A stretch of DNA of 64,000 bases, from the NCBI RefSeq assembly GCF_000971155.1, contig NZ_BBLX01000009.1, positions 1 to 64,000 of the forward strand, in the 5' to 3' direction. How positions within the stretch are numbered: position 1 is the first letter of the stretch; each line of letters begins with the position of its first letter. Below are positions 1-64,000 of the stretch, piece after piece. The position numbers and the translations under genes were made by a program. Under the pieces are notes generated by a model that was not told where the DNA came from, searched no databases, and saw nothing but the letters and a program-made list of their open reading frames with translations. Source of the DNA: Demequina maris. Its GTDB lineage: Bacteria; Actinomycetota; Actinomycetes; Actinomycetales; Demequinaceae.

Positions 1-55
1 AATCCAACAAGCCCTGTTGCGATGACCCCCTGAAACCGCCGCGTTTTGCGTGTCG

Positions 56-1006
56 TCATGTGTCAGCGGGGCCGTGGAGGCGGGCCGCGATCGTCCGCCG
101 CAGCATCCGCCGGCACCACTCGGGCCGTCGCTGCAGATCGCGGAAGGAGAACCGGACGGTGTGCCATCCGGCAGCGGCGAGCTCGGTGTCGCGCTCCCGG
201 TCGCGGTCCACGGCCGGCCTGCTGCTGTGGAAGGCGGCGCCATCCAGCTCGATGACGATCCGCGCGCGTCGATGAAGCGCATCCGCGGTCCGTCGCCGTC
301 CCTCGACGACCAGGCCGACCTGCCACTCGAGCTCGGCGAGGTCCTCGCCCGTGAAGACCTCGCGCCTGGCCATCACCTCGGTCGGCGACGTCGCACCGGT
401 GACGAAGTCGGCCATGATCGCGTCGAAGGCCCGCCGATCAGGCAGGCGTGCACGGCGCGCTGCAGCACCGATCAGCCGCCTCGGACCGGCGATCCTGAGC
501 CATAGCGCGCGGTAGAGGACCTCCTTGCGACGGCGGCGCGGCGCGCACGCCCACGCGTCCAGCAGCGCCTCTTCGGCGGTCAGGCATGCGGCACCGCCGG
601 CCCAGACGGTGAACGACGGCAGCGGCTTGCGGCTGAGATGCACCCAGTCCGGCGCCCTCGCGTTCCACGTCGGGGGCCCGATGCACCTCACCCTCGCGGG
701 CGCCGGGAACCGGGAGTCCAGGAGGTGCAGCGCCGACTCGCCCGCGATCAGCGCGCGACCCTTGCTCCACACCGCCACGGCCTCACACCGCACGTCGTGG
801 TCGCGGGCCCGCTCGGGCGAGACGTACACGCCCGGCAGCAACGGCACGATCGCACCGCTCCGGACCATCGCCGCGAGCCCGCGTCGCCCGACCTCGACGA
901 TCACCTGGCCGCGCACCAGTGCCCGGGGGTACAGGGACGGCGAGGGTGCCCGCAGCCGCGCGGCCAACGCGGCTGTCGTGCGTTCGAGCTGCGGCGACCG
1001 CGACAT
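56..1006 (-). CDS. DUF559 domain protein with AbiEi-like N-terminus
   Basis: About 316 residues from the ATG at 1006 (MSRSPQLERT); an upstream in-frame ATG at 1108 would add arginine-rich sequence that does not look coding. The C-terminal 100 residues carry the DUF559 pattern, a Vsr/restriction-endonuclease-like fold: IVIELDGAAFHSS, then a basic DRDRERD stretch, then GWHTVRFSFRDL. The N-terminal part (LVRGQVIVEVGRRGLAAMVRSGAIVPLLPGVYVS) resembles the winged-helix of AbiEi-type antitoxins. This family is common and multicopy in actinobacteria and its role is not established; no partner toxin gene is adjacent. It runs toward the window edge alone, with a 410-base repeat-bearing gap behind it. 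Confidence 0.75.
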   Translation of the reverse strand: MSRSPQLERTTAALAARLRAPSPSLYPRALVRGQVIVEVGRRGLAAMVRSGAIVPLLPGVYVSPERARDHDVRCEAVAVWSKGRALIAGESALHLLDSRFPAPARVRCIGPPTWNARAPDWVHLSRKPLPSFTVWAGGAACLTAEEALLDAWACAPRRRRKEVLYRALWLRIAGPRRLIGAAARRARLPDRRAFDAIMADFVTGATSPTEVMARREVFTGEDLAELEWQVGLVVEGRRRTADALHRRARIVIELDGAAFHSSRPAVDRDRERDTELAAAGWHTVRFSFRDLQRRPEWCRRMLRRTIAARLHGPADT

Positions 1007-1087
1007 GCTCGCATCGTCCCGGTCGCCGTGCCGGGTCGTCAGCCAGCGCCCGCATCCTGTGGATGGAGGGCCCGTCGCGGCAGCCCG

Positions 1088-1137
1088 TTGACACCTGGGG
1101 ACACGCAAACCTGCACCTGCGTGTCCTCACGTGTCAA
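1088..1137. repeat. Long imperfect inverted repeat with TTGACA ends
   Basis: Arms of 20 bases at 1088-1107 and 1118-1137 read TTGACAC, one variable base, TG, one variable base, GGACACGCA. They match at 18 of 20 positions around a 10-base centre. The outer TTGACA reads as a -35 box on both strands. It could be an operator for a dimeric regulator, a hairpin, or a REP-like element. Confidence 0.6.
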
Positions 1138-1174
1138 TGGCGCGCGCAGAGGCGGGAACCGGAGGGCGGACGCT

Positions 1175-1212
1175 CTCGCGCCCGGGCCGCTGAGGGAAAG
1201 CCCGGGCGCGAG
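1175..1212. repeat. Perfect 13-base inverted repeat
   Basis: CTCGCGCCCGGGC at 1175-1187 is exactly complementary to 1200-1212, with a 12-base purine-rich loop. This strong GC hairpin lacks a T-tract. It lies downstream of the minus-strand yibE/F gene and could terminate that transcript. Confidence 0.5.
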
Positions 1213-1416
1213 GCGCCGCGGCGCAGCGACCAGGCGCGCAGCCACGACGTGCAAGGAGGGACGGTCGCACTCGGCTCTGTCCCCCAGGGGCGCTGTTAAC
1301 GCCCCGAATGCCCGCCTCCTCAAGCGTGGGCCCCGGGGCCCCAGAGAGTCAAGCGCAACACGACAAATCGGGGGAAATCAGCACGAATCCTTCATCTCGG
1401 ACCCGTTTTCCCCGTC

Positions 1417-2685
1417 TCAGACGGCGCCGCCGGGCTCCCGGGGGTCCGTGTCGTGCTCCGGTGAACCGAGGCCGGCGCGCTCGGCAGCCGCGGCGCGCGC
1501 CGCATCGTCCCCCGCATGGTCGTGCCCCGCTACGCCTGCCTCGCCCGCCTCGTCGGCCTCGGCCTCGCCGCCGATCCCGACGATCAGCGCGCCGATCGCG
1601 GTCGTGAGCGGGACCGCGAGCACCAGGCCGATCGACCCGACGAGGGTCCGCACCACCTCGCCCGCGATCTCGGAGGACGTGATGGCCGTGGAGACCGGGT
1701 TGTCGTAGACCGCGATGAGCATGATGAGCGGCAGCGACGCGCCGACGTACGCGAAGGCGATCGTGTACACGGTCGACGCGATGTGGTCGCGGCCGATGGT
1801 CATGCCGCGAGTGAAGAGCTGCCAGGGGCCGAGGTCGGGACGCGCCTTGCCGAGCTCCCACACCGCGGAGGCCTGGGTGATGGTGACGTCGTTGAGCACG
1901 CCGAGGCCGGCGATCATGAGGCCGCACAGCGCGAGGCCCTGGAGCGAGAGCCGGCCGTCGAGGAAGGCGAGGTTGATCTCCGCCTCCGACGGCACGCCCG
2001 GGATCTTGGCCGCCGTCACGGCCCACGTGCCGATCACCGCCGTGAACAGCAGGCCGGCGATGGTGCCGAGGTACGCCGTGGTGGTGCGCGCGTTGGGCCC
2101 GTGGGCGACGTACAGCAGCACGAACAGCGCCCCGGCCGAGGTGACCAGGCCGACGACGGGCGGGCTGGCGCCGTCGAACAGCGCGGGCACCGTGTAGAAC
2201 GCGACGATGCCGAAGGCGAGCGCGAGGCCGACGAGCGCGCCGAGGCCCCGCCACCACGCCACCGCGAGCACCAGCACGACGTAGACGATCAGCAGCGCCA
2301 CGATGGGCGGGTCGCGCGAGAAGTCGGAGAAGATCAGCGGCTGCGCGGGATCGACCTCGATCACCGTGACCTCGTCGCCCGGCTCGAAGGTGAGCGACGC
2401 GACGCCCGCGGGCGCCATCGTCCGCTCCTCCTCGGCACCCGGCGTCGTGACCTGCACGGTCGACTCGCCGGTGGTCTCGTCGAACGAGATCACCTCGGCC
2501 TCGAGCCGGGTCGCGCCCTCGTAGAGGAAGCTCTCCGACCCGAGCTTGTCCCACGACGACGGCCAAGTCGCGGCCGCGCCGACGATCACCGCGGCGAGCA
2601 CGCCGACGACGAGCGCCCAGAGGACGCGCGTCGTGGCCGCGCTCGCCCGCGGCGGGCTCTCGGAGTGCGAGTGCCCGGCGCCCAT
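1417..2685 (-). CDS. YibE/F family integral membrane protein
   Basis: 422 residues. An N-terminal transmembrane helix (about 20-42) is followed by an extracytoplasmic stretch of about 80 residues (VISFDETTGESTVQVTTPG), then about seven hydrophobic helices containing the family core GLGALVGLALAFGIVAFYTVPALFDG and the conserved GLGVLNDVTITQAS with nearby TIGRDHIASTVYT. The last 45 residues are charged and low in complexity (His, Asp, Ala). The family is a putative multi-pass transporter or permease of unknown substrate. The ATG at 2685 lies one base from the end of glyS, so the two are probably cotranscribed. Confidence 0.85.
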   Translation of the reverse strand: MGAGHSHSESPPRASAATTRVLWALVVGVLAAVIVGAAATWPSSWDKLGSESFLYEGATRLEAEVISFDETTGESTVQVTTPGAEEERTMAPAGVASLTFEPGDEVTVIEVDPAQPLIFSDFSRDPPIVALLIVYVVLVLAVAWWRGLGALVGLALAFGIVAFYTVPALFDGASPPVVGLVTSAGALFVLLYVAHGPNARTTTAYLGTIAGLLFTAVIGTWAVTAAKIPGVPSEAEINLAFLDGRLSLQGLALCGLMIAGLGVLNDVTITQASAVWELGKARPDLGPWQLFTRGMTIGRDHIASTVYTIAFAYVGASLPLIMLIAVYDNPVSTAITSSEIAGEVVRTLVGSIGLVLAVPLTTAIGALIVGIGGEAEADEAGEAGVAGHDHAGDDAARAAAAERAGLGSPEHDTDPREPGGAV

Positions 2686-2686
2686 G

Positions 2687-4072
2687 TCAGGCGCCGATGA
2701 GGCGCTGCGCGAGGTAGCCGCTCACCTGCGAGAGCGCCACGCGCTCCTGCTGCATGGTGTCGCGGTCGCGGATGGTCACGGCCTGGTCGTCGAGCGTGTC
2801 GAAGTCGACCGTGATGCAGTACGGCGTGCCCACCTCGTCCTGACGGCGGTAGCGCTTGCCGATCGACTGCGTGACGTCGAGCTCGATGTTCCACGCGCCG
2901 CGCAGCTCGGTCGCGAGCGCGTTGGCGGTGGGAACGAGGTCCGAGGACTTCGACAGCGGCAGCACCGCGGCCTTGACGGGCGCGAGGCGGTGGTCGAGGC
3001 GAAGGACCGTGCGGGTCTCGGTGCCGCCCTTGGCGGTGGGCACCTCCTCCTCGGTGTACGCCTCGACGAGGAACGCCATGAGCGAGCGCGAGAGGCCGGC
3101 TGCCGGCTCGATCACGTACGGCACGAAGCGCTCGTTCGTGGCCGGGTCGAGGTACGACAGGTCCTTGCCCGAGTGCTTGGCGTGGGTCGACAGGTCGAAG
3201 TCGGTGCGGTTCGCGATGCCCTCGAGCTCGCCCCACTCCGAGCCCTGGAAGCCGAAGCGGTACTCGATGTCCGTGGTGCCCTTCGAGTAGTGCGAGAGCT
3301 TCTCCAGCGGGTGCTCGTACAGGCGCAGGTTGTCCTCGGCGATGCCCAGGTCCGTGTACCAGTTCTTGCGCGTCTCGATCCAGTGCTGGTGCCACTCCTC
3401 GTCGGTGCCGGGCACGACGAAGAACTCCATCTCCATCTGCTCGAACTCGCGGGTGCGGAAGATGAAGTTGCCAGGCGTGATCTCGTTGCGGAACGACTTG
3501 CCCACCTGCGCGATGCCGAACGGAGGCTTCTGGCGCGCGGTGCGCATGACATTCTCGAAGTTCACGAAGATGCCCTGCGCGGTCTCGGGGCGCAGGTAGT
3601 GCAGGCCGGACTCGTCGGACGCGGCGCCCAGGTAGGTGCGCAGCAGACCGTTGAACATCTTCGGCTCGGTCCACTGGCCGCGCGTGCCGCACGCCGCGCA
3701 CGCGATCTCGGCGAGGCCGCCCTCGGGCGCACGGCCCTTCTTCTCCTCGAACTCCTCGAGCAGGTGGTCCTCGCGGTAGCGCTTGTGGCACGACAGGCAC
3801 TCGACCAGCGGGTCGACGAACGCGGCGATGTGGCCCGAGGCCTCCCAGACCTGCGGGGGCAGGATCACCGAGGAGTCGAGGCCGACGATGTCGTCGCGGC
3901 TCGTCACCATCGCGCGCCACCACTGGCGCTTGATGTTCTCCTTGAGCTCGACGCCCAGCGGTCCGTAGTCCCACGCGGAGCGCGTGCCTCCGTAGATCTC
4001 GCCGCACGGGAACACGAAGCCGCGGCGCTTCGCGAGCGAGATGGCGTTGTCGAGACGGCTGGGTGCGGCCAC
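2687..4072 (-). CDS. glyS: Glycyl-tRNA synthetase (dimeric type)
   Basis: 461 residues, the usual length for the single-chain class II enzyme that charges tRNA-Gly. The N-terminus has the family signature [14 protein letters not shown], followed by [14 protein letters not shown] zinc-finger-like pair (CLSCHKRY and [10 protein letters not shown]) and the motif 2 region [23 protein letters not shown] precede the motif 3 region [14 protein letters not shown]. The C-terminal anticodon-binding domain ends [28 protein letters not shown]. The start is the GTG at 4072, with AAGGAG a few bases upstream. The gene is divergent from the zinc operon. Confidence 0.97.
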
Positions 4073-4158
4073 GTGATGCTCCTTGTGGAAGGGGGTCGGA
4101 ATCGCTCGCGACAGTCTAGCCGTGGGCGGGCGTGTGGACGATGCGCGGGTCGGGCTCG

Positions 4159-4248
4159 CGTACGCAAGTCACACCGTTGGCGACCTGTGTCCGGAGATCC
4201 GTGCGGGGATCGCCGATCACGGGTGCTGTCAGGTGTGACTTGCGCACG
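4159..4248. repeat. Long inverted repeat between glyS and znuA
   Basis: Arms of 17 bases (CGTACGCAAGTCACACC at 4159-4175 and its complement at 4232-4248) match at 16 of 17 positions. The 56 bases between them are themselves partly self-complementary (GATCCGTG.. and ..CACGGGT). It lies between two divergent genes, so it is unlikely to be a terminator for either. Confidence 0.55.
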
Positions 4249-4308
4249 AGGGCGGGACGCGTCGCCGGACGATGCGCTCGAGGACTGGCTGGGTCCGAAG
4301 TCCTGATT

Positions 4309-4338
4309 TTGACAATCATTCTCAACAAGTTCTAGGAT
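4309..4338 (+). promoter_or_regulatory. Zur-box-overlapped promoter of the zinc operon
   Basis: TTGACAATCATTCTCAA at 4309-4325 is a 7-1-7 near-palindrome of the AT-rich Fur/Zur type, in a region otherwise over 70% GC. Its first six bases are a consensus -35 (TTGACA). A -10 TAGGAT at 4333-4338 follows at an 18-base spacing and lies 7 bases before the znuA ATG, which suggests a leaderless transcript. Zur bound with zinc would occlude the -35. The zur gene is the fourth gene of the operon, giving autoregulation. Confidence 0.8.
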
Positions 4339-4345
4339 CGATGCC

Positions 4346-5287
4346 ATGAAGAAGACCCCCGCCCTCATCGCCGCTGCCGCGGTGTCGTCCATCGCGCTCA
4401 CCGCGTGCTCGGCGTCCGACAGCGGCGCTGGCGCCGCCGGCGACGCGTCGGACGCGTCTCTCACCGTCGCCACCGCGTTCTACCCGCTGCAGTTCGTGGC
4501 CGAGCAGGTCGGCGGCGACCTGGTCGAGGTCGTGTCGATGACCCCCGCGGGCGTCGAGCCGCACGACGTCGAGCTCTCCCCCTCCACCGTGCGCCAGCTC
4601 GGCACCGCGGACCTCGCGCTCTACCTGTCGGACTTCCAGCCCGCGGTCGACGACGCGATCTCCACCACCGGTGTCGAGGCCCTCGACGCGGCCGAGGCGG
4701 TCGAGCTGCACGCGGCCGAGGAGCACGCCGACGAGGACGAGCACGCCGACGAGGAGGACGACCACGACCACGGCTCGTCCGACCCGCACTTCTGGCTCGA
4801 CCCCGAGCTGCTCGCGCACTACGCGGACGCCGTGGGCGAGGCCTTCGCCGCCGCGGACCCCGACAACGCCGACACCTACACCGCGAACGCCGAGGCGCTC
4901 CACGCGTCGCTCGACGACCTCGACACCCAGTACACGGACGGCCTCGCGCAGTGCGAGCGCGACACGATCGTGACGGGCCACGAGGCCTTCGGCTACCTCG
5001 CCGACGCGTACGGCCTCCACCAGGAGGGCATCGCCGGGCTCGACCCCGAGAGCGAGCCGTCGCCGGCCCGCATCCTCGAGATCAAGGACATCATCGCCGA
5101 GACCGGCGCCACGACGATCTTCACCGAGGACGCCGTGAGCGCGTCCGTCGCCGAGGCGCTCGCCACCGACGTGGGCGTCGAGACCACGGTGCTCAGCCCC
5201 GTGGAGACGGTCGCGGACGGCGACGACTACATTGCTGTCATGACCAGGAACCTCTCGACCTTGGAGGATGCGCTCGGCTGTGAGTGA
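4346..5287 (+). CDS. znuA: Zinc ABC transporter substrate-binding lipoprotein
   Basis: 313 residues. A lipoprotein signal ends at the lipobox LTAC, with Cys21. The fold is the cluster A-I metal-binding type: the first ligand sits in GVEPHDVELSP (His73), then a His/Asp/Glu-rich loop at about 122-142, then DPHFWLDPELL (His148), then GHEAFGYLADAYGL, and the fourth acidic ligand region IFTEDAVSASVAEALA. The His-rich loop and the zur gene in the operon favour zinc over manganese. The stop overlaps the next start by 8 bases. Confidence 0.93.
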   Translation: MKKTPALIAAAAVSSIALTACSASDSGAGAAGDASDASLTVATAFYPLQFVAEQVGGDLVEVVSMTPAGVEPHDVELSPSTVRQLGTADLALYLSDFQPAVDDAISTTGVEALDAAEAVELHAAEEHADEDEHADEEDDHDHGSSDPHFWLDPELLAHYADAVGEAFAAADPDNADTYTANAEALHASLDDLDTQYTDGLAQCERDTIVTGHEAFGYLADAYGLHQEGIAGLDPESEPSPARILEIKDIIAETGATTIFTEDAVSASVAEALATDVGVETTVLSPVETVADGDDYIAVMTRNLSTLEDALGCE

Positions 5288-6107
5288 TCCGTCCTTCTCC
5301 GCGGACGTCCCGCCCTCGCTGGTCGAGGCGCGGGACGTCCGCGTCTCGCTTCAGGGCACCGAGATCCTCCACGGGGTGTCGCTGCACGCGGCCGCGGGCG
5401 AGGTCGTCGCCCTCATGGGCGGGAACGGCTCCGGCAAGTCGACCTTCATCCGCTCCATCGTGGGCGCGGTCCCGACGACCGCCGGCTCCATCAGCCTGTT
5501 CGGCACCCCCGCGTCGCCGCTCGCTCGCGCGCGGCTCGGCTACGTGCCGCAGCGCATCACCGCGGCCGGCGGCGTGTCCGCCACCGCGATCGAGGTCGTG
5601 ACGTCGGGGCTGCTCGGCGCGCGCGAGCGCGACGGCCGTTCCGGCTCCCGCCTCCGCGGCCTCGTACCGCCGCGCGACGCCCGCGCCCGCGCCCGCGAGG
5701 CGCTCGCCTCCGTCGGCATCGAGGACCTCGCGAAGCGCGACGTGTCCCGCCTGTCGGGCGGCCAGCAGCAGCGCGTGCTCATCGCGCGCGCGCTCGTGCG
5801 CAAGCCCCGCCTGCTCATCCTCGACGAGCCGATGGCCGGCGTGGACCTCCAGTCGCAGGTGTCGTTCTCGCACACGATGGGCCACCTCAAGGACGAGGGC
5901 GTCGGCATCGTCGTGGTCCTCCACGAGCTCGGCGCCCTCGCCCGCCACATCGACCGCGCCGTGGTCCTCGAGCACGGCTGCGTCACGTACGACGGCATCC
6001 CGCCGAAGGACCTCGGCGTGCACGCGCTGCCGGGCCACGAGCACGAGCACCCCCACACCGACCCGCCCACGCGCGAGGGCTCGTCGCTGGGTTTGGAGGG
6101 ACCGTGA
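5280..6107 (+). CDS. znuC: Zinc ABC transporter ATP-binding protein
   Basis: 275 residues from the GTG at 5280. The in-frame ATG at 5268 directly abuts the GGAGG at 5263-5267 and leaves no spacing, so the GTG is preferred. Walker A GGNGSGKST, the Q-loop in GYVPQRI, signature LSGGQQQR, Walker B LLILDEP and switch His in VVLHELG are all present. The C-terminus carries an unusual His-rich tail (HALPGHEHEHPHTD) that could sense or hold metal. It overlaps znuA by 8 bases and znuB by 4 (GTGA). Confidence 0.93.
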   Translation: MSDPSFSADVPPSLVEARDVRVSLQGTEILHGVSLHAAAGEVVALMGGNGSGKSTFIRSIVGAVPTTAGSISLFGTPASPLARARLGYVPQRITAAGGVSATAIEVVTSGLLGARERDGRSGSRLRGLVPPRDARARAREALASVGIEDLAKRDVSRLSGGQQQRVLIARALVRKPRLLILDEPMAGVDLQSQVSFSHTMGHLKDEGVGIVVVLHELGALARHIDRAVVLEHGCVTYDGIPPKDLGVHALPGHEHEHPHTDPPTREGSSLGLEGP

Positions 6108-6940
6108 GCCTCCTGTCCGAGCCGCTGATCCAGCGGATGCTCATCGTCGGCCTGCTCGTCGGCATGGCCGCGCCCGTCATGGGCACGTACCTCGTCCAGC
6201 GCCGCATGGCGCTGCTCGGCGACGGCATCGGCCACGTCGCGCTCGCCGGTGTCGCCGCCGGCTGGCTCGCCGGCAGCCTGTTCGACCTCGCCCAGCAGGA
6301 CGCCCTCGCGATCCCGGGCGCCGTGATCTTCGCGATCATCGGCGCCGTCGTGATCGAACGCATGCGCTCGCGCGGCACCGCCGCCGACATCGTCATGGCG
6401 ATCCTGTTCTACGGCGGCATCGCCGGCGGCGTGCTGCTCATCGGCATGGCCGGCGGCTCGAACGCCAACCTGCTCGGCTACCTGTTCGGCTCGATCTCCA
6501 CCGTGACGTGGGGCGACGTGTGGATGAGCGCCGGCCTGGCCGCGCTGATCCTGCTCGTCGGGCTCGGCCTCCGGACGGCGCTGTTCACCGTCACGCACGA
6601 CCAGGAGTTCGCCCGGTCGACGGGCCTGCCGGTCGACGCGCTCAACATGGTGGTGGCGGTGCTCGCCGCGGTCACCATCACGGTCGCGATGCGCGTGGTC
6701 GGCGTGCTGCTGGTGAGCGCGCTGATGATCGTGCCCGTCGCGATCGCCCAGCTGCTCACCCGGTCGTTCTCCCGCACCATGCATCTGGCCATGGGGCTCG
6801 GCGCCGTGCTGACGATCACCGGCATCTGGATCACCGTGTTCCAGGACATCCAGCCCGGCTCGCTCATCGTCGTGCTCGGCGTCCTGCTCTACGTCCTCGT
6901 GGCCGCGGTCACATCGCTGCTCAAGGGGGTTCGACGATGA
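6104..6940 (+). CDS. znuB: Zinc ABC transporter permease
   Basis: 278 residues with about eight hydrophobic helices, of the ABC-3 family. GDGIGHVALAGVAAG is the conserved motif after the second helix and GVLLVSALMIVPVAIAQLL is the characteristic late motif that contacts the ATPase. The GTG start overlaps the znuC stop. The stop overlaps the zur ATG (ATGA), so translation is coupled along the operon. Confidence 0.93.
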   Translation: MSLLSEPLIQRMLIVGLLVGMAAPVMGTYLVQRRMALLGDGIGHVALAGVAAGWLAGSLFDLAQQDALAIPGAVIFAIIGAVVIERMRSRGTAADIVMAILFYGGIAGGVLLIGMAGGSNANLLGYLFGSISTVTWGDVWMSAGLAALILLVGLGLRTALFTVTHDQEFARSTGLPVDALNMVVAVLAAVTITVAMRVVGVLLVSALMIVPVAIAQLLTRSFSRTMHLAMGLGAVLTITGIWITVFQDIQPGSLIVVLGVLLYVLVAAVTSLLKGVRR

Positions 6941-7353
6941 ACACCGACACCTCGCCGCGCCCGCGGATGACCCGCCAGCGCCGGGAGATCCTCGACGCGC
7001 TCGACACGCGCGACTTCCGCTCGGCCCAGTCGTGGCACGAGCACCTGCGCGCCGACGGGTCCACCGTGGGCCTCGCGACCGTCTACCGCGCGCTGCAGGC
7101 GCTCGCCGACACCGGCGACGTCGACGCCGTCGTGTCGGAGTCCGGCGAGACCCTGTACCGGCGCTGCGAGGCGGGCGAGGAGCACCACCACCACCTCCGC
7201 TGCCGCTCGTGCGGCAAGGCGGTCGAGATCGACGTGCCCGAGTTCGAGGACTTCGCGCACCGCATCGGCGACGCGCACGGCTACGGCGACATCCGCCACA
7301 CGATCGAGCTCACGGGCATCTGCCCCGAGTGCGCCGCGGCAGGCAGGGGCTGA
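6937..7353 (+). CDS. zur: Zinc uptake regulator, Fur family
   Basis: 138 residues. A winged helix (MTRQRREILDALDTR ... GLATVYRALQALADTGDVDAV) is followed by the metal-binding dimerisation domain, with HHHHLRC at the hinge and two CxxC pairs, CRSCGK and CPEC, that bind the structural zinc. It is encoded last in the zinc transporter operon and should repress it through the palindrome at 4309-4325. It overlaps znuB by 4 bases and the following DedA-like gene by one base. Confidence 0.93.
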   Translation: MNTDTSPRPRMTRQRREILDALDTRDFRSAQSWHEHLRADGSTVGLATVYRALQALADTGDVDAVVSESGETLYRRCEAGEEHHHHLRCRSCGKAVEIDVPEFEDFAHRIGDAHGYGDIRHTIELTGICPECAAAGRG

Positions 7354-7895
7354 TGCCCGGCATCCCCGACTTCGTGATGGACGGCCCCTGGTGGTGGCTG
7401 TTCGCGGCGCTCGTCGTCATCGTCTTCCTCCGCACGCAGGCCACGTACTGGATCGCGCGCTGGGCCCGCGCGGGTGCCGATGCGGTCGCCGACCGCGCCG
7501 AACATCAGGACAGCCGCCGCGCGCGCATCGCGCGGCGCTTCTCGGGCCCGGCCATGACCAAGGCGCAGGCCTTCACCGAGCGCTGGGGCTGGATCGCGAT
7601 CCCCCTGTCGTTCCTCACCGTCGGCATCCAGTCGCTCGTCAACGGCGGCGCCGGCTACGCGCGCATGCACTGGGGCCGCTACACGCTCGCGATGATCCCC
7701 GGTTGCCTGCTGTGGGCCACCGCGTACCTGCTGGTCGGCTACTCGGCGTTCAAGGCGTTCACCATGTCGCCGTGGGCGCTGGGCGCGAGCGCGCTGCTCG
7801 TCGCCGCGGTGGTCGCGGTGCTGGTGGTCCGCCGGAGGCGCGACCCCGCCGCCGCATCGTCCCCGCGCACGCCCGACGAGGCCGCGAGCGTCTGA
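7353..7895 (+). CDS. DedA-like (VTT domain) membrane protein
   Basis: 180 residues. An N-terminal helix after the WWWLF motif, then a cytoplasmic basic segment, then GWIAIPLSFLTVGIQSLVNGGAGYARMHWGRYTLAMIPG, which matches the re-entrant VTT/SNARE-associated domain core of the DedA family. The last helix is followed by RRRRDP and a short tail. DedA proteins are associated with lipid carrier flipping and membrane homeostasis. The ATG at 7353 shares its first base with the zur stop (TGATG), so it is the last gene of the zinc operon, although a role in zinc is not evident. Confidence 0.75.
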   Translation: MPGIPDFVMDGPWWWLFAALVVIVFLRTQATYWIARWARAGADAVADRAEHQDSRRARIARRFSGPAMTKAQAFTERWGWIAIPLSFLTVGIQSLVNGGAGYARMHWGRYTLAMIPGCLLWATAYLLVGYSAFKAFTMSPWALGASALLVAAVVAVLVVRRRRDPAAASSPRTPDEAASV

Positions 7896-7898
7896 GCG

Positions 7899-8657
7899 CT
7901 ACGCCGCCCCGAAGCGGCGGTTGCGCCGCGCGTACTCCTCGATCGCGGCCCACAGGTGGGTGCGGTCGACGTCCGGCCACAGGGTGTCGCTGAAGACGTA
8001 CTCCGCATAGGCGGCCTGCCACGGCAGGAAGTTGCTCGACCGCTGCTCCCCGCTCGAGCGCCAGAACAGGTCGACGTCGGGCATGTCGGGCTCGTCGAGG
8101 TGCGCCGCGAGCGTCTTCTCGGACACCTTGGACGGGTCCAGCTCCCCCGCCGCGACCTTCATCGCGATCGCCTTGGCGGCATCGGCGATCTCGGCGCGGC
8201 CGCCGTAGTTCACGCACATCGTGAGCGTGAGGACGTCGTTGTCCCGGGTGAGCTCCTCGGCCTTCTCGAGCTCCGTGATGACGGACTTCCACAGCTTGGG
8301 ACGGCGTCCGGCCCAGCGCACGCGCACGCCCCACGAGTGCATCTCGTCGCGGCGGCGGCGGATCACGTCGCGGTTGAAGCCCATGAGGAAGCGCACCTCC
8401 TCGGGGCTGCGCTTCCAGTTCTCGGTGCTGAACGCGTACGCGCTGATGTGCTTGACGCCGATCTCGATGCCGCCGGCGACCACGTCCAGCAGCGAGGCCT
8501 CGCCGCGCTCGTGGCCCGCGGTGCGCGGCAGCCCGCGCTCCTTCGCCCAGCGGCCGTTGCCGTCCATGACGACGGCCACGTGCTGCGGGACCGCCGCGGC
8601 GGGCAGGTCGGGCGGCGTCGCGCCGCCGGCGTGCGGGAAGGGGCGCTCGTAGGTCAC
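7899..8657 (-). CDS. uppS: Isoprenyl (undecaprenyl/decaprenyl) diphosphate synthase
   Basis: 252 residues. The cis-prenyltransferase signatures are [37 protein letters not shown] with the catalytic Asp and Asn, and the C-terminal [22 protein letters not shown] followed by LWPDV. It makes the C50-C55 lipid carrier for cell wall synthesis. The usual family motif DL.IRTSGE is DLFWRSSGE here, with the RxSGE core retained. The gene is convergent with the DedA-like gene, only 3 bases apart. Confidence 0.96.
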
Positions 8658-8667
8658 GCCGGTCAGC

Positions 8668-9336
8668 CTATCGGCGGGACGATGCGGCGGCCGCCCAGGC
8701 CTCGATGTCGCCGTAGAGCGCCGGGAGCTCGGGCGCGGCCATCGTCACGAGGTGCGCGACCGCGGACGATGCGGGGCCCACGGCGGCGGTCGCGGCGCCG
8801 AGGCGCGCGGCGGGCTCGAGGTCGTACGCGTAGATGTCGCCCACCGACAGCACCGGGCCGCGCGTGAGCGCGTCCGCGACGAGCGCGGGCATCCCGTCGG
8901 GCTTGCCCGCCGAGCACACCACGCGGTCGAGGTGGGGCGCGGCGCCGAGCACCTCGAGCGCCTCGTCGATGCGGATCGGCGGCGAGTTGGTGACGAGGAC
9001 CAGCTCCGCGTGCTCGGCGAGGCGCGCGAGGAAGTCCCCGAGGCCCGCGGGCGGCGCGATGGGCGCCTCGGGACCGGCGAGCAGCGCGCGGCTGCGGACG
9101 TAGCCCTCCTGGAGCGCGTCGGGCGCGACGCCGAGGTCCAGTGCCGTCTGCTGGACCGCGTGGTAGCCGTCGCGGAAGCCGCCCTCGCCCGCCTCGTGGC
9201 GCGCGAGCGCGGCCGCGTAGGCGTCGTCGGCGCCCGGGACGCCCGCGACCGCGGCGACGCACGCGGCGTACGCGTGCAGAGGCCCGTCGCCGAGCGCGAG
9301 CGTGCCGTCGAAGTCGAAGATCACCGTGGCGGTCAT
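8668..9336 (-). CDS. HAD-family hydrolase
   Basis: 222 residues. HAD motif I is [10 protein letters not shown] at the N-terminus, motif II is LVLVTNSPP, the Lys is in CSAGKPDG, and the acidic motif IV is [14 protein letters not shown]. The cap is helical. This is a phosphatase-type fold of unknown substrate. The ATG at 9336 overlaps the recO stop by 4 bases, and the gene runs into uppS on the same strand. Two copies of GGACGATGCG flank its end. Confidence 0.8.
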
Positions 9337-10079
9337 GGCGCCCCCGCCTCCGAGCGGTCGACGTGACCGAGGCTGCGGACCTTCCGTTCGAGGTGGAACT
9401 GGGTGTACGCCGCGATGAGGCCCGCCGCGTCGCGACGGTGACGCGTCTCGGAGGCGTCCGCGGTGGGCCAGTCGCCCGACAGCAGCGCCTCGAGCAGGGA
9501 GAACGTCTCGGGCGCGGGCGCGGCGGCACCGGGCGGGCGGCAGGTCTCGCAGACCGCGCCTCCCCCGCCGACGACGAAGGCACGGTGCGGTCCGGGCCGG
9601 CCGCAGCTCGCGCAGTCGGAGAAGCTGGGCTCGTATCCGGCGAGCGCGAGCGAGCGCAGCAGGAAGCTGTCGAGCACCAGGCCGGGCTCGTGCTCGCGGC
9701 GGCTGAGCGCCCCGAGCGCCCCGTGCAGGAGGCGGTACTGCTCCCACGCGGGCTCGCGCTCGTGGTCGACGAGCTTGTCGGCGGTCTCCACCATCGCGGT
9801 CGCGGACGTGAACAGCGCGTAGTCCTCGGCGATGCGGCGAGCGTACGGCTCCTTGGTCTCGACCTGGCTCACGATGTCGAGGTTGCGACCCTCGTAGAGC
9901 TGGACGTCGACCAGCATGAAGGGCTCCATGCGCGAGCCGATCCGGCTCGAGGTGCGGCGCACGCCTTTCGCGACCGCGCGCACCTTGCCGTGGCGCCGCG
10001 TGAGCATCGTGACGATGCGGTCGGCCTCGCCCAGCTTGTGGGTGCGGAGGACGATGGCGTCGTCACGGTAGAGGGGCAC
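9333..10079 (-). CDS. recO: DNA repair protein RecO
   Basis: 248 residues. The N-terminal OB-fold reads [45 protein letters not shown] in overlapping segments, as in actinobacterial RecO, with the [10 protein letters not shown] motif. A four-Cys zinc finger follows (CASCGRPG, then CETC). It loads RecA with RecR at gaps. Its stop overlaps the HAD start (ATGA). Confidence 0.95.
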
Positions 10080-10098
10080 CGGCCCATTGTCCCGCGCG

Positions 10099-10773
10099 TC
10101 AGGCGCGCTCCCGGTCCACGGCGCGCGCGAGCCCGTCGAGCAGCAGGTCGAGGCCCACGTCGAACGAGTCCCCGAAGTTGAAGTCCGGCCGCATCGCGTG
10201 CTCCATCGCGAAGCGCGTCATCATCGGATAGGCGCCCGGATCGAAGGCGGCGGCGATCTCCCCGGCCAGCTCCGCGTCCTCGTCCCCGCGCTGCACGGCA
10301 AGGTTGGCCTCCTGCATCGCGAAGCCGTAGACGAAGCTGTCGAGCACCGCGTAGGCGTGCGCCACGAGCGGCAACGGCATGCCCGCGCGGTCGAGGGTGA
10401 CCAGCACCGACTCGTGATGGGCGAGCAGCTCGGGGCCCGGGTGGTGCCGGGACTCGAGCAGCGGCACCGACCAGGGATGACGCCCGAGGACCTCGCGGGC
10501 GGAACGGCAGCGCACCCGCAGGGCGTCGCGCCACTCGAGCTCCACCGGCGGCTTCGCCATCTCGGAGAACACCGCGTCGACCATGCCGTCGAGCAGCGCC
10601 TCCTTGCCGTCGATGTGGTGGTAGATCGTCATCGGCTTGGTGCCGAGCTCGTCTGCGAGCGCGCGGATGGTGAGCGCCTCGATCCCGTCGCGGTCGGCCA
10701 GGCCCATCGCAGCGTCCAGGATCCGTTCGCGCGACAACCGCGGCTTGCGAACATCCTGCCTGGTATCCGACAT
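10099..10773 (-). CDS. TetR-family transcriptional repressor
   Basis: 224 residues. The N-terminal HTH ([50 protein letters not shown]) is of the TetR/AcrR type with the MTIYHH recognition helix. The rest is an all-helical ligand-binding domain resembling the TetR_C_33 class. The ATG at 10773 has GGAGG upstream. It is divergent from the oxidoreductase at 10873. Two 15-base palindromes in the 99-base spacer are the probable operators, and a second pair lies near 15313-15361. The ligand is unknown. Confidence 0.9.
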
Positions 10774-10788
10774 TCTTGCCTCCAGCCC

Positions 10789-10817
10789 TTGCGAATCGTA
10801 CTAAGTACGTCTAGCGT
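10789..10817 (+). promoter_or_regulatory. Promoter with TetR operator in its spacer
   Basis: -35 TTGCGA at 10789-10794 and -10 TAGCGT at 10812-10817 are 17 bases apart. The operator TCGTACTAAGTACG (10796-10809) fills the spacer, so the repressor would exclude RNA polymerase. The promoter faces the oxidoreductase gene at 10873. Confidence 0.6.
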
Positions 10818-10830
10818 CGAGTGTACCAAG

Positions 10831-10845
10831 TCGTACTAAGTACGA
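10831..10845. promoter_or_regulatory. Second TetR operator, TCGTACTAAGTACGA
   Basis: This is a perfect 7-1-7 palindrome, 35 bases centre to centre from the copy at 10796-10810. It lies 28 bases before the oxidoreductase ATG and within the likely promoter of the divergent repressor gene, so it probably serves autoregulation as well. Confidence 0.75.
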
Positions 10846-10872
10846 ACCACATCGACACGAAGGAACAGGACC

Positions 10873-11883
10873 ATGACCGCCACCGTCCCCACCCCCTCCG
10901 CCACCACCACCATGAAGGCCGCCGTCCAGCGCCGCTACGGCGGCCCCGAGCACATGCACCTCGACACCCTCGAGGCGCCGCAGCCCGGGCCGGGCGAGGT
11001 CCTCCTCGAGGTCCGCGCCGCGGGCGTCGACCGCGGCGTGTGGCACCTCATGACCGGCCGCCCGCTCGTCATCCGCGTCCTCGGCTTCGGCCTGCGCCGC
11101 CCCCGCCAGCCCATCGCGGGCGAGGACGTCTCGGGCGTCGTGATCGGCATCGGCGCCGGCGTGACGCGCTTCTCGCTCGGCGACGAGGTGATGGGCGCCG
11201 CGAAGGGCTCCTACGCTGAGCGCGCGATCGCCAAGGAGGACAAGCTGGTGCGCAAGCCCGCACAGCTGAGCTTCGCGGAGGCGGCCGTCCTGCCGGTCTC
11301 GGGCGTCACCGCCCAGCGTGCCGTCGAGCGCGCCGGCATCGAGAAGGGCCAGCGCGTGCTGGTGCTCGGCGCCTCGGGCGGGGTCGGCTCGTACATCGTC
11401 CAGCTCGCCGTCGCCGCGGGAGCCCACGTCACCGGAGTCGCGAGCGCCGCGAAGGCCGAGCTGGTCCGCTCGCTCGGCGCCGAGGACGTCATCGACTACC
11501 GCACCACGGACGTCACCTCGCTCGACCTCGAGTTCGACGCGATCCTCGACGTCGGCGGCCTCACCCCCCTGCGCCGCCTGCGCAAGGTCCTGTCCCCGAC
11601 CGGCGCCCTCGTGATCGTGGGCGGCGAGGGCGGCGACGCGCTGACCGGCGGCGTCGGCCGCCAGCTGGGCGCCGGGATCGTGTCGCTCTTCACCCGCCAG
11701 ACCCTCACCAGCTTCGTCGCGGTCACCGCGGCGGAGCCGCTCGAGGCCCTCGCGGAGCGCATCGTCGCCGGGGACGTCCGCCCCGCGCTCACCCGCACCT
11801 ACCCGCTCGCGGAGGCCGGCACGGCCATCGCGGACCTCGCCGCCGGCCGCATCGCCGGCAAGGCCGCCGTCGTCGTCAAGTAG
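10873..11883 (+). CDS. Medium-chain dehydrogenase, quinone-reductase-like
   Basis: 336 residues. The GroES-like N-terminal domain (MKAAVQRRYGGPEHMHL ... PGPGEVLLEVRAAGVDRGVW) and Rossmann domain (VLVLGASGGVGSYIVQLAVAAGAHVTGVASAAKAELVRSLGAEDVIDY) place it in the zinc-free NAD(P)H:quinone oxidoreductase/alcohol dehydrogenase group. No zinc-ligand Cys/His set is visible. It is controlled by the divergent TetR and is followed by the DUF4386 gene, 27 bases on. The substrate is unknown; detoxification of a reactive carbonyl or quinone is a guess. Confidence 0.88.
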   Translation: MTATVPTPSATTTMKAAVQRRYGGPEHMHLDTLEAPQPGPGEVLLEVRAAGVDRGVWHLMTGRPLVIRVLGFGLRRPRQPIAGEDVSGVVIGIGAGVTRFSLGDEVMGAAKGSYAERAIAKEDKLVRKPAQLSFAEAAVLPVSGVTAQRAVERAGIEKGQRVLVLGASGGVGSYIVQLAVAAGAHVTGVASAAKAELVRSLGAEDVIDYRTTDVTSLDLEFDAILDVGGLTPLRRLRKVLSPTGALVIVGGEGGDALTGGVGRQLGAGIVSLFTRQTLTSFVAVTAAEPLEALAERIVAGDVRPALTRTYPLAEAGTAIADLAAGRIAGKAAVVVK

Positions 11884-11910
11884 CCGAACCCGTCCCCACC
11901 AGGAGCCGCC

Positions 11911-12669
11911 ATGACCGCCGTCACCACCGCATCGTCCGCCCGCGTCGCCCGCTGGGCCGGCGCCGGCTACCTCGCGATCTTCGCCCTCGCGATCTTCGCC
12001 AACTTCGCCGTCCGCAACCAGCTGGTCGACCCCGCCGACCCGGCCGCGACCATGACCGCGATCGCCGACCACGAGGGCACCTTCCGCCTCGGGATCGCCG
12101 CGTTCGTCACGATCGCGATCATCGACATCGGCATCGCGTGGGCGCTCCACGTGCTGCTGCGTCCCACCGGCGAGCAGCGCTCGCTCCTCGCGGCGTGGCT
12201 CCGCCTCGCGTACAGCGTCGTGTTCGGCGTCGCCGTGACGTTCATGGCGGTCGCCCTGCACCTCGCGACCGGCGGCGCCGCGGTCGCCGGGCTCGGGGAC
12301 GATGCGCGGGCCGCCTGGACCGGCACCGCCATGGAGGCCTTCGACGTGGCATGGCTGATCGGGCTCGTCGCCTTCGGCCTCCACCTCATCGTGATCGGCC
12401 GGATCCTGATCGCCGCCCGGCTGGCCCCGCGGGCGCTCGGCTGGGCGCTCGGCGTGGCGGGCTCCGCGTACATCGTGGACACGTTCGCCCACGTGCTGCT
12501 CCCCGACTACGCGTCGGTCGCCGACGTCATGCTCGCGGTCGTCGCGATCCCGTCGATGGTCGCCGAGATGTGGTTCACCGTGTGGCTGCTCGTCAGCGCG
12601 CCGCGCGCGACCGCCGCGCTCCACCGGGCCGCGGACCAGCGTGTCACGCGGGAGGCGGTCCCGGCGTGA
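11911..12669 (+). CDS. DUF4386 family membrane protein
   Basis: 252 residues with about six hydrophobic helices. It starts VARWAGAGYLAIFALAIFANFAVRNQLV and continues with DHEGTFRLGIAAFVTIAIIDIGIAWALHVLLRPTGEQRSLLAAWLRLAYSVVF, the family pattern. The function is unknown. AGGAG lies about 8 bases before the ATG. It is the second gene of the TetR-controlled operon and ends at a strong hairpin. Confidence 0.8.
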   Translation: MTAVTTASSARVARWAGAGYLAIFALAIFANFAVRNQLVDPADPAATMTAIADHEGTFRLGIAAFVTIAIIDIGIAWALHVLLRPTGEQRSLLAAWLRLAYSVVFGVAVTFMAVALHLATGGAAVAGLGDDARAAWTGTAMEAFDVAWLIGLVAFGLHLIVIGRILIAARLAPRALGWALGVAGSAYIVDTFAHVLLPDYASVADVMLAVVAIPSMVAEMWFTVWLLVSAPRATAALHRAADQRVTREAVPA

Positions 12670-12675
12670 CACCGC

Positions 12676-12708
12676 GACGCCCCGGCCGCGCGAGGCGGCC
12701 GGGGCGTC
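12676..12708. terminator. Bidirectional GC hairpin
   Basis: GACGCCCCGGCCGC at 12676-12689 is exactly complementary to 12695-12708, with a 5-base loop. It sits between the convergent DUF4386 gene and the lipoprotein gene. There is no clear T-tract, as is common in actinobacterial terminators. Confidence 0.75.
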
Positions 12709-12732
12709 GTCGTGTCCGGGGGGTCTCGCCGA

Positions 12733-15099
<2,367 letters not shown>

Positions 15100-15125
15100 A
15101 GCAGCGAGCGTGCACGCATGCGACC

Positions 15126-15150
15126 ACCATAGCCGATGCACGATGCGTGC
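15126..15150 (-). promoter_or_regulatory. leuA leader promoter region with palindrome
   Basis: The minus-strand -10 TATGGT is at 15131-15126. Upstream, GCACGATGCGTGC at 15138-15150 is a 5-3-5 palindrome in the spacer between -10 and -35, where a repressor could bind. No good -35 is visible. Confidence 0.4.
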
Positions 15151-15305
15151 CCTCCCCCGCCTCGCAGACGATCCCGCCAGCCCCGCCTCGCGGGTCCGCC
15201 CGCCAGCCTCCTCGTCGGAGCATGCGCGCATCGATCCTTCATACGGGCCGGTTCCAGCACGTAGGTCGGATCGAAGCGCGATTGATCCGACATCGGGGCC
15301 AACCC

Positions 15306-15334
15306 TTGCCTTTCGTACTAAGTACGACTACGGT
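15306..15334 (+). promoter_or_regulatory. Promoter with the same TetR operator
   Basis: -35 TTGCCT at 15306-15311 and -10 TACGGT at 15329-15334 are 17 bases apart, with TCGTACTAAGTACGA at 15313-15327 filling the spacer. The layout is the same as at 10789-10817, so the TetR protein encoded at 10099 probably controls it. Confidence 0.65.
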
Positions 15335-15346
15335 GGATCCCACTAG

Positions 15347-15361
15347 GCGTACTTAGTACGA
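15347..15361. promoter_or_regulatory. Fourth TetR operator copy, CGTACTTAGTACG core
   Basis: This palindrome is 34 bases from the copy at 15313, almost the same spacing as the pair at 10796/10831 (35 bases). It lies 20 bases before the GTG of the small membrane protein. Confidence 0.7.
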
Positions 15362-15381
15362 AACCGATGAGGAGAGCCCCC

Positions 15382-15540
15382 GTGTCCGACCAGACCGCCA
15401 CCCCCCAGCCCGCTGCCCCCACCAAGAAGGAGAACCCTTTCTGGGCCGTCCCGACGGTGCTCGCGATCATCCTGCTGAGCAGCGGCGGCTTCGTCCTGCT
15501 CCTCGCGCAGGCGCTGAAGATCCTGTCCTCGATCCAGTAG
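15382..15540 (+). CDS. 52-residue single-pass membrane protein
   Basis: GTG at 15382 with GGAG 7 bases upstream; an in-frame ATG at 15367 lacks a ribosome site. The protein has a polar N-terminus (SDQTATPQPAAPTKKENPF), then one hydrophobic helix of about 24 residues (WAVPTVLAIILLSSGGFVLLLA) and a short basic end. It has no recognised domain. Its promoter carries the same paired TetR operators as the oxidoreductase operon at 10873, so it belongs to that regulon. Confidence 0.7.
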   Translation: MSDQTATPQPAAPTKKENPFWAVPTVLAIILLSSGGFVLLLAQALKILSSIQ

Positions 15541-15569
15541 AGCGCGGCTCGTCACGCGGGCCCGACGCG

Positions 15570-15641
15570 GAACCGCCCGCGAACCAGGTCGATCTGACTC
15601 GGATCGCGGGCGGTTCGCCGAATCGCCCGCGATCCAGGTCG
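15570..15641. repeat. Direct-plus-inverted repeat cluster
   Basis: GAACCGCCCGCGAACC at 15570-15585 is inverted at 15601-15616 (15 of 16 match) and repeated directly at 15620-15635. The direct copies share 20 of 22 bases, including a following CAGGTCG. It lies between the convergent 52-residue gene and era. It can fold as a hairpin for termination on both strands, but the third copy suggests a repeat element. Confidence 0.65.
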
Positions 15642-15661
15642 GTGGGAGAGGGCGGGCGGGC

Positions 15662-16564
15662 CTAGAACCCGAGCCGACCCAGCTGCTTGGGGTCGCGCTG
15701 CCAGTCCTTCGCGACCTTCACGTGCAGGTCCAGGTACACCTTCCGGCCCAGCAGGTGCTCGATCCCCTGCCGCGCCGTCGCGCCGACCTCCTTGAGCCGC
15801 GACCCGCCCTTGCCGATGATGATGCCCTTCTGCGAGTCCCGCTCCACGAACACGTGGGCGCGGATCTCGAGCACGGGCCGGTGGGCGTCCTCCGAGTCGG
15901 GCTCCACCATCTCCTCGATCACCACGGCGATCGAGTGCGGGAGCTCGTCGCGGACGCCCTCGAGCGCCGCCTCGCGGATCAGCTCCGCGATACGCACGTC
16001 CTCGGGCTCGTCGGTGAGCTCGCCCTCCGGGTAGAGCGCGGGACCCTCCGGCAGGTACTTCGCGAGCACGTCGACGAGCGTGCCCATCTGGATGTCCTTG
16101 ACCGAGCTCACCGGGACGATCTCGGCCCACTCCCCCAGCTGCGACACGTCGAGCAGGTGGGCGGCGACGCGGTCGCGCGGCACCTTGTCGACCTTGGTCA
16201 CGATCGCGACGACGGGGCGGCGCGAGTCCGCGAGCTCACGCGCGATCCACTTGTCGCCTGGGCCCACCTTCTCGTCGGCGGGCAGGCAGAAGCCGATCAC
16301 GTCGACCTCCGACAGCGTCTCGCGCACGAGGTCGTTGAGGCGCTCGCCCAGCAGCGTGCGGGGACGATGCAGGCCCGGGGTATCGACGATCACGAGCTGG
16401 GCGTCGTCCCGGTTGACGATGCCGCGGATCGCGCGACGCGTGGTCTGGGGCCGCGACGACATGATCGCGACCTTGTCCCCCACCAGCGCGTTCATCAGCG
16501 TCGACTTGCCCGCGTTCGGGCGGCCCACGAACGCCGCGAAGCCGGATCGGTGGTTCTCAGTCAT
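15662..16564 (-). CDS. era: GTPase Era
   Basis: 300 residues. G1 GRPNAGKSTL, G2/switch TTRRAIRGI, G3 VDTPGLHRP and G4 TKVDK are present. A C-terminal KH domain follows, with the sequence IIIGKGGSRLKEVGATAR. Era binds 16S rRNA in 30S maturation. The ATG at 16564 overlaps the upstream corC-like gene by 8 bases. Confidence 0.96.
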   Translation of the reverse strand: MTENHRSGFAAFVGRPNAGKSTLMNALVGDKVAIMSSRPQTTRRAIRGIVNRDDAQLVIVDTPGLHRPRTLLGERLNDLVRETLSEVDVIGFCLPADEKVGPGDKWIARELADSRRPVVAIVTKVDKVPRDRVAAHLLDVSQLGEWAEIVPVSSVKDIQMGTLVDVLAKYLPEGPALYPEGELTDEPEDVRIAELIREAALEGVRDELPHSIAVVIEEMVEPDSEDAHRPVLEIRAHVFVERDSQKGIIIGKGGSRLKEVGATARQGIEHLLGRKVYLDLHVKVAKDWQRDPKQLGRLGF

Positions 16565-17873
16565 CGTCCTCGTCCTTCCGGCCGCGCCTGCGCGGCACCG
16601 TCTCGTTCTCGCTCGTGCCCGGCGCCGCATCGTCCTCGGGGGCACGCGTCGCGATCACCGACACCAGCGTGCGCCTGCGGCCCTCGGCGCGCTCGGCGAA
16701 CAGCTCGATGCCGTGCGCGGTCGCGCGCGATCCGGGGATCGGCACCTTGCCGAGCGCCTTGGCGAGCAGCCCCGCCACCGTCTCCACGTCCTCGTCGTCG
16801 ATCTCGACGCCGAAGAGCTCTCCGAGCTCGTCGAGCCCGCAGCGCGCGGGCATGCGGTAGCGGCCGTCGCCCAGGTCCTCGACCTCGGGCGCTGAGCGGT
16901 CGTGCTCGTCGACCACCTCGCCGACGATCTCCTCGAGCGCGTCCTCGATCGTGACGACGCCGGCGACGCCGCCGAACTCGTCCACCACGACCGCCATGTG
17001 GAACACCTCGTCCTGCATGCGCCGCAGCAGGTCGTCCGCGGGCACGGACTCCGGGACGAACACCGCCTCGCGCAGCAGCCCGTCGATGGGCTCCTCGAGC
17101 CGCTCGGGGTGATCCCAGGTCGCCCGCACCACGTCCTTGAGGTACAGCACGCCGACCGTGTCGTCGACGTCGCCGCGGATCACCGGCACGCGCGAGTAGC
17201 CCGAGCGCATGAACAGCAGCATCGCCTTGCGCGCGGGCGTGCCCGCCTGGATCGTCACCATGTCGGTGCGCGGCACCATCACCTCGCGCGTGAGCGTGTC
17301 GCCCAGGCTCACGACCGAGCGCAGCAGCTCGGCGTCCTCCTCCTCGAGCGCCTCGCCCGCCTGCTCGACCAGGTCCTCGGGCTCGGACAGCTCGCGGATG
17401 CGCAGCGCCGGCACCACCGCGCGGATGGGCGTGGTGAGGCGGATCAGCGTCCATGCAAGCGGCGCGAGCGCGCGGATCGCGGTCTCGGGGGCCCGGCGCG
17501 CGGCGGCGCGCGGCCAGGCGCGCACGATGACGAGCGACAGGAACGCGGCCACGACCCACGCGAGCAGCAGCGTCGGGCCGGTCTCCCAGCCCATCGCGTC
17601 GCCGAGCGCGAGGGCGAGCGCCGTCCACGCGACGATCGCGACCGTCTCGAGCACCGCATAGGCGACGGACGATGCGGTGTCGGCATGGTCGGGCAGCGCC
17701 GCCAGCCGCGCGGCCCGGGTGGGGGCGCCGTCGGGACGCAGCTGGCCGGCCATGCGGCGCTCGTCCGCGTACGGGATCTGCTCGAAGGCCGCGACGACGG
17801 CGTGGAGGGCCGCCGCACCCGCGAGGCCCGCGACCACGACCGCCACGAGCAGGCTGATGGCGGTCTCTGTCAC
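16557..17873 (-). CDS. CorC/HlyC-family CBS-pair membrane protein
   Basis: 438 residues from the GTG at 17873. The N-terminal part has three or so hydrophobic helices in a diverged CNNM/DUF21 region. A CBS pair begins near residue 200 ([36 protein letters not shown]) and runs through [35 protein letters not shown]. The C-terminus is the CorC transporter-associated domain ([20 protein letters not shown]). These proteins are proposed Mg/Co efflux or ion-homeostasis factors. Position next to era and ybeY is conserved in actinobacteria. Confidence 0.9.
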
Positions 17874-17956
17874 GCGTGCCGTCCCATGGGAAGCCAGACT
17901 AGTCGCAGCGCTGGCGGCCGAACGCTGCCCGCGTGCGGATCGCGGGCCCGGTGCGG

Positions 17957-18619
17957 CTAGGCGGGCTTGCCGATGAGCTCGACGTCGGAGATCGCGACGA
18001 AGTCGCGGGTCGCCTCGGGCTCCTCGGTGCCGCAGTAGTACAGGTCGGTGATCCGCACCCACTCGACGGTGCCGGCGACGGGGACCGACTGCATCGCGCG
18101 GTCGTCGGTGTCGAGCTCGATGCTCCACTCCGAGCCGTCCGAGAGCTCGAAGGTCGCCCAGCACAGGCGGTGGTTCTGGACATAGCGGTCCGTGCCGCTC
18201 GCCTTGTCCACCTTCGCGTAGCCGTTGATGAGGCCGGCGCTCGTCAGGGTCACGGGCTGGTCGAAGGTGACGAGCAGGTAGTCGTCGCCCGACCAGTCGT
18301 CGGAGGACTTGCGCCACGCCGTGGCCGGGTCGCCGTCGGCGATGTTGACCGCGTCGTACGACACCGCGTTGCCGGCGGCATCGGTGGACTCGTCCGCGGT
18401 CTGGGTCGCGGTGATGGTGTAGCCGACGCCGGACTCGAACAGGTTGCCCGGCTCGCTCGAGACGACGGCGGGCGTGTCCGTGGGCGCGGGCTCCGCGGCC
18501 GTGGTGGGCTCCGCGGTGACCGTGACGGTCACCACCGGCTGCGGCTCCCCGGTGCATCCCGCCAGGGCGAGCACGGACACGGACGCGGCCAGCAGCGCGG
18601 CCCCCCTCAGCGGCATCAT
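17957..18619 (-). CDS. Lipoprotein with discoidin/NADase-type glycan-binding-like domain
   Basis: About 220 residues starting MMPLRGAALLAASVSVLALAGC with a clear lipobox. A Thr/Pro/Val-rich linker follows, then a domain of about 140 residues containing YDAVNIADGDPATAWRKSS, YLLVTFDQPVTLTSAGLINGY and VEWVRITDLYYC. This is the jelly-roll pattern of F5/8 type C or NADase-type glycan-binding domains. It probably binds a surface sugar. It is inserted between corC and ybeY, which are usually adjacent. A hairpin lies right upstream of the start. Confidence 0.7.
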   Translation of the reverse strand: MMPLRGAALLAASVSVLALAGCTGEPQPVVTVTVTAEPTTAAEPAPTDTPAVVSSEPGNLFESGVGYTITATQTADESTDAAGNAVSYDAVNIADGDPATAWRKSSDDWSGDDYLLVTFDQPVTLTSAGLINGYAKVDKASGTDRYVQNHRLCWATFELSDGSEWSIELDTDDRAMQSVPVAGTVEWVRITDLYYCGTEEPEATRDFVAISDVELIGKPA

Positions 18620-18622
18620 GCC

Positions 18623-18644
18623 CGGCACCTTACACAAGGTGCCG
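18623..18644 (-). terminator. 9-base perfect hairpin after ybeY
   Basis: CGGCACCTT at 18623-18631 pairs exactly with 18636-18644 around an ACAC loop. It begins 9 bases after the ybeY stop and ends 4 bases before the next start. It may end the phoH-ybeY transcript. In the same bases a minus-strand -10-like TAAGGT lies 7 bases before the lipoprotein ATG. Confidence 0.5.
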
Positions 18645-18652
18645 CAACTGCC

Positions 18653-19102
18653 CTAACGCGACGCCAGGAACGTGAGCAGGAGGTTCCGCTGGAGCGCGAA
18701 CATCTCCTTCTCCTCCTCGGGCTCCACGTGGTCGTAGCCGAGCAGGTGCAGGATCCCGTGCGTGGTGAGGAGCAGCATCTCCTCCTCGGCGCTGTGGCCC
18801 GCGGAGGCCGCCTGGCGCTTCGCGACCGACGGGCACACGACGATGTCGCCGAGCAGGCCCGCGGGGGTGGGCTCCTCGGCCGTGCCGGGCCGCAGCTCGT
18901 CCATGGGGAAGCTCAGCACGTCGGTGGGGCCCGGCTCGTCCATCCACTGGAGGTGGAGCTGCTCCATCGCCTCCTCGTCGACGAACATGATCGCGAGCTC
19001 CGCGCCCTCGGCCACGTGCATGCGGCCCAGCACGTACCGCGCGAGCTCCGCGAACTCGACCTCGTCGATCGTCGCGTCGGTCTCGTTGTTGACCTCGATC
19101 AC
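18653..19102 (-). CDS. ybeY: Endoribonuclease YbeY
   Basis: 149 residues. The zinc-site motif is [12 protein letters not shown], with three His ligands. [31 protein letters not shown] is the family signature. It acts in 16S rRNA 3' end maturation and rRNA quality control. The GTG start overlaps the phoH stop (GTGA). Confidence 0.96.
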
Positions 19103-20145
19103 TTCCGCTCCTCCCGGTCGAACCGGCGGCGCTGGCCGGTGGGTCGAGGGCCGCGGCCCTGATCCTGCTCGTCGTTCTCCGCGTACGCGGTGATGATGTC
19201 GCTCACCAGGCGGTGCCGGACCACGTCCTGCGCGCCGAGGTGGCAGAACGCGATGTCCTCGACGCCCGTGAGGATCTCCGACGCGGCGCGCAGGCCCGAC
19301 CGCGTGCCGCCCGGCAGGTCCACCTGCGTGACGTCGCCGGTCACCACCATCGTGGTGCCGAAGCCCAGGCGGGTGAGGAACATCTTCATCTGCTCGCGCG
19401 TGGTGTTCTGCGCCTCGTCGAGGATCACGAACGCGTCGTTGAGCGTGCGTCCGCGCATGTACGCGAGCGGCGCCACCTCGATCGTGCCGGCCTCCATCAG
19501 GCGCGGGATGGACTCGGGGTCGACCATGTCATGCAGCGCGTCGTACAGCGGGCGCAGGTAGGGGTCGATCTTCTCGCTGAGCGAGCCGGGCAGGAAGCCC
19601 AGGCGCTCGCCTGCCTCGACCGCCGGGCGCGTGAGGACGATGCGGTTGACCCGCTTCGCCTGCAGCGCCGCCACGGCCTGCGCCATCGCGAGGTAGGTCT
19701 TGCCCGTGCCCGCCGGGCCGATGCCGAACGTGATGGTGTGCGAGTCCATCGCGTGGACGTAGGCCGCCTGGCCCTCCGTCTTGGGCCGGATGGTGCGCCC
19801 GCGCGTGGAGAGGATCGAGCGGCTGAGGACGCCCGCGGGCCGCTCCGCGACGGCGGTCGTGCCGCCGCTCGACGGGCCCGTCGAGCGCAGCATGCGCACG
19901 GACTCGCGCGCGACCTCCGGGGTCAACGGCACGCCCGCGCCGAGCACATCGCGCAGCTCCTCGACCGCCGAGGCGGCCGCATCGACGTCGTCCTCGTCGC
20001 CGGTCAGGGTGATGCGGTTGCCGCGCACCATGATGTCGACCGCGGGGAACGCCTTCTCGACCTCGCGGAGCACGCCGTCGCCCGAGCCCAGCAGGTCCGG
20101 CATCCTCGCCGCGTCGTCGACGACGACCACCCGGGTGACGCTCAC
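19099..20145 (-). CDS. phoH: PhoH-like ATPase
   Basis: 348 residues from the GTG at 20145, which overlaps the HIT stop by 4 bases. An N-terminal KH-like segment ([22 protein letters not shown]) precedes the PhoH domain with Walker [12 protein letters not shown], Walker [12 protein letters not shown] and [11 protein letters not shown]. It is paired with ybeY, as in most bacteria, and both probably act in RNA metabolism. Confidence 0.94.
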
Positions 20146-20486
20146 GCAGGCTCCCAACCGAGCGCCGCGCCGCCGAGCACGTGCCCGTGGACGTGGAACA
20201 CGCTCTGGCCCGCCGTGGCACCGGTGTTGAAGATCAGGCGGTACTCGCCGTCGCACTCCGCGTCGGCGATCTGCTGCGCGACCTGCGCCATCTCCGCGAG
20301 GACCTCCGGGATCTCGCGCGCGGCCGCGGCGACGTTGGGGACGTGCTGCTTCGACGCGACGAGCACGTGCACCGGCGCCTTGGGCGCGATGTCGCGGAAC
20401 GCGATGACGTGGTCGGTCTCGACGACCTTCGTCGCCGGGATCTCCCCGGCGACGATCTTGCAGAAGATGCAGTCCGTGGTGCTCAT
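20142..20486 (-). CDS. HIT-family hydrolase
   Basis: 114 residues. Starts TDCIFCKIVAGEIPATKVVE and ends in the histidine triad HVHGHVLGG, with FNTGATAGQSVFH before it. This is the HinT-like class that hydrolyses AMP from amines or aminoacyl-AMP. The ATG overlaps the rsmE stop (ATGA). A -10-like TACGCT lies 6 bases before it, so an internal promoter is possible. Confidence 0.94.
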   Translation of the reverse strand: MSTTDCIFCKIVAGEIPATKVVETDHVIAFRDIAPKAPVHVLVASKQHVPNVAAAAREIPEVLAEMAQVAQQIADAECDGEYRLIFNTGATAGQSVFHVHGHVLGGAALGWEPA

Positions 20487-21256
20487 GCTCCTAGCGTAGT
20501 GACCGGCCCGCCCCAATGACCGCGCAGGGCGGCCAGGGCCGCGAGCGCGGCCGGGCCGGCGGACGAGGCGCGGAGGACGTGCGGTCCGAGCACCACGGCC
20601 TCGGCACCGGCAGCCACGAGCGCGTCCACCTCGGCGTCCGAGATGCCGCCCTCCGGGCCGACGGCCAACCAGACCGGGATGTCGGCATCGTCCCAGGTCA
20701 GGGCCGAGATCGGCGCGGCGGCGGACTCGTGCAGGACCAGCACGCGTGTGCCCGCGGCGACCGCGTCGGCGACCCGCGCCGCGAGCTGGCGGGTGGTCGC
20801 CGCATCGTCCACCGTCGGGACGACGGCGCGGCGGCTCTGCTTGGCGGCGGCGAGCGCCAGGGACGCCCACTTCTCGCGACCCTTCGCGGCCTTGGGGCCG
20901 CGCCACTGCACGATCGCGCGGTCCGACGCCCACGGGACGATGCGCGTGGCGCCGAGCTCGACGGCCGCCTCGACGGCCTGCTCGTCGCGGCCGCCCTTGG
21001 CGAGCGCCTGCACGAGCGTGACGTCGGGGTCGCGGTCGCGGCTCACCGCCTCGACGCGCACCTCCATCCAGCGGTCGCCGGTGGCGACGAGCACGCCGCT
21101 CGCGCGGGCGCCCGCACCGTCGACGACGTCGACCCGTTCGCCCACCTGGCGGCGCTGGACGGTGACGGCATGGCGCGCCTCGTCCCCCTCGACGCGCAGG
21201 ACGTCGCCCGCGGCCGCCGTGGCCGCCGCGGGGTCGACGAAGACGGGCGCGGTCAC
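20483..21256 (-). CDS. rsmE: 16S rRNA m3U1498 methyltransferase
   Basis: 257 residues. N-terminal PUA-like domain (FVDPAAATAAAGDVLRVEGDEARHAVTVQRRQVGE) and C-terminal SPOUT knot with AVGPEGGISDAEVDAL and VLGPHVLRASSAGPAALAAL. The GTG start is 2 bases from the dnaJ stop. Two exact GGACGATGCG copies lie within it (20801 and 20935). Confidence 0.95.
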   Translation of the reverse strand: MTAPVFVDPAAATAAAGDVLRVEGDEARHAVTVQRRQVGERVDVVDGAGARASGVLVATGDRWMEVRVEAVSRDRDPDVTLVQALAKGGRDEQAVEAAVELGATRIVPWASDRAIVQWRGPKAAKGREKWASLALAAAKQSRRAVVPTVDDAATTRQLAARVADAVAAGTRVLVLHESAAAPISALTWDDADIPVWLAVGPEGGISDAEVDALVAAGAEAVVLGPHVLRASSAGPAALAALAALRGHWGGPVTTLGA

Positions 21257-21258
21257 CG

Positions 21259-22392
21259 CTAGCGGCCCTTGAACGCGTCCTTGAGGCGCGAGAACACGCC
21301 GCCGCCGATCGGCGCGAGGCGGGCCTCGGGCGCCTGCTCGCCGCGCAGCTCCGCGAGCTGGCGCAGCAGCTCGGACTGCTCGTCGGTGAGGTCGGTGGGC
21401 GTGACGACGTCGAGGTGCACGAACAGGTCACCGCGGCCGGCACGCTGGAGGCGGCCGACGCCGAGGCCCTTGAGCTTGACCGTCGAGCCCGCGTGGGTGC
21501 CGGGGCGGACGTCGACCTCCTGCTCGCCGTCGAAGGTCTCGACGTGGAGGACCGTGCCGAGCGCGGCCGCGGTCATCGGCACCTCGAGGGTGCAGTGCAG
21601 GTCGTCGTGGCGACGCTCGAAGACCGCGTGCTGACGCTCGCGGATCTCGATGTAGAGGTCGCCCTTCTGACCGCCCGCGATGCCGGCGTCGCCCTGCCCG
21701 GTCATCCGGATGCGGGTGCCGGTCTCGACGCCCGCGGGGATGTCGACGCTCACGGTGTGGCGCGAGTGCGTGCGGCCCTGGCCGGAGCAGTCGCCGCACG
21801 GGGTCTCGATGGTCGAGCCGTAGCCGCCGCACGTGGGGCACGGCGCGGTGGTCATGACCTGGCCGAGCAGCGAGCGCGCGACGCGCTGGACCGAGCCGGT
21901 GCCGTTGCACTGGCGGCAGCCCTGGGGCTGCGTGCCCGGGGCGCAGCACGAGCCGTGGCACGTGGTGCAGACGTCGGCGAGGTCGACCTGGATCTCGCGG
22001 GTGACGCCGAACACGGCCTCCTCGAGCGTGACCTCGGTGTGGACGAGCGTGTCGCCGCCCCGCTGGACGCGCGAGGCCGGGCCGCGCTGCTGCGCGCCGA
22101 ACGGGCCGGCGCCGCCGCCGAAGAAGGTCTCGAAGATGTCCTCGAAGCCGAAGCCCTGGGGCCCGCCGGCGCCGCCGGAGGCCGCGCGCGGGTCGACGCC
22201 GCGGTCGTACTGGGCGCGCTTCTCGGCGTGGCCGAGCACGTCGTACGCGGCGGCCACCTCCTTGAACCGCTCCTCGCCCTCGGCACCCGCGACGTCGGGG
22301 TGCAGCTCGCGCGCGAGCTTGCGGTAAGCCTTCTTGATCTCCGCCTCGGAGGCGTCTCGAGAGACGCCCAGGACGGCGTAGTAGTCCTTCAC
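21259..22392 (-). CDS. dnaJ: Chaperone DnaJ (second, HrcA-linked type)
   Basis: 377 residues. J domain DYYAVLGVSRDASEAEIKKAYRKLARELHPD with HPD, a Gly/Phe region (GFGFEDIFETFFGG), and a zinc domain with CTTCHGSC, CRQCNGTG, CPTCGGYG and CGDCSGQG. The C-terminal substrate domains follow. It lies immediately downstream of hrcA (stop and GTG start abut), the usual class I heat shock arrangement in actinobacteria. Confidence 0.96.
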   Translation of the reverse strand: MKDYYAVLGVSRDASEAEIKKAYRKLARELHPDVAGAEGEERFKEVAAAYDVLGHAEKRAQYDRGVDPRAASGGAGGPQGFGFEDIFETFFGGGAGPFGAQQRGPASRVQRGGDTLVHTEVTLEEAVFGVTREIQVDLADVCTTCHGSCCAPGTQPQGCRQCNGTGSVQRVARSLLGQVMTTAPCPTCGGYGSTIETPCGDCSGQGRTHSRHTVSVDIPAGVETGTRIRMTGQGDAGIAGGQKGDLYIEIRERQHAVFERRHDDLHCTLEVPMTAAALGTVLHVETFDGEQEVDVRPGTHAGSTVKLKGLGVGRLQRAGRGDLFVHLDVVTPTDLTDEQSELLRQLAELRGEQAPEARLAPIGGGVFSRLKDAFKGR

Positions 22393-23400
22393 CTAGAGCT
22401 CCACCACTTTCGACAGGTAGCGGGCGACGGCGCGCACGGCGGCCATCGTCCCCGGATAGTCCATGCGTGTCGGTCCGAGCGCGCCCACGAGCGAGGCGGC
22501 GTCGCGGCCGTAGGCCGCGGCGACGATCGACGTGCGCGACAGCGCCTCGTGGTGCGTCTCCGCACCGATGCGAACCGAGACATCGTCCCCCTCGGCCGCC
22601 ATCTCGTGCAACAGGCGCAGCAGCACCACCTGCTCCTCGAGGGCGTCGAGGACGGGGGCGATCGTGTCCGCCTCGAGCCCCGACCCGACGCGTGCCAGGT
22701 TGGACGCCCCCGCGAACACGACCCGCTCGACGGTGCCGCCGCGTGCGGCGCTCACCACGAAGTCCGCGACCGCGCCCGCCCACGGCACCTGGTCCGGGGC
22801 GGCCGCCCACATCGTCAGCGCGGCTTCCAGCCGGGCGCCCGTGAGGCCCTCGGCGGTGGCGTTGACCTCGCGGACGGCACGCTCGAACGCCTCGTCCGAC
22901 GTGGGCTCGCCCAACGCGATCGTGCGCTGGTCGACGCGGGCGTCCGCGGACACCACGACGACGAGCGCGTGCTCGGCGCCCATCCGCACCAGCTCGATGC
23001 GGCGCACCGCGGACTCCCGCAGCGACGGGTACTGGACCACGGCGACCTGGCGGGTGAGCTGGCTGAGCAGCCGCACCGACCGCTCCACGACGTCGTTGAG
23101 GTCGACGGCGTCGGACAGGAACGTGCCGATCGCGCGCTTGTGCGCGTCCGGCAGCGCCGCGGCCGCGAGCTGGTCCACGAACGAGCGGTAGCCCAGGTCC
23201 GTGGGGATGCGCCCCGCGGAGGTGTGGGGCTGCGCGATGAGCCCCTCCTCCTCGAGGATCGCCATGTCGTTGCGGATGGTCGCGGAGGAGACGCCCAGCG
23301 AGCGGGCGTCGGCGAGCGCCTTGGAGCCCACGGGCTCGTGAGTGGCGACGTAGTCCTCCACGATCGCGCGGAGCACGGCGCGGCGGCGTTCCTCGCTCAC
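22393..23400 (-). CDS. hrcA: Heat-inducible transcription repressor HrcA
   Basis: 335 residues. N-terminal winged helix RRRAVLRAIVEDYVATHEPVGSKALADARSLGVSSATIRNDMAILEEEGLI followed by QPHTSAGRIPTDLGYRSFVD, the HrcA hallmark. GTG start at 23400. It represses heat-shock genes by binding CIRCE, and a CIRCE copy lies 10 bases upstream, so it is autoregulated. It is transcribed with dnaJ. Confidence 0.96.
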   Translation of the reverse strand: MSEERRRAVLRAIVEDYVATHEPVGSKALADARSLGVSSATIRNDMAILEEEGLIAQPHTSAGRIPTDLGYRSFVDQLAAAALPDAHKRAIGTFLSDAVDLNDVVERSVRLLSQLTRQVAVVQYPSLRESAVRRIELVRMGAEHALVVVVSADARVDQRTIALGEPTSDEAFERAVREVNATAEGLTGARLEAALTMWAAAPDQVPWAGAVADFVVSAARGGTVERVVFAGASNLARVGSGLEADTIAPVLDALEEQVVLLRLLHEMAAEGDDVSVRIGAETHHEALSRTSIVAAAYGRDAASLVGALGPTRMDYPGTMAAVRAVARYLSKVVEL

Positions 23401-23409
23401 GTTCCCCTC

Positions 23410-23436
23410 CTGGCACTCGAACTCGACGAGTGCTAA
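23410..23436 (-). promoter_or_regulatory. CIRCE operator
   Basis: On the minus strand TTAGCACTC, 9 bases, GAGTGCCAG. The first half is a perfect CIRCE half-site and the second differs at two of nine positions. A -10 TAGGAT (minus, 23441-23436) abuts it, so HrcA would block transcription initiation of hrcA-dnaJ. Confidence 0.88.
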
Positions 23437-23590
23437 TCCTAACGCGGGGCCGGGACGGCCCCGGAGGGCCCGTCCCGGCGCGGCGGCTCACGCGCGCGAA
23501 TCCGTGTCATAGCGGGCGTTTCTGGATAGATTGGGCGTGCGGGGGCGCCTCGCGCGCCCCCGCCCAGGTCCGCATCCGAGGGAGAGAGCC

Positions 23591-23986
23591 ATGACCGAGA
23601 ACCCGCCGCCCCCGCCGCAGTCCCCGCCGCCGCCGCCCCAGCAGCCCTACGCGCCCCAGCCGATGACGGAGAGCGACGAGCGCCTGTGGGCGATGCTCGC
23701 GCACCTCGGCATCATCCTGTTCGGCTTCCTGCCGCCGCTCATCATCTGGCTGATCTTCCGCGAGCGCAGCGCGTTCCTGGACGACCAGGGCAAGGAGGCG
23801 CTGAACTTCTCGATCCTGGTGACCATCGCGCAGATCGTGGCGTCGATCCTGTGGGTGGTCCTCATCGGCATCGTGCTCAGCTTCGCCGTGGGCATCGCCA
23901 CCCTGATCCTCTGCATCATGGCCGGCGTCGCCGCCAACCGCGGCGAGCGCTACCGCTACCCGTTCAACTGGCGCATCATCAAGTAA
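23591..23986 (+). CDS. DUF4870 membrane protein, paralogue 1
   Basis: 131 residues from the ATG with GGAGAG upstream. A Pro/Gln-rich N-terminus is followed by ERLWAMLAHLGIILFGFLPPLIIWLIFRERS, then FLDDQGKEALNFSILVTIAQIVASILWV and a final helix with AGVAANRGERYRYPF. This is the DUF4870 pattern of three helices. The function is unknown. A paralogue follows downstream with a terminator between them. Confidence 0.85.
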   Translation: MTENPPPPPQSPPPPPQQPYAPQPMTESDERLWAMLAHLGIILFGFLPPLIIWLIFRERSAFLDDQGKEALNFSILVTIAQIVASILWVVLIGIVLSFAVGIATLILCIMAGVAANRGERYRYPFNWRIIK

Positions 23987-24009
23987 GGGTCGCACCCCGA
24001 CCAAGATCA

Positions 24010-24044
24010 GGGCCCCGCTCCCCCTTGTGGTGGATGCGGGGCCC
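24010..24044 (+). terminator. Intrinsic terminator between DUF4870 paralogues
   Basis: GGGCCCCGC at 24010-24018 pairs exactly with 24036-24044, followed by TCTTGTCTTT. This is one of the few hairpins in the window with a T-rich tail. Confidence 0.75.
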
Positions 24045-24068
24045 TCTTGTCTTTGCCAGGCTGGAGGC

Positions 24069-24554
24069 ATGAACGACACGACCCAGCCCCAGACGCCGCC
24101 GGACGGCACCGTCCCCCCGCAGGACGGACCCGCCCAGCCGCAGCAGCCCCAGTCGGCGCCCACGCCGCCCTACGTCGCCCCGGCCCCGATGCTGGAGACC
24201 GACGCCCGCACCATCGCCATGCTGGTGCACATCCTCGCCGCCGTCGCGATCGTCGTCTCCGCGGGCACGCTCGCCTTCCTGGTGCCGCTCATCATGTGGC
24301 TCATCTACCGCGAGCGCAGCGCCCTGGTCGACTGGCACGGCAAGACCAACCTCAACCTGCAGCTCACCTCGCTCGCGGTGATCGTCGCCGGCTTCGTGCT
24401 CGGCCTCGTCACCCTCGGCATCGGCTTCATCGTCACCATCCCCGCGATGATCGGCTACGCCATCTACGCGCTGGTGATCTCGATCGTGGCCGGCGTGAAG
24501 GCCAACCGCGGCGAGTACTACCGGATCCCGCTCGTCATCCCGTTCATCCGGTAG
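24069..24554 (+). CDS. DUF4870 membrane protein, paralogue 2
   Basis: 161 residues from the ATG at 24069 with GGAGG upstream. It has a longer Pro/Gln-rich N-terminus (PQQPQSAPTPPYVAPAP), then ARTIAMLVHILAAVAIVVSAGTLAFLVPLIMWLIYRERS, DWHGKTNLNLQLTSLAVIV and VAGVKANRGEYYRIPL. The shared motifs (LIxWLIxRERS, K.NRGE.YR.P) mark it as a tandem duplicate of the gene at 23591. Confidence 0.85.
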   Translation: MNDTTQPQTPPDGTVPPQDGPAQPQQPQSAPTPPYVAPAPMLETDARTIAMLVHILAAVAIVVSAGTLAFLVPLIMWLIYRERSALVDWHGKTNLNLQLTSLAVIVAGFVLGLVTLGIGFIVTIPAMIGYAIYALVISIVAGVKANRGEYYRIPLVIPFIR

Positions 24555-24562
24555 CGGCTCCG

Positions 24563-24601
24563 CACGGCCGGGCCCCGGGCTCTCCCCGGGGCCCGGCCGT
24601 G
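24563..24601. terminator. 17-base perfect bidirectional hairpin
   Basis: CACGGCCGGGCCCCGGG at 24563-24579 is exactly complementary to 24585-24601 around a 5-base loop. It lies between the convergent DUF4870 gene and hemW. Confidence 0.8.
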
Positions 24602-24628
24602 TCGCGTGGGCCCGTGCGCTCGGGCGGA

Positions 24629-25813
24629 TCAGAACGCGAGGGCGCGGACCGCGAGGTCCGCGAGCAGCCGTCCGCGGCGCGTGAGGCGCAGGGTGCCGCG
24701 GACCGCGGCCGGTCCGTCGAGCACACCGTCCGCGATCAGCTTGGCGACGGCCTCCGCGCGTCCCTCGACCGAGTCCGCGGGGATGCCCTCGGACAGGCGC
24801 AGCCGGAGCATCACCTGCTCGAGCCGGAGGTCGTCGCCCGCGAGCTCCTCGCCCTCCGCCTCCGGGCTCTCGCCCGCGGCCAGGCGCGCCGCGTAGGCGC
24901 GCGGGTGCTTGACGTTCCACCACCGCCGGGCGGGCGCCTCGCCACCGTCGGGCAGCGGATGCGGCCCCAGGTAGGAGTGCGCGCCCGGACCGATCCCCCA
25001 CCAGTCCTGGCTGCGCCAGTACGCCATGTTGTGACGGCAGCGGTCGCCGGGCTCGCGAGCCCAGTTCGACACCTCGTACCAGGAGTAGCCGGCCTCGGAC
25101 AGGAGGGTGTCGGCGAGCTCGTACATGTCGGCCTGGACGTCGGGATCCGTCGGGGCGACCTCTCCGCGACGCAGCTGCGCGCCCATGCGGGTGCCGGGCT
25201 CGATGACGAGCGCGTAGGCGCTGACATGGTCGGGCTCGAGCGCGATGACGGCCTCGAGGCTGGTGCGCCAGTCCTCGAGCGACTCCCCCGGCGTGCCGTA
25301 GATGAGGTCGAGGCTGACCTTGAGGCCCGCGTCGCGTGCGGCGAGCACGGCGCGCTCGACGTTCGCCGGCTTGTGGGTGCGGTCGAGCGTGCGCAGCACG
25401 TGCGGCACCGCGGACTGCATGCCCAGGCTGACGCGGGTGAAGCCCGCGCGCGCGAGCGCCCGCAGCGACTCCTTGGTGACGGAGTCGGGGTTCGCCTCGG
25501 TGGTGACCTCGGCGTCGGCGCTCAGGCCCCACGTCCCGCGCACGCCGTCGAGCAGCGCGATGAGCGCGGACGAGTCGAGCATCGTCGGCGTGCCGCCGCC
25601 GAAGAACACGGTGCGGGCCGCGCGCGCGTCGCCGGGCATCGCGGCGCGCGCGAGATCCATCTCACGGAGCGCGGCCTCGACGTAGCCCTCGCGGGTCGCG
25701 CCCTCGACCTCGCCCGGGGCGTAGGTGTTGAAGTCGCAGTACCCGCAGCGCACCGAGCAGAACGGCACATGCACGTAGACGCCGAAGTCCCGCGCTCCCA
25801 CAGCGGTAGTCAT
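24629..25813 (-). CDS. hemW: HemW-type radical SAM protein
   Basis: 394 residues starting MTTAVGARDFGVYVHVPFC. The radical SAM motif has the HemW form CxxxCxxC with a fourth Cys site (CSVRCGYCDFNTY). GGGTPTML, SLGMQSAVPHVLRTLDRTH and SLDLIYGTPGESLEDW are family signatures. HemW is a heme chaperone once annotated as coproporphyrinogen III oxidase. It lies 52 bases downstream of lepA. Confidence 0.92.
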   Translation of the reverse strand: MTTAVGARDFGVYVHVPFCSVRCGYCDFNTYAPGEVEGATREGYVEAALREMDLARAAMPGDARAARTVFFGGGTPTMLDSSALIALLDGVRGTWGLSADAEVTTEANPDSVTKESLRALARAGFTRVSLGMQSAVPHVLRTLDRTHKPANVERAVLAARDAGLKVSLDLIYGTPGESLEDWRTSLEAVIALEPDHVSAYALVIEPGTRMGAQLRRGEVAPTDPDVQADMYELADTLLSEAGYSWYEVSNWAREPGDRCRHNMAYWRSQDWWGIGPGAHSYLGPHPLPDGGEAPARRWWNVKHPRAYAARLAAGESPEAEGEELAGDDLRLEQVMLRLRLSEGIPADSVEGRAEAVAKLIADGVLDGPAAVRGTLRLTRRGRLLADLAVRALAF

Positions 25814-25865
25814 GTGCTCATCATGCCTGGTGAGAGCATCGTCCGTCGCGTCGGACGGGAGCACG

Positions 25866-27719
<1,854 letters not shown>

Positions 27720-27885
27720 GGTGATGACGGTTCCTCGGTTCAGGCTTTCTACGGTGCGGGCTATTCTCCCATGAAGTCGGGACGCGCCGCGGCGACCCGA
27801 GGTCTCATGGCCGCGCCTGACATGCCGATAGATGGGGTGGACCGCGCGCAGGGTGCGCACGGCGACGACCCGGGAGGAGGCGGCG

Positions 27886-29577
27886 ATGGCGGAGACCGAT
27901 CTGTTCCGTCCCGCGTTCGACGGATCGCCCATCGGCATGGTGGTGCTCGGCGCCGACGGCGCCCTGATCGACGTCAACGGCGCCTTCGCGCGCATCGTGG
28001 GCCGCTCGGTGGCCGCGCTGCGGACCTACCACCTGCGCGACCTCACGCACCCCGACGACATCCCGCGGGACGAGGAGCTGCGCTGGCAGCTCGACAGTGG
28101 CGAGCTGCCGTACTTCCAGGCGCAGACCCGCCTGCTGCACCGCAACGGCGACGCCGTGTGGACGCGCATGACCGTCTCCCCCGCCGAGGGCGAGGGCGAG
28201 GCCCGCTACCTCGTGCACGTCGAGGACATCACCGAGATCCGCCGGGCAAAGGACCTGCTCGAGCGCCGCGCGCTCTACGACCACCTCACCGGTCTCGCGA
28301 ACCGCACGCTCCTTCTCGAGCGACTCGAGGCCGCGCTCGAGGCGCGCCGCACCGACGCGCACACGGTCGCCTGCATCTTCCTCGACGTCGACCACTTCAA
28401 GGTCGTCAACGACTCGCTCGGCCACGAGGCCGGCGACACCCTCCTCCAGGAGATCGCGCGCCGCATCAAGGGCGCCGTCCGCCCGGGCGACACCGTGGCC
28501 CGCCTCGGCGGCGACGAGTTCGTGGTCATCCTCGAGTCCGTCGCGACCCAGGCCGCGGCCGAGGCCTTCCTCACCGTCATCGCCTCGGACGTGCAGATCC
28601 CCTTCAACGTGAGCGGCCACGAGGTGGTCCCCACCGTGAGCGCCGGCCTCGCCCTCGCCGAGCCCGACCTCACCGCCGAGAGCCTCCTGCGCAACGCCGA
28701 CACCGCGATGTACGCGGCCAAGCAGCGCGGCCGTGCGCGCGTCGAGGTGTTCACGAGCGAGCTGCGCTCGCACGCGCTCAACAAGCTGTCGATCGAGTCC
28801 GAGCTGCGCGCCGCGATCCGCGAGGGCGAGCTCGTGGTGCACTACCAGCCGATCGTCCGCCTCGACACGGGCGAGGTGGTCGCGTACGAGGCGCTCGTGC
28901 GCTGGCAGCACCCCAACCGCGGGCTGCTCCTGCCCGACGAGTTCATCGAGGTGTGCGAGGAGGCGAACCTCGTCGTCCCGCTCGGCGCGTTCGTCATCAC
29001 CGAGGCGTGCGAGTTCATCGCCGCGCACCCCGAGTTCACCGGGCGCGTCTTCGTCAACGTGTCGACGCGGCAGATCGGCTCGGCCGACCTCACCCGCGTC
29101 GTGACGCACGCGCTCGACACGACCGGGATCGACCCCCACCGCCTGGGGCTCGAGATCACCGAGTCGGGCATGCTCATCGCCACGCAGGCCGCGAAGTCCG
29201 ACCTCGACGGCCTCACCGCGCTCGGCGTGGACCTCATCATCGACGACTTCGGCACCGGCTACTCGGCGCTCAGCTCCGTGCTCCTCAACCCCGTCTCGGG
29301 GCTCAAGCTCGCGCGCGAGTTCACGCTGCGCCTGGGCGACCGCGGCACCGGCGACCGCATCTCCACCACCGTCGCGACCCTCACCCGCAGCCTGGCGATG
29401 TCCGGTGTGATCGAGGGAGTCGAGTCCGAGGCGCAGCGCGCGATCGCCCTCGAGCACGGCTGGACCCTGGGCCAGGGCTTCCTGTTCGGCCACGCGAAGC
29501 CCGTGCACGAGCTCGACCTGCGCGGCCCCTCCTCCATGGCGGACCCGCACGAGGGGCCGGTACCGTCGGCGGGGTGA
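27886..29577 (+). CDS. PAS-GGDEF-EAL cyclic-di-GMP protein
   Basis: 563 residues from the ATG after GGAGGAGG. A PAS domain (about 1-120; [33 protein letters not shown]) is followed by GGDEF ([37 protein letters not shown]) with the catalytic motif intact. The EAL domain then follows ([43 protein letters not shown]). In the usual LKID motif the Asp is replaced (GLKLAREF). Both synthesis and breakdown of c-di-GMP are possible. The stop overlaps the PemK-like gene (GTGA). The gene is divergent from lepA. Confidence 0.93.
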
Positions 29578-30068
29578 GCTCGCTGTTCGACCTGTTCCGG
29601 CGCATCGTCCGCGCGGTCCGCACCACGCCGCCTCCCGGCGCATCGTCCACCCGCACGACGACCGGCTACCCGGGCGACTTCACCGGCATGCCGCGGGTGT
29701 CCTACGCCCCCGCGCGCGACGGCGACCCCGACCCCGGCGAGGTCGTGTGGACGTGGGTGCCGTTCGAGGAGGACCACAGCCAGGGCAAGGACCGGCCCGT
29801 GCTGCTCATCGGGCACGATGGACGCTGGCTTCTCGGGCTCATGCTCACGAGCAAGGACCACGACCAGGACGCCGCCCAGGAGGCGCGCTGGGGCCGGTAC
29901 TGGATGGACATCGGCGCCGGACCGTGGGATTCTCGTGGGCGTCCCAGCGAGGTCCGCCTCGACCGCATCCTGCGGGTCGACCCCGCCACGGTGCGTCGCG
30001 AGGGCGCGATCCTCGATCGCGCGACGTTCGACCGCGTCGCCGGTTCGCTCAAAGAGCACCATCGCTGA
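29574..30068 (+). CDS. PemK/MazF-like protein
   Basis: 164 residues from the GTG at 29574. After a basic N-terminal extension of about 35 residues, the core reads GEVVWTWVPFEEDHSQGKDRPVLLIGHDGRWLLGLMLTSKDHD, matching the PemK/MazF fold (PGEVVWxxxP, K.RPVLVI). MazF toxins are mRNA endoribonucleases, but this extended actinobacterial form has no adjacent antitoxin and may not be a toxin. It is translationally coupled to the GGDEF/EAL gene. Two exact GGACGATGCG copies lie in the first 25 codons (29601 and 29639). Confidence 0.75.
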   Translation: MSSLFDLFRRIVRAVRTTPPPGASSTRTTTGYPGDFTGMPRVSYAPARDGDPDPGEVVWTWVPFEEDHSQGKDRPVLLIGHDGRWLLGLMLTSKDHDQDAAQEARWGRYWMDIGAGPWDSRGRPSEVRLDRILRVDPATVRREGAILDRATFDRVAGSLKEHHR

Positions 30069-30074
30069 TACAAT
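30044..30074 (+). promoter_or_regulatory. rpsT promoter
   Basis: Extended -10 TGATACAAT, with hexamer TACAAT at 30069-30074, and a weak -35 TTCGCT near 30044-30049. It overlaps the 3' end of the PemK-like gene and gives rpsT its own transcript with a leader of about 60 bases. Confidence 0.55.
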
Positions 30075-30143
30075 TTCCGTTCGTGTGTGAGCGCCTGCTC
30101 GCGCTCCACCCCCCAACTTTCACCAAGACGCAGAAGGAACGCT

Positions 30144-30404
30144 GTGGCAAACATCAAGTCGAAGATCAAGCGCATCGGCACCAACGAGAAGGCTCGCCTG
30201 CGCAACGTCGCCGTCAAGTCCGAGCTGAAGACGAACGTCCGCAAGGTGCGCGAGGCCATCGCCGCCGGCGACAAGGCTTCCGCCGAGACCGCCCTCAAGA
30301 CCGCCTCCGTCAAGCTCGACAAGGCCGTCTCGAAGGGTGTCATCCACAAGAACCAGGCCGCGAACCGCAAGTCGGCGCTGGCCAAGCAGGTCGCCGCTCT
30401 CTAA
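30144..30404 (+). CDS. rpsT: 30S ribosomal protein S20
   Basis: 86 residues with GTG start and GAAGGA upstream. Starts [20 protein letters not shown] and ends [23 protein letters not shown], the canonical S20 helices. Highly biased codon use suits high expression. Followed by a terminator hairpin. Confidence 0.98.
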
Positions 30405-30422
30405 GCGACCTCGCACACACCT

Positions 30423-30454
30423 ACGCCCCGAATCGCCTCGGCGATCCGGGGCGT
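30423..30454 (+). terminator. rpsT terminator
   Basis: ACGCCCCGAATCGCC at 30423-30437 pairs with 30440-30454 (14 of 15) and is followed by TCGTGCTTT. The loop is tight, so the apical pairs probably open. Confidence 0.7.
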
Positions 30455-30512
30455 TCGTGCTTTCCGGCGCGATGTGCCACGAGTCCCGGCCCGGTGCCGC
30501 TAGTCTCCCCAT

Positions 30513-31187
30513 GTGACGCACGCCACAGGGCCCCGGCTCTGGCACCCCCCGCACCTGAGCCGTCACGGCTCGACCGCGCTCGTGGGGCGCCAGGGGATCT
30601 TCACGCGCACCGGTGAGGTGCGCGGGCACGAGCTCCTGTACCGCGCGAAGGGGCACGACGGGCTCCCGATCGACCTCTGGCCTCCTCGTCTGCAGGACCG
30701 CGCGACGGAGCACGTGATCGCGGCCGCCTTCTGGCGCGACCCCGACATCACCGCGCCCCACCCGGCGTTCATCAACTTCACGCGCACGTACCTGCTGGAC
30801 CACGACGTCGCGCGGCACTGCGACCCCGCGCGCGTGGTCATCGAGGTGGTGGAGTCCGCGTACGCCGACGTCGCCCTGGCCGCGCGGGTGTCCGAGCTCA
30901 AACGCGACGGCTTCCGCATCGCGGTCGACGACTTCGTCGCGACGGAATCGCAGCTCAGCCTGCTCCCCCTCGCCGACTTCGTGAAGGTCGACTTCCGCGA
31001 CCTCGTCCGCCAGGGCCCCGCGCTCGTCGAGGCGGCGCGACGGGGCGGGGCGACGCTCATCGCGGAGCGGGTCGAGGACGCCGAGGTGCTGGAGGCCTGC
31101 GAGGACCTGGGCTTCGACCTGTTCCAGGGCTGGTGGTTCGAGCGCGTCGTCGTGCTCGAGCGCGGCGAGCACCCGGTGCTGGTCTAG
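30513..31187 (+). CDS. EAL-only (YuxH-like) protein
   Basis: 224 residues from the GTG at 30513. GRQGIFTRTGEVRGHELLYRA resembles the N-terminus of EAL-HDOD proteins such as YuxH, but no HDOD domain follows. The EAL motif is ELL. Other EAL positions are FINFTR, VIEVVES, VDDFVATES in place of DDFGTG, FVKVDF and AERVED. The metal ligands are partly kept and loop 6 is degenerate, so it may bind rather than hydrolyse c-di-GMP. A -10 TAGTCT at 30501-30506 lies 6 bases before the GTG, suggesting a leaderless mRNA. Confidence 0.75.
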   Translation: MTHATGPRLWHPPHLSRHGSTALVGRQGIFTRTGEVRGHELLYRAKGHDGLPIDLWPPRLQDRATEHVIAAAFWRDPDITAPHPAFINFTRTYLLDHDVARHCDPARVVIEVVESAYADVALAARVSELKRDGFRIAVDDFVATESQLSLLPLADFVKVDFRDLVRQGPALVEAARRGGATLIAERVEDAEVLEACEDLGFDLFQGWWFERVVVLERGEHPVLV

Positions 31188-31488
31188 CGGGTCGCGCCCT
31201 CCCCCACGCCACCCCCCGGCGCGCTGCGGGGAGCCGAGCGACGGTCTCCCGAGGTTTGCGACTCCTGCGGGGAACTGAGCGACGGTGCGGACGCGGTGAC
31301 GTCGCTGAGCTCCCCGCAGGAGTCAGGAACCGCTCAGAAGCGTCGCTGAGCTCCCCGGAGGGGCCATGCCTGGGGTAAGACGACCATGAGTCACCCATGA
31401 GGCGCAGGAACCTCTCAGAACCGACCACCACCTACCCATTGCGGAGGTGGCGGGTGGCGCGGGGCTGGGAGCGCGGCGCGGACGGGCG
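31188..31488. other. Gene-free spacer with a four-copy repeat
   Basis: No gene is visible between the convergent EAL gene and holA. The 301 bases are mainly occupied by the repeat cluster at 31224-31360. The rest, 31361-31488, contains nothing I recognise. Confidence 0.6.
31224..31360. repeat. Four-copy, two-orientation 21-base repeat
   Basis: Two direct copies of TGCGGGGA..(C/T)(G/C)AGCGACGGT begin at 31224 and 31265, and two inverted copies (GTCGCTGAGCTCCCCG) lie at 31299-31319 and 31340-31360. The inner pair forms a hairpin with 24-base arms, 31260-31283 and 31301-31324, with two mismatches and a 17-base loop. This is far longer than a terminator needs and looks like a compound REP/BIME-type element. 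Confidence 0.7.
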
Positions 31489-32469
31489 CTACGCCGCGAG
31501 CTCGGCCACGGTGCGGACCGCGCGCTCGAGAGCGAAGCCCGGGGCACGGGACGCGCCCTTGATCTCGGCGTCGGCGCGGGCGACCGCCTGCACGGCCAGC
31601 GCGAGCGTGTCGGCGTCCCACTTGCGGAGGTCGCGACGGGCGCGCTCCTCCTGCCACGGCTGGATCCCGAGCTCCCTGAGGCTCACGCCGCGGCCCCTCG
31701 CGGCGCCCACCTTGATCAACGTGCGCAGCTTCATCGCGAGCGCCGCGACCAGCGGCACCGGGTCCGTGCCGGTCGACAGCGCGTGGCGCACGAGCGCGAT
31801 CGCGTCGGCGGTGCGGCCGGCGATGGCCGCGTCGGCCACCGCGAAGCCCGTCGCGTTGACGCGGGTGCCGTAGTAGCGCGCGACGGCCGCCTCGTCGATG
31901 CTGCCGTCGACGTCGCTCACCAGCTGCGCGCAGGCGGCCGCGAGCTCGGCCACGTCGTCGCCGATCGCGTCGACCAGCGCACGCACCGCGCGGGCGGGAG
32001 CCGGCCGCTTGGCGCGCTCGAACTCGCCGGTGGCGAAGTCGACGAGCTCCGCGTCCTTCTTGATCGCGGGGCACGTGAACTCGGGGGTGCCGCCCTTGCG
32101 CAGCGTGTCGAGCAGCTTCTTGCCGCGCACGCCGCCGCCGTGCAGCAGCACGACCACGCACTCGGGATCCGGCTGCCCGACGTACGCGAGCGCGTCCTGG
32201 AGGAAGTCGTCGTTCATCGCCTCGAGCGACTCGACGACCACGAGGCCTGGCTCCGCGAACAGCGACGGGCTGGTCGCGCCGGCGAGCCCGCCGCGCACGT
32301 ACGCGCTCGCGTCGAGCCTGCTCACCTCGATCTCGCCGCTCTTCCGCATGACCGCGGAGATGCGCTCGACGGCACGGCTCGCGAGGAGCTTCTCGGGGCC
32401 CGAGACCAGCACCACGGGTGCCGGCACGGCACGGTGCCAGGTCGCCTGAGGTGCCTCTCGTCTCGCCAC
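31489..32469 (-). CDS. holA: DNA polymerase III subunit delta
   Basis: 326 residues from the GTG at 32469 (VARREAPQATWHRAVPAPVVLVSGPEKLLASRAVERI). The order is the RFC-like fold of delta: SLFAEPGLVVVESLEAM, VVVLLHGGGVRGKKLLDTLRK, then a helical C-terminus with DTLALAVQAVARADAEIKG. It opens the sliding clamp. The neighbouring comEC-comEA arrangement is conserved across bacteria. Confidence 0.92.
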   Translation of the reverse strand: MARREAPQATWHRAVPAPVVLVSGPEKLLASRAVERISAVMRKSGEIEVSRLDASAYVRGGLAGATSPSLFAEPGLVVVESLEAMNDDFLQDALAYVGQPDPECVVVLLHGGGVRGKKLLDTLRKGGTPEFTCPAIKKDAELVDFATGEFERAKRPAPARAVRALVDAIGDDVAELAAACAQLVSDVDGSIDEAAVARYYGTRVNATGFAVADAAIAGRTADAIALVRHALSTGTDPVPLVAALAMKLRTLIKVGAARGRGVSLRELGIQPWQEERARRDLRKWDADTLALAVQAVARADAEIKGASRAPGFALERAVRTVAELAA

Positions 32470-32474
32470 GGGGA

Positions 32475-34760
32475 CTAGCCTCCCACGGAGTTCCGACACC
32501 GCCGGACGAGCACCGGCTCGCCCTCCCGCACCCCGATCACGATGTCCCCGCACAGGTCGGTCCGCAGCACCGCCGCTCCCCCGGCGCCGTACAGTGAGAT
32601 CGCCTCCGGCGCGGGGTGCCCGTAGTCGTTGCCCGCGCCGACGGAGACGAGCGCGACGGGTGCCGCGATCGCCCTCACGAGCGCCTCGTCCTGGGCCGCC
32701 GAGCCGTGATGCGCCGCCTTGACGATGTCGACGCGGCCGAGCGCAGCGACCACGGGCTCGAGCCGCCTCTGCCCCTCCACCTCCAGGTCGCCGAGCGCCA
32801 CGACCACCAGCCCGTCGGCCTCGATGCGCAGCGCGGTCGACGAGTCGTTCACCTCGGTGCCGTCGCGGGACCTCGGCGCCGGTCCCGTCTGGAGGACCTC
32901 GACGGTCACCCCACCCACGTGCGCCCCCTCGCCCACGGCCGGCGCCGCCGCCGGCACCCCGGCGAGCGCCTCCAGGGTCGCCTCGGACGGCGCGGGCGGA
33001 AGCCATGCGCCGCGGACGTCGACGACCTCGCGCAGCGCCTCGACCCCGCCGGTATGGTCCGCGTGCTCGTGGGTGAGGACCAGCAGGTCGACGCGGGTGA
33101 CGCCGATGCGCGCGAGGCAGCCCGCGGTGTCCGCATCCGCGGTGCCCACGTCGACCATGACGACGGCGCCTCCCCCGCGCACGACGAGCGCGTCGCCCTG
33201 TCCTACGTCGCACGCCACGACGGTCCAGCCGTCGAGGGCGCCGCCGAACACCTCCGGGAGCCATCGCGGCGGCACGTGCAGGACGAAGGCGAACGCCAGG
33301 GCCCCCGCCGCGCCGAGCCGCCACCACGGGCGCGGTGCCCTCGCCGCGACCGCCACGGCGAGCACGAGCGCGATGCCGAGCACCACCCCGCGCGCACCGA
33401 CGTCGGTGGTGAGGTCTCCGCCCGGCGCCTCCGCGAAGGCGCGCGCGGCCGCGACGACCGGATACGCGCATCGTGCCGCGGCATCCGCGAGGAGGTGGGC
33501 CAGCGCGGGCGCCGGCACGGCGAGCGCGAGCGCGGCGACGCCGAGCAGCGTCACCGGGATCGCGAAAGGCGTCGCGACGGCGTTGGCCGGGACCGCCCAG
33601 GGGCCCACGCCCGCCTCGATCGACGCGAGCACCGGCAGGCAGGCGGCCTGCGCGGCGAGGGTCACCGCAGCGGCGTCGGCGAGCGGGGCGGCCACCCCGC
33701 GTCGCAGCCGGGCCGCGATCCCGGGCGCGAGCAGCGCGATCGCGGCGACGGCCGAGACGGACAACGCCAGACCCACGTCGCGCGCCAGCTCGGGCCGGAG
33801 GAGCACCAACAGCAGCACCGTGGCCGCGAGCGCCGGGATGCTCTGGCCGCGGCGCCCGGCGAGCAGCGCCCCACCGGCGATCGCCGCCATCGCGAGCGCC
33901 CGCAGCACCGAGCCGCCGCCCGACACGACCCCCGCGAACGCCCCGCACGCCGCGACCGTGCCCACCGCGACGACCGCGGGCGAGGCCCGCGCGCGCCGCA
34001 GCAGGGCGCCGAGCGCCACCGCCAGGATCGCGAAGTGCGCGCCGGACACCGCGGTGAGGTGAGCGAGGCCAGTGGTCCGCATCTGCCCCACCAGCCGACG
34101 GTCCATGGCCGACGTGTCGCCGAGCACCATGCCCGCGACCAGCGGCGCGGTCTCCGCCGGGGCGCCCGCGAGCGCCGTGCGGAACGCCACCCTCGCCCGC
34201 TCGGCGGTGGCCCGCCACCCGGTGGGCGGCTCCGCGGCGACGATGCGTCCGTCGAGCAACGCGTCGACCGGCCCCGCCGCGGCGGGCTCGGTGGTGCCGC
34301 GCACGGTCACGACACCGCCGCGCGCGGGGGCGCCGTCCGCCGACGCCAGGACGACGACGAGGCCCGCGCCGTGCCGCCACCCCTCCTCTGCCACGTCCCG
34401 CCACGCGCGAACCGACACGCGCACAGCAACGCGCGGCTCGCCGTGGGAGTCGACCGGCCGCACCTCGGCGACGAGGCCGCGCGCCTCCACGACGGCGCGC
34501 GCATGCGCCGGGATCCATGCCCGCGCGGTCACCGCGGCGCCCGTGGTGACGGTGGCGGCGAGCGCGGCCGCCACCGCGAGCACGAGCACCGGGGCGACGC
34601 CCGCACCGCCCCGCCTCCACACGCGCGAGGCCAGCGCCGCGATCGCGCACGCGAGCGCCACCGGCAGGCCGGCACGCGGGCCCGCCGCCCAGACGGCGAG
34701 CGACGCACCCCAGGCGGCGATCGCCGCCGGGACCAGCCGGAGGTCCCCCCAGCCGCCCAC
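32475..34760 (-). CDS. comEC: ComEC/Rec2 DNA-uptake channel
   Basis: 761 residues from the GTG at 34760, 4 bases after the comEA stop. An N-terminal membrane and OB-type region precedes the competence domain with about ten helices (GLAHLTAVSGAHFAILAVALG, GGGSVLRALAMAAI, ANAVATPFAIPVTLLGV). The C-terminal beta-lactamase-like domain has DVGQGDALVV, LTHEHADHTGG and IVKAAHHGSAAQD. It carries transforming DNA across the membrane in competent bacteria, although the gene is widespread in strains with no shown competence. Very Ala-rich. Confidence 0.92.
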   Translation of the reverse strand: MGGWGDLRLVPAAIAAWGASLAVWAAGPRAGLPVALACAIAALASRVWRRGGAGVAPVLVLAVAAALAATVTTGAAVTARAWIPAHARAVVEARGLVAEVRPVDSHGEPRVAVRVSVRAWRDVAEEGWRHGAGLVVVLASADGAPARGGVVTVRGTTEPAAAGPVDALLDGRIVAAEPPTGWRATAERARVAFRTALAGAPAETAPLVAGMVLGDTSAMDRRLVGQMRTTGLAHLTAVSGAHFAILAVALGALLRRARASPAVVAVGTVAACGAFAGVVSGGGSVLRALAMAAIAGGALLAGRRGQSIPALAATVLLLVLLRPELARDVGLALSVSAVAAIALLAPGIAARLRRGVAAPLADAAAVTLAAQAACLPVLASIEAGVGPWAVPANAVATPFAIPVTLLGVAALALAVPAPALAHLLADAAARCAYPVVAAARAFAEAPGGDLTTDVGARGVVLGIALVLAVAVAARAPRPWWRLGAAGALAFAFVLHVPPRWLPEVFGGALDGWTVVACDVGQGDALVVRGGGAVVMVDVGTADADTAGCLARIGVTRVDLLVLTHEHADHTGGVEALREVVDVRGAWLPPAPSEATLEALAGVPAAAPAVGEGAHVGGVTVEVLQTGPAPRSRDGTEVNDSSTALRIEADGLVVVALGDLEVEGQRRLEPVVAALGRVDIVKAAHHGSAAQDEALVRAIAAPVALVSVGAGNDYGHPAPEAISLYGAGGAAVLRTDLCGDIVIGVREGEPVLVRRCRNSVGG

Positions 34761-34764
34761 CGTG

Positions 34765-35478
34765 TCACGTGGTCGCGAGGTCCGCGATGGCCTCGACGAT
34801 CGACGGCCCCACGCCGGACACGCGCTCGAGGTCCTCCACGACGGCGAACGGCCCGTTGGCCTCGCGGTCGGCGACGATGCGCGCGGCCAGGACCTCGCCG
34901 ACGCCCGGCAGGGTCTCGAGCGCGGCCTCGTCCGCCGTGTTGAGGTCGACGCGTGCCGGCGTAGCGGCGGAGCCCACGGGCGCGCCCGCCGCATCCAACC
35001 GGCCCACCACGATGTGCTCGCCGTCCGCGACCGGCCGCGCGAGGTTGACGGAGGACTCGTCGGCGCGCCGTCCGAGCCCGCCGGCGAGCTCGATCGCGTC
35101 GGCGATGCGGGCGCCCACGCGCAGCTCCACGAGCCCAGGGCTGCGGACCGCGCCGCTGACGTGGACGATCAGGGCGGCGGCAACGCCACCCGTCGCCGGC
35201 GCCGATGCGAGGGCGCTGGGCGAGGCGCTCGCCACCACGGCCAGGGGCGTCGCTGGCTCCGCGCGCAGGCCCCACCACGCGACGGCCGCGAGCACCGCGA
35301 GCACCGCCGCCGCGGTGGCGGCGCTGCGCGCGTCGAGGCGCCAGCGGGTGGGCTGCGGCGCGGGCGGGTCGGCCCCGTGCCCGGATGCGTACGCGCGCGC
35401 CGCGGCGTCGCGCAGCCCGGCGGACCAGCGTGCGCGCACGTCCTCGGAGGAGGACGTGGCGGGGTCGGAGGCTTCCAT
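34765..35478 (-). CDS. comEA: ComEA-like DNA-binding protein
   Basis: 237 residues. One transmembrane helix near 52-70 (ATAAAVLAVLAAVAWWGL), an SLBB-like segment (VHVSGAVRSPGLVELRVGARIADAIELAGG), and a C-terminal tandem helix-hairpin-helix DNA-binding domain (VDLNTADEAALETLPGVGEVLAARIVADREANGPF ... VSGVGPSIVEAI). It captures DNA at the cell surface for ComEC. The cytoplasmic N-terminus is unusually long (about 50 residues). Confidence 0.93.
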   Translation of the reverse strand: MEASDPATSSSEDVRARWSAGLRDAAARAYASGHGADPPAPQPTRWRLDARSAATAAAVLAVLAAVAWWGLRAEPATPLAVVASASPSALASAPATGGVAAALIVHVSGAVRSPGLVELRVGARIADAIELAGGLGRRADESSVNLARPVADGEHIVVGRLDAAGAPVGSAATPARVDLNTADEAALETLPGVGEVLAARIVADREANGPFAVVEDLERVSGVGPSIVEAIADLATT

Positions 35479-35654
35479 GCCGGCACCGTAGGCACCGGCC
35501 CGGCCCCTCGCGTCGATGCCCGGCGTGCGCGGGGATGGGACAGACGATGCTGCGGGCCGGGGTCATCGGCCCCGGGGGTGCGGACGATCGGCCCCGCCGC
35601 TGCCACCAGAAGTGGGGTCTTGGCGCGTACCAGGCTCGACGCGACGATGGGAGC

Positions 35655-36206
35655 ATGCTTCAGACAGCCGCGCCGACGCGGAGGAGCACCGTGGCGGTCG
35701 CCGTGACGGGCGCCGTCGCGCTGCTCGCGGCCGGCACCGCCTACGTGCTCGCCGACGGCCCCCTCGGCACGAGCGGCGGCGCCGGGATCTGCTCGCCGGA
35801 CCGGGCGGAGGGCGTCACGCTGTACTACGGCGTGCTGCTCGCCAACAACGGCAGCAGCGAGATCGACGTCTGGTCCGTGGACGCCACGGGCGGCAACCTC
35901 GGCTCAGTCGAGCTGCTGATCGACCCGACGGGGCCGGACGTCGGACAGGCGATGGGGACGTTCGAGTGGCCGGTCGACTCCCCGGTCGACGATGCGAACG
36001 ACGTGATGGCCCGCGCGGTCGCCCCCGCGGATGCGACCATCGCGCCGCATGGGACGGGCCAGCTGCTGGTCGCGCTCACGCCGGAGGACCCGGACGAGCG
36101 CGCGTGGGTCGACCGCATCGAGATCAGGTACGCGAGCGGCTGGCGCGACTACGCGGAGACCTTCGACGGCTACCTGCTGGAGCGCACGCCGCGCCGCTCC
36201 TGCTGA
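35655..36206 (+). CDS. Secreted or membrane-anchored protein, unknown
   Basis: 183 residues from the ATG with GGGAG upstream. One N-terminal hydrophobic segment (STVAVAVTGAVALLAAGTAYVLA) is followed by an all-beta-looking extracytoplasmic domain (GVTLYYGVLLANNGSSEIDVWSVDATGGNLGSVELLID ... WVDRIEIRYASGWRDYAETFDGYLLER). I recognise no family. It is divergent from comEA. Confidence 0.65.
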   Translation: MLQTAAPTRRSTVAVAVTGAVALLAAGTAYVLADGPLGTSGGAGICSPDRAEGVTLYYGVLLANNGSSEIDVWSVDATGGNLGSVELLIDPTGPDVGQAMGTFEWPVDSPVDDANDVMARAVAPADATIAPHGTGQLLVALTPEDPDERAWVDRIEIRYASGWRDYAETFDGYLLERTPRRSC

Positions 36207-36229
36207 GGCGGCGTGTCCCGGCGAGGGAC

Positions 36230-37084
36230 CTAGGCCTCGACGGGCAGGTCCGCGACCACCGCCGCGAGCGTCCCCGGGCCGGCGTGGACGGCCAGCACCG
36301 CGCTCACCTCGGCGACCGCGACGGGCCCGAGCCACGGATGGCGGGCCTCGATCTCGCGCGCGGCCTCGACCGCGGCCTCCTCCGCGCCCACGCCGTGGAC
36401 GGTCACGACCGGATGCGTGCGCCCGGCCAGCGCATCGTCCACCGCGGCGTGCAGCGCCGCCCGCGCCCTGGCCGCGGAGCGCACGCGCCCGACGAGCGCC
36501 ACCTCGCCGTCGCGCACCTCGAGCACCGGCCGGATGCCCAGCACGCGACCGACCGCCGCGACCGCGGGGCCGATCCGGCCGCCGCGGCGCAGGTGGTCGA
36601 GCGACTCCACCGTGAACACGCAGTGCGAGCCCGCGGCGACGGTGCGCGCGGCCTCCGCGACGTCGGCGAGCGTGCCGCCGGTCCTCGCCACATGGGCCGC
36701 CGCGAGCGCGGCGTAGCCGGCCGCCATCGCGACCGTGCCCGTGTCGACCACCTCGCACGGCACCGGGGCGCGCCCGGCGGCCGCCTCAGCCGCCTCGCAC
36801 GTGCCCGACAGTGCGCGCGACATCGCCACGAGGACGATGCCGTCGGCGCCTCCGGCGACGGCCGCGGCGATGGCCTCGTCGAACGCGGCCGGGGTGGGCT
36901 GCGACGTCGACACCGCGGCGCCGTCACGCAGGTGCGCGACGACCTCGTCGGGGCCGATGCCGATGCCCTCCGCGAGCGCCCCGCCGTCGACGATCACCTG
37001 CAGCGGGACGACGCCGATGCTGCGGCTCTCCGCCAGCCCAGGGGGCAGCGAGGCCGCGGAGTCCGCGATGACGGCGACGGTCAT
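36230..37084 (-). CDS. DegV-family fatty-acid-binding protein
   Basis: 284 residues. Starts TVAVIADSAASLPPG; PLQVIVDGG, VSTSQPTPAAFDEAIAAA, SRALSGTCEAA and FTVESLDHLRRGGRIGPAVAAVG are DegV signatures. The second domain has VVTVHGVGAEEA. The family presents acyl chains to fatty-acid kinase (FakA). No FakA gene is nearby. Transcribed away from comEA and toward the same direction as leuS. Confidence 0.92.
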   Translation of the reverse strand: MTVAVIADSAASLPPGLAESRSIGVVPLQVIVDGGALAEGIGIGPDEVVAHLRDGAAVSTSQPTPAAFDEAIAAAVAGGADGIVLVAMSRALSGTCEAAEAAAGRAPVPCEVVDTGTVAMAAGYAALAAAHVARTGGTLADVAEAARTVAAGSHCVFTVESLDHLRRGGRIGPAVAAVGRVLGIRPVLEVRDGEVALVGRVRSAARARAALHAAVDDALAGRTHPVVTVHGVGAEEAAVEAAREIEARHPWLGPVAVAEVSAVLAVHAGPGTLAAVVADLPVEA

Positions 37085-37125
37085 GCCGTCACCCTAGCGG
37101 CGGCGGGGCCGACGGGCGGCTCCGC

Positions 37126-37153
37126 GGCGGCGCCACCCGCGGGTGGCGCCGCC
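37126..37153. terminator. Palindromic hairpin after leuS
   Basis: GGCGGCGCCACCC at 37126-37138 pairs exactly with 37141-37153. It follows the leuS stop on the minus strand and precedes degV, so it probably ends the leuS transcript. Confidence 0.65.
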
Positions 37154-37159
37154 GGCGGA

Positions 37160-39661
37160 TCAGGCCGTGACGATGTTGACGAGCTTGGGCGCGCGCACGA
37201 TGACGGTGCGGATCGCGGCGTCCCCGATGGCCCGCTTCGCGCCGTCGGAGGCCAGCGCGAGCTCGCGCAGCTCGTCCTCGGAGATGCCCGGGGGCACCTC
37301 GAGGCGGCCGCGCACCTTGCCCTTGACCTGGACGATGCACGTGACGGTCTCCTCGACGAGCAGCGACTCGTCGACGGCCGGGTAGGTCGCCAGCGCCACG
37401 TCCTGGTGGCCGAGCATGCTCCACATGTCCTCGGCGCAGTACGGCGCGAAGAGGCTCAGGAGGATGGTGACCACCTCGGCGGCCTCGCGCACGGCCGGGT
37501 CGGAGGCGCCGGCGCCCGAGTCGATCGCCTTGCGCGTCGCGTTGACCAGCTCCATGACGCGGGCGACCACGACGTTGAACTTGAAGCCCTCGACCAGCTC
37601 CTGCGAATCGGCCAGGGTGCGGTGCGTGATCGCGCGCAGCGCGGCGTCGCCGGTCCTCGGGTCGACGCCCGGCTCGGAGGTCACGTCGCGCGCCAGACGC
37701 CACGCGCGGGCGAGGAACTTCGCGGAACCACCGGGCGAGACGTCGGCCCAGTCGATGTCGTCCTCCGGCGGGCCGGCGAACGCCATGGTGAGGCGGATGG
37801 CGTCGACGCCGAACTCGTCGAGCTGCTCGGACAGACGCACCAGGTTGCCGCGCGACTTCGACATCGCGGAGCCGTCCATCTGCACCATGCCCTGGTTGAG
37901 GAGGGCGGAGAACGGCTCGCCGAAGTCGATCATGCCCATGTCGCGCAGCGCCTTGGTGAAGAAGCGCGAGTACAGCAGGTGCAGGATCGCGTGGGTGACG
38001 CCGCCGACATATTGGTCGATCGGCGCCCAGCGCTTCGCCTGGACCAGGTCGAACGGGCCGTCGGTCTTCTGCGGCGACAGGTAGCGCAGGAAGTACCAGG
38101 ACGAATCCACGAAGGTGTCCATGGTGTCGGTGTCGCGCAGGGCGGCACCGCCGCATGACGGGCAGGTCGTGTTGACCCAGTCCGTCGCGGCCGCGAGCGG
38201 CGACTGGCCCTTGGGCTTGAGGTCGAGGCCCTCGGCGGCGGGAAGCGTCACCGGGAGCTGGTCGTCGGGGACAGGGACCTCGCCGCAGGTCTCGCAGTGG
38301 ATGATCGGGATGGGCGTGCCCCAGTAGCGCTGGCGGGAGATCAGCCAGTCGCGCAGGCGGTAGTTGGTGGACGCGTGGCCGGTGCCGGCGGTCTCGAGCT
38401 CGGCGGTGATGGCCGCGATCGCCTCGGCCTTCGCGAGGCCGTTCAGCGACTCCGAGTTGATCAGCACGCCGTCGCCCGTCGCGGCGACGCCCGTCTCGGC
38501 GGGGTCGCCGAAGGGCTCTCCCGCATCGTCCCGGCAGTCGAGGACCACCCGGACCGGCAGGTCCATGGCGCGCGCGAAGTCGAGGTCGCGCTGGTCGTGC
38601 GCGGGCACGGCCATGATCGCGCCGTGGCCGTAGTCGGCGAGCACGTAGTCCGAGGCCCAGATGGGCAGGCGCTCGCCGTTGACCGGGTTGACGCCGTAGC
38701 GCTGCAGGAACACGCCGGTCTTGGGGCGGTCGGTCGCGAGTCGGTCGATCTCGTTCTCGCCCTTGACCTTCTCGACGTAGGCGGCGAACGCCTCCTGGGT
38801 CGCGGCGTCCGCACCCTCGGCGAGCTCGGCGGCCAGGTCGGAGTCGGCCGCGACCACCATGAAGGTCGCGCCGTACAGGGTGTCGGGACGCGTGGTGTAG
38901 ATGTCGATGGGCTCGTCGCGGCCCTCGATGGTGAAGGACACGTCGGCGCCGGACGAGCGGCCGATCCAGTTGCGCTGCATCGCGATCACCTTCGACGGCC
39001 ACGAGCCGCGCAGGTTCTCCAGCTCGTCGAGCAGCTCGTCGGCGTACTCCGTGACCTTGAAGTACCACTGGTTGAGCTTCTTCTTGGTGACCGGGGTGTC
39101 GCACCGCTCGCACAGGCCGCCCACGACCTGCTCGTTCGCGAGCACCGTCTGGTCCTTGGGGCACCAGTTGACGTTGGAGTGCTTGCGGTACGCGAGGCCG
39201 CGCTCGAACATCCGGGTGAAGATCCACTGGTTCCAGCGGTAGTAGTCGGGACGATGCGTCATCAGCACGCGGTCCCAGTCGAACGAGCACGCGTAACGCT
39301 TCATCGAGCTCAGCTGCTGCGCGATGTTGTCCTCGGTCCAGCCGGCGGGGTCGATGCCGCGCTTGATCGCCGCGTTCTCCGCGGGCAGGCCGAAGGAGTC
39401 CCAGCCGATCGGGTGGAGGACGTTGAAGCCCTTCTGCACCCAGTGGCGGGAGATGACGTCGCCGAGCGCGTACGCCTCGGCGTGGCCCATGTGAAGGTCG
39501 CCGGAGGGGTACGGGAACATGTCGAGCACGTACTTCGTCGGGCGCGCATCGTCCTCGCGGCCCGAGCGGAAGGGCTGGCGCTCCTCCCACACGGGAAGCC
39601 AGCGGGCCTCGATCTCGTGGAAGTCGTAGCGGTGCTCGTCGGTCTGGGGCGTCTCGGTCAC
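37160..39661 (-). CDS. leuS: Leucyl-tRNA synthetase
   Basis: 833 residues. HIGH motif [19 protein letters not shown] and KMSKS motif [11 protein letters not shown] are present, with the CP1 editing domain between ([19 protein letters not shown], ...[12 protein letters not shown]). Zinc-type Cys pairs are visible in CERCDTP and CPSCGG. The GTG start at 39661 has a -10 TAGAAT (39673-39668, minus) 6 bases before it, which implies a leaderless mRNA. Three exact GGACGATGCG copies lie inside it (38522, 39249, 39545). Confidence 0.97.
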
Positions 39662-40015
39662 CCGAGGATTCTACCGAGGGACGATGCGCGGATGGGCCGC
39701 GCCCGCAGGGGTGCCCGTTCGGGGCGGACGACCGGCGTCCCCGGCGGCTCCAACGGCCTCACCCGCCAGCCACCCGGGGCGCCGGCCGCGAGGAGGGCTC
39801 CGGCACCCCGCTCCGGCCCGGCCGCGCGGTCATCGTTCGCGGACCAGGGATGTTGCTGACGCGTAACCGCGAGTGACATTGACCACATCTACGCATGGGC
39901 GAAATGTGGCATACCCCACAAACCCCTGCCGGGACTACCGGAATCGCGATTTCATGCCGATATCCACGACGGAGACGGGCGCACAAGGCCCGTGGTCCAC
40001 GAACAGGAGGTCAGC
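39662..40015. other. Divergent regulatory spacer, leuS to CAP gene
   Basis: It holds the leuS -10 (39668-39673), a GGACGATGCG copy (39679-39688), a GC-rich stretch to 39840, and then an AT-richer tract to 39970. That tract has a short TGTGG/CCACA hairpin near 39905-39925, and ACGGGC/GCCCGT follows near 39975. The gene at 40016 has AGGAGG at 40005-40010 and so a long leader. I see no recognised riboswitch. Confidence 0.5.
39863..39878 (+). promoter_or_regulatory. Possible MtrA-like direct repeat
   Basis: GTAACC-gcga-GTGACA resembles the paired GTnAC(A/C) half-sites bound by the actinobacterial cell-wall regulator MtrA. The downstream gene is a secreted CAP protein, a plausible target. It is a single weak match. 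Confidence 0.3.
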
Positions 40016-40777
40016 ATGCGCCCGTCCGCCACCGCGGTCCCGCACACCCTCGCGAGCAAAGCCGTGCTCGCCCTCATCGGAGTGCTCGTCGTCGCCCTCG
40101 GGCTGACCGGAGGTCCGGCGGACGCCGCCGTCGACCCCATGACGAAGGTGCTCCAGCGCACCAACACGTACCGCGCGGACGAGGGCCTCAAGCCGCTCAA
40201 CCTGCGCACCGGGATCGTCGACGTGTCCCAGGGCTGGAGCGGGCACATGAAGTCGACCCGCACCCTCGCCCACAACCCCAACTTCTCCAGCCAGATGCCG
40301 TCCGGCCTCTACAGCGCCGCCGAGAACGTCGGCTACGCCTGTGGTTACGGCACCAAGGCCGCGAACACCAACGCGATCATGTCGGCGTGGCTCAAGTCCG
40401 CGGGCCACGAGGCCAACATCACCGGCAACTACACCGACATCGGCATCGGCATCGCGTACGACAAGTCCAGCGACTGCGCCTGGGCCACCCAGAACTTCGG
40501 CAAGTACCCGCTGTCCTTCAACAAGGCGCCGCGCCCCGAGGTCAACGGCACGCTCAAGATGGGCAACTACGTTGCCGCCAAGACCGGAACGTGGCGTCCG
40601 AGCCCGAACTTCCAGTACCGGTGGTTCCGCGACGGCAAGCGCATCGATGGCGCCACCGGCAAGACCTACAAGCTGCGGTGGGCCGACAAGGGCCACACGA
40701 TCAAGGTCAAGGTCATCGCGAAGAAGAGCGGCTACAAGACGACCAAGCGCATGAGCGTGGGCGTCAAGTTCAGCTGA
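40016..40777 (+). CDS. Secreted CAP-domain protein
   Basis: 253 residues. A signal peptide (about 1-37, cleavage near GPADAAV) precedes a CAP/SCP domain: VLQRTNTYRADEGLKPLNL, WSGHMKSTRTLAHN, GLYSAAENVGYACG, AWLKSAGHEANITGNYTDIGIGIAY. The C-terminal 75 residues form a beta domain (VAAKTGTWRPSPNFQYRWFRDGKRIDGATGKTYKL) like the Ig-type modules on actinobacterial surface proteins. CAP domains in bacteria are linked to the cell wall, but the activity is unknown. ATG with strong AGGAGG. Confidence 0.88.
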   Translation: MRPSATAVPHTLASKAVLALIGVLVVALGLTGGPADAAVDPMTKVLQRTNTYRADEGLKPLNLRTGIVDVSQGWSGHMKSTRTLAHNPNFSSQMPSGLYSAAENVGYACGYGTKAANTNAIMSAWLKSAGHEANITGNYTDIGIGIAYDKSSDCAWATQNFGKYPLSFNKAPRPEVNGTLKMGNYVAAKTGTWRPSPNFQYRWFRDGKRIDGATGKTYKLRWADKGHTIKVKVIAKKSGYKTTKRMSVGVKFS

Positions 40778-40925
40778 CCTCCCCGGGCCCCCCTTGCGCA
40801 GCCGTGGCACCATGGAAGGACGCCGTGCGCCAGGGCACCACGTGACGGCATCGACTCACGCCTGACGCGGCCCCTCGCGGGGCACCCCCGACGCACGGCC
40901 GCCCGGCTGCGGAGGGAGGGAGCCG

Positions 40926-42755
40926 ATGCCGCATCGAAGCGGGTCGGGGCACCCCCTCGTCCTGCGCTCGGGGCTCGCGACGGCGGCCGTCGCGGGGAGC
41001 CTCCTGCTCGCCTGCCCCACCGCCGCCACGGCCGCGACCGTCACGCCCTCCCCCGCCCCGCCCGAGGCCTCCGCCTCGCCCGAGACCACCGTCACGCCGG
41101 ACGATGCGGCGGTCGCCCACGCGGAGGCGACCCCCGAGCCCACCGCCGAGCCCGCGCCGACCGCCACGACCGAGGAGCCCGCGCCGGAGCCGGCTACCGA
41201 CCCGGATCCCGCGCCGACCACGGATGCGGGCGGGGGCAAGGCGTCCGGCGGCAGCGCCGGCGGTACCTCCGGCGGCACGACCACGTCTCCCGAGCCGGAC
41301 GCGACGACCGCCCCTGCGGACGACGCGCCCGACACCGGCTCCGGCGGGTCGACCGGGACGACCACCCCGTCGCCCTCCCCCGCCGCGCCCGAGTCGACGC
41401 CGTACGACCCCGACGCCCCCGCATCGGCCGGGGTGCCCGGACCGGAGGCGCTCGAGCCCGTGACGTTCGACGACGTGTCGGACCTCCTGGGCGACCCGAC
41501 CTACTCGGTGTTCGCCGGGCCGATCGCGTGGATGGGTCGTGCCGGCATCGCGGACGGCGTCCTCACCGAGGCCGGGCGCGCGTACCAGCCCGAGGCCACG
41601 CTCACGCGCGGCGAGTTCGCGGCCTTCCTGTACCGCCTCGCCGGGTCGCCCGCGCGCATCGTCCCGAAGGCGTCGCCGTTCGCCGACGCCGGGCGCCGCG
41701 ACACCGATCATGCGGCGGAGATCGCGTGGCTCGCCGCGCAGGGCATCGTCACCGGCCGGCTCGACGGCACCGCGCGCGCGTTCCGGCCCGACGACCCGCT
41801 CACGCGGGGCGCGATGGCCCGCTGGCTGTACCGCTTCGCCGGGGCGCCCGACGTCAAGGCGAAGGACCGGGGCGTGTACGCCGACGTGGTCGCGGGTTCC
41901 GAGACGGACGATGCGGCGAGCTGGCTCGCGGAGACCGTCGGCGAGCTCGGGTCGGAGGGCCCCGACGGGCTCGAGCTCCACCCCGGCGCGACGCTCTCGC
42001 GCGGCGCGATCGCGGCGATCCTGCAGCTCGCGCATCGTGCCGACGTCGGCTTCGTGTCCTGGGCGGCGCCGCTGCGGCTCGTCGACCCCACGGTGGTGCA
42101 GGTGGACGTCGACAGCGCGCTGAACCTGCGCGCGGGACCGTCGACGAACGCCGCGATCGCGATGCAGCGCGAGGACGGGGCGTCGCTCGAGACCACCGGC
42201 GCGGTCACCTCGGACGGCTGGGTCGAGGTGGTCGTGGGCGACCGCCTGCTGTGGGCCTCGCCCGGCTACCTCGCGGTCGACGGCACCGGCGGCTCGACCG
42301 CGACCGGCGGCGCGGCGGGAGGCGTCGGCACCACCGCGCCCGCGCTCGCCGCGGAGTACGAGAACGGCCGGATCCCCGCGTCGGCGCTGTGCGGCCTCCC
42401 CTGGCACGAGGACCTGCTGCTCGCGTGCGGCGCGGCGGACGACCTCACGCGGCTCGACGCGGCCTTCCACGACCTGTTCGGCCTGCACATCCCGGTCTCG
42501 AGCGCGTACCGCGACTACGCGGGCCAGCTCGCGGCGACCGCGCGCTACGGCGGCATGGCGGCGGTCCCCGGCACGTCCAACCACGGCTGGGGCGAGGCGA
42601 TCGACCTCTCCGAGCCCGGGCTGCCCGGGGGCTACGACGGCGAGGCCTACGCGTGGCTCGTGTCCGCGGCCCCGCAGTACGGGTGGACGCTCCCCGGCTG
42701 GGCGCAGCCGGGCGGCTCCAAGCCGGAGCCGTGGCACCTCGAGCACCTCGGCTGA
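40926..42755 (+). CDS. Secreted SLH-SH3-VanY carboxypeptidase
   Basis: 609 residues. Signal peptide (about 1-36), then about 130 residues rich in Pro, Thr, Ala and Glu, then three SLH-type repeats (about 190-375; ITGRLDGTARAFRPDDPLTRGAMARWLYRFAG type). A bacterial SH3 domain follows (VDSALNLRAGPSTNAAIA). The C-terminal M15B peptidase domain has SSAYRDYAGQ, the zinc motif TSNHGWGEAIDL and EPWHLEHLG. It probably anchors to the wall and trims D-Ala-D-Ala peptidoglycan ends. Three GGACGATGCG copies fall inside it and one just after. Confidence 0.88.
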   Translation: MPHRSGSGHPLVLRSGLATAAVAGSLLLACPTAATAATVTPSPAPPEASASPETTVTPDDAAVAHAEATPEPTAEPAPTATTEEPAPEPATDPDPAPTTDAGGGKASGGSAGGTSGGTTTSPEPDATTAPADDAPDTGSGGSTGTTTPSPSPAAPESTPYDPDAPASAGVPGPEALEPVTFDDVSDLLGDPTYSVFAGPIAWMGRAGIADGVLTEAGRAYQPEATLTRGEFAAFLYRLAGSPARIVPKASPFADAGRRDTDHAAEIAWLAAQGIVTGRLDGTARAFRPDDPLTRGAMARWLYRFAGAPDVKAKDRGVYADVVAGSETDDAASWLAETVGELGSEGPDGLELHPGATLSRGAIAAILQLAHRADVGFVSWAAPLRLVDPTVVQVDVDSALNLRAGPSTNAAIAMQREDGASLETTGAVTSDGWVEVVVGDRLLWASPGYLAVDGTGGSTATGGAAGGVGTTAPALAAEYENGRIPASALCGLPWHEDLLLACGAADDLTRLDAAFHDLFGLHIPVSSAYRDYAGQLAATARYGGMAAVPGTSNHGWGEAIDLSEPGLPGGYDGEAYAWLVSAAPQYGWTLPGWAQPGGSKPEPWHLEHLG

Positions 42756-42774
42756 GGCGCCCGCCGCATCGTCC

Positions 42775-43611
42775 CTACTCGACCTGCGTGACGTGCACCT
42801 GGACGTCGAGGCCCGTGGTGCTGCCGGCGACCACGCCCGTGAGCGGCGGCACGTCCCCGTACTCGCGGGCGCGCGCCACGATCACGTGGTGGTCGCCCAC
42901 CTCGCGGTCGTTGGTCGGGTCGAAGCCGTACCAGTCGCCGGTCCACCACTCGACCCACGCGTGCGACTCCCCCGACACGGTCTCGCCGATCGCAGCGTCG
43001 CGCTTGGGGTGCAGGTAGCCGGACACGTAGCGGGCCGGGATCCCCACGGTCCGCAGCGCGCCGATCGCGAGGTGCGCGAAGTCCTGGCACACGCCGGAGC
43101 GCGCCTCCCACGCGTCGCGGGCCGGCGTGTGGACGGAGGTCGAGCCGGGCACGTACCTCATCTGGTCGTGCAGGTGGTCGCAGATCGCCCGGGCCGTCTC
43201 GTCCGGGCCGAGGCGTCCCGCCGCGTCGCGGGCGAAGGCCTCGAGCTCCTCGGTGGGCTCGGTGGTGTCGCTCAGGCCGAGGTACTCGCTCAGCAGGTCC
43301 TGGAAGCGCGGCCCCGTGAGGGTCTCCCACGCCACGCGCTCCTCGCGGGCGGGGACGCTCGCGACCTCGACGAGGCTCGAGCCGACCACGGAGAGGCTCT
43401 CGTGGGGCTGCAGCACCTCGAAGACGACGACGTCGGCCTCCCAGTAGTCGCGGTACGACGAGCGCCACGTCACGGGCGAGATCTCGACCTTCGAGTCGAG
43501 CACGCGCTGGCGCGGCAGCCAGGCGGGCGTCAGGCGCGCCTCGTTGTACGAGGACACGATCGAGCCCTCGTACGTGAAGCTCGTCCGGTGCTCGATGCGG
43601 AGGGTGGTCAT
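42775..43611 (-). CDS. Transglutaminase-like protein of the ATP-grasp/alpha-E operon
   Basis: 278 residues. The N-terminal beta domain (RIEHRTSFTYEGSIVSSYNEARLTP) is typical of the bacterial transglutaminase N family. The papain-like core has RSGVCQDFAHLAIGALRTVGIPARYVSGYL (catalytic Cys), SHAWVEWW (His) and GFDPTND (Asp). It is the last gene of a three-gene operon and its start overlaps the alpha-E stop by 4 bases. A peptidase or amide-forming role is inferred; the product is unknown. Confidence 0.9.
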   Translation of the reverse strand: MTTLRIEHRTSFTYEGSIVSSYNEARLTPAWLPRQRVLDSKVEISPVTWRSSYRDYWEADVVVFEVLQPHESLSVVGSSLVEVASVPAREERVAWETLTGPRFQDLLSEYLGLSDTTEPTEELEAFARDAAGRLGPDETARAICDHLHDQMRYVPGSTSVHTPARDAWEARSGVCQDFAHLAIGALRTVGIPARYVSGYLHPKRDAAIGETVSGESHAWVEWWTGDWYGFDPTNDREVGDHHVIVARAREYGDVPPLTGVVAGSTTGLDVQVHVTQVE

Positions 43612-44531
43612 AGGGCCTCCTGGCTCCACAGCACGGTCGACGCCGGCAGGAAGTAGCGGTCGCGGATGAGGTCCGAGGCGGCGCCGCAGGCGCTCTGCAC
43701 CTCGCGCATCTGGCCGGGCAGGTCGTCGAGGACGTCGCGCACGTCGCGGTACTCGAGGTTGGTGCGCGCACGGCCCAGCGCGAGGCGCGCGCGGTCCGAC
43801 AGCGCCCGGCTGTTCGAGGCTCCCTCGATGAGCCCGAGCGTGTCCTCGGCCTTCTGCAGGTTGTACGCGATCGAGCGCGGGAACAGGCGGTCCACCAGGA
43901 GGAACTCGGCGGCGCGCTCCTCCGTGACGAGAGCGCGGACGGTGCGCAGGTACGCCTCGTGCGCGGAGCACGAACGCAGCAGCGTGGTCCAGTTGGGGCC
44001 CGTGGTGCCCTCGAAGTGACGCGTCATGAGCAGGCGCGCGATCATGTCGGCGCGCTCGAGCGAGCGGCCGAGCTCCATGAAGTGCCAGGCGTCGTCGCGC
44101 GACGTGGTCGCGGAGTGCAGGCCCCACACGACGGCGGCACGCTCGCGCACCCACACGAAGTACTCGTGCGGGCGGGCCGAGGCGGTCCATCGCGGCAGCT
44201 GGTTGCGCGTGGTGTTGAGCGACTCCCACACCTCGGTGCTGATGACCTCGCGCGCGCGGCGGGCGTTCTCGCGGGCGGCGCCCAGCGTCCACGCGATGGA
44301 GGACGAGCGCTCCGGGTCGAAGGCGAGGGTCGCGAGCACGTCGCGGCGGCTCACCGGCGCCTCGTACTCGCAGTTCATCACCGACAGCAGCGAGGCGTTC
44401 GCGCTCGGCTCGTCGACCCACGGGTCCTCGAGCAGCACGTTGAGGTGGACGTCGAGGAGGCGGGCAGTGTTGTCCGCGCGCTCGACGTAGCGGCCGATCC
44501 AGAAGAGGGACTCCGCGATGCGGCTCAGCAT
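43608..44531 (-). CDS. Alpha-E domain protein
   Basis: 307 residues, all-helical. MLSRIAESLFWIGRYVERADNTARLLDVHLNVLL is the family hallmark, and a second half-repeat has HFMELGRSLERADMIARLLMTRHF. These proteins always pair with the circularly permuted ATP-grasp enzyme next door. The function is unknown. The ATG overlaps the ATP-grasp stop by 7 bases. Confidence 0.92.
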   Translation of the reverse strand: MLSRIAESLFWIGRYVERADNTARLLDVHLNVLLEDPWVDEPSANASLLSVMNCEYEAPVSRRDVLATLAFDPERSSSIAWTLGAARENARRAREVISTEVWESLNTTRNQLPRWTASARPHEYFVWVRERAAVVWGLHSATTSRDDAWHFMELGRSLERADMIARLLMTRHFEGTTGPNWTTLLRSCSAHEAYLRTVRALVTEERAAEFLLVDRLFPRSIAYNLQKAEDTLGLIEGASNSRALSDRARLALGRARTNLEYRDVRDVLDDLPGQMREVQSACGAASDLIRDRYFLPASTVLWSQEAL

Positions 44532-46114
44532 GTCGGCTCCCCCTGTTGCTGCTGCTGTTGCTGCTGCTGGCCGTGCTCGATGTCGTCGGGGTGCGCGGCC
44601 TGCGGCACGGCGCCGATGCCCGACAGCTCGACGCGGGACTCCGGCGGCGGGGTCTTCCTGCCGCGCTGGCGCTCGCCTCCGAGCACCCACGTGTCCTTCG
44701 AGCCGCCGCCCTGCGACGAGTTGACGATGAGCTGGCCGCGGGCGAGCGCGACGCGCGTGAGGCCGCCCGGGAGGACCCAGACGTCGTCGCCGTCGTTGAC
44801 CGCGAACGGGCGCAGGTCGACGTGGCGCGGCTCGAGGCCGTCGTCGGTGAGGGTGGGCACGGTGCTCAGCTGGATGACCGGCTGGCCGATCCACCCGCGC
44901 GGGTCCTCGAGGATCTGCGCGCGCACCTGGTCGAGCTCCTCGCGCGAGGCCTTGGGGCCGATCAGCACGCCCTTGCCGCCCGCGCCGTCGACCGGCTTGA
45001 CGACGAGCTCGGCGAGGCGGTCCATGACCTCCTCGCGCGCCTCGGGCTCCTCGAGCCGCCACGTGTCGACGTTGGGCAGGATCGGCTCCTCGCCCAGGTA
45101 GTAGCGCGTGAGGTCCGGCATGTACGTGTAGATGAGCTTGTCGTCCGCGACGCCGTTGCCGACCGCGTTGGCGATGGTGACGTTGCCCAGGCGGGCGGCG
45201 TGGACGATGCCCGGCGCGCCGAGCGCGGAGTCCGGCCGGAACACCACGGGGTCGAGGTAGTCGTCGTCGACGCGGCGGTAGATGACGTCGACGCGGCGAC
45301 GGCCGGCGGTGGTGCGCATGTACACGCGGCCGTTGTGCGTCTCGAGGTCGCGGCCCTCGACGAGCTCGACGCCCATGGTGCGGGCGAGCAGCGAGTGCTC
45401 GTAGTACGCGCTGTTGAACACGCCGGGAGTGAGCACGACGATCGTCGGGTCGTCGATGTCGTTCGGCGCGCAACGGGTGAGCGCGGCACGCAGGCGCTGC
45501 GAGTACTCGAGGACCGGGCGCACGCCCATGGCGCCGAACATGTCGGGGAACATCTGCGACATCGCGCGGCGGTTGGACAGCACGTAGCTCACGCCCGACG
45601 GGACGCGGACGTTGTCCTCGAGCACGCGCCAGATGCCGTGCTGGTCGCGCACCAGGTCGATGCCGGACACATGGACGCGCACGCCGTTGGCCGGGTCGAT
45701 GCCCGCGGCCTCCCGGTAGAAGTACTGCGACGTCGCGATGAGGCGGCGCGGCACGATCCCGTCGTTGACGCAGTGCTGCGAGCCGTAGACGTCCGCGAGG
45801 AAGGCCTCGAGCGTGCGCACGCGCTGCGCGACGCCGGGCGAGATGATGTCCCACTCCTCGGCGCCGACCACGCGGGGCACGATGTCGAGCGGGAAGGGCC
45901 GCTCCTCACCCGCATGGTCGAAGGTGACGCCCTGCGCCAGGTACGTCGACGCGAGCGCCTCCGCCCGCGAGTAGAGGTCCTCGCCGGACATCCGATCGAT
46001 CTCGTGGTAGACCCGGCGGTACGGGTCCCTCACGCGGCCCTCGAGGTCCATGGCCTCGTCCCACGCCTGAACCGGCTGGTATCCGGTCCACGGCGTCTGC
46101 TGGTCGGCGGTCAT
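44525..46114 (-). CDS. Circularly permuted ATP-grasp type 2 protein
   Basis: 529 residues. Family landmarks are GVTFDHAGEERPFPLDIVPRVV, VSGIDLVRDQHGIWRVLEDNVRVPSGVSYVLSNRR, ANAVGNGVADDKLIYTYMPDLTRYYLGEEPIL, VKPVDGAGGKGVLIGP and the terminal ARGQLIVNSSQGGGSKDTWVL. It is predicted to form amide bonds to a peptide. The C-terminus carries an unusual run of nine Gln (CAG/CAA repeats at 44543-44569) before GEPTC. A -10 TATCGT lies 6 bases before the ATG, so the mRNA is probably leaderless. Confidence 0.9.
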   Translation of the reverse strand: MTADQQTPWTGYQPVQAWDEAMDLEGRVRDPYRRVYHEIDRMSGEDLYSRAEALASTYLAQGVTFDHAGEERPFPLDIVPRVVGAEEWDIISPGVAQRVRTLEAFLADVYGSQHCVNDGIVPRRLIATSQYFYREAAGIDPANGVRVHVSGIDLVRDQHGIWRVLEDNVRVPSGVSYVLSNRRAMSQMFPDMFGAMGVRPVLEYSQRLRAALTRCAPNDIDDPTIVVLTPGVFNSAYYEHSLLARTMGVELVEGRDLETHNGRVYMRTTAGRRRVDVIYRRVDDDYLDPVVFRPDSALGAPGIVHAARLGNVTIANAVGNGVADDKLIYTYMPDLTRYYLGEEPILPNVDTWRLEEPEAREEVMDRLAELVVKPVDGAGGKGVLIGPKASREELDQVRAQILEDPRGWIGQPVIQLSTVPTLTDDGLEPRHVDLRPFAVNDGDDVWVLPGGLTRVALARGQLIVNSSQGGGSKDTWVLGGERQRGRKTPPPESRVELSGIGAVPQAAHPDDIEHGQQQQQQQQQGEPTC

Positions 46115-46218
46115 GTGGCCACGATAGCCACGTCATGTTTCGGAGCGGTCACGATCGCGTCTCCGGCGCGTCATCGCCGCCCCTATCCGCGCGGCGTTCC
46201 CGCTGCTACGTTCCCCTC

Positions 46219-46794
46219 ATGGCATACCCGCGGAACCTGCTCGCCCCCGACGAGGACGTCGTCGTCGACAGCCACCCCCACTGGAAAGCGCTCGTCGGCC
46301 CGGTGCTCGTGTCGGTGCTGGCCATCGCGCTCGTGTCGTTCGTGCTGTGGTGGCTCGGCACCGTCGAGCTGGACGGGATCCTCGAGACCGGCCTCGCGAT
46401 CGCGGTGGGCGTGGTGGGGCTCGTGCTCATCGTGTGGCTCGCGATCGCGCCGTTCATCCGCTGGGCGACCACCCATTTCGTCATCACGGACCGCCGGGTG
46501 ATCTACCGCACCGGCGTGCTCACGAAGAGCGGCATCGACATCCCGCTCGCGCGCGTCAACACCGTGCAGTTCCGCCACGGCCTCATCGACCGGATGTTCC
46601 GCACGGGCACGCTGATCATCGAGTCCGCGTCCGACGACCCGTTGTCCTTCGACGACATCCCCAACGTCGAGAAGGTGCACGCGGTGCTCTACCACGAGGT
46701 CTTCGAGGCGCTCGAGGGCGACGAGGACGAGCCGCCGCGCTCGGCTCCCCCCGCGCCTCCCGCGCCGCCGACGCCTCCCGCGCCGACGGCGTAG
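46219..46794 (+). CDS. Bacterial PH (bPH2/YdbS-like) membrane protein
   Basis: 191 residues. Two transmembrane helices (about 28-48 and 57-80) precede a bPH2 domain (THFVITDRRVIYRTGVLTKSGIDIPLARVNTVQFRHGLIDRMFRTGTLIIESAS). The tail is acidic and then Pro-rich. The function is unknown. A -10 TACGTT at 46207-46212 lies 6 bases before the ATG with no ribosome site, so it is probably leaderless. Divergent from the ATP-grasp gene. Confidence 0.85.
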   Translation: MAYPRNLLAPDEDVVVDSHPHWKALVGPVLVSVLAIALVSFVLWWLGTVELDGILETGLAIAVGVVGLVLIVWLAIAPFIRWATTHFVITDRRVIYRTGVLTKSGIDIPLARVNTVQFRHGLIDRMFRTGTLIIESASDDPLSFDDIPNVEKVHAVLYHEVFEALEGDEDEPPRSAPPAPPAPPTPPAPTA

Positions 46795-46872
46795 GCACCG
46801 CCGCGGCGCTCCCCCGCCGCCGCATCGTCCCCACCCTTGTCCCGCCGCATCTGCGGCGCTAGCGTCGCCCTC

Positions 46873-47274
46873 ATGCCGCATCTGCGTATCTCGGAGGCCG
46901 CCGCGCTCGTGGGCGTGAGCGACGACACCATCCGCCGCTGGATCGACGCCGAGGGGATCGCCACGGTGCGCGACGGCGCGGGCCGGATCCTCGTCGACGG
47001 CGTCGACGTCGCCGGCTACGCCGCGCGTGCGCAGGCGCCGGAGGACCCCACCGACGTGCGGCGGTCCGCGCGCAACCGCTTCACGGGGATCGTGACCCGG
47101 GTGGTCGCCGACGGGGTGATGGCGCAGGTGGACCTCCAGTGCGGACCGCACCGCGTGGTGTCGCTCATGAGCGCCGAGGCGGCCCGCGAGCTCGCGCTCG
47201 AGCCGGGCTCCGTCGCGACCGCGGTGGTCAAGGCGACCACGGTCATCGTCGAGACGCCGGCCGGTTCCCGGTGA
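46873..47274 (+). CDS. HTH-TOBE molybdate-responsive protein (Mop-like)
   Basis: 133 residues. N-terminal MerR/excisionase-type HTH (LRISEAAALVGVSDDTIRRWIDAEGIATV) and C-terminal TOBE/Mop domain (NRFTGIVTRVVADGVMAQVDLQCGPHRVVSLMSAEAARELALEPG). The domain pair and the adjacent modABC genes indicate a molybdate sensor or regulator. A -10 TAGCGT lies 7 bases before the ATG (leaderless). The stop overlaps the modA start (GTGA). Confidence 0.85.
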   Translation: MPHLRISEAAALVGVSDDTIRRWIDAEGIATVRDGAGRILVDGVDVAGYAARAQAPEDPTDVRRSARNRFTGIVTRVVADGVMAQVDLQCGPHRVVSLMSAEAARELALEPGSVATAVVKATTVIVETPAGSR

Positions 47275-48041
47275 GGTCGCCGGCCCGGGTGGTGGCGGCC
47301 GGCGTCGTCGCGCTCGCGCTCGGCGGCTGCGCCGCCCTCTCGCCGGACTCGCAGGGTGCCCCCTCGACGGCGGTCACGCACGTCCTGGACGTGTACGCGG
47401 CCGCGTCGCTGTCCGAGGTCATGGAGACGCTCGCCGTCGGCTTCGAGGAGGTGCTCCCCTGGGTCGACGTGCGCGTCACGTACGGCGGCAGCAGCGACCT
47501 CGCCGCGCAGATCCTCGAGGGCGCCCCGGCGGCGGTCTTCGCGTCGGCGGACGAGGCGCAGATGGCCGCGGTCGCCGACGAGGTCGCGGGCGAGCCGGTC
47601 GTCTTCGCCACCAACACGCTCACGATCGCGGTGCCCGAGGGCAACCCCGCCGGCGTGACCGGGCTCGGGTCCCTCGCGGACGATGCGGTGGTCACCGTGG
47701 TCTGCGCGCCGCAGGTGCCGTGCGGCGCCGCGACGGCGACGCTCGCCGCGCACGCGGGCGTGGACATCGCCGCGGTCTCCGAGGAGCTCAGCGTCACCGA
47801 CGTCCTGGGCAAGGTCGCCTCCGGCCAGGCCGATGCCGGCGTCGTCTACGTCACCGACGTCCCGCGCGCGGAGGGCGTCGAGGCGGTCGCGATCGACGGC
47901 GCGGACGCCGTGGTCAACCGCTACCCCATCGCCAGGCTCAAGAGGTCCGACTTCGCGGAGATCGCCGACGACTTCGTGGCCTACGTCGCCGGGGCCGAGG
48001 GCCGCGCGGTGCTGGCCGAGGCCGGGTTCGGGGCGCCGTGA
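47271..48041 (+). CDS. modA: Molybdate ABC transporter substrate-binding lipoprotein
   Basis: 256 residues from the GTG. Lipobox LALGGC. The binding domain begins LDVYAAASLSEVMETLAVGFEE, with VRVTYGGSSDLAAQILEGAPAAVFASADEAQM and FATNTLTIAVPEGNPAGV, the ModA pattern. GQADAGVVYVTDV is the late hinge motif. The first gene of modABC proper. Confidence 0.93.
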   Translation: MRSPARVVAAGVVALALGGCAALSPDSQGAPSTAVTHVLDVYAAASLSEVMETLAVGFEEVLPWVDVRVTYGGSSDLAAQILEGAPAAVFASADEAQMAAVADEVAGEPVVFATNTLTIAVPEGNPAGVTGLGSLADDAVVTVVCAPQVPCGAATATLAAHAGVDIAAVSEELSVTDVLGKVASGQADAGVVYVTDVPRAEGVEAVAIDGADAVVNRYPIARLKRSDFAEIADDFVAYVAGAEGRAVLAEAGFGAP

Positions 48042-48817
48042 CGGGCCCGCGCTGGCTCGTGCCGCTCGCCGTGGCGGGCGCGCTGCTCGTCGCGCTGCCG
48101 CTCGTCGGGCTGCTCGCGCGGGCGAATTGGGGCGACCTATGGGCGCTCATCACCGCGCCCGCGTCGCTCGAGGCCCTCGCGCTGAGCCTGCGGACTTCGA
48201 TCGCCGCGACCGCGCTCGTCCTCGTGCTCGGCGTGCCGCTCGGCTTCGCGCTGCACGGGCTCCACGGACGCGTCCGCGCCGTCGCGCGCGCGGTGCTGCT
48301 CGCGCCGCTCGTGCTGCCGCCGGTGGTCGGGGGCCTCGCGCTGCTGTACGCGTTCGGCCGCCGCGGGCTGCTGGGCGGGCCGCTCGAGGACGCGGGCGTG
48401 TCGATCGCGTACACGACCGTCGCCGTGGTGCTCGCGCAGGCCTTCGTCGCGATGCCGTTCATGGTCGTGTCGGTCGAGTCCGCGCTGGCGACGCACGGGT
48501 CGCGGCGCGAGGCGATCGCGGCGACCCTGGGCGCCTCGCGCACGCGCATCCTCGCGCGCGTCACGCTGCCGGCGCTCGGGCCCGCGCTCGCCACGGGCAC
48601 CGTGCTCGCCTTCGCCCGCGCCCTCGGCGAGTTCGGCGCGACGCTGACGTTCGCCGGGTCGCTCGCCGGCGTCACGCGCACCACGCCGCTGGAGATCTAC
48701 CTCGCGCGCGAGACCGACCCCGACGCCGCCGTGGCCCTGTCGATCGTGCTGCTGGTCGTCGCCGTGACAGTGGTCGCGGTCGCGTACCGCCCCGTCGCGG
48801 GGAGGGCGGTGCGATGA
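48038..48817 (+). CDS. modB: Molybdate ABC transporter permease
   Basis: 259 residues with five to six helices. The inner-membrane component motif is EAIAATLGASRTRILARVTLPALGPALATGTVLAFARALGEFG, which docks the ATPase. LLAPLVLPPVVGGLALLYAFGRRG is ModB-like. GTG start overlaps modA, and the stop overlaps modC. Confidence 0.93.
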   Translation: MTGPRWLVPLAVAGALLVALPLVGLLARANWGDLWALITAPASLEALALSLRTSIAATALVLVLGVPLGFALHGLHGRVRAVARAVLLAPLVLPPVVGGLALLYAFGRRGLLGGPLEDAGVSIAYTTVAVVLAQAFVAMPFMVVSVESALATHGSRREAIAATLGASRTRILARVTLPALGPALATGTVLAFARALGEFGATLTFAGSLAGVTRTTPLEIYLARETDPDAAVALSIVLLVVAVTVVAVAYRPVAGRAVR

Positions 48818-49836
48818 GGTTCGAGGCGCAGGTCACGGTCGAAGGGCGCGACGTCGACGCGACGCTCACGGTCGGCGCGGGTCGCACGCTCGCGCTGCTC
48901 GGCCCCAACGGGTCCGGGAAGTCCACGGCGCTCGAGGCGATCGCCGGCGTCGTGCGGCCCACCCGTGCGCGCATCGTGCTCGACGGGGTTGAGCTTGTCG
49001 GGGCCGGGCGGCCGGTGCCGCCCCGCGAGCGCGGCATCGTGCTGCTCGCGCAGGACGATGCGCTGTTCCCCATGAGCGTGCTCGACAACGTCGCGTTCGG
49101 GCCGCGCGCGGCCGGACGCCGGGACGCGCGCGAGGTCGCGGGCACGTGGCTCGAGCGGGTGGGCTGCGCCGATCTCGCGGCACGCCGGCCGGGCGAGCTG
49201 TCCGGCGGGCAGGCGCGCCGCGTCGCCATCGCGCGGGCCCTCGCCGCCGAGCCCCGGGTCCTCCTGCTGGACGAGCCGTTCGCCGGCCTGGACGTGGAGG
49301 CCGCCTCGTCGATCAGGACGATGCTGCGGGCCCTGCTCGCGGACGTCACCGCGATCGTCACGACACACGACGCGCTCGATGCGCACACGCTCGCCGACGA
49401 CGTCGCCGTGATGGACGGCGGCCGCGTCGTGGAGGCGGGCGCGGCGGCGGAGGTGCTGACCCGGCCCCGCACCCCGTTCGCGGCGCGGATGGCCGCACGC
49501 GTGCTGGTCGCCGGGACGATGCGCGGGGGCGCGCTCGAGCTGCCGGGCGGCGCCCGCGTGCCCGTCAGCGGTGGCCCGGGCGGCGGCGCTGCGGGGGCCG
49601 TCGCGCTGCCGCCCTCGGCCGTCGCGCTCGCGGTCGGGGACGCGCCGCGCGACCGGGCGCTGGCGTGGATCCCCGACGCCGTCACGGCGCTCGAGCCGCG
49701 CGGGGACGAGGTGCGGGTGGTCGGCGCGACGGTCGCGGCGGACGTCGACGCGACCGTCGCGGCACAGCTCGACGCGGGTGCGGACGTGTGGTTCGGCGTG
49801 CCGCGCGGGCTTGCCGCGTACGCCCTCACCGACTGA
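48814..49836 (+). CDS. modC: Molybdate ABC transporter ATP-binding protein
   Basis: 340 residues. Walker A GPNGSGKST, Q-loop LLAQDDALFPHM-type segment (LAQDDALFPMSVLDNVAFG), signature LSGGQARR, Walker B LLLDEPFAGLD and switch VTTHDA. The C-terminal part (about 250-340) is a TOBE-like regulatory domain. Two GGACGATGCG copies fall in it (49053 and 49514). Confidence 0.92.
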   Translation: MRFEAQVTVEGRDVDATLTVGAGRTLALLGPNGSGKSTALEAIAGVVRPTRARIVLDGVELVGAGRPVPPRERGIVLLAQDDALFPMSVLDNVAFGPRAAGRRDAREVAGTWLERVGCADLAARRPGELSGGQARRVAIARALAAEPRVLLLDEPFAGLDVEAASSIRTMLRALLADVTAIVTTHDALDAHTLADDVAVMDGGRVVEAGAAAEVLTRPRTPFAARMAARVLVAGTMRGGALELPGGARVPVSGGPGGGAAGAVALPPSAVALAVGDAPRDRALAWIPDAVTALEPRGDEVRVVGATVAADVDATVAAQLDAGADVWFGVPRGLAAYALTD

Positions 49837-49898
49837 CGCACCGTGGCGCGAGCGCACCGCAACCCGGGGGAAACACGGGCGTTCGTACACTGACGGGC

Positions 49899-50390
49899 AT
49901 GGCCCCGGACCTGTCGGGCGTGCGCGTGCACGTCCTCACCGCGTCGAACCGATCGGCGCGCGGCGAGCGCGCGGACGCGTCGGGCCCCGTGCTCGCGGAC
50001 GCGATGGCGGCGCTGGGCGCGGAGGTCGCGACGCGCATCGTCCCCGATGGCGTCGACTCGGTGCGCGGCGCGATCCGTGCCGCGATCGCGGGCGGCGCCC
50101 GGGTGGTGCTCACCACGGGTGGCACCGGCCTGACCCCGCAGGACCTCACCCCCGAGGCGACAGCGCCGCTGCTCTCGCGGCCGCTGCCCGGGATCGCCGA
50201 GCGGCTCCGCGCGGTCGACGCCGAGGCCGTGCCCACCGCGGTGCTCTCGCGCGGCCTCGCCGGGGTGACCGAGGAGGGCGCGATCGTCGTGAACGTCGCC
50301 GGGTCGCCGGGCGCCGCGCGCTCCGCGGTCGCGGTGCTGGCGGCGGTGCTGCCGCACGCGCTGTCCCAGCTGGACGGAGGGGACCATTGA
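49899..50390 (+). CDS. MoaB/MogA-type molybdopterin protein
   Basis: 163 residues. VRVHVLTASNRSARGERADASGPVLADAMAALGAEV, VVLTTGGTGLTPQDLTPEAT and the late NVAGSPGAARSAVAVLAAVLPHALSQL place it in the MoCF-biosynthesis (MogA/MoaB) family, which adenylates molybdopterin. A -10 TACACT at 49886-49891 lies 7 bases before the ATG, so this starts a new leaderless transcript moaB-moaE-moaA. Confidence 0.9.
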   Translation: MAPDLSGVRVHVLTASNRSARGERADASGPVLADAMAALGAEVATRIVPDGVDSVRGAIRAAIAGGARVVLTTGGTGLTPQDLTPEATAPLLSRPLPGIAERLRAVDAEAVPTAVLSRGLAGVTEEGAIVVNVAGSPGAARSAVAVLAAVLPHALSQLDGGDH

Positions 50391-50803
50391 TCGCGCTGAC
50401 CGCCGTGACCTCGGAGGTGCTGTCGCTCGACGCGCACGTCGCCGCCGTCGCGGGCCCGCGCGCGGGCGCGATCGCGACCTTCATCGGCACCGTGCGGGAC
50501 CACGACCCGTCCGTCGACGGCGAGGTCGTGGGCCTCGACTACTCGGCGCATCCGTCCGCCACGGAGGTGCTGGGCGCGCTGGCGGCGCGCCACGACGCCG
50601 CCGACCTCGTCATCGCCGTCACCCACCGCATCGGCTCCCTGTCGGTCGGCGAGGCGGCGATCGTCGCCGCGGTGTCCGCGCCGCATCGTCGCGAAGCGCT
50701 CGACACGGTATCCGCCCTGGTGGAGACCGTGAAGGCCGAGCTGCCCGTGTGGAAGCGCGAGCTGCTCGCGGATGGCTCGCACACGTGGGTGGGGCTGTCG
50801 TGA
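50387..50803 (+). CDS. moaE: Molybdopterin synthase catalytic subunit
   Basis: 138 residues with an unusual TTG start at 50387, which overlaps the previous stop (TTGA) and has GGAGGGG upstream. AGAIATFIGTVRDHD, GLDYSAHPSATEVLGAL, VTHRIGSLSVGEAAIVAAVSAPHRREALD and KAELPVWKRE (active-site Lys) are MoaE signatures. It transfers sulfur from MoaD thiocarboxylate to precursor Z; moaD is at 54054. Confidence 0.93.
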   Translation: MIALTAVTSEVLSLDAHVAAVAGPRAGAIATFIGTVRDHDPSVDGEVVGLDYSAHPSATEVLGALAARHDAADLVIAVTHRIGSLSVGEAAIVAAVSAPHRREALDTVSALVETVKAELPVWKRELLADGSHTWVGLS

Positions 50804-51798
50804 CGGCGGCCCTGATCGACCGGTTCGGGCGCGTCCACCGCGACCTGCGCATCTCGCTGACCGACCGCTGCTCGCTGCGGTGCACCTACTGCATGCCGGC
50901 CGACGGGGTGCCATGGCTCGCCTCGTCGACGCTGCTCACCACCGAGGAGCTGGTGAGGCTCGCGCGCGTGGCGGTGTCGCTCGGGGTGCGCGAGATCCGG
51001 CTCACGGGCGGCGAGCCGCTGCTGCGACCGGACGTCGTGGACGTGGTCGCGGCGCTGGCCGAGCTCCGGGGGCCCGACGGGCCGCTGGACCTGTCGCTCA
51101 CGACCAACGCGCTCCGCCTGCCCGCGCTCGCCGCGCCGCTCCGTGACGCGGGGCTCGCCCGGGTCAACATCTCGCTGGACACGCTTCTGCGGTCGCGCTT
51201 CATCGAGCTGACGCGGCGCGATCGGCTCGCGGACACGCTCGCCGGGATCGAGGCGGCGCGCGCCGTGGGCTTCTCCCCCGTCAAGCTCAACGCCCTGGTG
51301 ATGCGGGGGGTCAACGACGACGAGATCGGCGACCTGGTGGCGTTCGCCGTGGAGCGCGGGCTCGAGATGCGCTTCATCGAGCACATGCCGCTCGACGGCG
51401 GCCACACGTGGCGGCGCGAGGAGATGGTCACCGGCGAGGAGATCCTCGCGGCGGTGTCGGCGCGGTACGAGCTCGAGGCGCTCGGGCACGACGGCTCGGC
51501 GCCCGCGTCCCAGTTCCGGATCGTCGGAACCCCCTCGACGGTCGGGGTCATCGCCTCGGTGACGCGCGCGTTCTGCGACCGCTGCGACCGGGTGCGGCTC
51601 ACGGCCGACGGCCAGTTCCGCAACTGCCTGTTCGCGCACGACGAGTCCGACCTGCGCACCCTCATGCGCGAGGGCGCGGACGATGCGCGGCTCGCCGAGG
51701 CCATGCAGGCGTGCGTGTCGCTCAAGAAGCCGGGGCACGGGATCGACGACCCGTCCTTCGTGCAGCCGTCCCGGCCGATGAGCGCGATCGGGGGCTGA
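50800..51798 (+). CDS. moaA: GTP 3',8-cyclase
   Basis: 332 residues from the GTG overlapping moaE (GTGA). The radical SAM cluster motif is CSLRCTYCMP and the C-terminal 4Fe-4S cluster motif is FCDRCDRVRLTADGQFRNC. LTGGEPLLR and SLDTL are present, and the essential C-terminal Gly-Gly ends the protein (SAIGG). First step of molybdopterin synthesis. Confidence 0.96.
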   Translation: MTAALIDRFGRVHRDLRISLTDRCSLRCTYCMPADGVPWLASSTLLTTEELVRLARVAVSLGVREIRLTGGEPLLRPDVVDVVAALAELRGPDGPLDLSLTTNALRLPALAAPLRDAGLARVNISLDTLLRSRFIELTRRDRLADTLAGIEAARAVGFSPVKLNALVMRGVNDDEIGDLVAFAVERGLEMRFIEHMPLDGGHTWRREEMVTGEEILAAVSARYELEALGHDGSAPASQFRIVGTPSTVGVIASVTRAFCDRCDRVRLTADGQFRNCLFAHDESDLRTLMREGADDARLAEAMQACVSLKKPGHGIDDPSFVQPSRPMSAIGG

Positions 51799-51809
51799 CG
51801 TCCCGTCCC

Positions 51810-52430
51810 CTACGCCGTTGCGACGGGCTGGCGGAGGATCGTGCGGAGCTTCTCGGGCGCGACCTTGCGGAAGTCGCTGAGGTAGATCTCGTGGTGCCGG
51901 CCGGTCATGCGCAGGCCGTTCGCCGGGATGAACTCGTCGTGGATCCGCGCGAGGACCGGCCCCTCGTCGTCGAAGGACCCGACGTGGAGCGTCTGGACGC
52001 ATCGTCCCTCCGCGAGGGTCTCGAGGCGGACGTCGTCCAGGCGGGCCGGGGCGTCCTTCGCGCCGGCGGCGGCGATCGCGGACTCGACCAGCGCATCGCC
52101 CACCCAGTCCGGCGTCATGATCATGAGGGTCCAGTCCCAGGCCGACTTGTCCCGGCGCGTGGTGAAGTACGCGGGGTCGTCGGCCGTCCAGAGGCCCTCG
52201 AGCGGCATGACGACGTAGTCGCGGCCCAGCTCCTTCTTCGAGGCGAACTTGGCCTTGTACGCGACCGGGTAGAGGGCCTCGATGGCCTGGGCGAATGCGG
52301 GGCTCGCGTTGGGATCGCCGTGGCCGTCGACCATGAGGTAGCGGGTGGGCGGGACGTCGAGCAGCCGGACCTCGCCGCGCTTGGCTGCGTAGGCGTCGAG
52401 GGTCCTCTTGAGGTCGACCTTGTCGGGCAT
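51810..52430 (-). CDS. GyrI-like small-molecule-binding protein
   Basis: 206 residues. PTRYLMVDGHGDPNASPAFAQAIEALYPVAYKAKFASKKELGRDYVVMPLEGLW and LHVGSFDDEGPVLARIHDEFIPANGLRMTGRHHEIYLSDFRKVAPEKLRTILRQPV match the GyrI-like/SOUL-type domain family. Its function is unknown. It is convergent with moaA, 11 bases away. Confidence 0.85.
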   Translation of the reverse strand: MPDKVDLKRTLDAYAAKRGEVRLLDVPPTRYLMVDGHGDPNASPAFAQAIEALYPVAYKAKFASKKELGRDYVVMPLEGLWTADDPAYFTTRRDKSAWDWTLMIMTPDWVGDALVESAIAAAGAKDAPARLDDVRLETLAEGRCVQTLHVGSFDDEGPVLARIHDEFIPANGLRMTGRHHEIYLSDFRKVAPEKLRTILRQPVATA

Positions 52431-52523
52431 CGCGGTACCTCCCTGGGGCGAGTCTGGCACGCCGCGCCGCTCCCCGCGTTGCTGTGCGGGCTGATGTCCC
52501 CGGGCCTGCGTGCGCTGGAAGTT

Positions 52524-52577
52524 GTCCACATACCAGGGACGATGTGTCTGTGGCGTTGTCTGACCCTGGTGGTGGAC
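52524..52577. repeat. Inverted repeat upstream of the DUF222 gene
   Basis: GTCCACATACCAGGG at 52524-52538 is nearly complementary to CCCTGGTGGTGGAC at 52564-52577. The hairpin ends 8 bases before the ATG at 52585, where the ribosome site should be. No good ribosome site is visible. Confidence 0.4.
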
Positions 52578-52584
52578 TGGTTCC

Positions 52585-53964
52585 ATGGAGTTCTCGGTGC
52601 TGGACGTCGCGAAGGGCTTGGTGCCGCTCAAGCCCTTCGAGCAGCGTGATCTGCGCACGCTGTCCGAGGACGAGCTCGCGACCGCGCTGGAGGTCGCCGG
52701 CAAGCTGGCACGGCTGGCGGACGTGCCGGGCGTGATGCTCGCCGCCGAGGTGCAGCGTCGCTCCAAGGACAAGCCCGGGGGTGGGATGGCACGCCGGCGC
52801 GGGCATCGCAACGCGGCGGGTTTGGTGGCGAAGCAGCGGGGTGGGTCGGCCGGTCAGGCGCACGATGCGATCGCCACCGGCGGGCTGTTCGGGTCCGACG
52901 ACGGCGACGAGGGCGAGGGTGCGGGTGCGGGTGGTGAGGGTGGCGCCGGTGGTGGCGGTCAGGCGCCCCGGTTCGCGCATGTCGCGGCCGCGGTGAGGGC
53001 CGGCGACCTGTCCGCGGCGCAGGCCGCGTTGCTGATCGAGACCCTGGAAGCCCTGGACGGTGCCGGCGAGGAGGTCGAGCAGGCGCTGGTGGTCAAGGCG
53101 TTGAAGCTGTCGTTGGCGGACCTGCGCAAGGCGTGCCTGGCGCTGCGGGCACGGTGGGACCAGGACCGGTGGTCCGAGCGCGAGAAGCGCCAGCGCGGCG
53201 AACGCTACCTGGCGCTGACGGAGAACGCCGACGGGATGGTCCGCATCACGGGCCTGCTGGATCCGGCGTCGGCGGCACCGATCAAGACGTGGTTCGACGC
53301 CCAGGTCAAGGCCGCCTTCCGAAAGCGCCGCGAGGAAGGGCTGGGAGCGGCCCCGGCGGGTGAGGCCGGCCGGATCCGCGTCGACGCGCTCGTGGACCTC
53401 ACCCGCCACGGAATGCGCTGCGAGGCGCCCGGCTCCGGTGTCAGCACGGAGGTTGTGATCCGTATCGACCACGACGCGCTGCGCACCGGGGTGGGGCTGG
53501 GCTCCTGCGATGCGGTGTCGACGCCGTTGTCGGCCGGTCAGACGCGACGCCTGGCGGTCGACATGAAGGTGCTGCCGATCGTCCTCGGTGGCGGCTCCCA
53601 GGTCCTCGACGTGGGCTTTGCTCGACGATTCTTCACCCCCGCTCAACGTCACGCGTTGGCCGAACGTGACGGCGGCTGCGCGTTCTGTCACGCCCCCGTC
53701 GCGTGGTGCGACGCCCACCACATCGCCTGGTGGAAGGAAGACTCCGGCCCCACCGACCTGTCCAACGGGGTGCTCCTTTGCACGAGATGCCACCACAGGA
53801 TCCACGACGACGGCTGGCAGGTACGCGCCACCGCGACCAAGGTGTGGTTCATCCCGCCCACCACGGTCGACCCCCAGCAGCGACCCCGCCAAGGCGGCAA
53901 AGCCGCCCTCGAGGTCAACCTCGCAGGCACCACCCGCTCCAGCACCACCGCCCCACCCAGATGA
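52585..53964 (+). CDS. DUF222/HNH endonuclease-like protein
   Basis: 459 residues. The DUF222 helical region (about 40-330) has the family stretch HVAAAVRAGDLSAAQAALLIETLEAL and YLALTENADGMVRITGLLDPASAAPIKTWFDAQ. The C-terminal HNH nuclease has RDGGCAFCHAPVAWCDAHHIAWWKEDSGPTDLSNGVLLCTRCHHRIHDDGW, with zinc Cys and catalytic His retained. This family occurs in many copies in actinobacterial genomes and behaves like a selfish or mobile-associated gene. It lies between the two Moco clusters. Its base use is less GC-extreme than its neighbours. Confidence 0.9.
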   Translation: MEFSVLDVAKGLVPLKPFEQRDLRTLSEDELATALEVAGKLARLADVPGVMLAAEVQRRSKDKPGGGMARRRGHRNAAGLVAKQRGGSAGQAHDAIATGGLFGSDDGDEGEGAGAGGEGGAGGGGQAPRFAHVAAAVRAGDLSAAQAALLIETLEALDGAGEEVEQALVVKALKLSLADLRKACLALRARWDQDRWSEREKRQRGERYLALTENADGMVRITGLLDPASAAPIKTWFDAQVKAAFRKRREEGLGAAPAGEAGRIRVDALVDLTRHGMRCEAPGSGVSTEVVIRIDHDALRTGVGLGSCDAVSTPLSAGQTRRLAVDMKVLPIVLGGGSQVLDVGFARRFFTPAQRHALAERDGGCAFCHAPVAWCDAHHIAWWKEDSGPTDLSNGVLLCTRCHHRIHDDGWQVRATATKVWFIPPTTVDPQQRPRQGGKAALEVNLAGTTRSSTTAPPR

Positions 53965-54004
53965 CCCCGCCCCGACGGCGCCCACCCACCCGGGAGGCGC
54001 CGCA

Positions 54005-54032
54005 CCGGCACGCCCGGAAGGCGGCGTGTCGG
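54005..54032. terminator. Hairpin between DUF222 and moaD
   Basis: CCGGCACGCC at 54005-54014 pairs with 54023-54032 (9 of 10). A second small hairpin CGGCGCC/GGCGCCG precedes it at 53976-54002. Both lie between the convergent genes. Confidence 0.5.
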
Positions 54033-54053
54033 CACGAGAGGCTGTCGCGTCGC

Positions 54054-54287
54054 CTAGCCCCCCGCGAACGGCGGCAGGACGTCGACCAGGTCGCCGCCCG
54101 CCAGCGCCTCGTGGTCCTCGAGGCGGGTGCCGTCGCGCAGGATGGCGCACTGACGGATCACCCGCGGCGCATCGTCCCCGCGCATCGCCAGCGCCTCGCG
54201 CAGACCCGCCACGGAGCCCACAGCGAGGGTGAGCTCCTGAGCGCCCGCGGCCTCCGCGGCGCCGGCGAACAGCCTGACCGTGATCAC
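54054..54287 (-). CDS. moaD: Molybdopterin synthase sulfur carrier subunit
   Basis: 77 residues from a GTG overlapping the previous stop (GTGA). ITVRLFAGAAEAAGAQELTLAVGSVAGLREAL is ubiquitin-like, and the C-terminus ends VDVLPPFAGG with the Gly-Gly that is thiocarboxylated by MoeB. Last gene of the long minus-strand operon; its partner moaE is 3.7 kb away on the other strand. Confidence 0.93.
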   Translation of the reverse strand: MITVRLFAGAAEAAGAQELTLAVGSVAGLREALAMRGDDAPRVIRQCAILRDGTRLEDHEALAGGDLVDVLPPFAGG

Positions 54288-54535
54288 TCGGCCGCCCAGC
54301 GCGCGGCGAGCGCGGACGCGGTGGCGCACTCGGCGGCGATGTCCCCGCCCGCGGCCGCGCGACGCCCCGCCGCGTAGCCGACGAGGAATGTCGTGAGCGG
54401 CGCCGCCGGCCGCACCACCGAGTGCGCCGCATCGCGGGCGACGTCGAGCAGCGCCTGCACGTCCAGCTCGCCCAGGTCGAGCTCGAGCTCGGCCGCGAGC
54501 GCTTCGACCCACTGATCCATGGTGCCCTCGGTCAT
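54284..54535 (-). CDS. DUF6457 small protein
   Basis: 83 residues. MDQWVEALAAELELDLGELDVQALLDVARDAAHSVVRPAAPLTTFLVGYAAGRRAA matches the DUF6457 pattern that accompanies mobA in actinobacteria. It overlaps mobA (ATGA) and moaD (GTGA). The role is unknown; a MobA-associated or Moco-handling helper is a guess from context. Confidence 0.8.
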   Translation of the reverse strand: MTEGTMDQWVEALAAELELDLGELDVQALLDVARDAAHSVVRPAAPLTTFLVGYAAGRRAAAGGDIAAECATASALAARWAAE

Positions 54536-55098
54536 CCCAACCGCCCCTTCCAGTAGTCCTCGTCGTCGCTCGTGTCGAGGTCCCGCGCGAGGTCGTCCAC
54601 CGACGGGACCTCCGCCATGGGGATCCCGACGACCAGCCTACGCAGGGAGGATCCCGCCAGATCGGCGGAGCACCGCGCCGCCAGGGCCGGGGTCGGGTAG
54701 GCCGCCAGCAGCTGCTGGGCGAAGCCCTCGGCGTCGACCAGCCACGCGCCCCGCTCCGGACCGGCGACGGCGAGCAACGCCGGGACGGCGTCGCCCGCGC
54801 GCGGCGTGTCCACGCCGAGCACCACGGTGACCGGCGCGGGCCGGCGATCGCGCGCGAGCTCGGCGACGCCGGCGGCGACCGCCGCCGCGGGCCCGGAGCC
54901 CTCCGGCTGCTCCACGGTCCACCGCGCACCCTCCGCGCGAGGCCCTCCGACCACGACGACACCCGCGGCCCCCGCGACCGCGTCGAGCGCCCGATCCAGC
55001 AGCGTCCGTCCGCCGACCACCAGCGCGGGCTTCGACACCCCGCCGAGCCGCGAGCCGCGTCCTCCCGCGACGATGATCGCGTCCCAGGGCTCAGCCAT
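54532..55098 (-). CDS. mobA: Molybdenum cofactor guanylyltransferase
   Basis: 188 residues from the ATG at 55098. The nucleotidyltransferase signature IIVAGGRGSRLGGVSKPALVVGGRTLLDRALDAV is clear. VVLGVDTPRAGDAVPALL is the VxCDxP-type metal motif, with Gly in place of Cys. It attaches GMP to molybdopterin for the nitrate-reductase-type cofactor. It follows moaC by 41 bases. Confidence 0.88.
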   Translation of the reverse strand: MAEPWDAIIVAGGRGSRLGGVSKPALVVGGRTLLDRALDAVAGAAGVVVVGGPRAEGARWTVEQPEGSGPAAAVAAGVAELARDRRPAPVTVVLGVDTPRAGDAVPALLAVAGPERGAWLVDAEGFAQQLLAAYPTPALAARCSADLAGSSLRRLVVGIPMAEVPSVDDLARDLDTSDDEDYWKGRLG

Positions 55099-55139
55099 GG
55101 GATCCCGTCGGGCGCGCTGCACCCGCGGCGCCCATCGCG

Positions 55140-55640
55140 TCACCCACGGCGCCACGACCCCGACTTGCCGCCCTCCTTCGCCAGGAGGCGGATGTCGCGG
55201 ATGGTGGTGCCCTTGTCGAGCGCCTTCACCATGTCGACGATGTTGAGGGCCGAGACCGACACCGCGGTGAACGCCTCCATCTCGACCCCGGTGCGGTCGG
55301 CGGTCGACACGGTGGCGGTGATGCGCACGCCCTCGTCCTCCACGGCGACGTCGACGACCGCGCCGTGGACGCCGATCACGTGGGCGAGCGGCAGCAGCTC
55401 GGGCGTGCGCTTCGCGGCGGCGATGCCCGCGATCCGGGCGAGCGCGAGCGCGTCCCCCTTGGGCACCGTGCCGTCCCGCAGGGCGGCCACGACGTGCGGC
55501 GAGCACGCGACGAAGCCCTCCGCGGTAGCGCTGCGGACCGTGGGCTGCTTCGCGGTGACGTCGACCATGCGGACCTGGCCGCGCGCGTCGAGATGGGTGA
55601 AGGCGGGCCCGGTCGTGCCGGCCTCGCTGTTCTCGCTCAT
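55140..55640 (-). CDS. moaC: Cyclic pyranopterin monophosphate synthase
   Basis: 166 residues. FTHLDARGQVRMVDVTAKQPTVRSATAEG, KGDALALARIAGIAAAKRTPELLPLAHVIGVHGAVV and EMEAFTAVSVSALNIVDMVKALDKGTTIRDIRLLAKEGGKSG are complete MoaC signatures. It converts the MoaA product to cPMP. ATG overlaps the moeA stop. Confidence 0.97.
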   Translation of the reverse strand: MSENSEAGTTGPAFTHLDARGQVRMVDVTAKQPTVRSATAEGFVACSPHVVAALRDGTVPKGDALALARIAGIAAAKRTPELLPLAHVIGVHGAVVDVAVEDEGVRITATVSTADRTGVEMEAFTAVSVSALNIVDMVKALDKGTTIRDIRLLAKEGGKSGSWRRG

Positions 55641-56884
55641 ACGGTGAACCTCCTGACGGCGACGATATCGCCAGCCTCGACGGCGTCGGCCTCGGCCCGG
55701 ACCCGGGCGAGCCCGTCGGCCGCGGCGAGGCGCGCCGCCAGGTGCGAGCCGGAGCCGCCGGACGTGGCCGGCCGGACGCCCGGGAGCGCCCCGGCGACCG
55801 CCCCGGAAGCCTCGACACCGCCGGCGACCGCGTCGGCGTCCCCGTCGACGAGGACCACCGGCATCACCTGCTCACGCCCGGGCGGGCACCGCCACGGCTC
55901 GAGCGCGCGCATCGGCTCCCACGCGGGCTCGGGCACCCCCAGCATCGCGCGCACCGCGGGGCCGACGAACAGCTCGACGCACACCGCGACGGCGACGGGG
56001 TTCCCGGGCAGGCAGATCACGGGCGCGCCGCCCACGACCCCGAGCCCCTGGGGCTTGCCCGGCTGGATCGCGACCCGGAGGAACTCGACTCCGACGCCGG
56101 CCAGCCCCTCCTTCACCGGATCGTGGTCCCCGACGCTGGCGCCGCCGGTCGTGACCACGAGGTCCGCGTCCGCGTACTCGACCGCGGCGCGCACCGCCTC
56201 GCCGGTGTCGCCCACGGTCCCGAGGTCGACCGCCACAGCCCCGAGGCTCCGCAGCGCGGCCTCGAGGTACGTGGCATTGGACTCCCAGATCTGTCCGGGG
56301 CCGAGCGTCGCGCCGGGCGCGGCGAGCTCGTCCCCGGTGACGAGGAAGGCGACGCGGGGCGCGGGCAGCACCACCAGCTCGCCGTTCCCGGCGGCCGCCG
56401 CGGCGGCGAGGTGGCGCGGCCGCAGGCGCACGCCCGCCTCGACCACGAGGTCCCCGTGCCGCGCGTCCTCGGCGCGGCGCCTGATGTGACGCCCGGGAGG
56501 GACGGGGGCATCGACGAGCACGGTGCCGGCGGTCGCCGTGACCTGTTCCTGGGGCACCACCGCATCGGCCTCCGCGGGCACCGGGGCGCCGGTCATGATC
56601 CGCACCGCCTCGCCCGCGCCCAGCACCCCGTCCCACGGATGGCCCGCCGACGACTCCCCCGCGACCACGAGGCGGACGGGCGCGGCCTCGGTCGCCTGGA
56701 CGACGTCACGCGCGCGGATCGCGTAGCCGTCCATCGCCGAGTTGTCGAAGGGCGGGAGGTCGCCGGCCGCCCTGACGTCCACCGCGAGGACCGCGCCGAG
56801 CGCGTCCCGCAGCGGCACCCGTCGCGGCGGCGGCGGCTCCACGAGCGCCAGCACCTGCGCGAGGTGCTCCGCGGCGCTACGCAC
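55637..56884 (-). CDS. moeA: Molybdopterin molybdenumtransferase
   Basis: 415 residues. Domain motifs PPFDNSAMDGYAIRA, RIMTGAPVPAEADAVVPQEQ, LVTGDELAAPG and TTGGASVGDHDPVKEGL, then LPGNPVAVAVCVELFVGPAVRAMLG, are the MoeA hallmarks. It inserts molybdenum into adenylated molybdopterin. GTG start, 8-base overlap with moeB. Confidence 0.95.
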   Translation of the reverse strand: MRSAAEHLAQVLALVEPPPPRRVPLRDALGAVLAVDVRAAGDLPPFDNSAMDGYAIRARDVVQATEAAPVRLVVAGESSAGHPWDGVLGAGEAVRIMTGAPVPAEADAVVPQEQVTATAGTVLVDAPVPPGRHIRRRAEDARHGDLVVEAGVRLRPRHLAAAAAAGNGELVVLPAPRVAFLVTGDELAAPGATLGPGQIWESNATYLEAALRSLGAVAVDLGTVGDTGEAVRAAVEYADADLVVTTGGASVGDHDPVKEGLAGVGVEFLRVAIQPGKPQGLGVVGGAPVICLPGNPVAVAVCVELFVGPAVRAMLGVPEPAWEPMRALEPWRCPPGREQVMPVVLVDGDADAVAGGVEASGAVAGALPGVRPATSGGSGSHLAARLAAADGLARVRAEADAVEAGDIVAVRRFTV

Positions 56885-57593
56885 CCGCGCCTCCCGCGAT
56901 CGGCAGGCTGCGCCACGCGCCGTCGCGGGCGTCGACCACCTGGAGGGTCCCGACCAGGCCGCGCCCGGCTCCCGTGAGCCGCACGATCGCCTGCGATGCC
57001 ATCGCCGCGCCCACCTGGCCGCACAGCGGCCCGAGCACGCCGCCCGCGTCGCACACGCCGAAGTCGGGCGCCGGCTCCACCGGGAAGACGTCGCGGAGGG
57101 TGCGCCCCTCGTCGAACACGGTCACCTGGCCGAACCACCCCTGGACCGCTCCCCACACCAGGGGGATCCCGAGGTCGGCGCAGGCATCGGCGACCGCGAG
57201 GCGCGACGGCCACGTGTCGGTGCAGTCGAGCACGAGGTCGTCCCCGGCGAGCACGTCGGCCGCGTCCGCGCCCAGACGGGCGTCAATCGTGGTCACGGAG
57301 ACCTGGGGGGCCAGGGCGGCGAGGGACGATGCGGCGGCCTCGACCTTCGCGAGTCCCACGTCGGCGGGCCCGAAGAGCACCTGCCGGTGCAGGTTGGTCA
57401 CCGAGACCCGGTCGGAGTCGATCAGCGTGAGCGCCCCGACACCCGCTGCGGCGAGGTAGAGCGCGGCCGGGCAGCCGAGCCCGCCCACGCCGACGATCGC
57501 GACCCGCGCCGCGCCCAGCGCCTCCTGCCCCTCTCCCCCGAAGCCGGGGAGCGCCCGTTGCCGGACGTACGCGTCAGCTGCCACCCGCGTCAC
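56877..57593 (-). CDS. moeB: MoeB/ThiF-type adenylyltransferase
   Basis: 238 residues. RQRALPGFGGEGQEALGAARVAIVGVGGLGCPAALYLAAAGVGALTLIDSDRVSVTNLHRQVLF is the E1-like ATP-binding core, and LDCTDTWPSRLAVADAC contains the DxTD motif. It lacks the zinc CxxC pairs and the rhodanese domain of some homologues. It activates MoaD. GTG start, 20-base overlap with the upstream gene. Confidence 0.9.
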   Translation of the reverse strand: MTRVAADAYVRQRALPGFGGEGQEALGAARVAIVGVGGLGCPAALYLAAAGVGALTLIDSDRVSVTNLHRQVLFGPADVGLAKVEAAASSLAALAPQVSVTTIDARLGADAADVLAGDDLVLDCTDTWPSRLAVADACADLGIPLVWGAVQGWFGQVTVFDEGRTLRDVFPVEPAPDFGVCDAGGVLGPLCGQVGAAMASQAIVRLTGAGRGLVGTLQVVDARDGAWRSLPIAGGAGA

Positions 57594-58260
57594 GGTACCT
57601 GTCCAGCACGATCTCCACGAGACGCGGATGCGGCGCGAGCGGCGCGGTCACGTAGTCCGCCCCGGACTCCGTGAGGCGCTGCTGGAAGAAGCCCGGTGCC
57701 AGCAGGAACGACGCGACCGCCACCTCCCCGTCCTCGCCGTTGGCGCGGGCGTCGGCGACCGCGTCGCCCACGGTCGGGTGGATCCCCGCCGCGTAGCCGA
57801 TGCGCACGGGACCGCTCCAGCGGGCACGGAGCATCTCGGCCGCCGCCTCGGTGTCCGCGGTGCTGCGCGGGTCCGAGGATCCGGCCGCCGCCAGGATGAG
57901 CGTGGTGGTCTCCGGGACGTGCGCCTCGCGGATGCGGTCCATGACGATGTCGATGAGCCGCGGATCCGGGCCGAGCGCGGAGGCCGCCGCGACGTCCGGA
58001 CGGTCCTTCACCGCCTCCGCGATGTCGTGGTAGACGTGATAGCCGCCCGCCAGCAGCAGCGGCACGACGACGGCCGACGTGCCGTCGCCGGGCTCGACCT
58101 CCGCCACCACCTCCTTGCAGTACGGGCCGTGGACGTCCACGTAGGCGTCGCGGACCTCGTGCGCGGGCAGCGCGGCGCGCACGTCCTCGACCACCTTGAG
58201 GATGGTCGCCTGACCGGCCTCGTCCCTGGTCCCGTGCGCGCAGGCGATCAGCGTGCTCAT
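57574..58260 (-). CDS. Sirohydrochlorin chelatase (CbiX/SirB-like)
   Basis: 228 residues. LIACAHGTRDEAGQATILKVVEDV has the metal-binding His near the N-terminus, with VPLLLAGGYHVYHDIAEAVKDRP in the first half, and the second half repeats the fold (LILAAAGSSDPRST, VASFLLAPGFFQQRL). It inserts iron into sirohydrochlorin, the last step to siroheme, and so serves NirB. Overlaps the nnaR-like gene by 4 bases. Confidence 0.88.
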   Translation of the reverse strand: MSTLIACAHGTRDEAGQATILKVVEDVRAALPAHEVRDAYVDVHGPYCKEVVAEVEPGDGTSAVVVPLLLAGGYHVYHDIAEAVKDRPDVAAASALGPDPRLIDIVMDRIREAHVPETTTLILAAAGSSDPRSTADTEAAAEMLRARWSGPVRIGYAAGIHPTVGDAVADARANGEDGEVAVASFLLAPGFFQQRLTESGADYVTAPLAPHPRLVEIVLDRYRDAGGS

Positions 58261-59372
58261 GCGGCGCTCACCGCCAGCGCGTAGCCCCTCTTCACAACCG
58301 TTCTCACCAGCATGGGTGCCCCCGAGTTCTCCCTCAGCCTGTTGATCGCCGCCTCCACCGCATGCGCTCCCGCCTGCGCCCCCGGCAGGATCCCGGCCAG
58401 CTGCTCGCGCGTGAGGACGTTGCCCTTCGCGTGCGCCAGCGCACGCAGGATCTCGAGCCCGGTGGGCGTGAGCGGCAGGACCCGCCCGTCGAGCACGGCC
58501 GAGGTCGCACGCATCACGAGCGGCCCGTCCGGCGTGGGGATGCCCACCGCGGTCTCGGTGAAGTCCTGGACGAGCAGCCGCACGAGCGCGCCGAGCCGCC
58601 AGCGGTCCGGATGCCGCACCGTCAGCCCGGCCTCGCGCAGCGGTCCCGCCGTCACGGGACCGACGGCGGCGATGACGAGGTCGCCCGACTCCGCGCGCGC
58701 GGCCACCGCGTCGAGCATCCCGCGCTCACGCGCGGTCGCGAGCCACGACTCCGCGCCCGGGGCCGAGGTGAAGATCACCGCGTCGACGCCGCCGCAGGCC
58801 GCCTGGTCGATCCACTCGTCGTGGATGTCGGGCTGCAGCGGCCGCCCCCAGCCGTAGACCAGCAGGCTCTGCACCTCCGCGCCCGCCGCCGTGAACGCCT
58901 CGTCGAGCCCGTCGGAGCCGTTGCCGTGATGCTGGACGGCGACGCGCATCCCGTCGACGCCCTCCGCGAGGAGGTAGTCGCGCAGCTCGGCGGCGGTCTC
59001 GGACTCGGCGACCCAGTCGGCCTCGAGGCCGGCCTGCTGGATCGCTCCACGCGCCTTGGGGCCGCGGGCGATGAAGCGGGCGTCCTTGATCGCGTCGAGC
59101 AGGTCCTCGGCGAGGCCCGCGGCGTCCGCGGCCTCGATCCAGCCGCGGAAGCCGATGCCCGTGGTCGCGACCACGATGTCCGGCGGCGCGGCGATGAGCG
59201 CCCGCGTGTCCGCGACGAGGCGCGCGTCGTCGAGGTGCGGGATCGTGCTCAGCGCCGGCGCGTGCCGGACGAGCGCGCCGCGGCGCTCCAGCGCCGACGC
59301 GAGCTCGCGCTTCCGACGGTCCGCGGTGATGACCATCACACAGCCCGACAGCGGCTCCCCCACCATCGACAC
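58257..59372 (-). CDS. nnaR: HemD-winged-helix fusion, NnaR-like nitrate regulator
   Basis: 371 residues. The first 270 are a uroporphyrinogen-III synthase fold (VVATTGIGFRGWIEAADAAG, IARGPKARGAIQQAGL, DAVIFTSAPGAESWLATA). The last 90 form an OmpR-type winged helix (LPLTPTGLEILRALAHAKGNVLTREQLAGILPG ... AINRLRENSGAPMLVRTVVKRGYAL). The same fusion, NnaR, activates nitrate/nitrite assimilation genes in Streptomyces and Mycobacterium. Its place inside the nirBD-cysG operon supports that role here. The GTG at 59372 has GGGGAGG upstream. Confidence 0.88.
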   Translation of the reverse strand: MSMVGEPLSGCVMVITADRRKRELASALERRGALVRHAPALSTIPHLDDARLVADTRALIAAPPDIVVATTGIGFRGWIEAADAAGLAEDLLDAIKDARFIARGPKARGAIQQAGLEADWVAESETAAELRDYLLAEGVDGMRVAVQHHGNGSDGLDEAFTAAGAEVQSLLVYGWGRPLQPDIHDEWIDQAACGGVDAVIFTSAPGAESWLATARERGMLDAVAARAESGDLVIAAVGPVTAGPLREAGLTVRHPDRWRLGALVRLLVQDFTETAVGIPTPDGPLVMRATSAVLDGRVLPLTPTGLEILRALAHAKGNVLTREQLAGILPGAQAGAHAVEAAINRLRENSGAPMLVRTVVKRGYALAVSAA

Positions 59373-59385
59373 GCGGACCTCCCCG

Positions 59386-60609
59386 TCACTCGCGTCGCGG
59401 CGTCGCCGCGACCTCCGAGGCCAGCAGATCCGGCCTCGCTACGTTGCCGATGACGATAATCGCGGGAGGTTTCACCCCTGTTTCCCCCGCGATAAGAACA
59501 ATGTCGTCGAGGGTGCCGTGAGTCACACGCTCGTCCGCGGTGGTCCCGGACTCGATGATCGCGACCGGCGTGGACCCGGGCGCACCGCCCGCGAGGCCCG
59601 CCGCGACGATGTCCGGCAGCGCGGCGACGCCCATGAGCACCACGACGGTCGTGCCGTGCGTCATGGCGGCCACGGAGGTCGCGTCGGCACCGGCGTGGCC
59701 CGAGGTGACGAGCACCGCGGTGGACAGGCCCCGCTGCGTCACGGGGATGCCCGCGCGTGCCGGGACCGACAGCGCCGAGGTCACGCCGGGCACCACCTCG
59801 ACGGGCACGCCCGCCTCGAGGCACGCATGCACCTCCTCGCCTCCGCGCCCCAGCACGAACGGGTCGCCACCCTTGAGGCGCACCACGGTGCGGCCCTGCT
59901 GCGCGTGCGACACGAGGATCCGGTTGATCTCGTCCTGCGGCACCGGGTGGCGGTCGGGCGACTTGCCGACGTTGATGACCTCGACGTCGTAGGGCACGGT
60001 GACGAGCAGCTCGGTGGTGCCCAGACGGTCGGTAACCACCACGTCGGCCTCGGCGAGCGCCTGGCGACCGCGCACGGTGACGAGACCCGGGTCGCCGGGG
60101 CCGGAGCCCACGAGGATCACGCGGCCGTGACCGGAGCGGCGCCTGCGCAGGTCGACCGCGCCCGCGTCGATGTGCGCGGCGACCGCGTCGCGGACCGCCC
60201 GGATCCGGGCGGGGTCGGGGCGGTCGGTCGAGATCACGCCGACCGCGAGGTCGCCGTGACGCGACAGCGCCGCCTGCCGCGCGGTGCCGTTGGTCGCGTC
60301 GGAGGCGTCGATGCAGAACACGCGTCGCGACTCGGCCCAGGCCGCCACCGCATCGTTCACCGCCGCATCGTCCGTCGCCGCGAGCACGAACCACGCGTCG
60401 TCGAGGTCGGGCTCCTCGACGCGTCGCTCACGCCATTCGAGGTCGCCGTGCTGGGCGAGCCGGCGCACGTCGTCGCTCGCGTCGGGCGACACGACGCACA
60501 CGTCCGCGCCCTCCGCGAGGAAGCGCTTGATGCGCCGCGAGGCCACATGGCCGGCGCCCGCGACGAGCACGCGCCGATCCTTGAGGTCGAGTCCGAAAAG
60601 AGCTGTCAC
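59386..60609 (-). CDS. cysG: Siroheme synthase, SUMT plus precorrin-2 dehydrogenase
   Basis: 407 residues. The N-terminal half is an NAD-binding precorrin-2 dehydrogenase (RRVLVAGAGHVASRRIKRFLAEGADVCVVSP), without an obvious chelatase active site. The C-terminal half is uroporphyrinogen-III C-methyltransferase: VGSGPGDPGLVTVRGRQALAEADVVVTDRL, VRLKGGDPFVLGRGGEE, VPGVTSALSVPARAGIPVTQRG. With the separate chelatase downstream it completes the route to siroheme. Overlaps nirD by 4 bases. Confidence 0.94.
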   Translation of the reverse strand: MTALFGLDLKDRRVLVAGAGHVASRRIKRFLAEGADVCVVSPDASDDVRRLAQHGDLEWRERRVEEPDLDDAWFVLAATDDAAVNDAVAAWAESRRVFCIDASDATNGTARQAALSRHGDLAVGVISTDRPDPARIRAVRDAVAAHIDAGAVDLRRRRSGHGRVILVGSGPGDPGLVTVRGRQALAEADVVVTDRLGTTELLVTVPYDVEVINVGKSPDRHPVPQDEINRILVSHAQQGRTVVRLKGGDPFVLGRGGEEVHACLEAGVPVEVVPGVTSALSVPARAGIPVTQRGLSTAVLVTSGHAGADATSVAAMTHGTTVVVLMGVAALPDIVAAGLAGGAPGSTPVAIIESGTTADERVTHGTLDDIVLIAGETGVKPPAIIVIGNVARPDLLASEVAATPRRE

Positions 60610-60989
60610 GCACCACCCGCCAGGTCGATGAACACGACGCCATTGTCGAGGTGGACACGGTGAACGGCCAAGTCCGGCGCGCGTCCCTCCTTCGGCTCCT
60701 TGTCCATCGTGACCAGGCAGGTCCCGTCGAGCAGCGAGAAGACCTGCTTGTAGATGGGCGACGCGATGGTGGGCACGTCGCCCCTCGAGCCCGTGATGCC
60801 GCGCGAGATCACCGACGCGCCGGAGAACGGGTCCAGGTTCTGGACGCAGTGCACCGAGCCGTCGGCGAGCAGGAAGATCGCGACCTGCTCGCCGCCCACG
60901 AGCGCGGCCACGCCGAGCTCCGGCGTGAGGTCCGCGAGCGTGCAGACGCGGGTCGCGGTGGACGATGCGGTGGCGGAGACGGCGGTCAT
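60606..60989 (-). CDS. nirD: Nitrite reductase small subunit
   Basis: 127 residues. Rieske-like fold without the iron-sulfur ligands, as usual in NirD: VCTLADLTPELGVAALVGGEQVAIFLLADGSVHCVQNLDPFSGASVISRGITGSRGDVPTIASPIYKQVFSL. Partner of NirB, overlapping its stop (ATGA). Confidence 0.94.
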   Translation of the reverse strand: MTAVSATASSTATRVCTLADLTPELGVAALVGGEQVAIFLLADGSVHCVQNLDPFSGASVISRGITGSRGDVPTIASPIYKQVFSLLDGTCLVTMDKEPKEGRAPDLAVHRVHLDNGVVFIDLAGGA

Positions 60990-63559
60990 GACCGGACCTC
61001 CAGGGTGGTGGGGGCGATGAGCACGGGCGCGTTCTCGCGCTCCGCGGGGGTGGCCGGGCGGCGCTGGCCGCGCTGCTCGACGTACGCGAGCGTCGGGTCG
61101 GGCTGCTCGGGCGCGTTGACGAACGACGCGAACTGGCGCAGGCGCACCGGGTCGTTCAGCACGGCCTTCCACTCGTCCTCGTAGGAGTCGATGTGGCGGG
61201 CCATGTGCGCGTCGAGCTCCTCACCGAGGCCGAGGGAGTCGTCGACCACGATCTCGCGGATGCGGTCGAGGCCGCCCTCGTGCTCCTGCTGCCACGGGGC
61301 CGTGCGCTGCAGGCGGTCGGCGGTGCGGATGTAATACATGAGGTAGCGGTCGATCACGCGGAAGACGTCGTCGTCGGACACGTCCTCCACGAGCAGCTGC
61401 GCGTGCACCGGCGTGAAGCCGCCGTTGCCGCCCACGTAGACGTTCCAGCCCTTGTCCGTCGCGATCACGCCGACGTCCTTGCCGCGGGCCTCGGCGCACT
61501 CGCGGGCGCAGCCCGAGACGCCCAGCTTGAGCTTGTGGGGGCTGCGCAGGCCGCGGTAGCGCAGCTCCAGGGCGATCGCCATGCCCACCGAGTCCTGCAC
61601 GCCGTAGCGGCACCAGGTCGAGCCGACGCAGGACTTCACGGTGCGCAGCGACTTGCCGTACGCGTGGCCCGACTCCATGCCCGCGTCCACGAGCCGCTTC
61701 CAGATCTGGGGCAGCTGCTCGAGCCGAGCGCCGAACATGTCGATGCGCTGGCCGCCGGTGATCTTCGTGTACAGCCCGTAGTCCTGGGCGATCTGCCCGA
61801 TGAGGATGAGGTGCTCGGGCAGGATCTCCCCGCCCGGCACGCGCGGCACCACCGAGTAGGTGCCGTCCTTCTGCATGTTCGCCATCACACGGTCGTTGGT
61901 GTCCTGCAGCGCCGCGCGGTCGCCGCCGAGGACGTGCGCGTTGTACAGCGACGCGAGGATCGAGCCGACGGTGGGCTTGCAGATGTCGCAGCCGCGTCCG
62001 GTGCCGAAGCGCTCGATGACCTCGGAGAACGTGGTGACCTCCGCCACCTTGATCGCGTTGAAGAGCTGAGCACGGGACAGCGCGAAGTGCTCGCACAGCG
62101 CGTTCGAGACCTCGATGCCGGCCTTCTCGAGCTCGGTCCCCATGATCTTCTTGACGAGCGGGAGGCACGAGCCGCACGACGTGCCCGCCTTGGTGCAGGC
62201 CTTCACCGCGCCGAGGTCGTGGCAGTCGTGGTCGGTGACCGCGCCACGGATGCTGCCCGCCGACACGTTGTTGCACGAGCACACGCCCGCATCGTCCGGC
62301 AGCTCGATCTCGCCCTTCTCGACGGACCCCTCGGGCAGGATCCACGCGGCGGGGTCGCCGGGCAGCTCCGCGCCCACCATGGGCCGCAGCGACGCGTACG
62401 CCGAGGCGTCGCCGACGAGCACGCCGCCCAGCAGCGTCTTCGCGTCGTCCGTGAGCACCAGCTTCTTGTAGACGCCGTTGACGGGGTCCGCGTAGACCAT
62501 CTCGAGCGCGCCCGGGGTGGTGGCGAACGCGTCGCCGAAGGACGCGACGTCGACGCCGAGCAGCTTGAGCTTGGTCGCCATGTCGGCGCCGGGGAACGTG
62601 CTCGCGCCGCCCAGCAGGCGGTCGACGGCGATCTCCGCCATCGTGTTGCCGGGCGCGATGAGGCCGAGGCAGGCGCCCTGGATGCACGCGACCTCGCCGA
62701 TCGCGCTGACGGCGGGGTCCGCGGTGAGGCACGTGTCGTCGACGACCACGCCGCCGCGCGCACCGGTCTCGAGGCCGGACGTCGCGCCGAGCTCGTCGCG
62801 CGGGCGCACGCCGGTCGCGAAGACCACCACGTCGACCAGCTGCTCCCCGCCGTCCGCGAAGAGGAGGCTGCCCACGTGACCGTCCTTGCCGGCGCGGATC
62901 TCCTGGGTGGCGGTGCTGCAGCGCACCGTCACGCCCATGCGCTCGATGAGCCGCTTGAGCGCCTCGCCGCCGCCCTCGTCCACCTGCAGGTTCATCAGGC
63001 GGTCCGCGAACTGGATCACCGTGCTGCGCGCGCCGAGGCTCTGGAGCGCGCCCGCCGCCTCGAGGCCGAGGAGGCCGCCGCCGATGACCGCGCCGCGGAC
63101 GGGCCGGCCGAGCTCCGCGCGGCGCTCCTCGACCCAGCCGCGCAGCGCGGCGACGTCGTCGACGGTGCGGTACATGAACACGCCGGGCAGGTCCGCGCCC
63201 GGCGTGGGCGGCGCCCACGCGTACGAGCCGGTCGCCAGGACCAGGTGGTCGTACGCGACCTCGCGGCCGCCCTCCACGGTGACGATGCGCCGGTCGCGGT
63301 CCACCGCGGTCGCGCGGCTGTCGCGGTGCAGCGTGACGAGCGGGTCCTGCCACAGCGCGGGATCGCCCAGCTGCAGGTCCTCGGGCGTCCTGCCCTGGAA
63401 GTAGCTCGTGAGCGCGACCCGGTCGTACGGCGCGCGGGGCTCCTCCGCGAGCACCTCGACGCTGAAGCGCCCCTCGGTGTCGCGGGCCCGCATGGCCTCG
63501 GTGAAACGGTGGGCGACCATGCCGCCACCCACGACGACGATGTGCTCGGTGGTCATCAT
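60986..63559 (-). CDS. nirB: Nitrite reductase large subunit
   Basis: 857 residues; the first ATG of MMTTEHIVVVGGG overlaps the upstream stop and has GGGGAGG before it. An FAD/NAD reductase region (VVVGGGMVAHRFTEAM, AVIGGGLLGLEAAGAL, VVVFATGVRPRDEL) is followed by a BFD-like [2Fe-2S] domain (CSCNNVS, CGSCLPLV) and a sulfite-reductase-type ferredoxin half-domain. The siroheme/4Fe-4S domain comes last, with CVGSTWC and GVSGCARECAE as cluster ligands. It reduces nitrite to ammonium with NADH. Confidence 0.96.
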   Translation of the reverse strand: MMTTEHIVVVGGGMVAHRFTEAMRARDTEGRFSVEVLAEEPRAPYDRVALTSYFQGRTPEDLQLGDPALWQDPLVTLHRDSRATAVDRDRRIVTVEGGREVAYDHLVLATGSYAWAPPTPGADLPGVFMYRTVDDVAALRGWVEERRAELGRPVRGAVIGGGLLGLEAAGALQSLGARSTVIQFADRLMNLQVDEGGGEALKRLIERMGVTVRCSTATQEIRAGKDGHVGSLLFADGGEQLVDVVVFATGVRPRDELGATSGLETGARGGVVVDDTCLTADPAVSAIGEVACIQGACLGLIAPGNTMAEIAVDRLLGGASTFPGADMATKLKLLGVDVASFGDAFATTPGALEMVYADPVNGVYKKLVLTDDAKTLLGGVLVGDASAYASLRPMVGAELPGDPAAWILPEGSVEKGEIELPDDAGVCSCNNVSAGSIRGAVTDHDCHDLGAVKACTKAGTSCGSCLPLVKKIMGTELEKAGIEVSNALCEHFALSRAQLFNAIKVAEVTTFSEVIERFGTGRGCDICKPTVGSILASLYNAHVLGGDRAALQDTNDRVMANMQKDGTYSVVPRVPGGEILPEHLILIGQIAQDYGLYTKITGGQRIDMFGARLEQLPQIWKRLVDAGMESGHAYGKSLRTVKSCVGSTWCRYGVQDSVGMAIALELRYRGLRSPHKLKLGVSGCARECAEARGKDVGVIATDKGWNVYVGGNGGFTPVHAQLLVEDVSDDDVFRVIDRYLMYYIRTADRLQRTAPWQQEHEGGLDRIREIVVDDSLGLGEELDAHMARHIDSYEDEWKAVLNDPVRLRQFASFVNAPEQPDPTLAYVEQRGQRRPATPAERENAPVLIAPTTLEVRS

Positions 63560-64000
63560 GCCTCCCCTGTGCCTGCCATCGCAGGAACCTTGCGGTCGCT
63601 CGCGGCGGTCACGAGCATCTCCTTCACCAGCGACTTGCAGTCGCCGCATCCCGTGCACGCGCGGGTGGCGCGCGAGACGTCCTCGACGGACTCGCAGCCG
63701 TCCGCGATGGCGTCCGTGATGCGCCCCTTCGACACGGTGTTGCACTGGCAGACCGTGTCGGCGTCCGCCATGTCCGCGGCGTTCCGGCTCGCGGGCGCTG
63801 CACCCGGGATGGGGCGGACGATGAGGTGGGCCGGGTCCGACGGGACCGGCAGCCCGCGCGTGTAGAGCGCTTGAAGATCGGTGGCGGTGGCCTTGTCGCC
63901 CACCACCGTCGCCCCCACGAGGCGCCCCTCGTGGATGACGACCTCGACGAAGCGGCCGACGGCCGGGTCCGAGATCCGCACGGCCCGCAGCAGGCGGTCG
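63556..64000 (-). CDS. FAD reductase with BFD [2Fe-2S] domain, partial
   Basis: The frame is open to the window edge; only the C-terminal 147 residues are seen. RFVEVVIHEGRLVGATVVGDKATATDLQALYTRGLP matches the end of a NirB-like pyridine-nucleotide oxidoreductase. A BFD-type [2Fe-2S] domain follows (VCQCNTVSKGRITDAI, CTGCGDCKSLVKE). It is probably the electron-transfer subunit of an assimilatory nitrate reductase, or a nitrite reductase accessory flavoprotein. The stop overlaps nirB. Confidence 0.8.
   Translation of the reverse strand, partial: DRLLRAVRISDPAVGRFVEVVIHEGRLVGATVVGDKATATDLQALYTRGLPVPSDPAHLIVRPIPGAAPASRNAADMADADTVCQCNTVSKGRITDAIADGCESVEDVSRATRACTGCGDCKSLVKEMLVTAASDRKVPAMAGTGEA

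Follow-up and report, generated by a model that had tools for sequence, protein, structure and literature searches.

A candidate self-DNA mark with local dialects in Demequina, resembling the DNA uptake words of two Gram-negative families

The DNA uptake sequences (DUS) of Neisseriaceae are read by the minor pilin ComP; for the USS of Pasteurellaceae, the predicted receptor is another minor pilin, PpdA/ComN. Uptake words have been described in these two Gram-negative families, as far as the available parts of the two papers go (PMC3630211, PMC12616744). According to those parts of PMC3630211, DUS dialects in Neisseriaceae track the core-genome tree and occupy core DNA, with inverted pairs of the word at terminators. 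HIP1, a highly iterated word of cyanobacteria, is tied to orphan methyltransferases in the available sections of PMC4390886. Three exceptional cyanobacterial genomes with other HIP sequences are reported there, so word switching is known in cyanobacteria too. No description of such a self-DNA word in actinobacteria was found in the literature searched.

We analysed a 64-kb stretch of Demequina DNA (the window), in which the commonest 10-mer is GGACGATGCG. Our recount of its exact copies, 18 on the plus and 19 on the minus strand, is identical to that of a preliminary description of this DNA, which had put the total at about 37. The runner-up among 10-mers not overlapping it, the palindrome CGCGGCCGCG, occurs at 13 places and so reached a count of 26 over the two strands; an Rfam search of the window gave no match. 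The excess is not confined to the window: the whole genome (2.97 Mb) holds 751 plus-strand and 729 minus-strand copies (1,480 in total), as against 2 and 0 for the reversed word. An excess of a hundredfold had been proposed. It holds against base composition, which by our own arithmetic predicts 0.27 copies in the window, and has to be restricted to that measure because the excess is about 33-fold over an order-3 Markov model (232 copies observed in 458 kb, 6.9 expected) and about 9-fold over synonymous codon shuffles within each gene. The excess nevertheless persists under this codon-aware control: 177 genic copies were observed, and 30 shuffles, in which the shuffled codons include those brought in by the words themselves, gave 18.9 (sd 2.5, maximum 25). 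Like DUS and USS, GGACGATGCG is a short word, non-palindromic as had been stated, with hundreds to thousands of copies and a frequency far above expectation. We regard it as probable that a self-DNA mark is spread over the whole genome and works in the manner of DUS and USS, with GGACGATGCG as its local dialect.

Copies in the window run from position 1010 to 62288-62297. Plus-strand copies called intergenic lie at 4136..4145, 4267..4276 and 39679..39688, and those on the minus strand at 1010..1019, 42765..42774 and 46821..46830. Within genes, plus-strand copies are found at 8677..8686, 8764..8773, 12297..12306, 17667..17676, 19635..19644, 20935..20944, 39249..39258 (leucyl-tRNA synthetase gene), 41099..41108 and 41906..41915 (both in the VanY/SLH gene), 47678..47687, 49053..49062, 49514..49523, 51678..51687, 57324..57333 and 60960..60969. 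The genic copies on the minus strand are at 1501..1510 (gene 1417-2685, minus strand), 7853..7862, 11928..11937, 16626..16635, 20801..20810, 29601..29610, 29639..29648, 36431..36440 (degV-like gene), 38522..38531 and 39545..39554 (both in the leucyl-tRNA synthetase gene), 41655..41664 (VanY/SLH gene), 50034..50043, 51998..52007, 54168..54177 (a short called gene), 60364..60373 and 62288..62297 (nitrite-reductase-like gene).

The symmetry between strands extends beyond the window. Over 18 stretches (488 kb), 111 copies were on the plus and 133 on the minus strand, and orientation did not differ between stretches (chi2 11.5 on 17 df), a comparison at the level of stretches, irrespective of origin and terminus. 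This agrees with the claimed lack of strand preference, and the claimed lack of conserved flanks is borne out by the 15 bases flanking the word on each side, where the information content never exceeds 0.31 bit per position. An alternative is an intracellular role, in which the word would be a Chi-like or other recombination or DNA-processing signal (read by the AdnAB/RecBCD/AddAB class, or in DprA/RecA loading) that steers repair or integration and not uptake. Such a signal would fit the many copies and their distribution across core genes, and would also explain scarcity in newly arrived DNA. A Chi-like skew of 3:1, however, would yield a chi2 of about 74 by our own estimate, which assumes that each stretch lies on one replichore; given the value observed, we consider a Chi-like role unlikely.

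Next, we compared related genomes. The same word or a variant of it is present in 35 of 44 genomes of the genus, as dialects comprising GGACGATGCG (word A), GGCCGATGCG (word B), GGCCGATGCT/C, GGACGATGCC and GCCCGACGCT. A CGATGC core is common to most of them and the ends are variable. The preliminary description had argued for selection on exactly these ten bases: selection on the word itself is supported by the genome-wide excess and the codon-aware controls, while the restriction to ten exact bases applies to one dialect only. Dialect distribution broadly tracks a species tree of 22 genomes and 19 genes (sparse for some rows). Some genomes (G015, G027) carry mixed words; 40 kb of G015 holds 10 copies of B and 7 of GGCCGATGCC, and genome totals leave about 1,200 copies each for other endings in G015, G024 and G064. 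At the aligned position in a genome of another dialect, any word present was mostly the partner's own: 240 A sites aligned in B genomes gave 8 B, 7 GGCCGATGCC and 0 A, and 55 B sites aligned in C genomes gave 8 C, 5 GGCCGATGCC and 0 B. Because a plain B label is too simple for G015, the test was repeated with this genome in the GGCCGATGCC group, giving 8 B and 0 A for A to B (n=197) and 8 C, 4 GGCCGATGCC and 0 B for B to C (n=46). Counting against this pattern, of 207 B-word copies compared with A genomes, 8 aligned with a B word, as often as with an A word. Samples of 60-80 kb each from G001, G003, G012, G028 and G066 showed no word, although one at low density could have escaped them; G012 is a word-poor congener with 42 copies. 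Samples of 20 kb (G007) and 60 kb (G018) gave no clear call, and G005, G013, G032, G067 and G068 were checked for the counted words only. Outside the family, the species G351 carries GGCCGATGCC/G at high density.

Dialects of this kind speak against a methyltransferase or restriction-modification site, at which modification, repair or protection would give rise to the excess. The specificities of restriction systems tend to be exchanged by transfer, and the single-base dialects found here broadly follow the species tree. HIP1 offers a precedent for words tied to orphan methyltransferases and for switching of such words, in the sections of PMC4390886 available, but HIP words are palindromic and GGACGATGCG is asymmetric. 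Likeness to HIP1, which had also been suggested, is accordingly weaker than likeness to DUS and USS. Judging by the form and distribution of the word, we think a modification site distinctly unlikely.

We then asked how the word is distributed between core and exchanged DNA. Over 15 genomes, the pilus cluster totals 7 own-dialect copies in 189 kb and its flanks, 121 kb in all, total 56 (sums by hand; 53 in the flanks if G015 is scored by GGCCGATGCC), a drop of about twelvefold in the cluster. A polysaccharide cluster held 0 copies in 20 kb. Core DNA is thus marked and exchanged DNA poor in words at two loci, both of which have lower GC. In plasmid records, the matches listed (5 of 7) showed similarity to short or housekeeping parts. 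Word density is about threefold higher between genes than within them (1.26 versus 0.41 per kb). Only 10 of 15 pairs of words less than 60 bases apart are inverted, as are 5 of the 7 close pairs lying between genes, 1 of these 5 between convergent genes. Even density, strand symmetry and the surplus between genes could all be accommodated by a binding site for a nucleoid or chromosome-organising protein spread over the whole chromosome. To our knowledge, however, the words that serve chromosome organisation, such as KOPS, matS and parS, are either polar or restricted to regions. Such a protein would also leave unaccounted for the absence of the word from some species of normal genome size, and could explain the drop in the pilus cluster only by the age of the DNA; we hold it to be as improbable as a modification site.

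Genic copies fall in several reading frames, and copies occur in spacers, both as described before. Among the 177, GAC GAT GCG accounts for 91 and GCA TCG TCC for 46, so that the word imposes GAT and GCA codons, in line with the earlier claim. Both codons are kept more often inside words than outside (GAT in 45/55 versus 86/376 comparisons, GCA in 8/15 versus 64/405), although these comparisons combine pairs drawn from seven related genomes and hence are not independent. One frame, CGC ATC GTC (Arg-Ile-Val), exceeds the codon shuffles only twofold (25 observed versus 13.3). That the word merely follows from codon usage, protein composition or the mutation pressure of a high-GC genome is nevertheless already refuted for the bulk of copies by the shuffles, the reversed word, the word-poor G012 and the retention of GAT, and deserves almost no credence.

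ComEC is the DNA channel of transformation and ComEA its surface DNA-binding protein. Genes for both lie in the window on the minus strand: comEC at 32475..34760 (761 aa; Competence and metallo-beta-lactamase domains; Pfam PF03772, 133 bits) and comEA at 34765..35478 (237 aa; SLBB and helix-hairpin-helix; Pfam PF10531, PF12836). Competence machinery is present well beyond this locus, with a ComEC match in 46 of the family's 47 genomes (split in G009, G027 and G060, partial in G029 and G068), PilM of the type IV pilus in 45 of 47, and a reciprocal best match to comEA in 16 of the 20 genomes whose comEC locus was examined. ComEC is open without stops in wordless genomes as well, for example G001, G003 and G012. 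In the word-bearing G009 and G027 its match is broken in two, and in G027 one of the fragments contains a stop. These splits are likely sequence errors because other genes there are also called in pieces (mltG in both genomes, pilB also in G027; names by eye), real loss being the alternative.

We searched for a protein that might read the word. The pilins of the type IV pilus cluster are not supported in this role: the two forms of the pilA-pilX set are very dissimilar and do not follow the dialects, and the sets differ between the close relatives G000 and G006 though both share the word. A stand-alone ComP-like pilin, whose gene adjoins metE outside the window, is a candidate that fits only in part, judging from its sequences. 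Its typical form was found in 12 of 22 Demequina sequences (11 word-bearing) and other forms in 10 (6 word-bearing). Among word-rich genomes, G011, G020 and G036 gave no clear ortholog outside the pilus cluster, G014 has the N-terminal half only, and G351 gave no match; the proteins of G006, G023, G015 and G024 are loosely related. The typical form is kept in G028, where no word was seen, and in the pilin tree the protein of the word-A genome G063 pairs with that of G028 (support 84/77). A ragged first column aside, one alignment column splits A from B/C, with Ile in 8 rows of word A and Val in 7 rows of words B and C, which may reflect shared ancestry. A profile search against solved structures gave 22 matching sequences, type IV pilins and pseudopilins at large, mostly over the N-terminal helix, and none of these matches was named ComP. 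Near a third PilB/PilT-like ATPase on L043, no pilin gene was called in the stretch examined.

Returning to the self-DNA mark, we infer that uptake is biased and that this bias causes the excess. A surface or early-uptake component, with ComEA and ComEC encoded in the window and a type IV pilus elsewhere, would bind word-carrying DNA better, so that more conspecific DNA would be imported and recombined. Word-bearing alleles would thereby be spread and maintained, and the mark would accumulate in core DNA and be scarce in new arrivals. If the preference of the reader shifted by one base, sites would drift to the new word and a dialect would arise; if the reader were lost, sites would decay. A more specific version, which we put forward tentatively, is an independent, dialect-forming actinobacterial uptake code built on CGATGC, with a reader outside the pilus cluster (perhaps ComEA, ComEC or the stand-alone pilin). 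This code might also have evolved in, or spread to, at least one species of another family (G351), and perhaps a third family as well (f20).

If the uptake reading is true, these bacteria would provide a third, unrelated case, in actinobacteria, and would show that self-DNA marking evolves repeatedly. Three questions would become testable: 1) whether reader bias alone builds sites; 2) how dialects switch; and 3) whether dialects act as barriers between species. For such work there are at least five dialects and some apparent losses in Demequina, a genus with many cultured type strains, as well as a single carrier from another family. Adding the word to DNA might also ease transformation of these bacteria.

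Within Actinomycetota, Micrococcus luteus provides a likeness in its ComEA/ComEC-based transformation, as described in the available parts of PMC6370729 and PMC4322843. It uses a Flp pilus, in contrast to the PilA-PilO type IV pilus cluster present in Demequina. A term search of PMC4322843 found neither 'uptake sequence' nor 'uptake signal'. HIP1 (GCGATCGC) is likewise highly iterated, with a few genomes bearing a different word in the sections of PMC4390886 available, but is a palindrome with associated methyltransferases, unlike GGACGATGCG. DUS and USS are closer. DUS have a core CTG in GCCGTCTGAA as against CGATGC in Demequina; the words are unrelated and the host here is an actinobacterium. 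DUS are read by ComP, whereas candidates only can be named for the reader in Demequina and the uptake role is putative. USS, as far as PMC12616744 was available, share a 9-base core, two dialect types on the phylogeny and a supposed convergence with DUS, and differ in an extended form of 17 bases, as against flanks of at most 0.31 bit per position; word and phylum are again unrelated. With DUS, the available parts of PMC3630211 show in common an asymmetric word of 10-12 bases (about 1,500 to 3,300 copies for DUS), dialects on the core-genome tree, a preference for core DNA and, less clearly in Demequina, inverted pairs between genes. The likeness to DUS and USS proposed in the preliminary description is thus strengthened by the genome-wide excess, the codon-aware controls, the dialects, the scarcity in exchanged loci and the presence of ComEC and ComEA, and the Demequina word looks like a candidate uptake-type mark of actinobacteria, convergent with both.

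Exact counting in the window agreed with the preliminary description, which had given 18 plus-strand and 19 minus-strand copies of the ten-base word GGACGATGCG (word A). The 18 + and 19 − copies span 1010 to 62297, and the word is the commonest 10-mer of the window, where base composition predicts 0.27 copies by our own arithmetic. That description had also claimed selection on the word, and the claim held on two counts. Word A is not enriched only in the window: the whole genome (2.97 Mb, 22 contigs) contains 751 plus- and 729 minus-strand copies, against 2 + and 0 − for the reversed word. Nor is it expected from codon usage, as 177 genic copies were seen when synonymous-codon shuffling inside each gene predicted 18.9 (sd 2.5; maximum 25 over 30 shuffles; gene calls came from our own script, not a published gene finder). 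This ninefold excess is a lower estimate, because every GAT and GCA codon introduced by the words stays in the shuffled pool. An order-3 Markov model of 458 kb of the same genome predicted 6.9 copies against 232 seen. The main genic frames, GAC GAT GCG (91 of 177) and GCA TCG TCC (46 of 177), are not explained by shuffle expectations of 4.1 and 0.4, and the frame CGC ATC GTC lies merely twofold above the shuffles (25 versus 13.3). A codon or protein bias producing the word as a by-product is thus disfavoured by the shuffles and the reversed word.

Across 488 kb of this genome, 244 copies (111 +, 133 −) showed no departure from strand symmetry among stretches (chi2 11.5, 17 df), and this symmetry disfavours a Chi-like signal. 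A HIP1-like site, that is, an iterated palindromic word as in cyanobacteria, is disfavoured by the asymmetry of the word itself. Density was 1.26 per kb in intergenic against 0.41 in genic sequence, and flanking positions carried at most 0.31 bit of information each. Fifteen pairs of copies lie less than 60 bases apart, 10 of them inverted, with perfect hairpins such as GGGGACGATGCGCATCGTCCCC among the latter. Seven of the 15 are intergenic; five of these seven are inverted, and one of the five lies between convergent genes. By analogy with DUS, the inverted pairs are suggestive of sites that may serve as terminators.

Other repeats were seen as well. Two pairs of palindromic CGTACTAAGTACG / CGTACTTAGTACG, about 35 bases within a pair, lie at 10799-10846 and 15316-15362 of the window and precede genes called at 10873(+) and 15382(+); they are perhaps a repressor operator. 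An AT-richer element around TGTGTGACTT recurs in both orientations, at seven places across about 490 kb of own sequence (stretches L039 2473; L043 10183, 10249; L049 17514, 18531, 18597; L050 7430). A longer repeat around GGGGTTGCGGAACTGT occurs at least four times in a 20 kb stretch of the relative G003 (L058, G003:C1:1-20000).

Upkeep of the word was visible at synonymous positions. Comparisons among seven related word-A genomes found GAT at conserved Asp retained in 45 of 55 cases within words against 86 of 376 outside, and GCA in 8 of 15 against 64 of 405. The p-values (2.6e-17 for GAT, 1.2e-3 for GCA) overstate the effect because genome pairs are not independent. The direction is plain in these alignments, with both codons retained more often inside words than outside.

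The family sample comprised 47 genomes, 44 of Demequina (own included) and 3 from two other genera. Word A is high (at least 347 per strand) in 15 of the 47. When three words were counted, B (GGCCGATGCG) led in 12 further genomes and C (GGCCGATGCT) in 6 more, the latter ranging from 174 copies (G036) to 736 (G010). G015, G024 and G064 are mixed: the GGMCGATGCB total leaves about 1,200 copies in each for other endings, and 40 kb of G015 held 10 B and 7 GGCCGATGCC. The same GGCCGATGCC was favoured in the stretches examined from G008 (22 of 42 counted copies) and G036 (16 of 28). An unsupervised 10-mer search, covering 458 kb of own sequence and 20-100 kb per genome for 17 others, recovered the same words without prior input, and found GGACGATGCC alongside GGACGATGCG in G027. 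In G009 it returned ACAGCGTCGGGC, whose reverse complement GCCCGACGCTGT aligns to GGCCGATGCTG with two changes; 100 kb of this genome held 27 copies of GCCCGACGCT. The G009 word GCCCGACGCTGT (stretches L111-L113) is the most divergent of all and could represent either a dialect or a word with no relation to the rest. With the G027 and G009 words included, dialects are present in 35 of the 44 Demequina genomes, a count in which G007 and G018 were not scored clearly and G005, G013 and G032 fell outside the 10-mer sampling. That search revealed no word in Demequina G001, G003, G012 and G028, nor in G066 outside the genus. G001 has 123 residual copies of word A, as if the word were decaying there; 22 genomes from other families have between 3 and 37.

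A midpoint-rooted tree of 22 genomes and 19 genes, some rows sparse, placed word-A genomes G000, G006, G023, G017, G026 and G011 in one clade with G027 and G022. Beside it lie G012 (no word), G063 (A) and G001 (no word). The B clade (G014, G034, G016, G033) adjoins the mixed G015 with the C types G008, G036 and G010; G021 (C), G009 and G003 stand apart near the root. Word-A sites aligned in other A genomes were still A in 118 of 332 comparisons, and in no-word genomes in 3 of 121. Aligned in B genomes, the word-A sites yielded 8 B words, 7 GGCCGATGCC and no A among 240 comparisons. For B sites, the 55 comparisons in C genomes yielded 8 C, 5 GGCCGATGCC and no B, and the 207 in A genomes yielded 8 each of A and B. 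The comparison was repeated with G015 reassigned to the GGCCGATGCC group. The 197 comparisons of A sites in B genomes then gave 8 B and no A; B sites gave 8 C, 4 GGCCGATGCC and 0 B of 46 in C genomes, 2 B, 4 C and 2 GGCCGATGCC of 57 in GGCCGATGCC genomes, and 8 A and 7 B of 174 in A genomes; GGCCGATGCC sites gave 8 A of 75 in A genomes. The aligned-site counts therefore indicate that in dialect change sites are in part converted in place and for the most part replaced elsewhere.

Copies of GGMCGATGCB were tallied across 396 genomes of the order, of which 34 are Demequina, 1 belongs elsewhere in the family and 361 come from other families. One genome of the 361, G351 of family f11 (L259, L260), had 944 + and 924 − (1,868) against 79 + and 83 − for the reversed pattern. 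Its word is mainly GGCCGATGCC/G: most copies read GGCCGATGCC or GGCCGATGCG, and some GGACGATGCC. G351 is the sole high genome among 38 of its genus (943 GGCCGATGCC versus 74 to 222). The pattern is raised in several genomes of family f20, for example G098 (285 + and 309 − in 2.7 Mb), and in G238 26 of 50 places among the matches listed read GGACGATGCC; we regard this as a lead rather than a result.

Certain loci are poor in the word. The type IV pilus cluster (aroE-aroC) has GC below that of its flanks; over 15 word-bearing genomes, 189 kb of cluster held 7 own-dialect copies and 121 kb of flanks held 56 (sums by hand; G015 scored by word B; G021, whose pilB start was not found, and three no-word genomes left out). 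A 20 kb polysaccharide stretch of the own genome held zero GGACGATGCG; the eight proteins scanned there include epimerases, a sugar transferase, glycosyltransferases and a flippase-like protein. Lower GC may explain part of the scarcity, and we judge that it would fall short of explaining the twelvefold drop. The picture is of a mark on core DNA, missing from newcomers. The pilus cluster (L167/L168 5258-17015, and 18 other genomes) occurs with one or the other of two very different pilin sets, and even G000 and G006, which are closely related, carry different ones; this is cassette-like exchange of surface structure.

The window encodes the transformation proteins ComEC (32475-34760) and ComEA (34765-35478). 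A ComEC match was obtained for 46 of the 47 genomes of the family; it is split in G009, G027 and G060, and one of the G027 pieces contains a stop. Because mltG in G009 and G027 (L173, L183), and pilB in G027, were also called in pieces (names by eye), sequence errors are likely in these two genomes, the alternative being decay. PilM is present in 45 of 47. When ten genomes were searched for prepilins, nine had, apart from the cluster pilins, a single stand-alone prepilin about 135-170 residues long. It has a conserved Cys pair at its end and adjoins a metE-like gene in eight (by Pfam in the own genome, by eye in the rest) and an acetyltransferase-like gene in G003. We take it to resemble ComP, the minor pilin reading DUS, in design. 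The case for it as a candidate reader is mixed. The 22 Demequina sequences, with two from f20 left out, divide into 12 of the typical form, which carries PGVRFD..GYVE (PGVSFD in G063), and 10 of other forms. Of the genomes concerned, 11 of the 12 and 6 of the 10 bear a word; the typical form is also found in G028, a genome that showed no word. No clear ortholog was found outside the pilus cluster in word-rich G011, G020 and G036, and there was no match in G351 or in G252 and G300 of the same genus. The pilin of word-rich G014 (G014:C6:82300-82960, L306) is an N-terminal half alone, and that of its sister species G034 is full-length.

Among the results listed from open-licence literature there was no such word or uptake sequence for actinobacteria or Demequina, and a description elsewhere is possible; with word A as text, titles among the matches listed concern aptamers, RNA binding and further topics without relation to it. 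Comparison was made with the consulted parts of accounts of DUS (PMC3630211), USS (PMC12616744), HIP1 (PMC4390886) and actinobacterial transformation (PMC6370729, PMC4322843). The DNA features of DUS and USS that were examined here were found in the word, save terminator pairs, which are suggestive. As the protein side and function remain putative, we therefore lean towards a word that works like the uptake sequences of Neisseriaceae and Pasteurellaceae, rather than filing it as a proven one.
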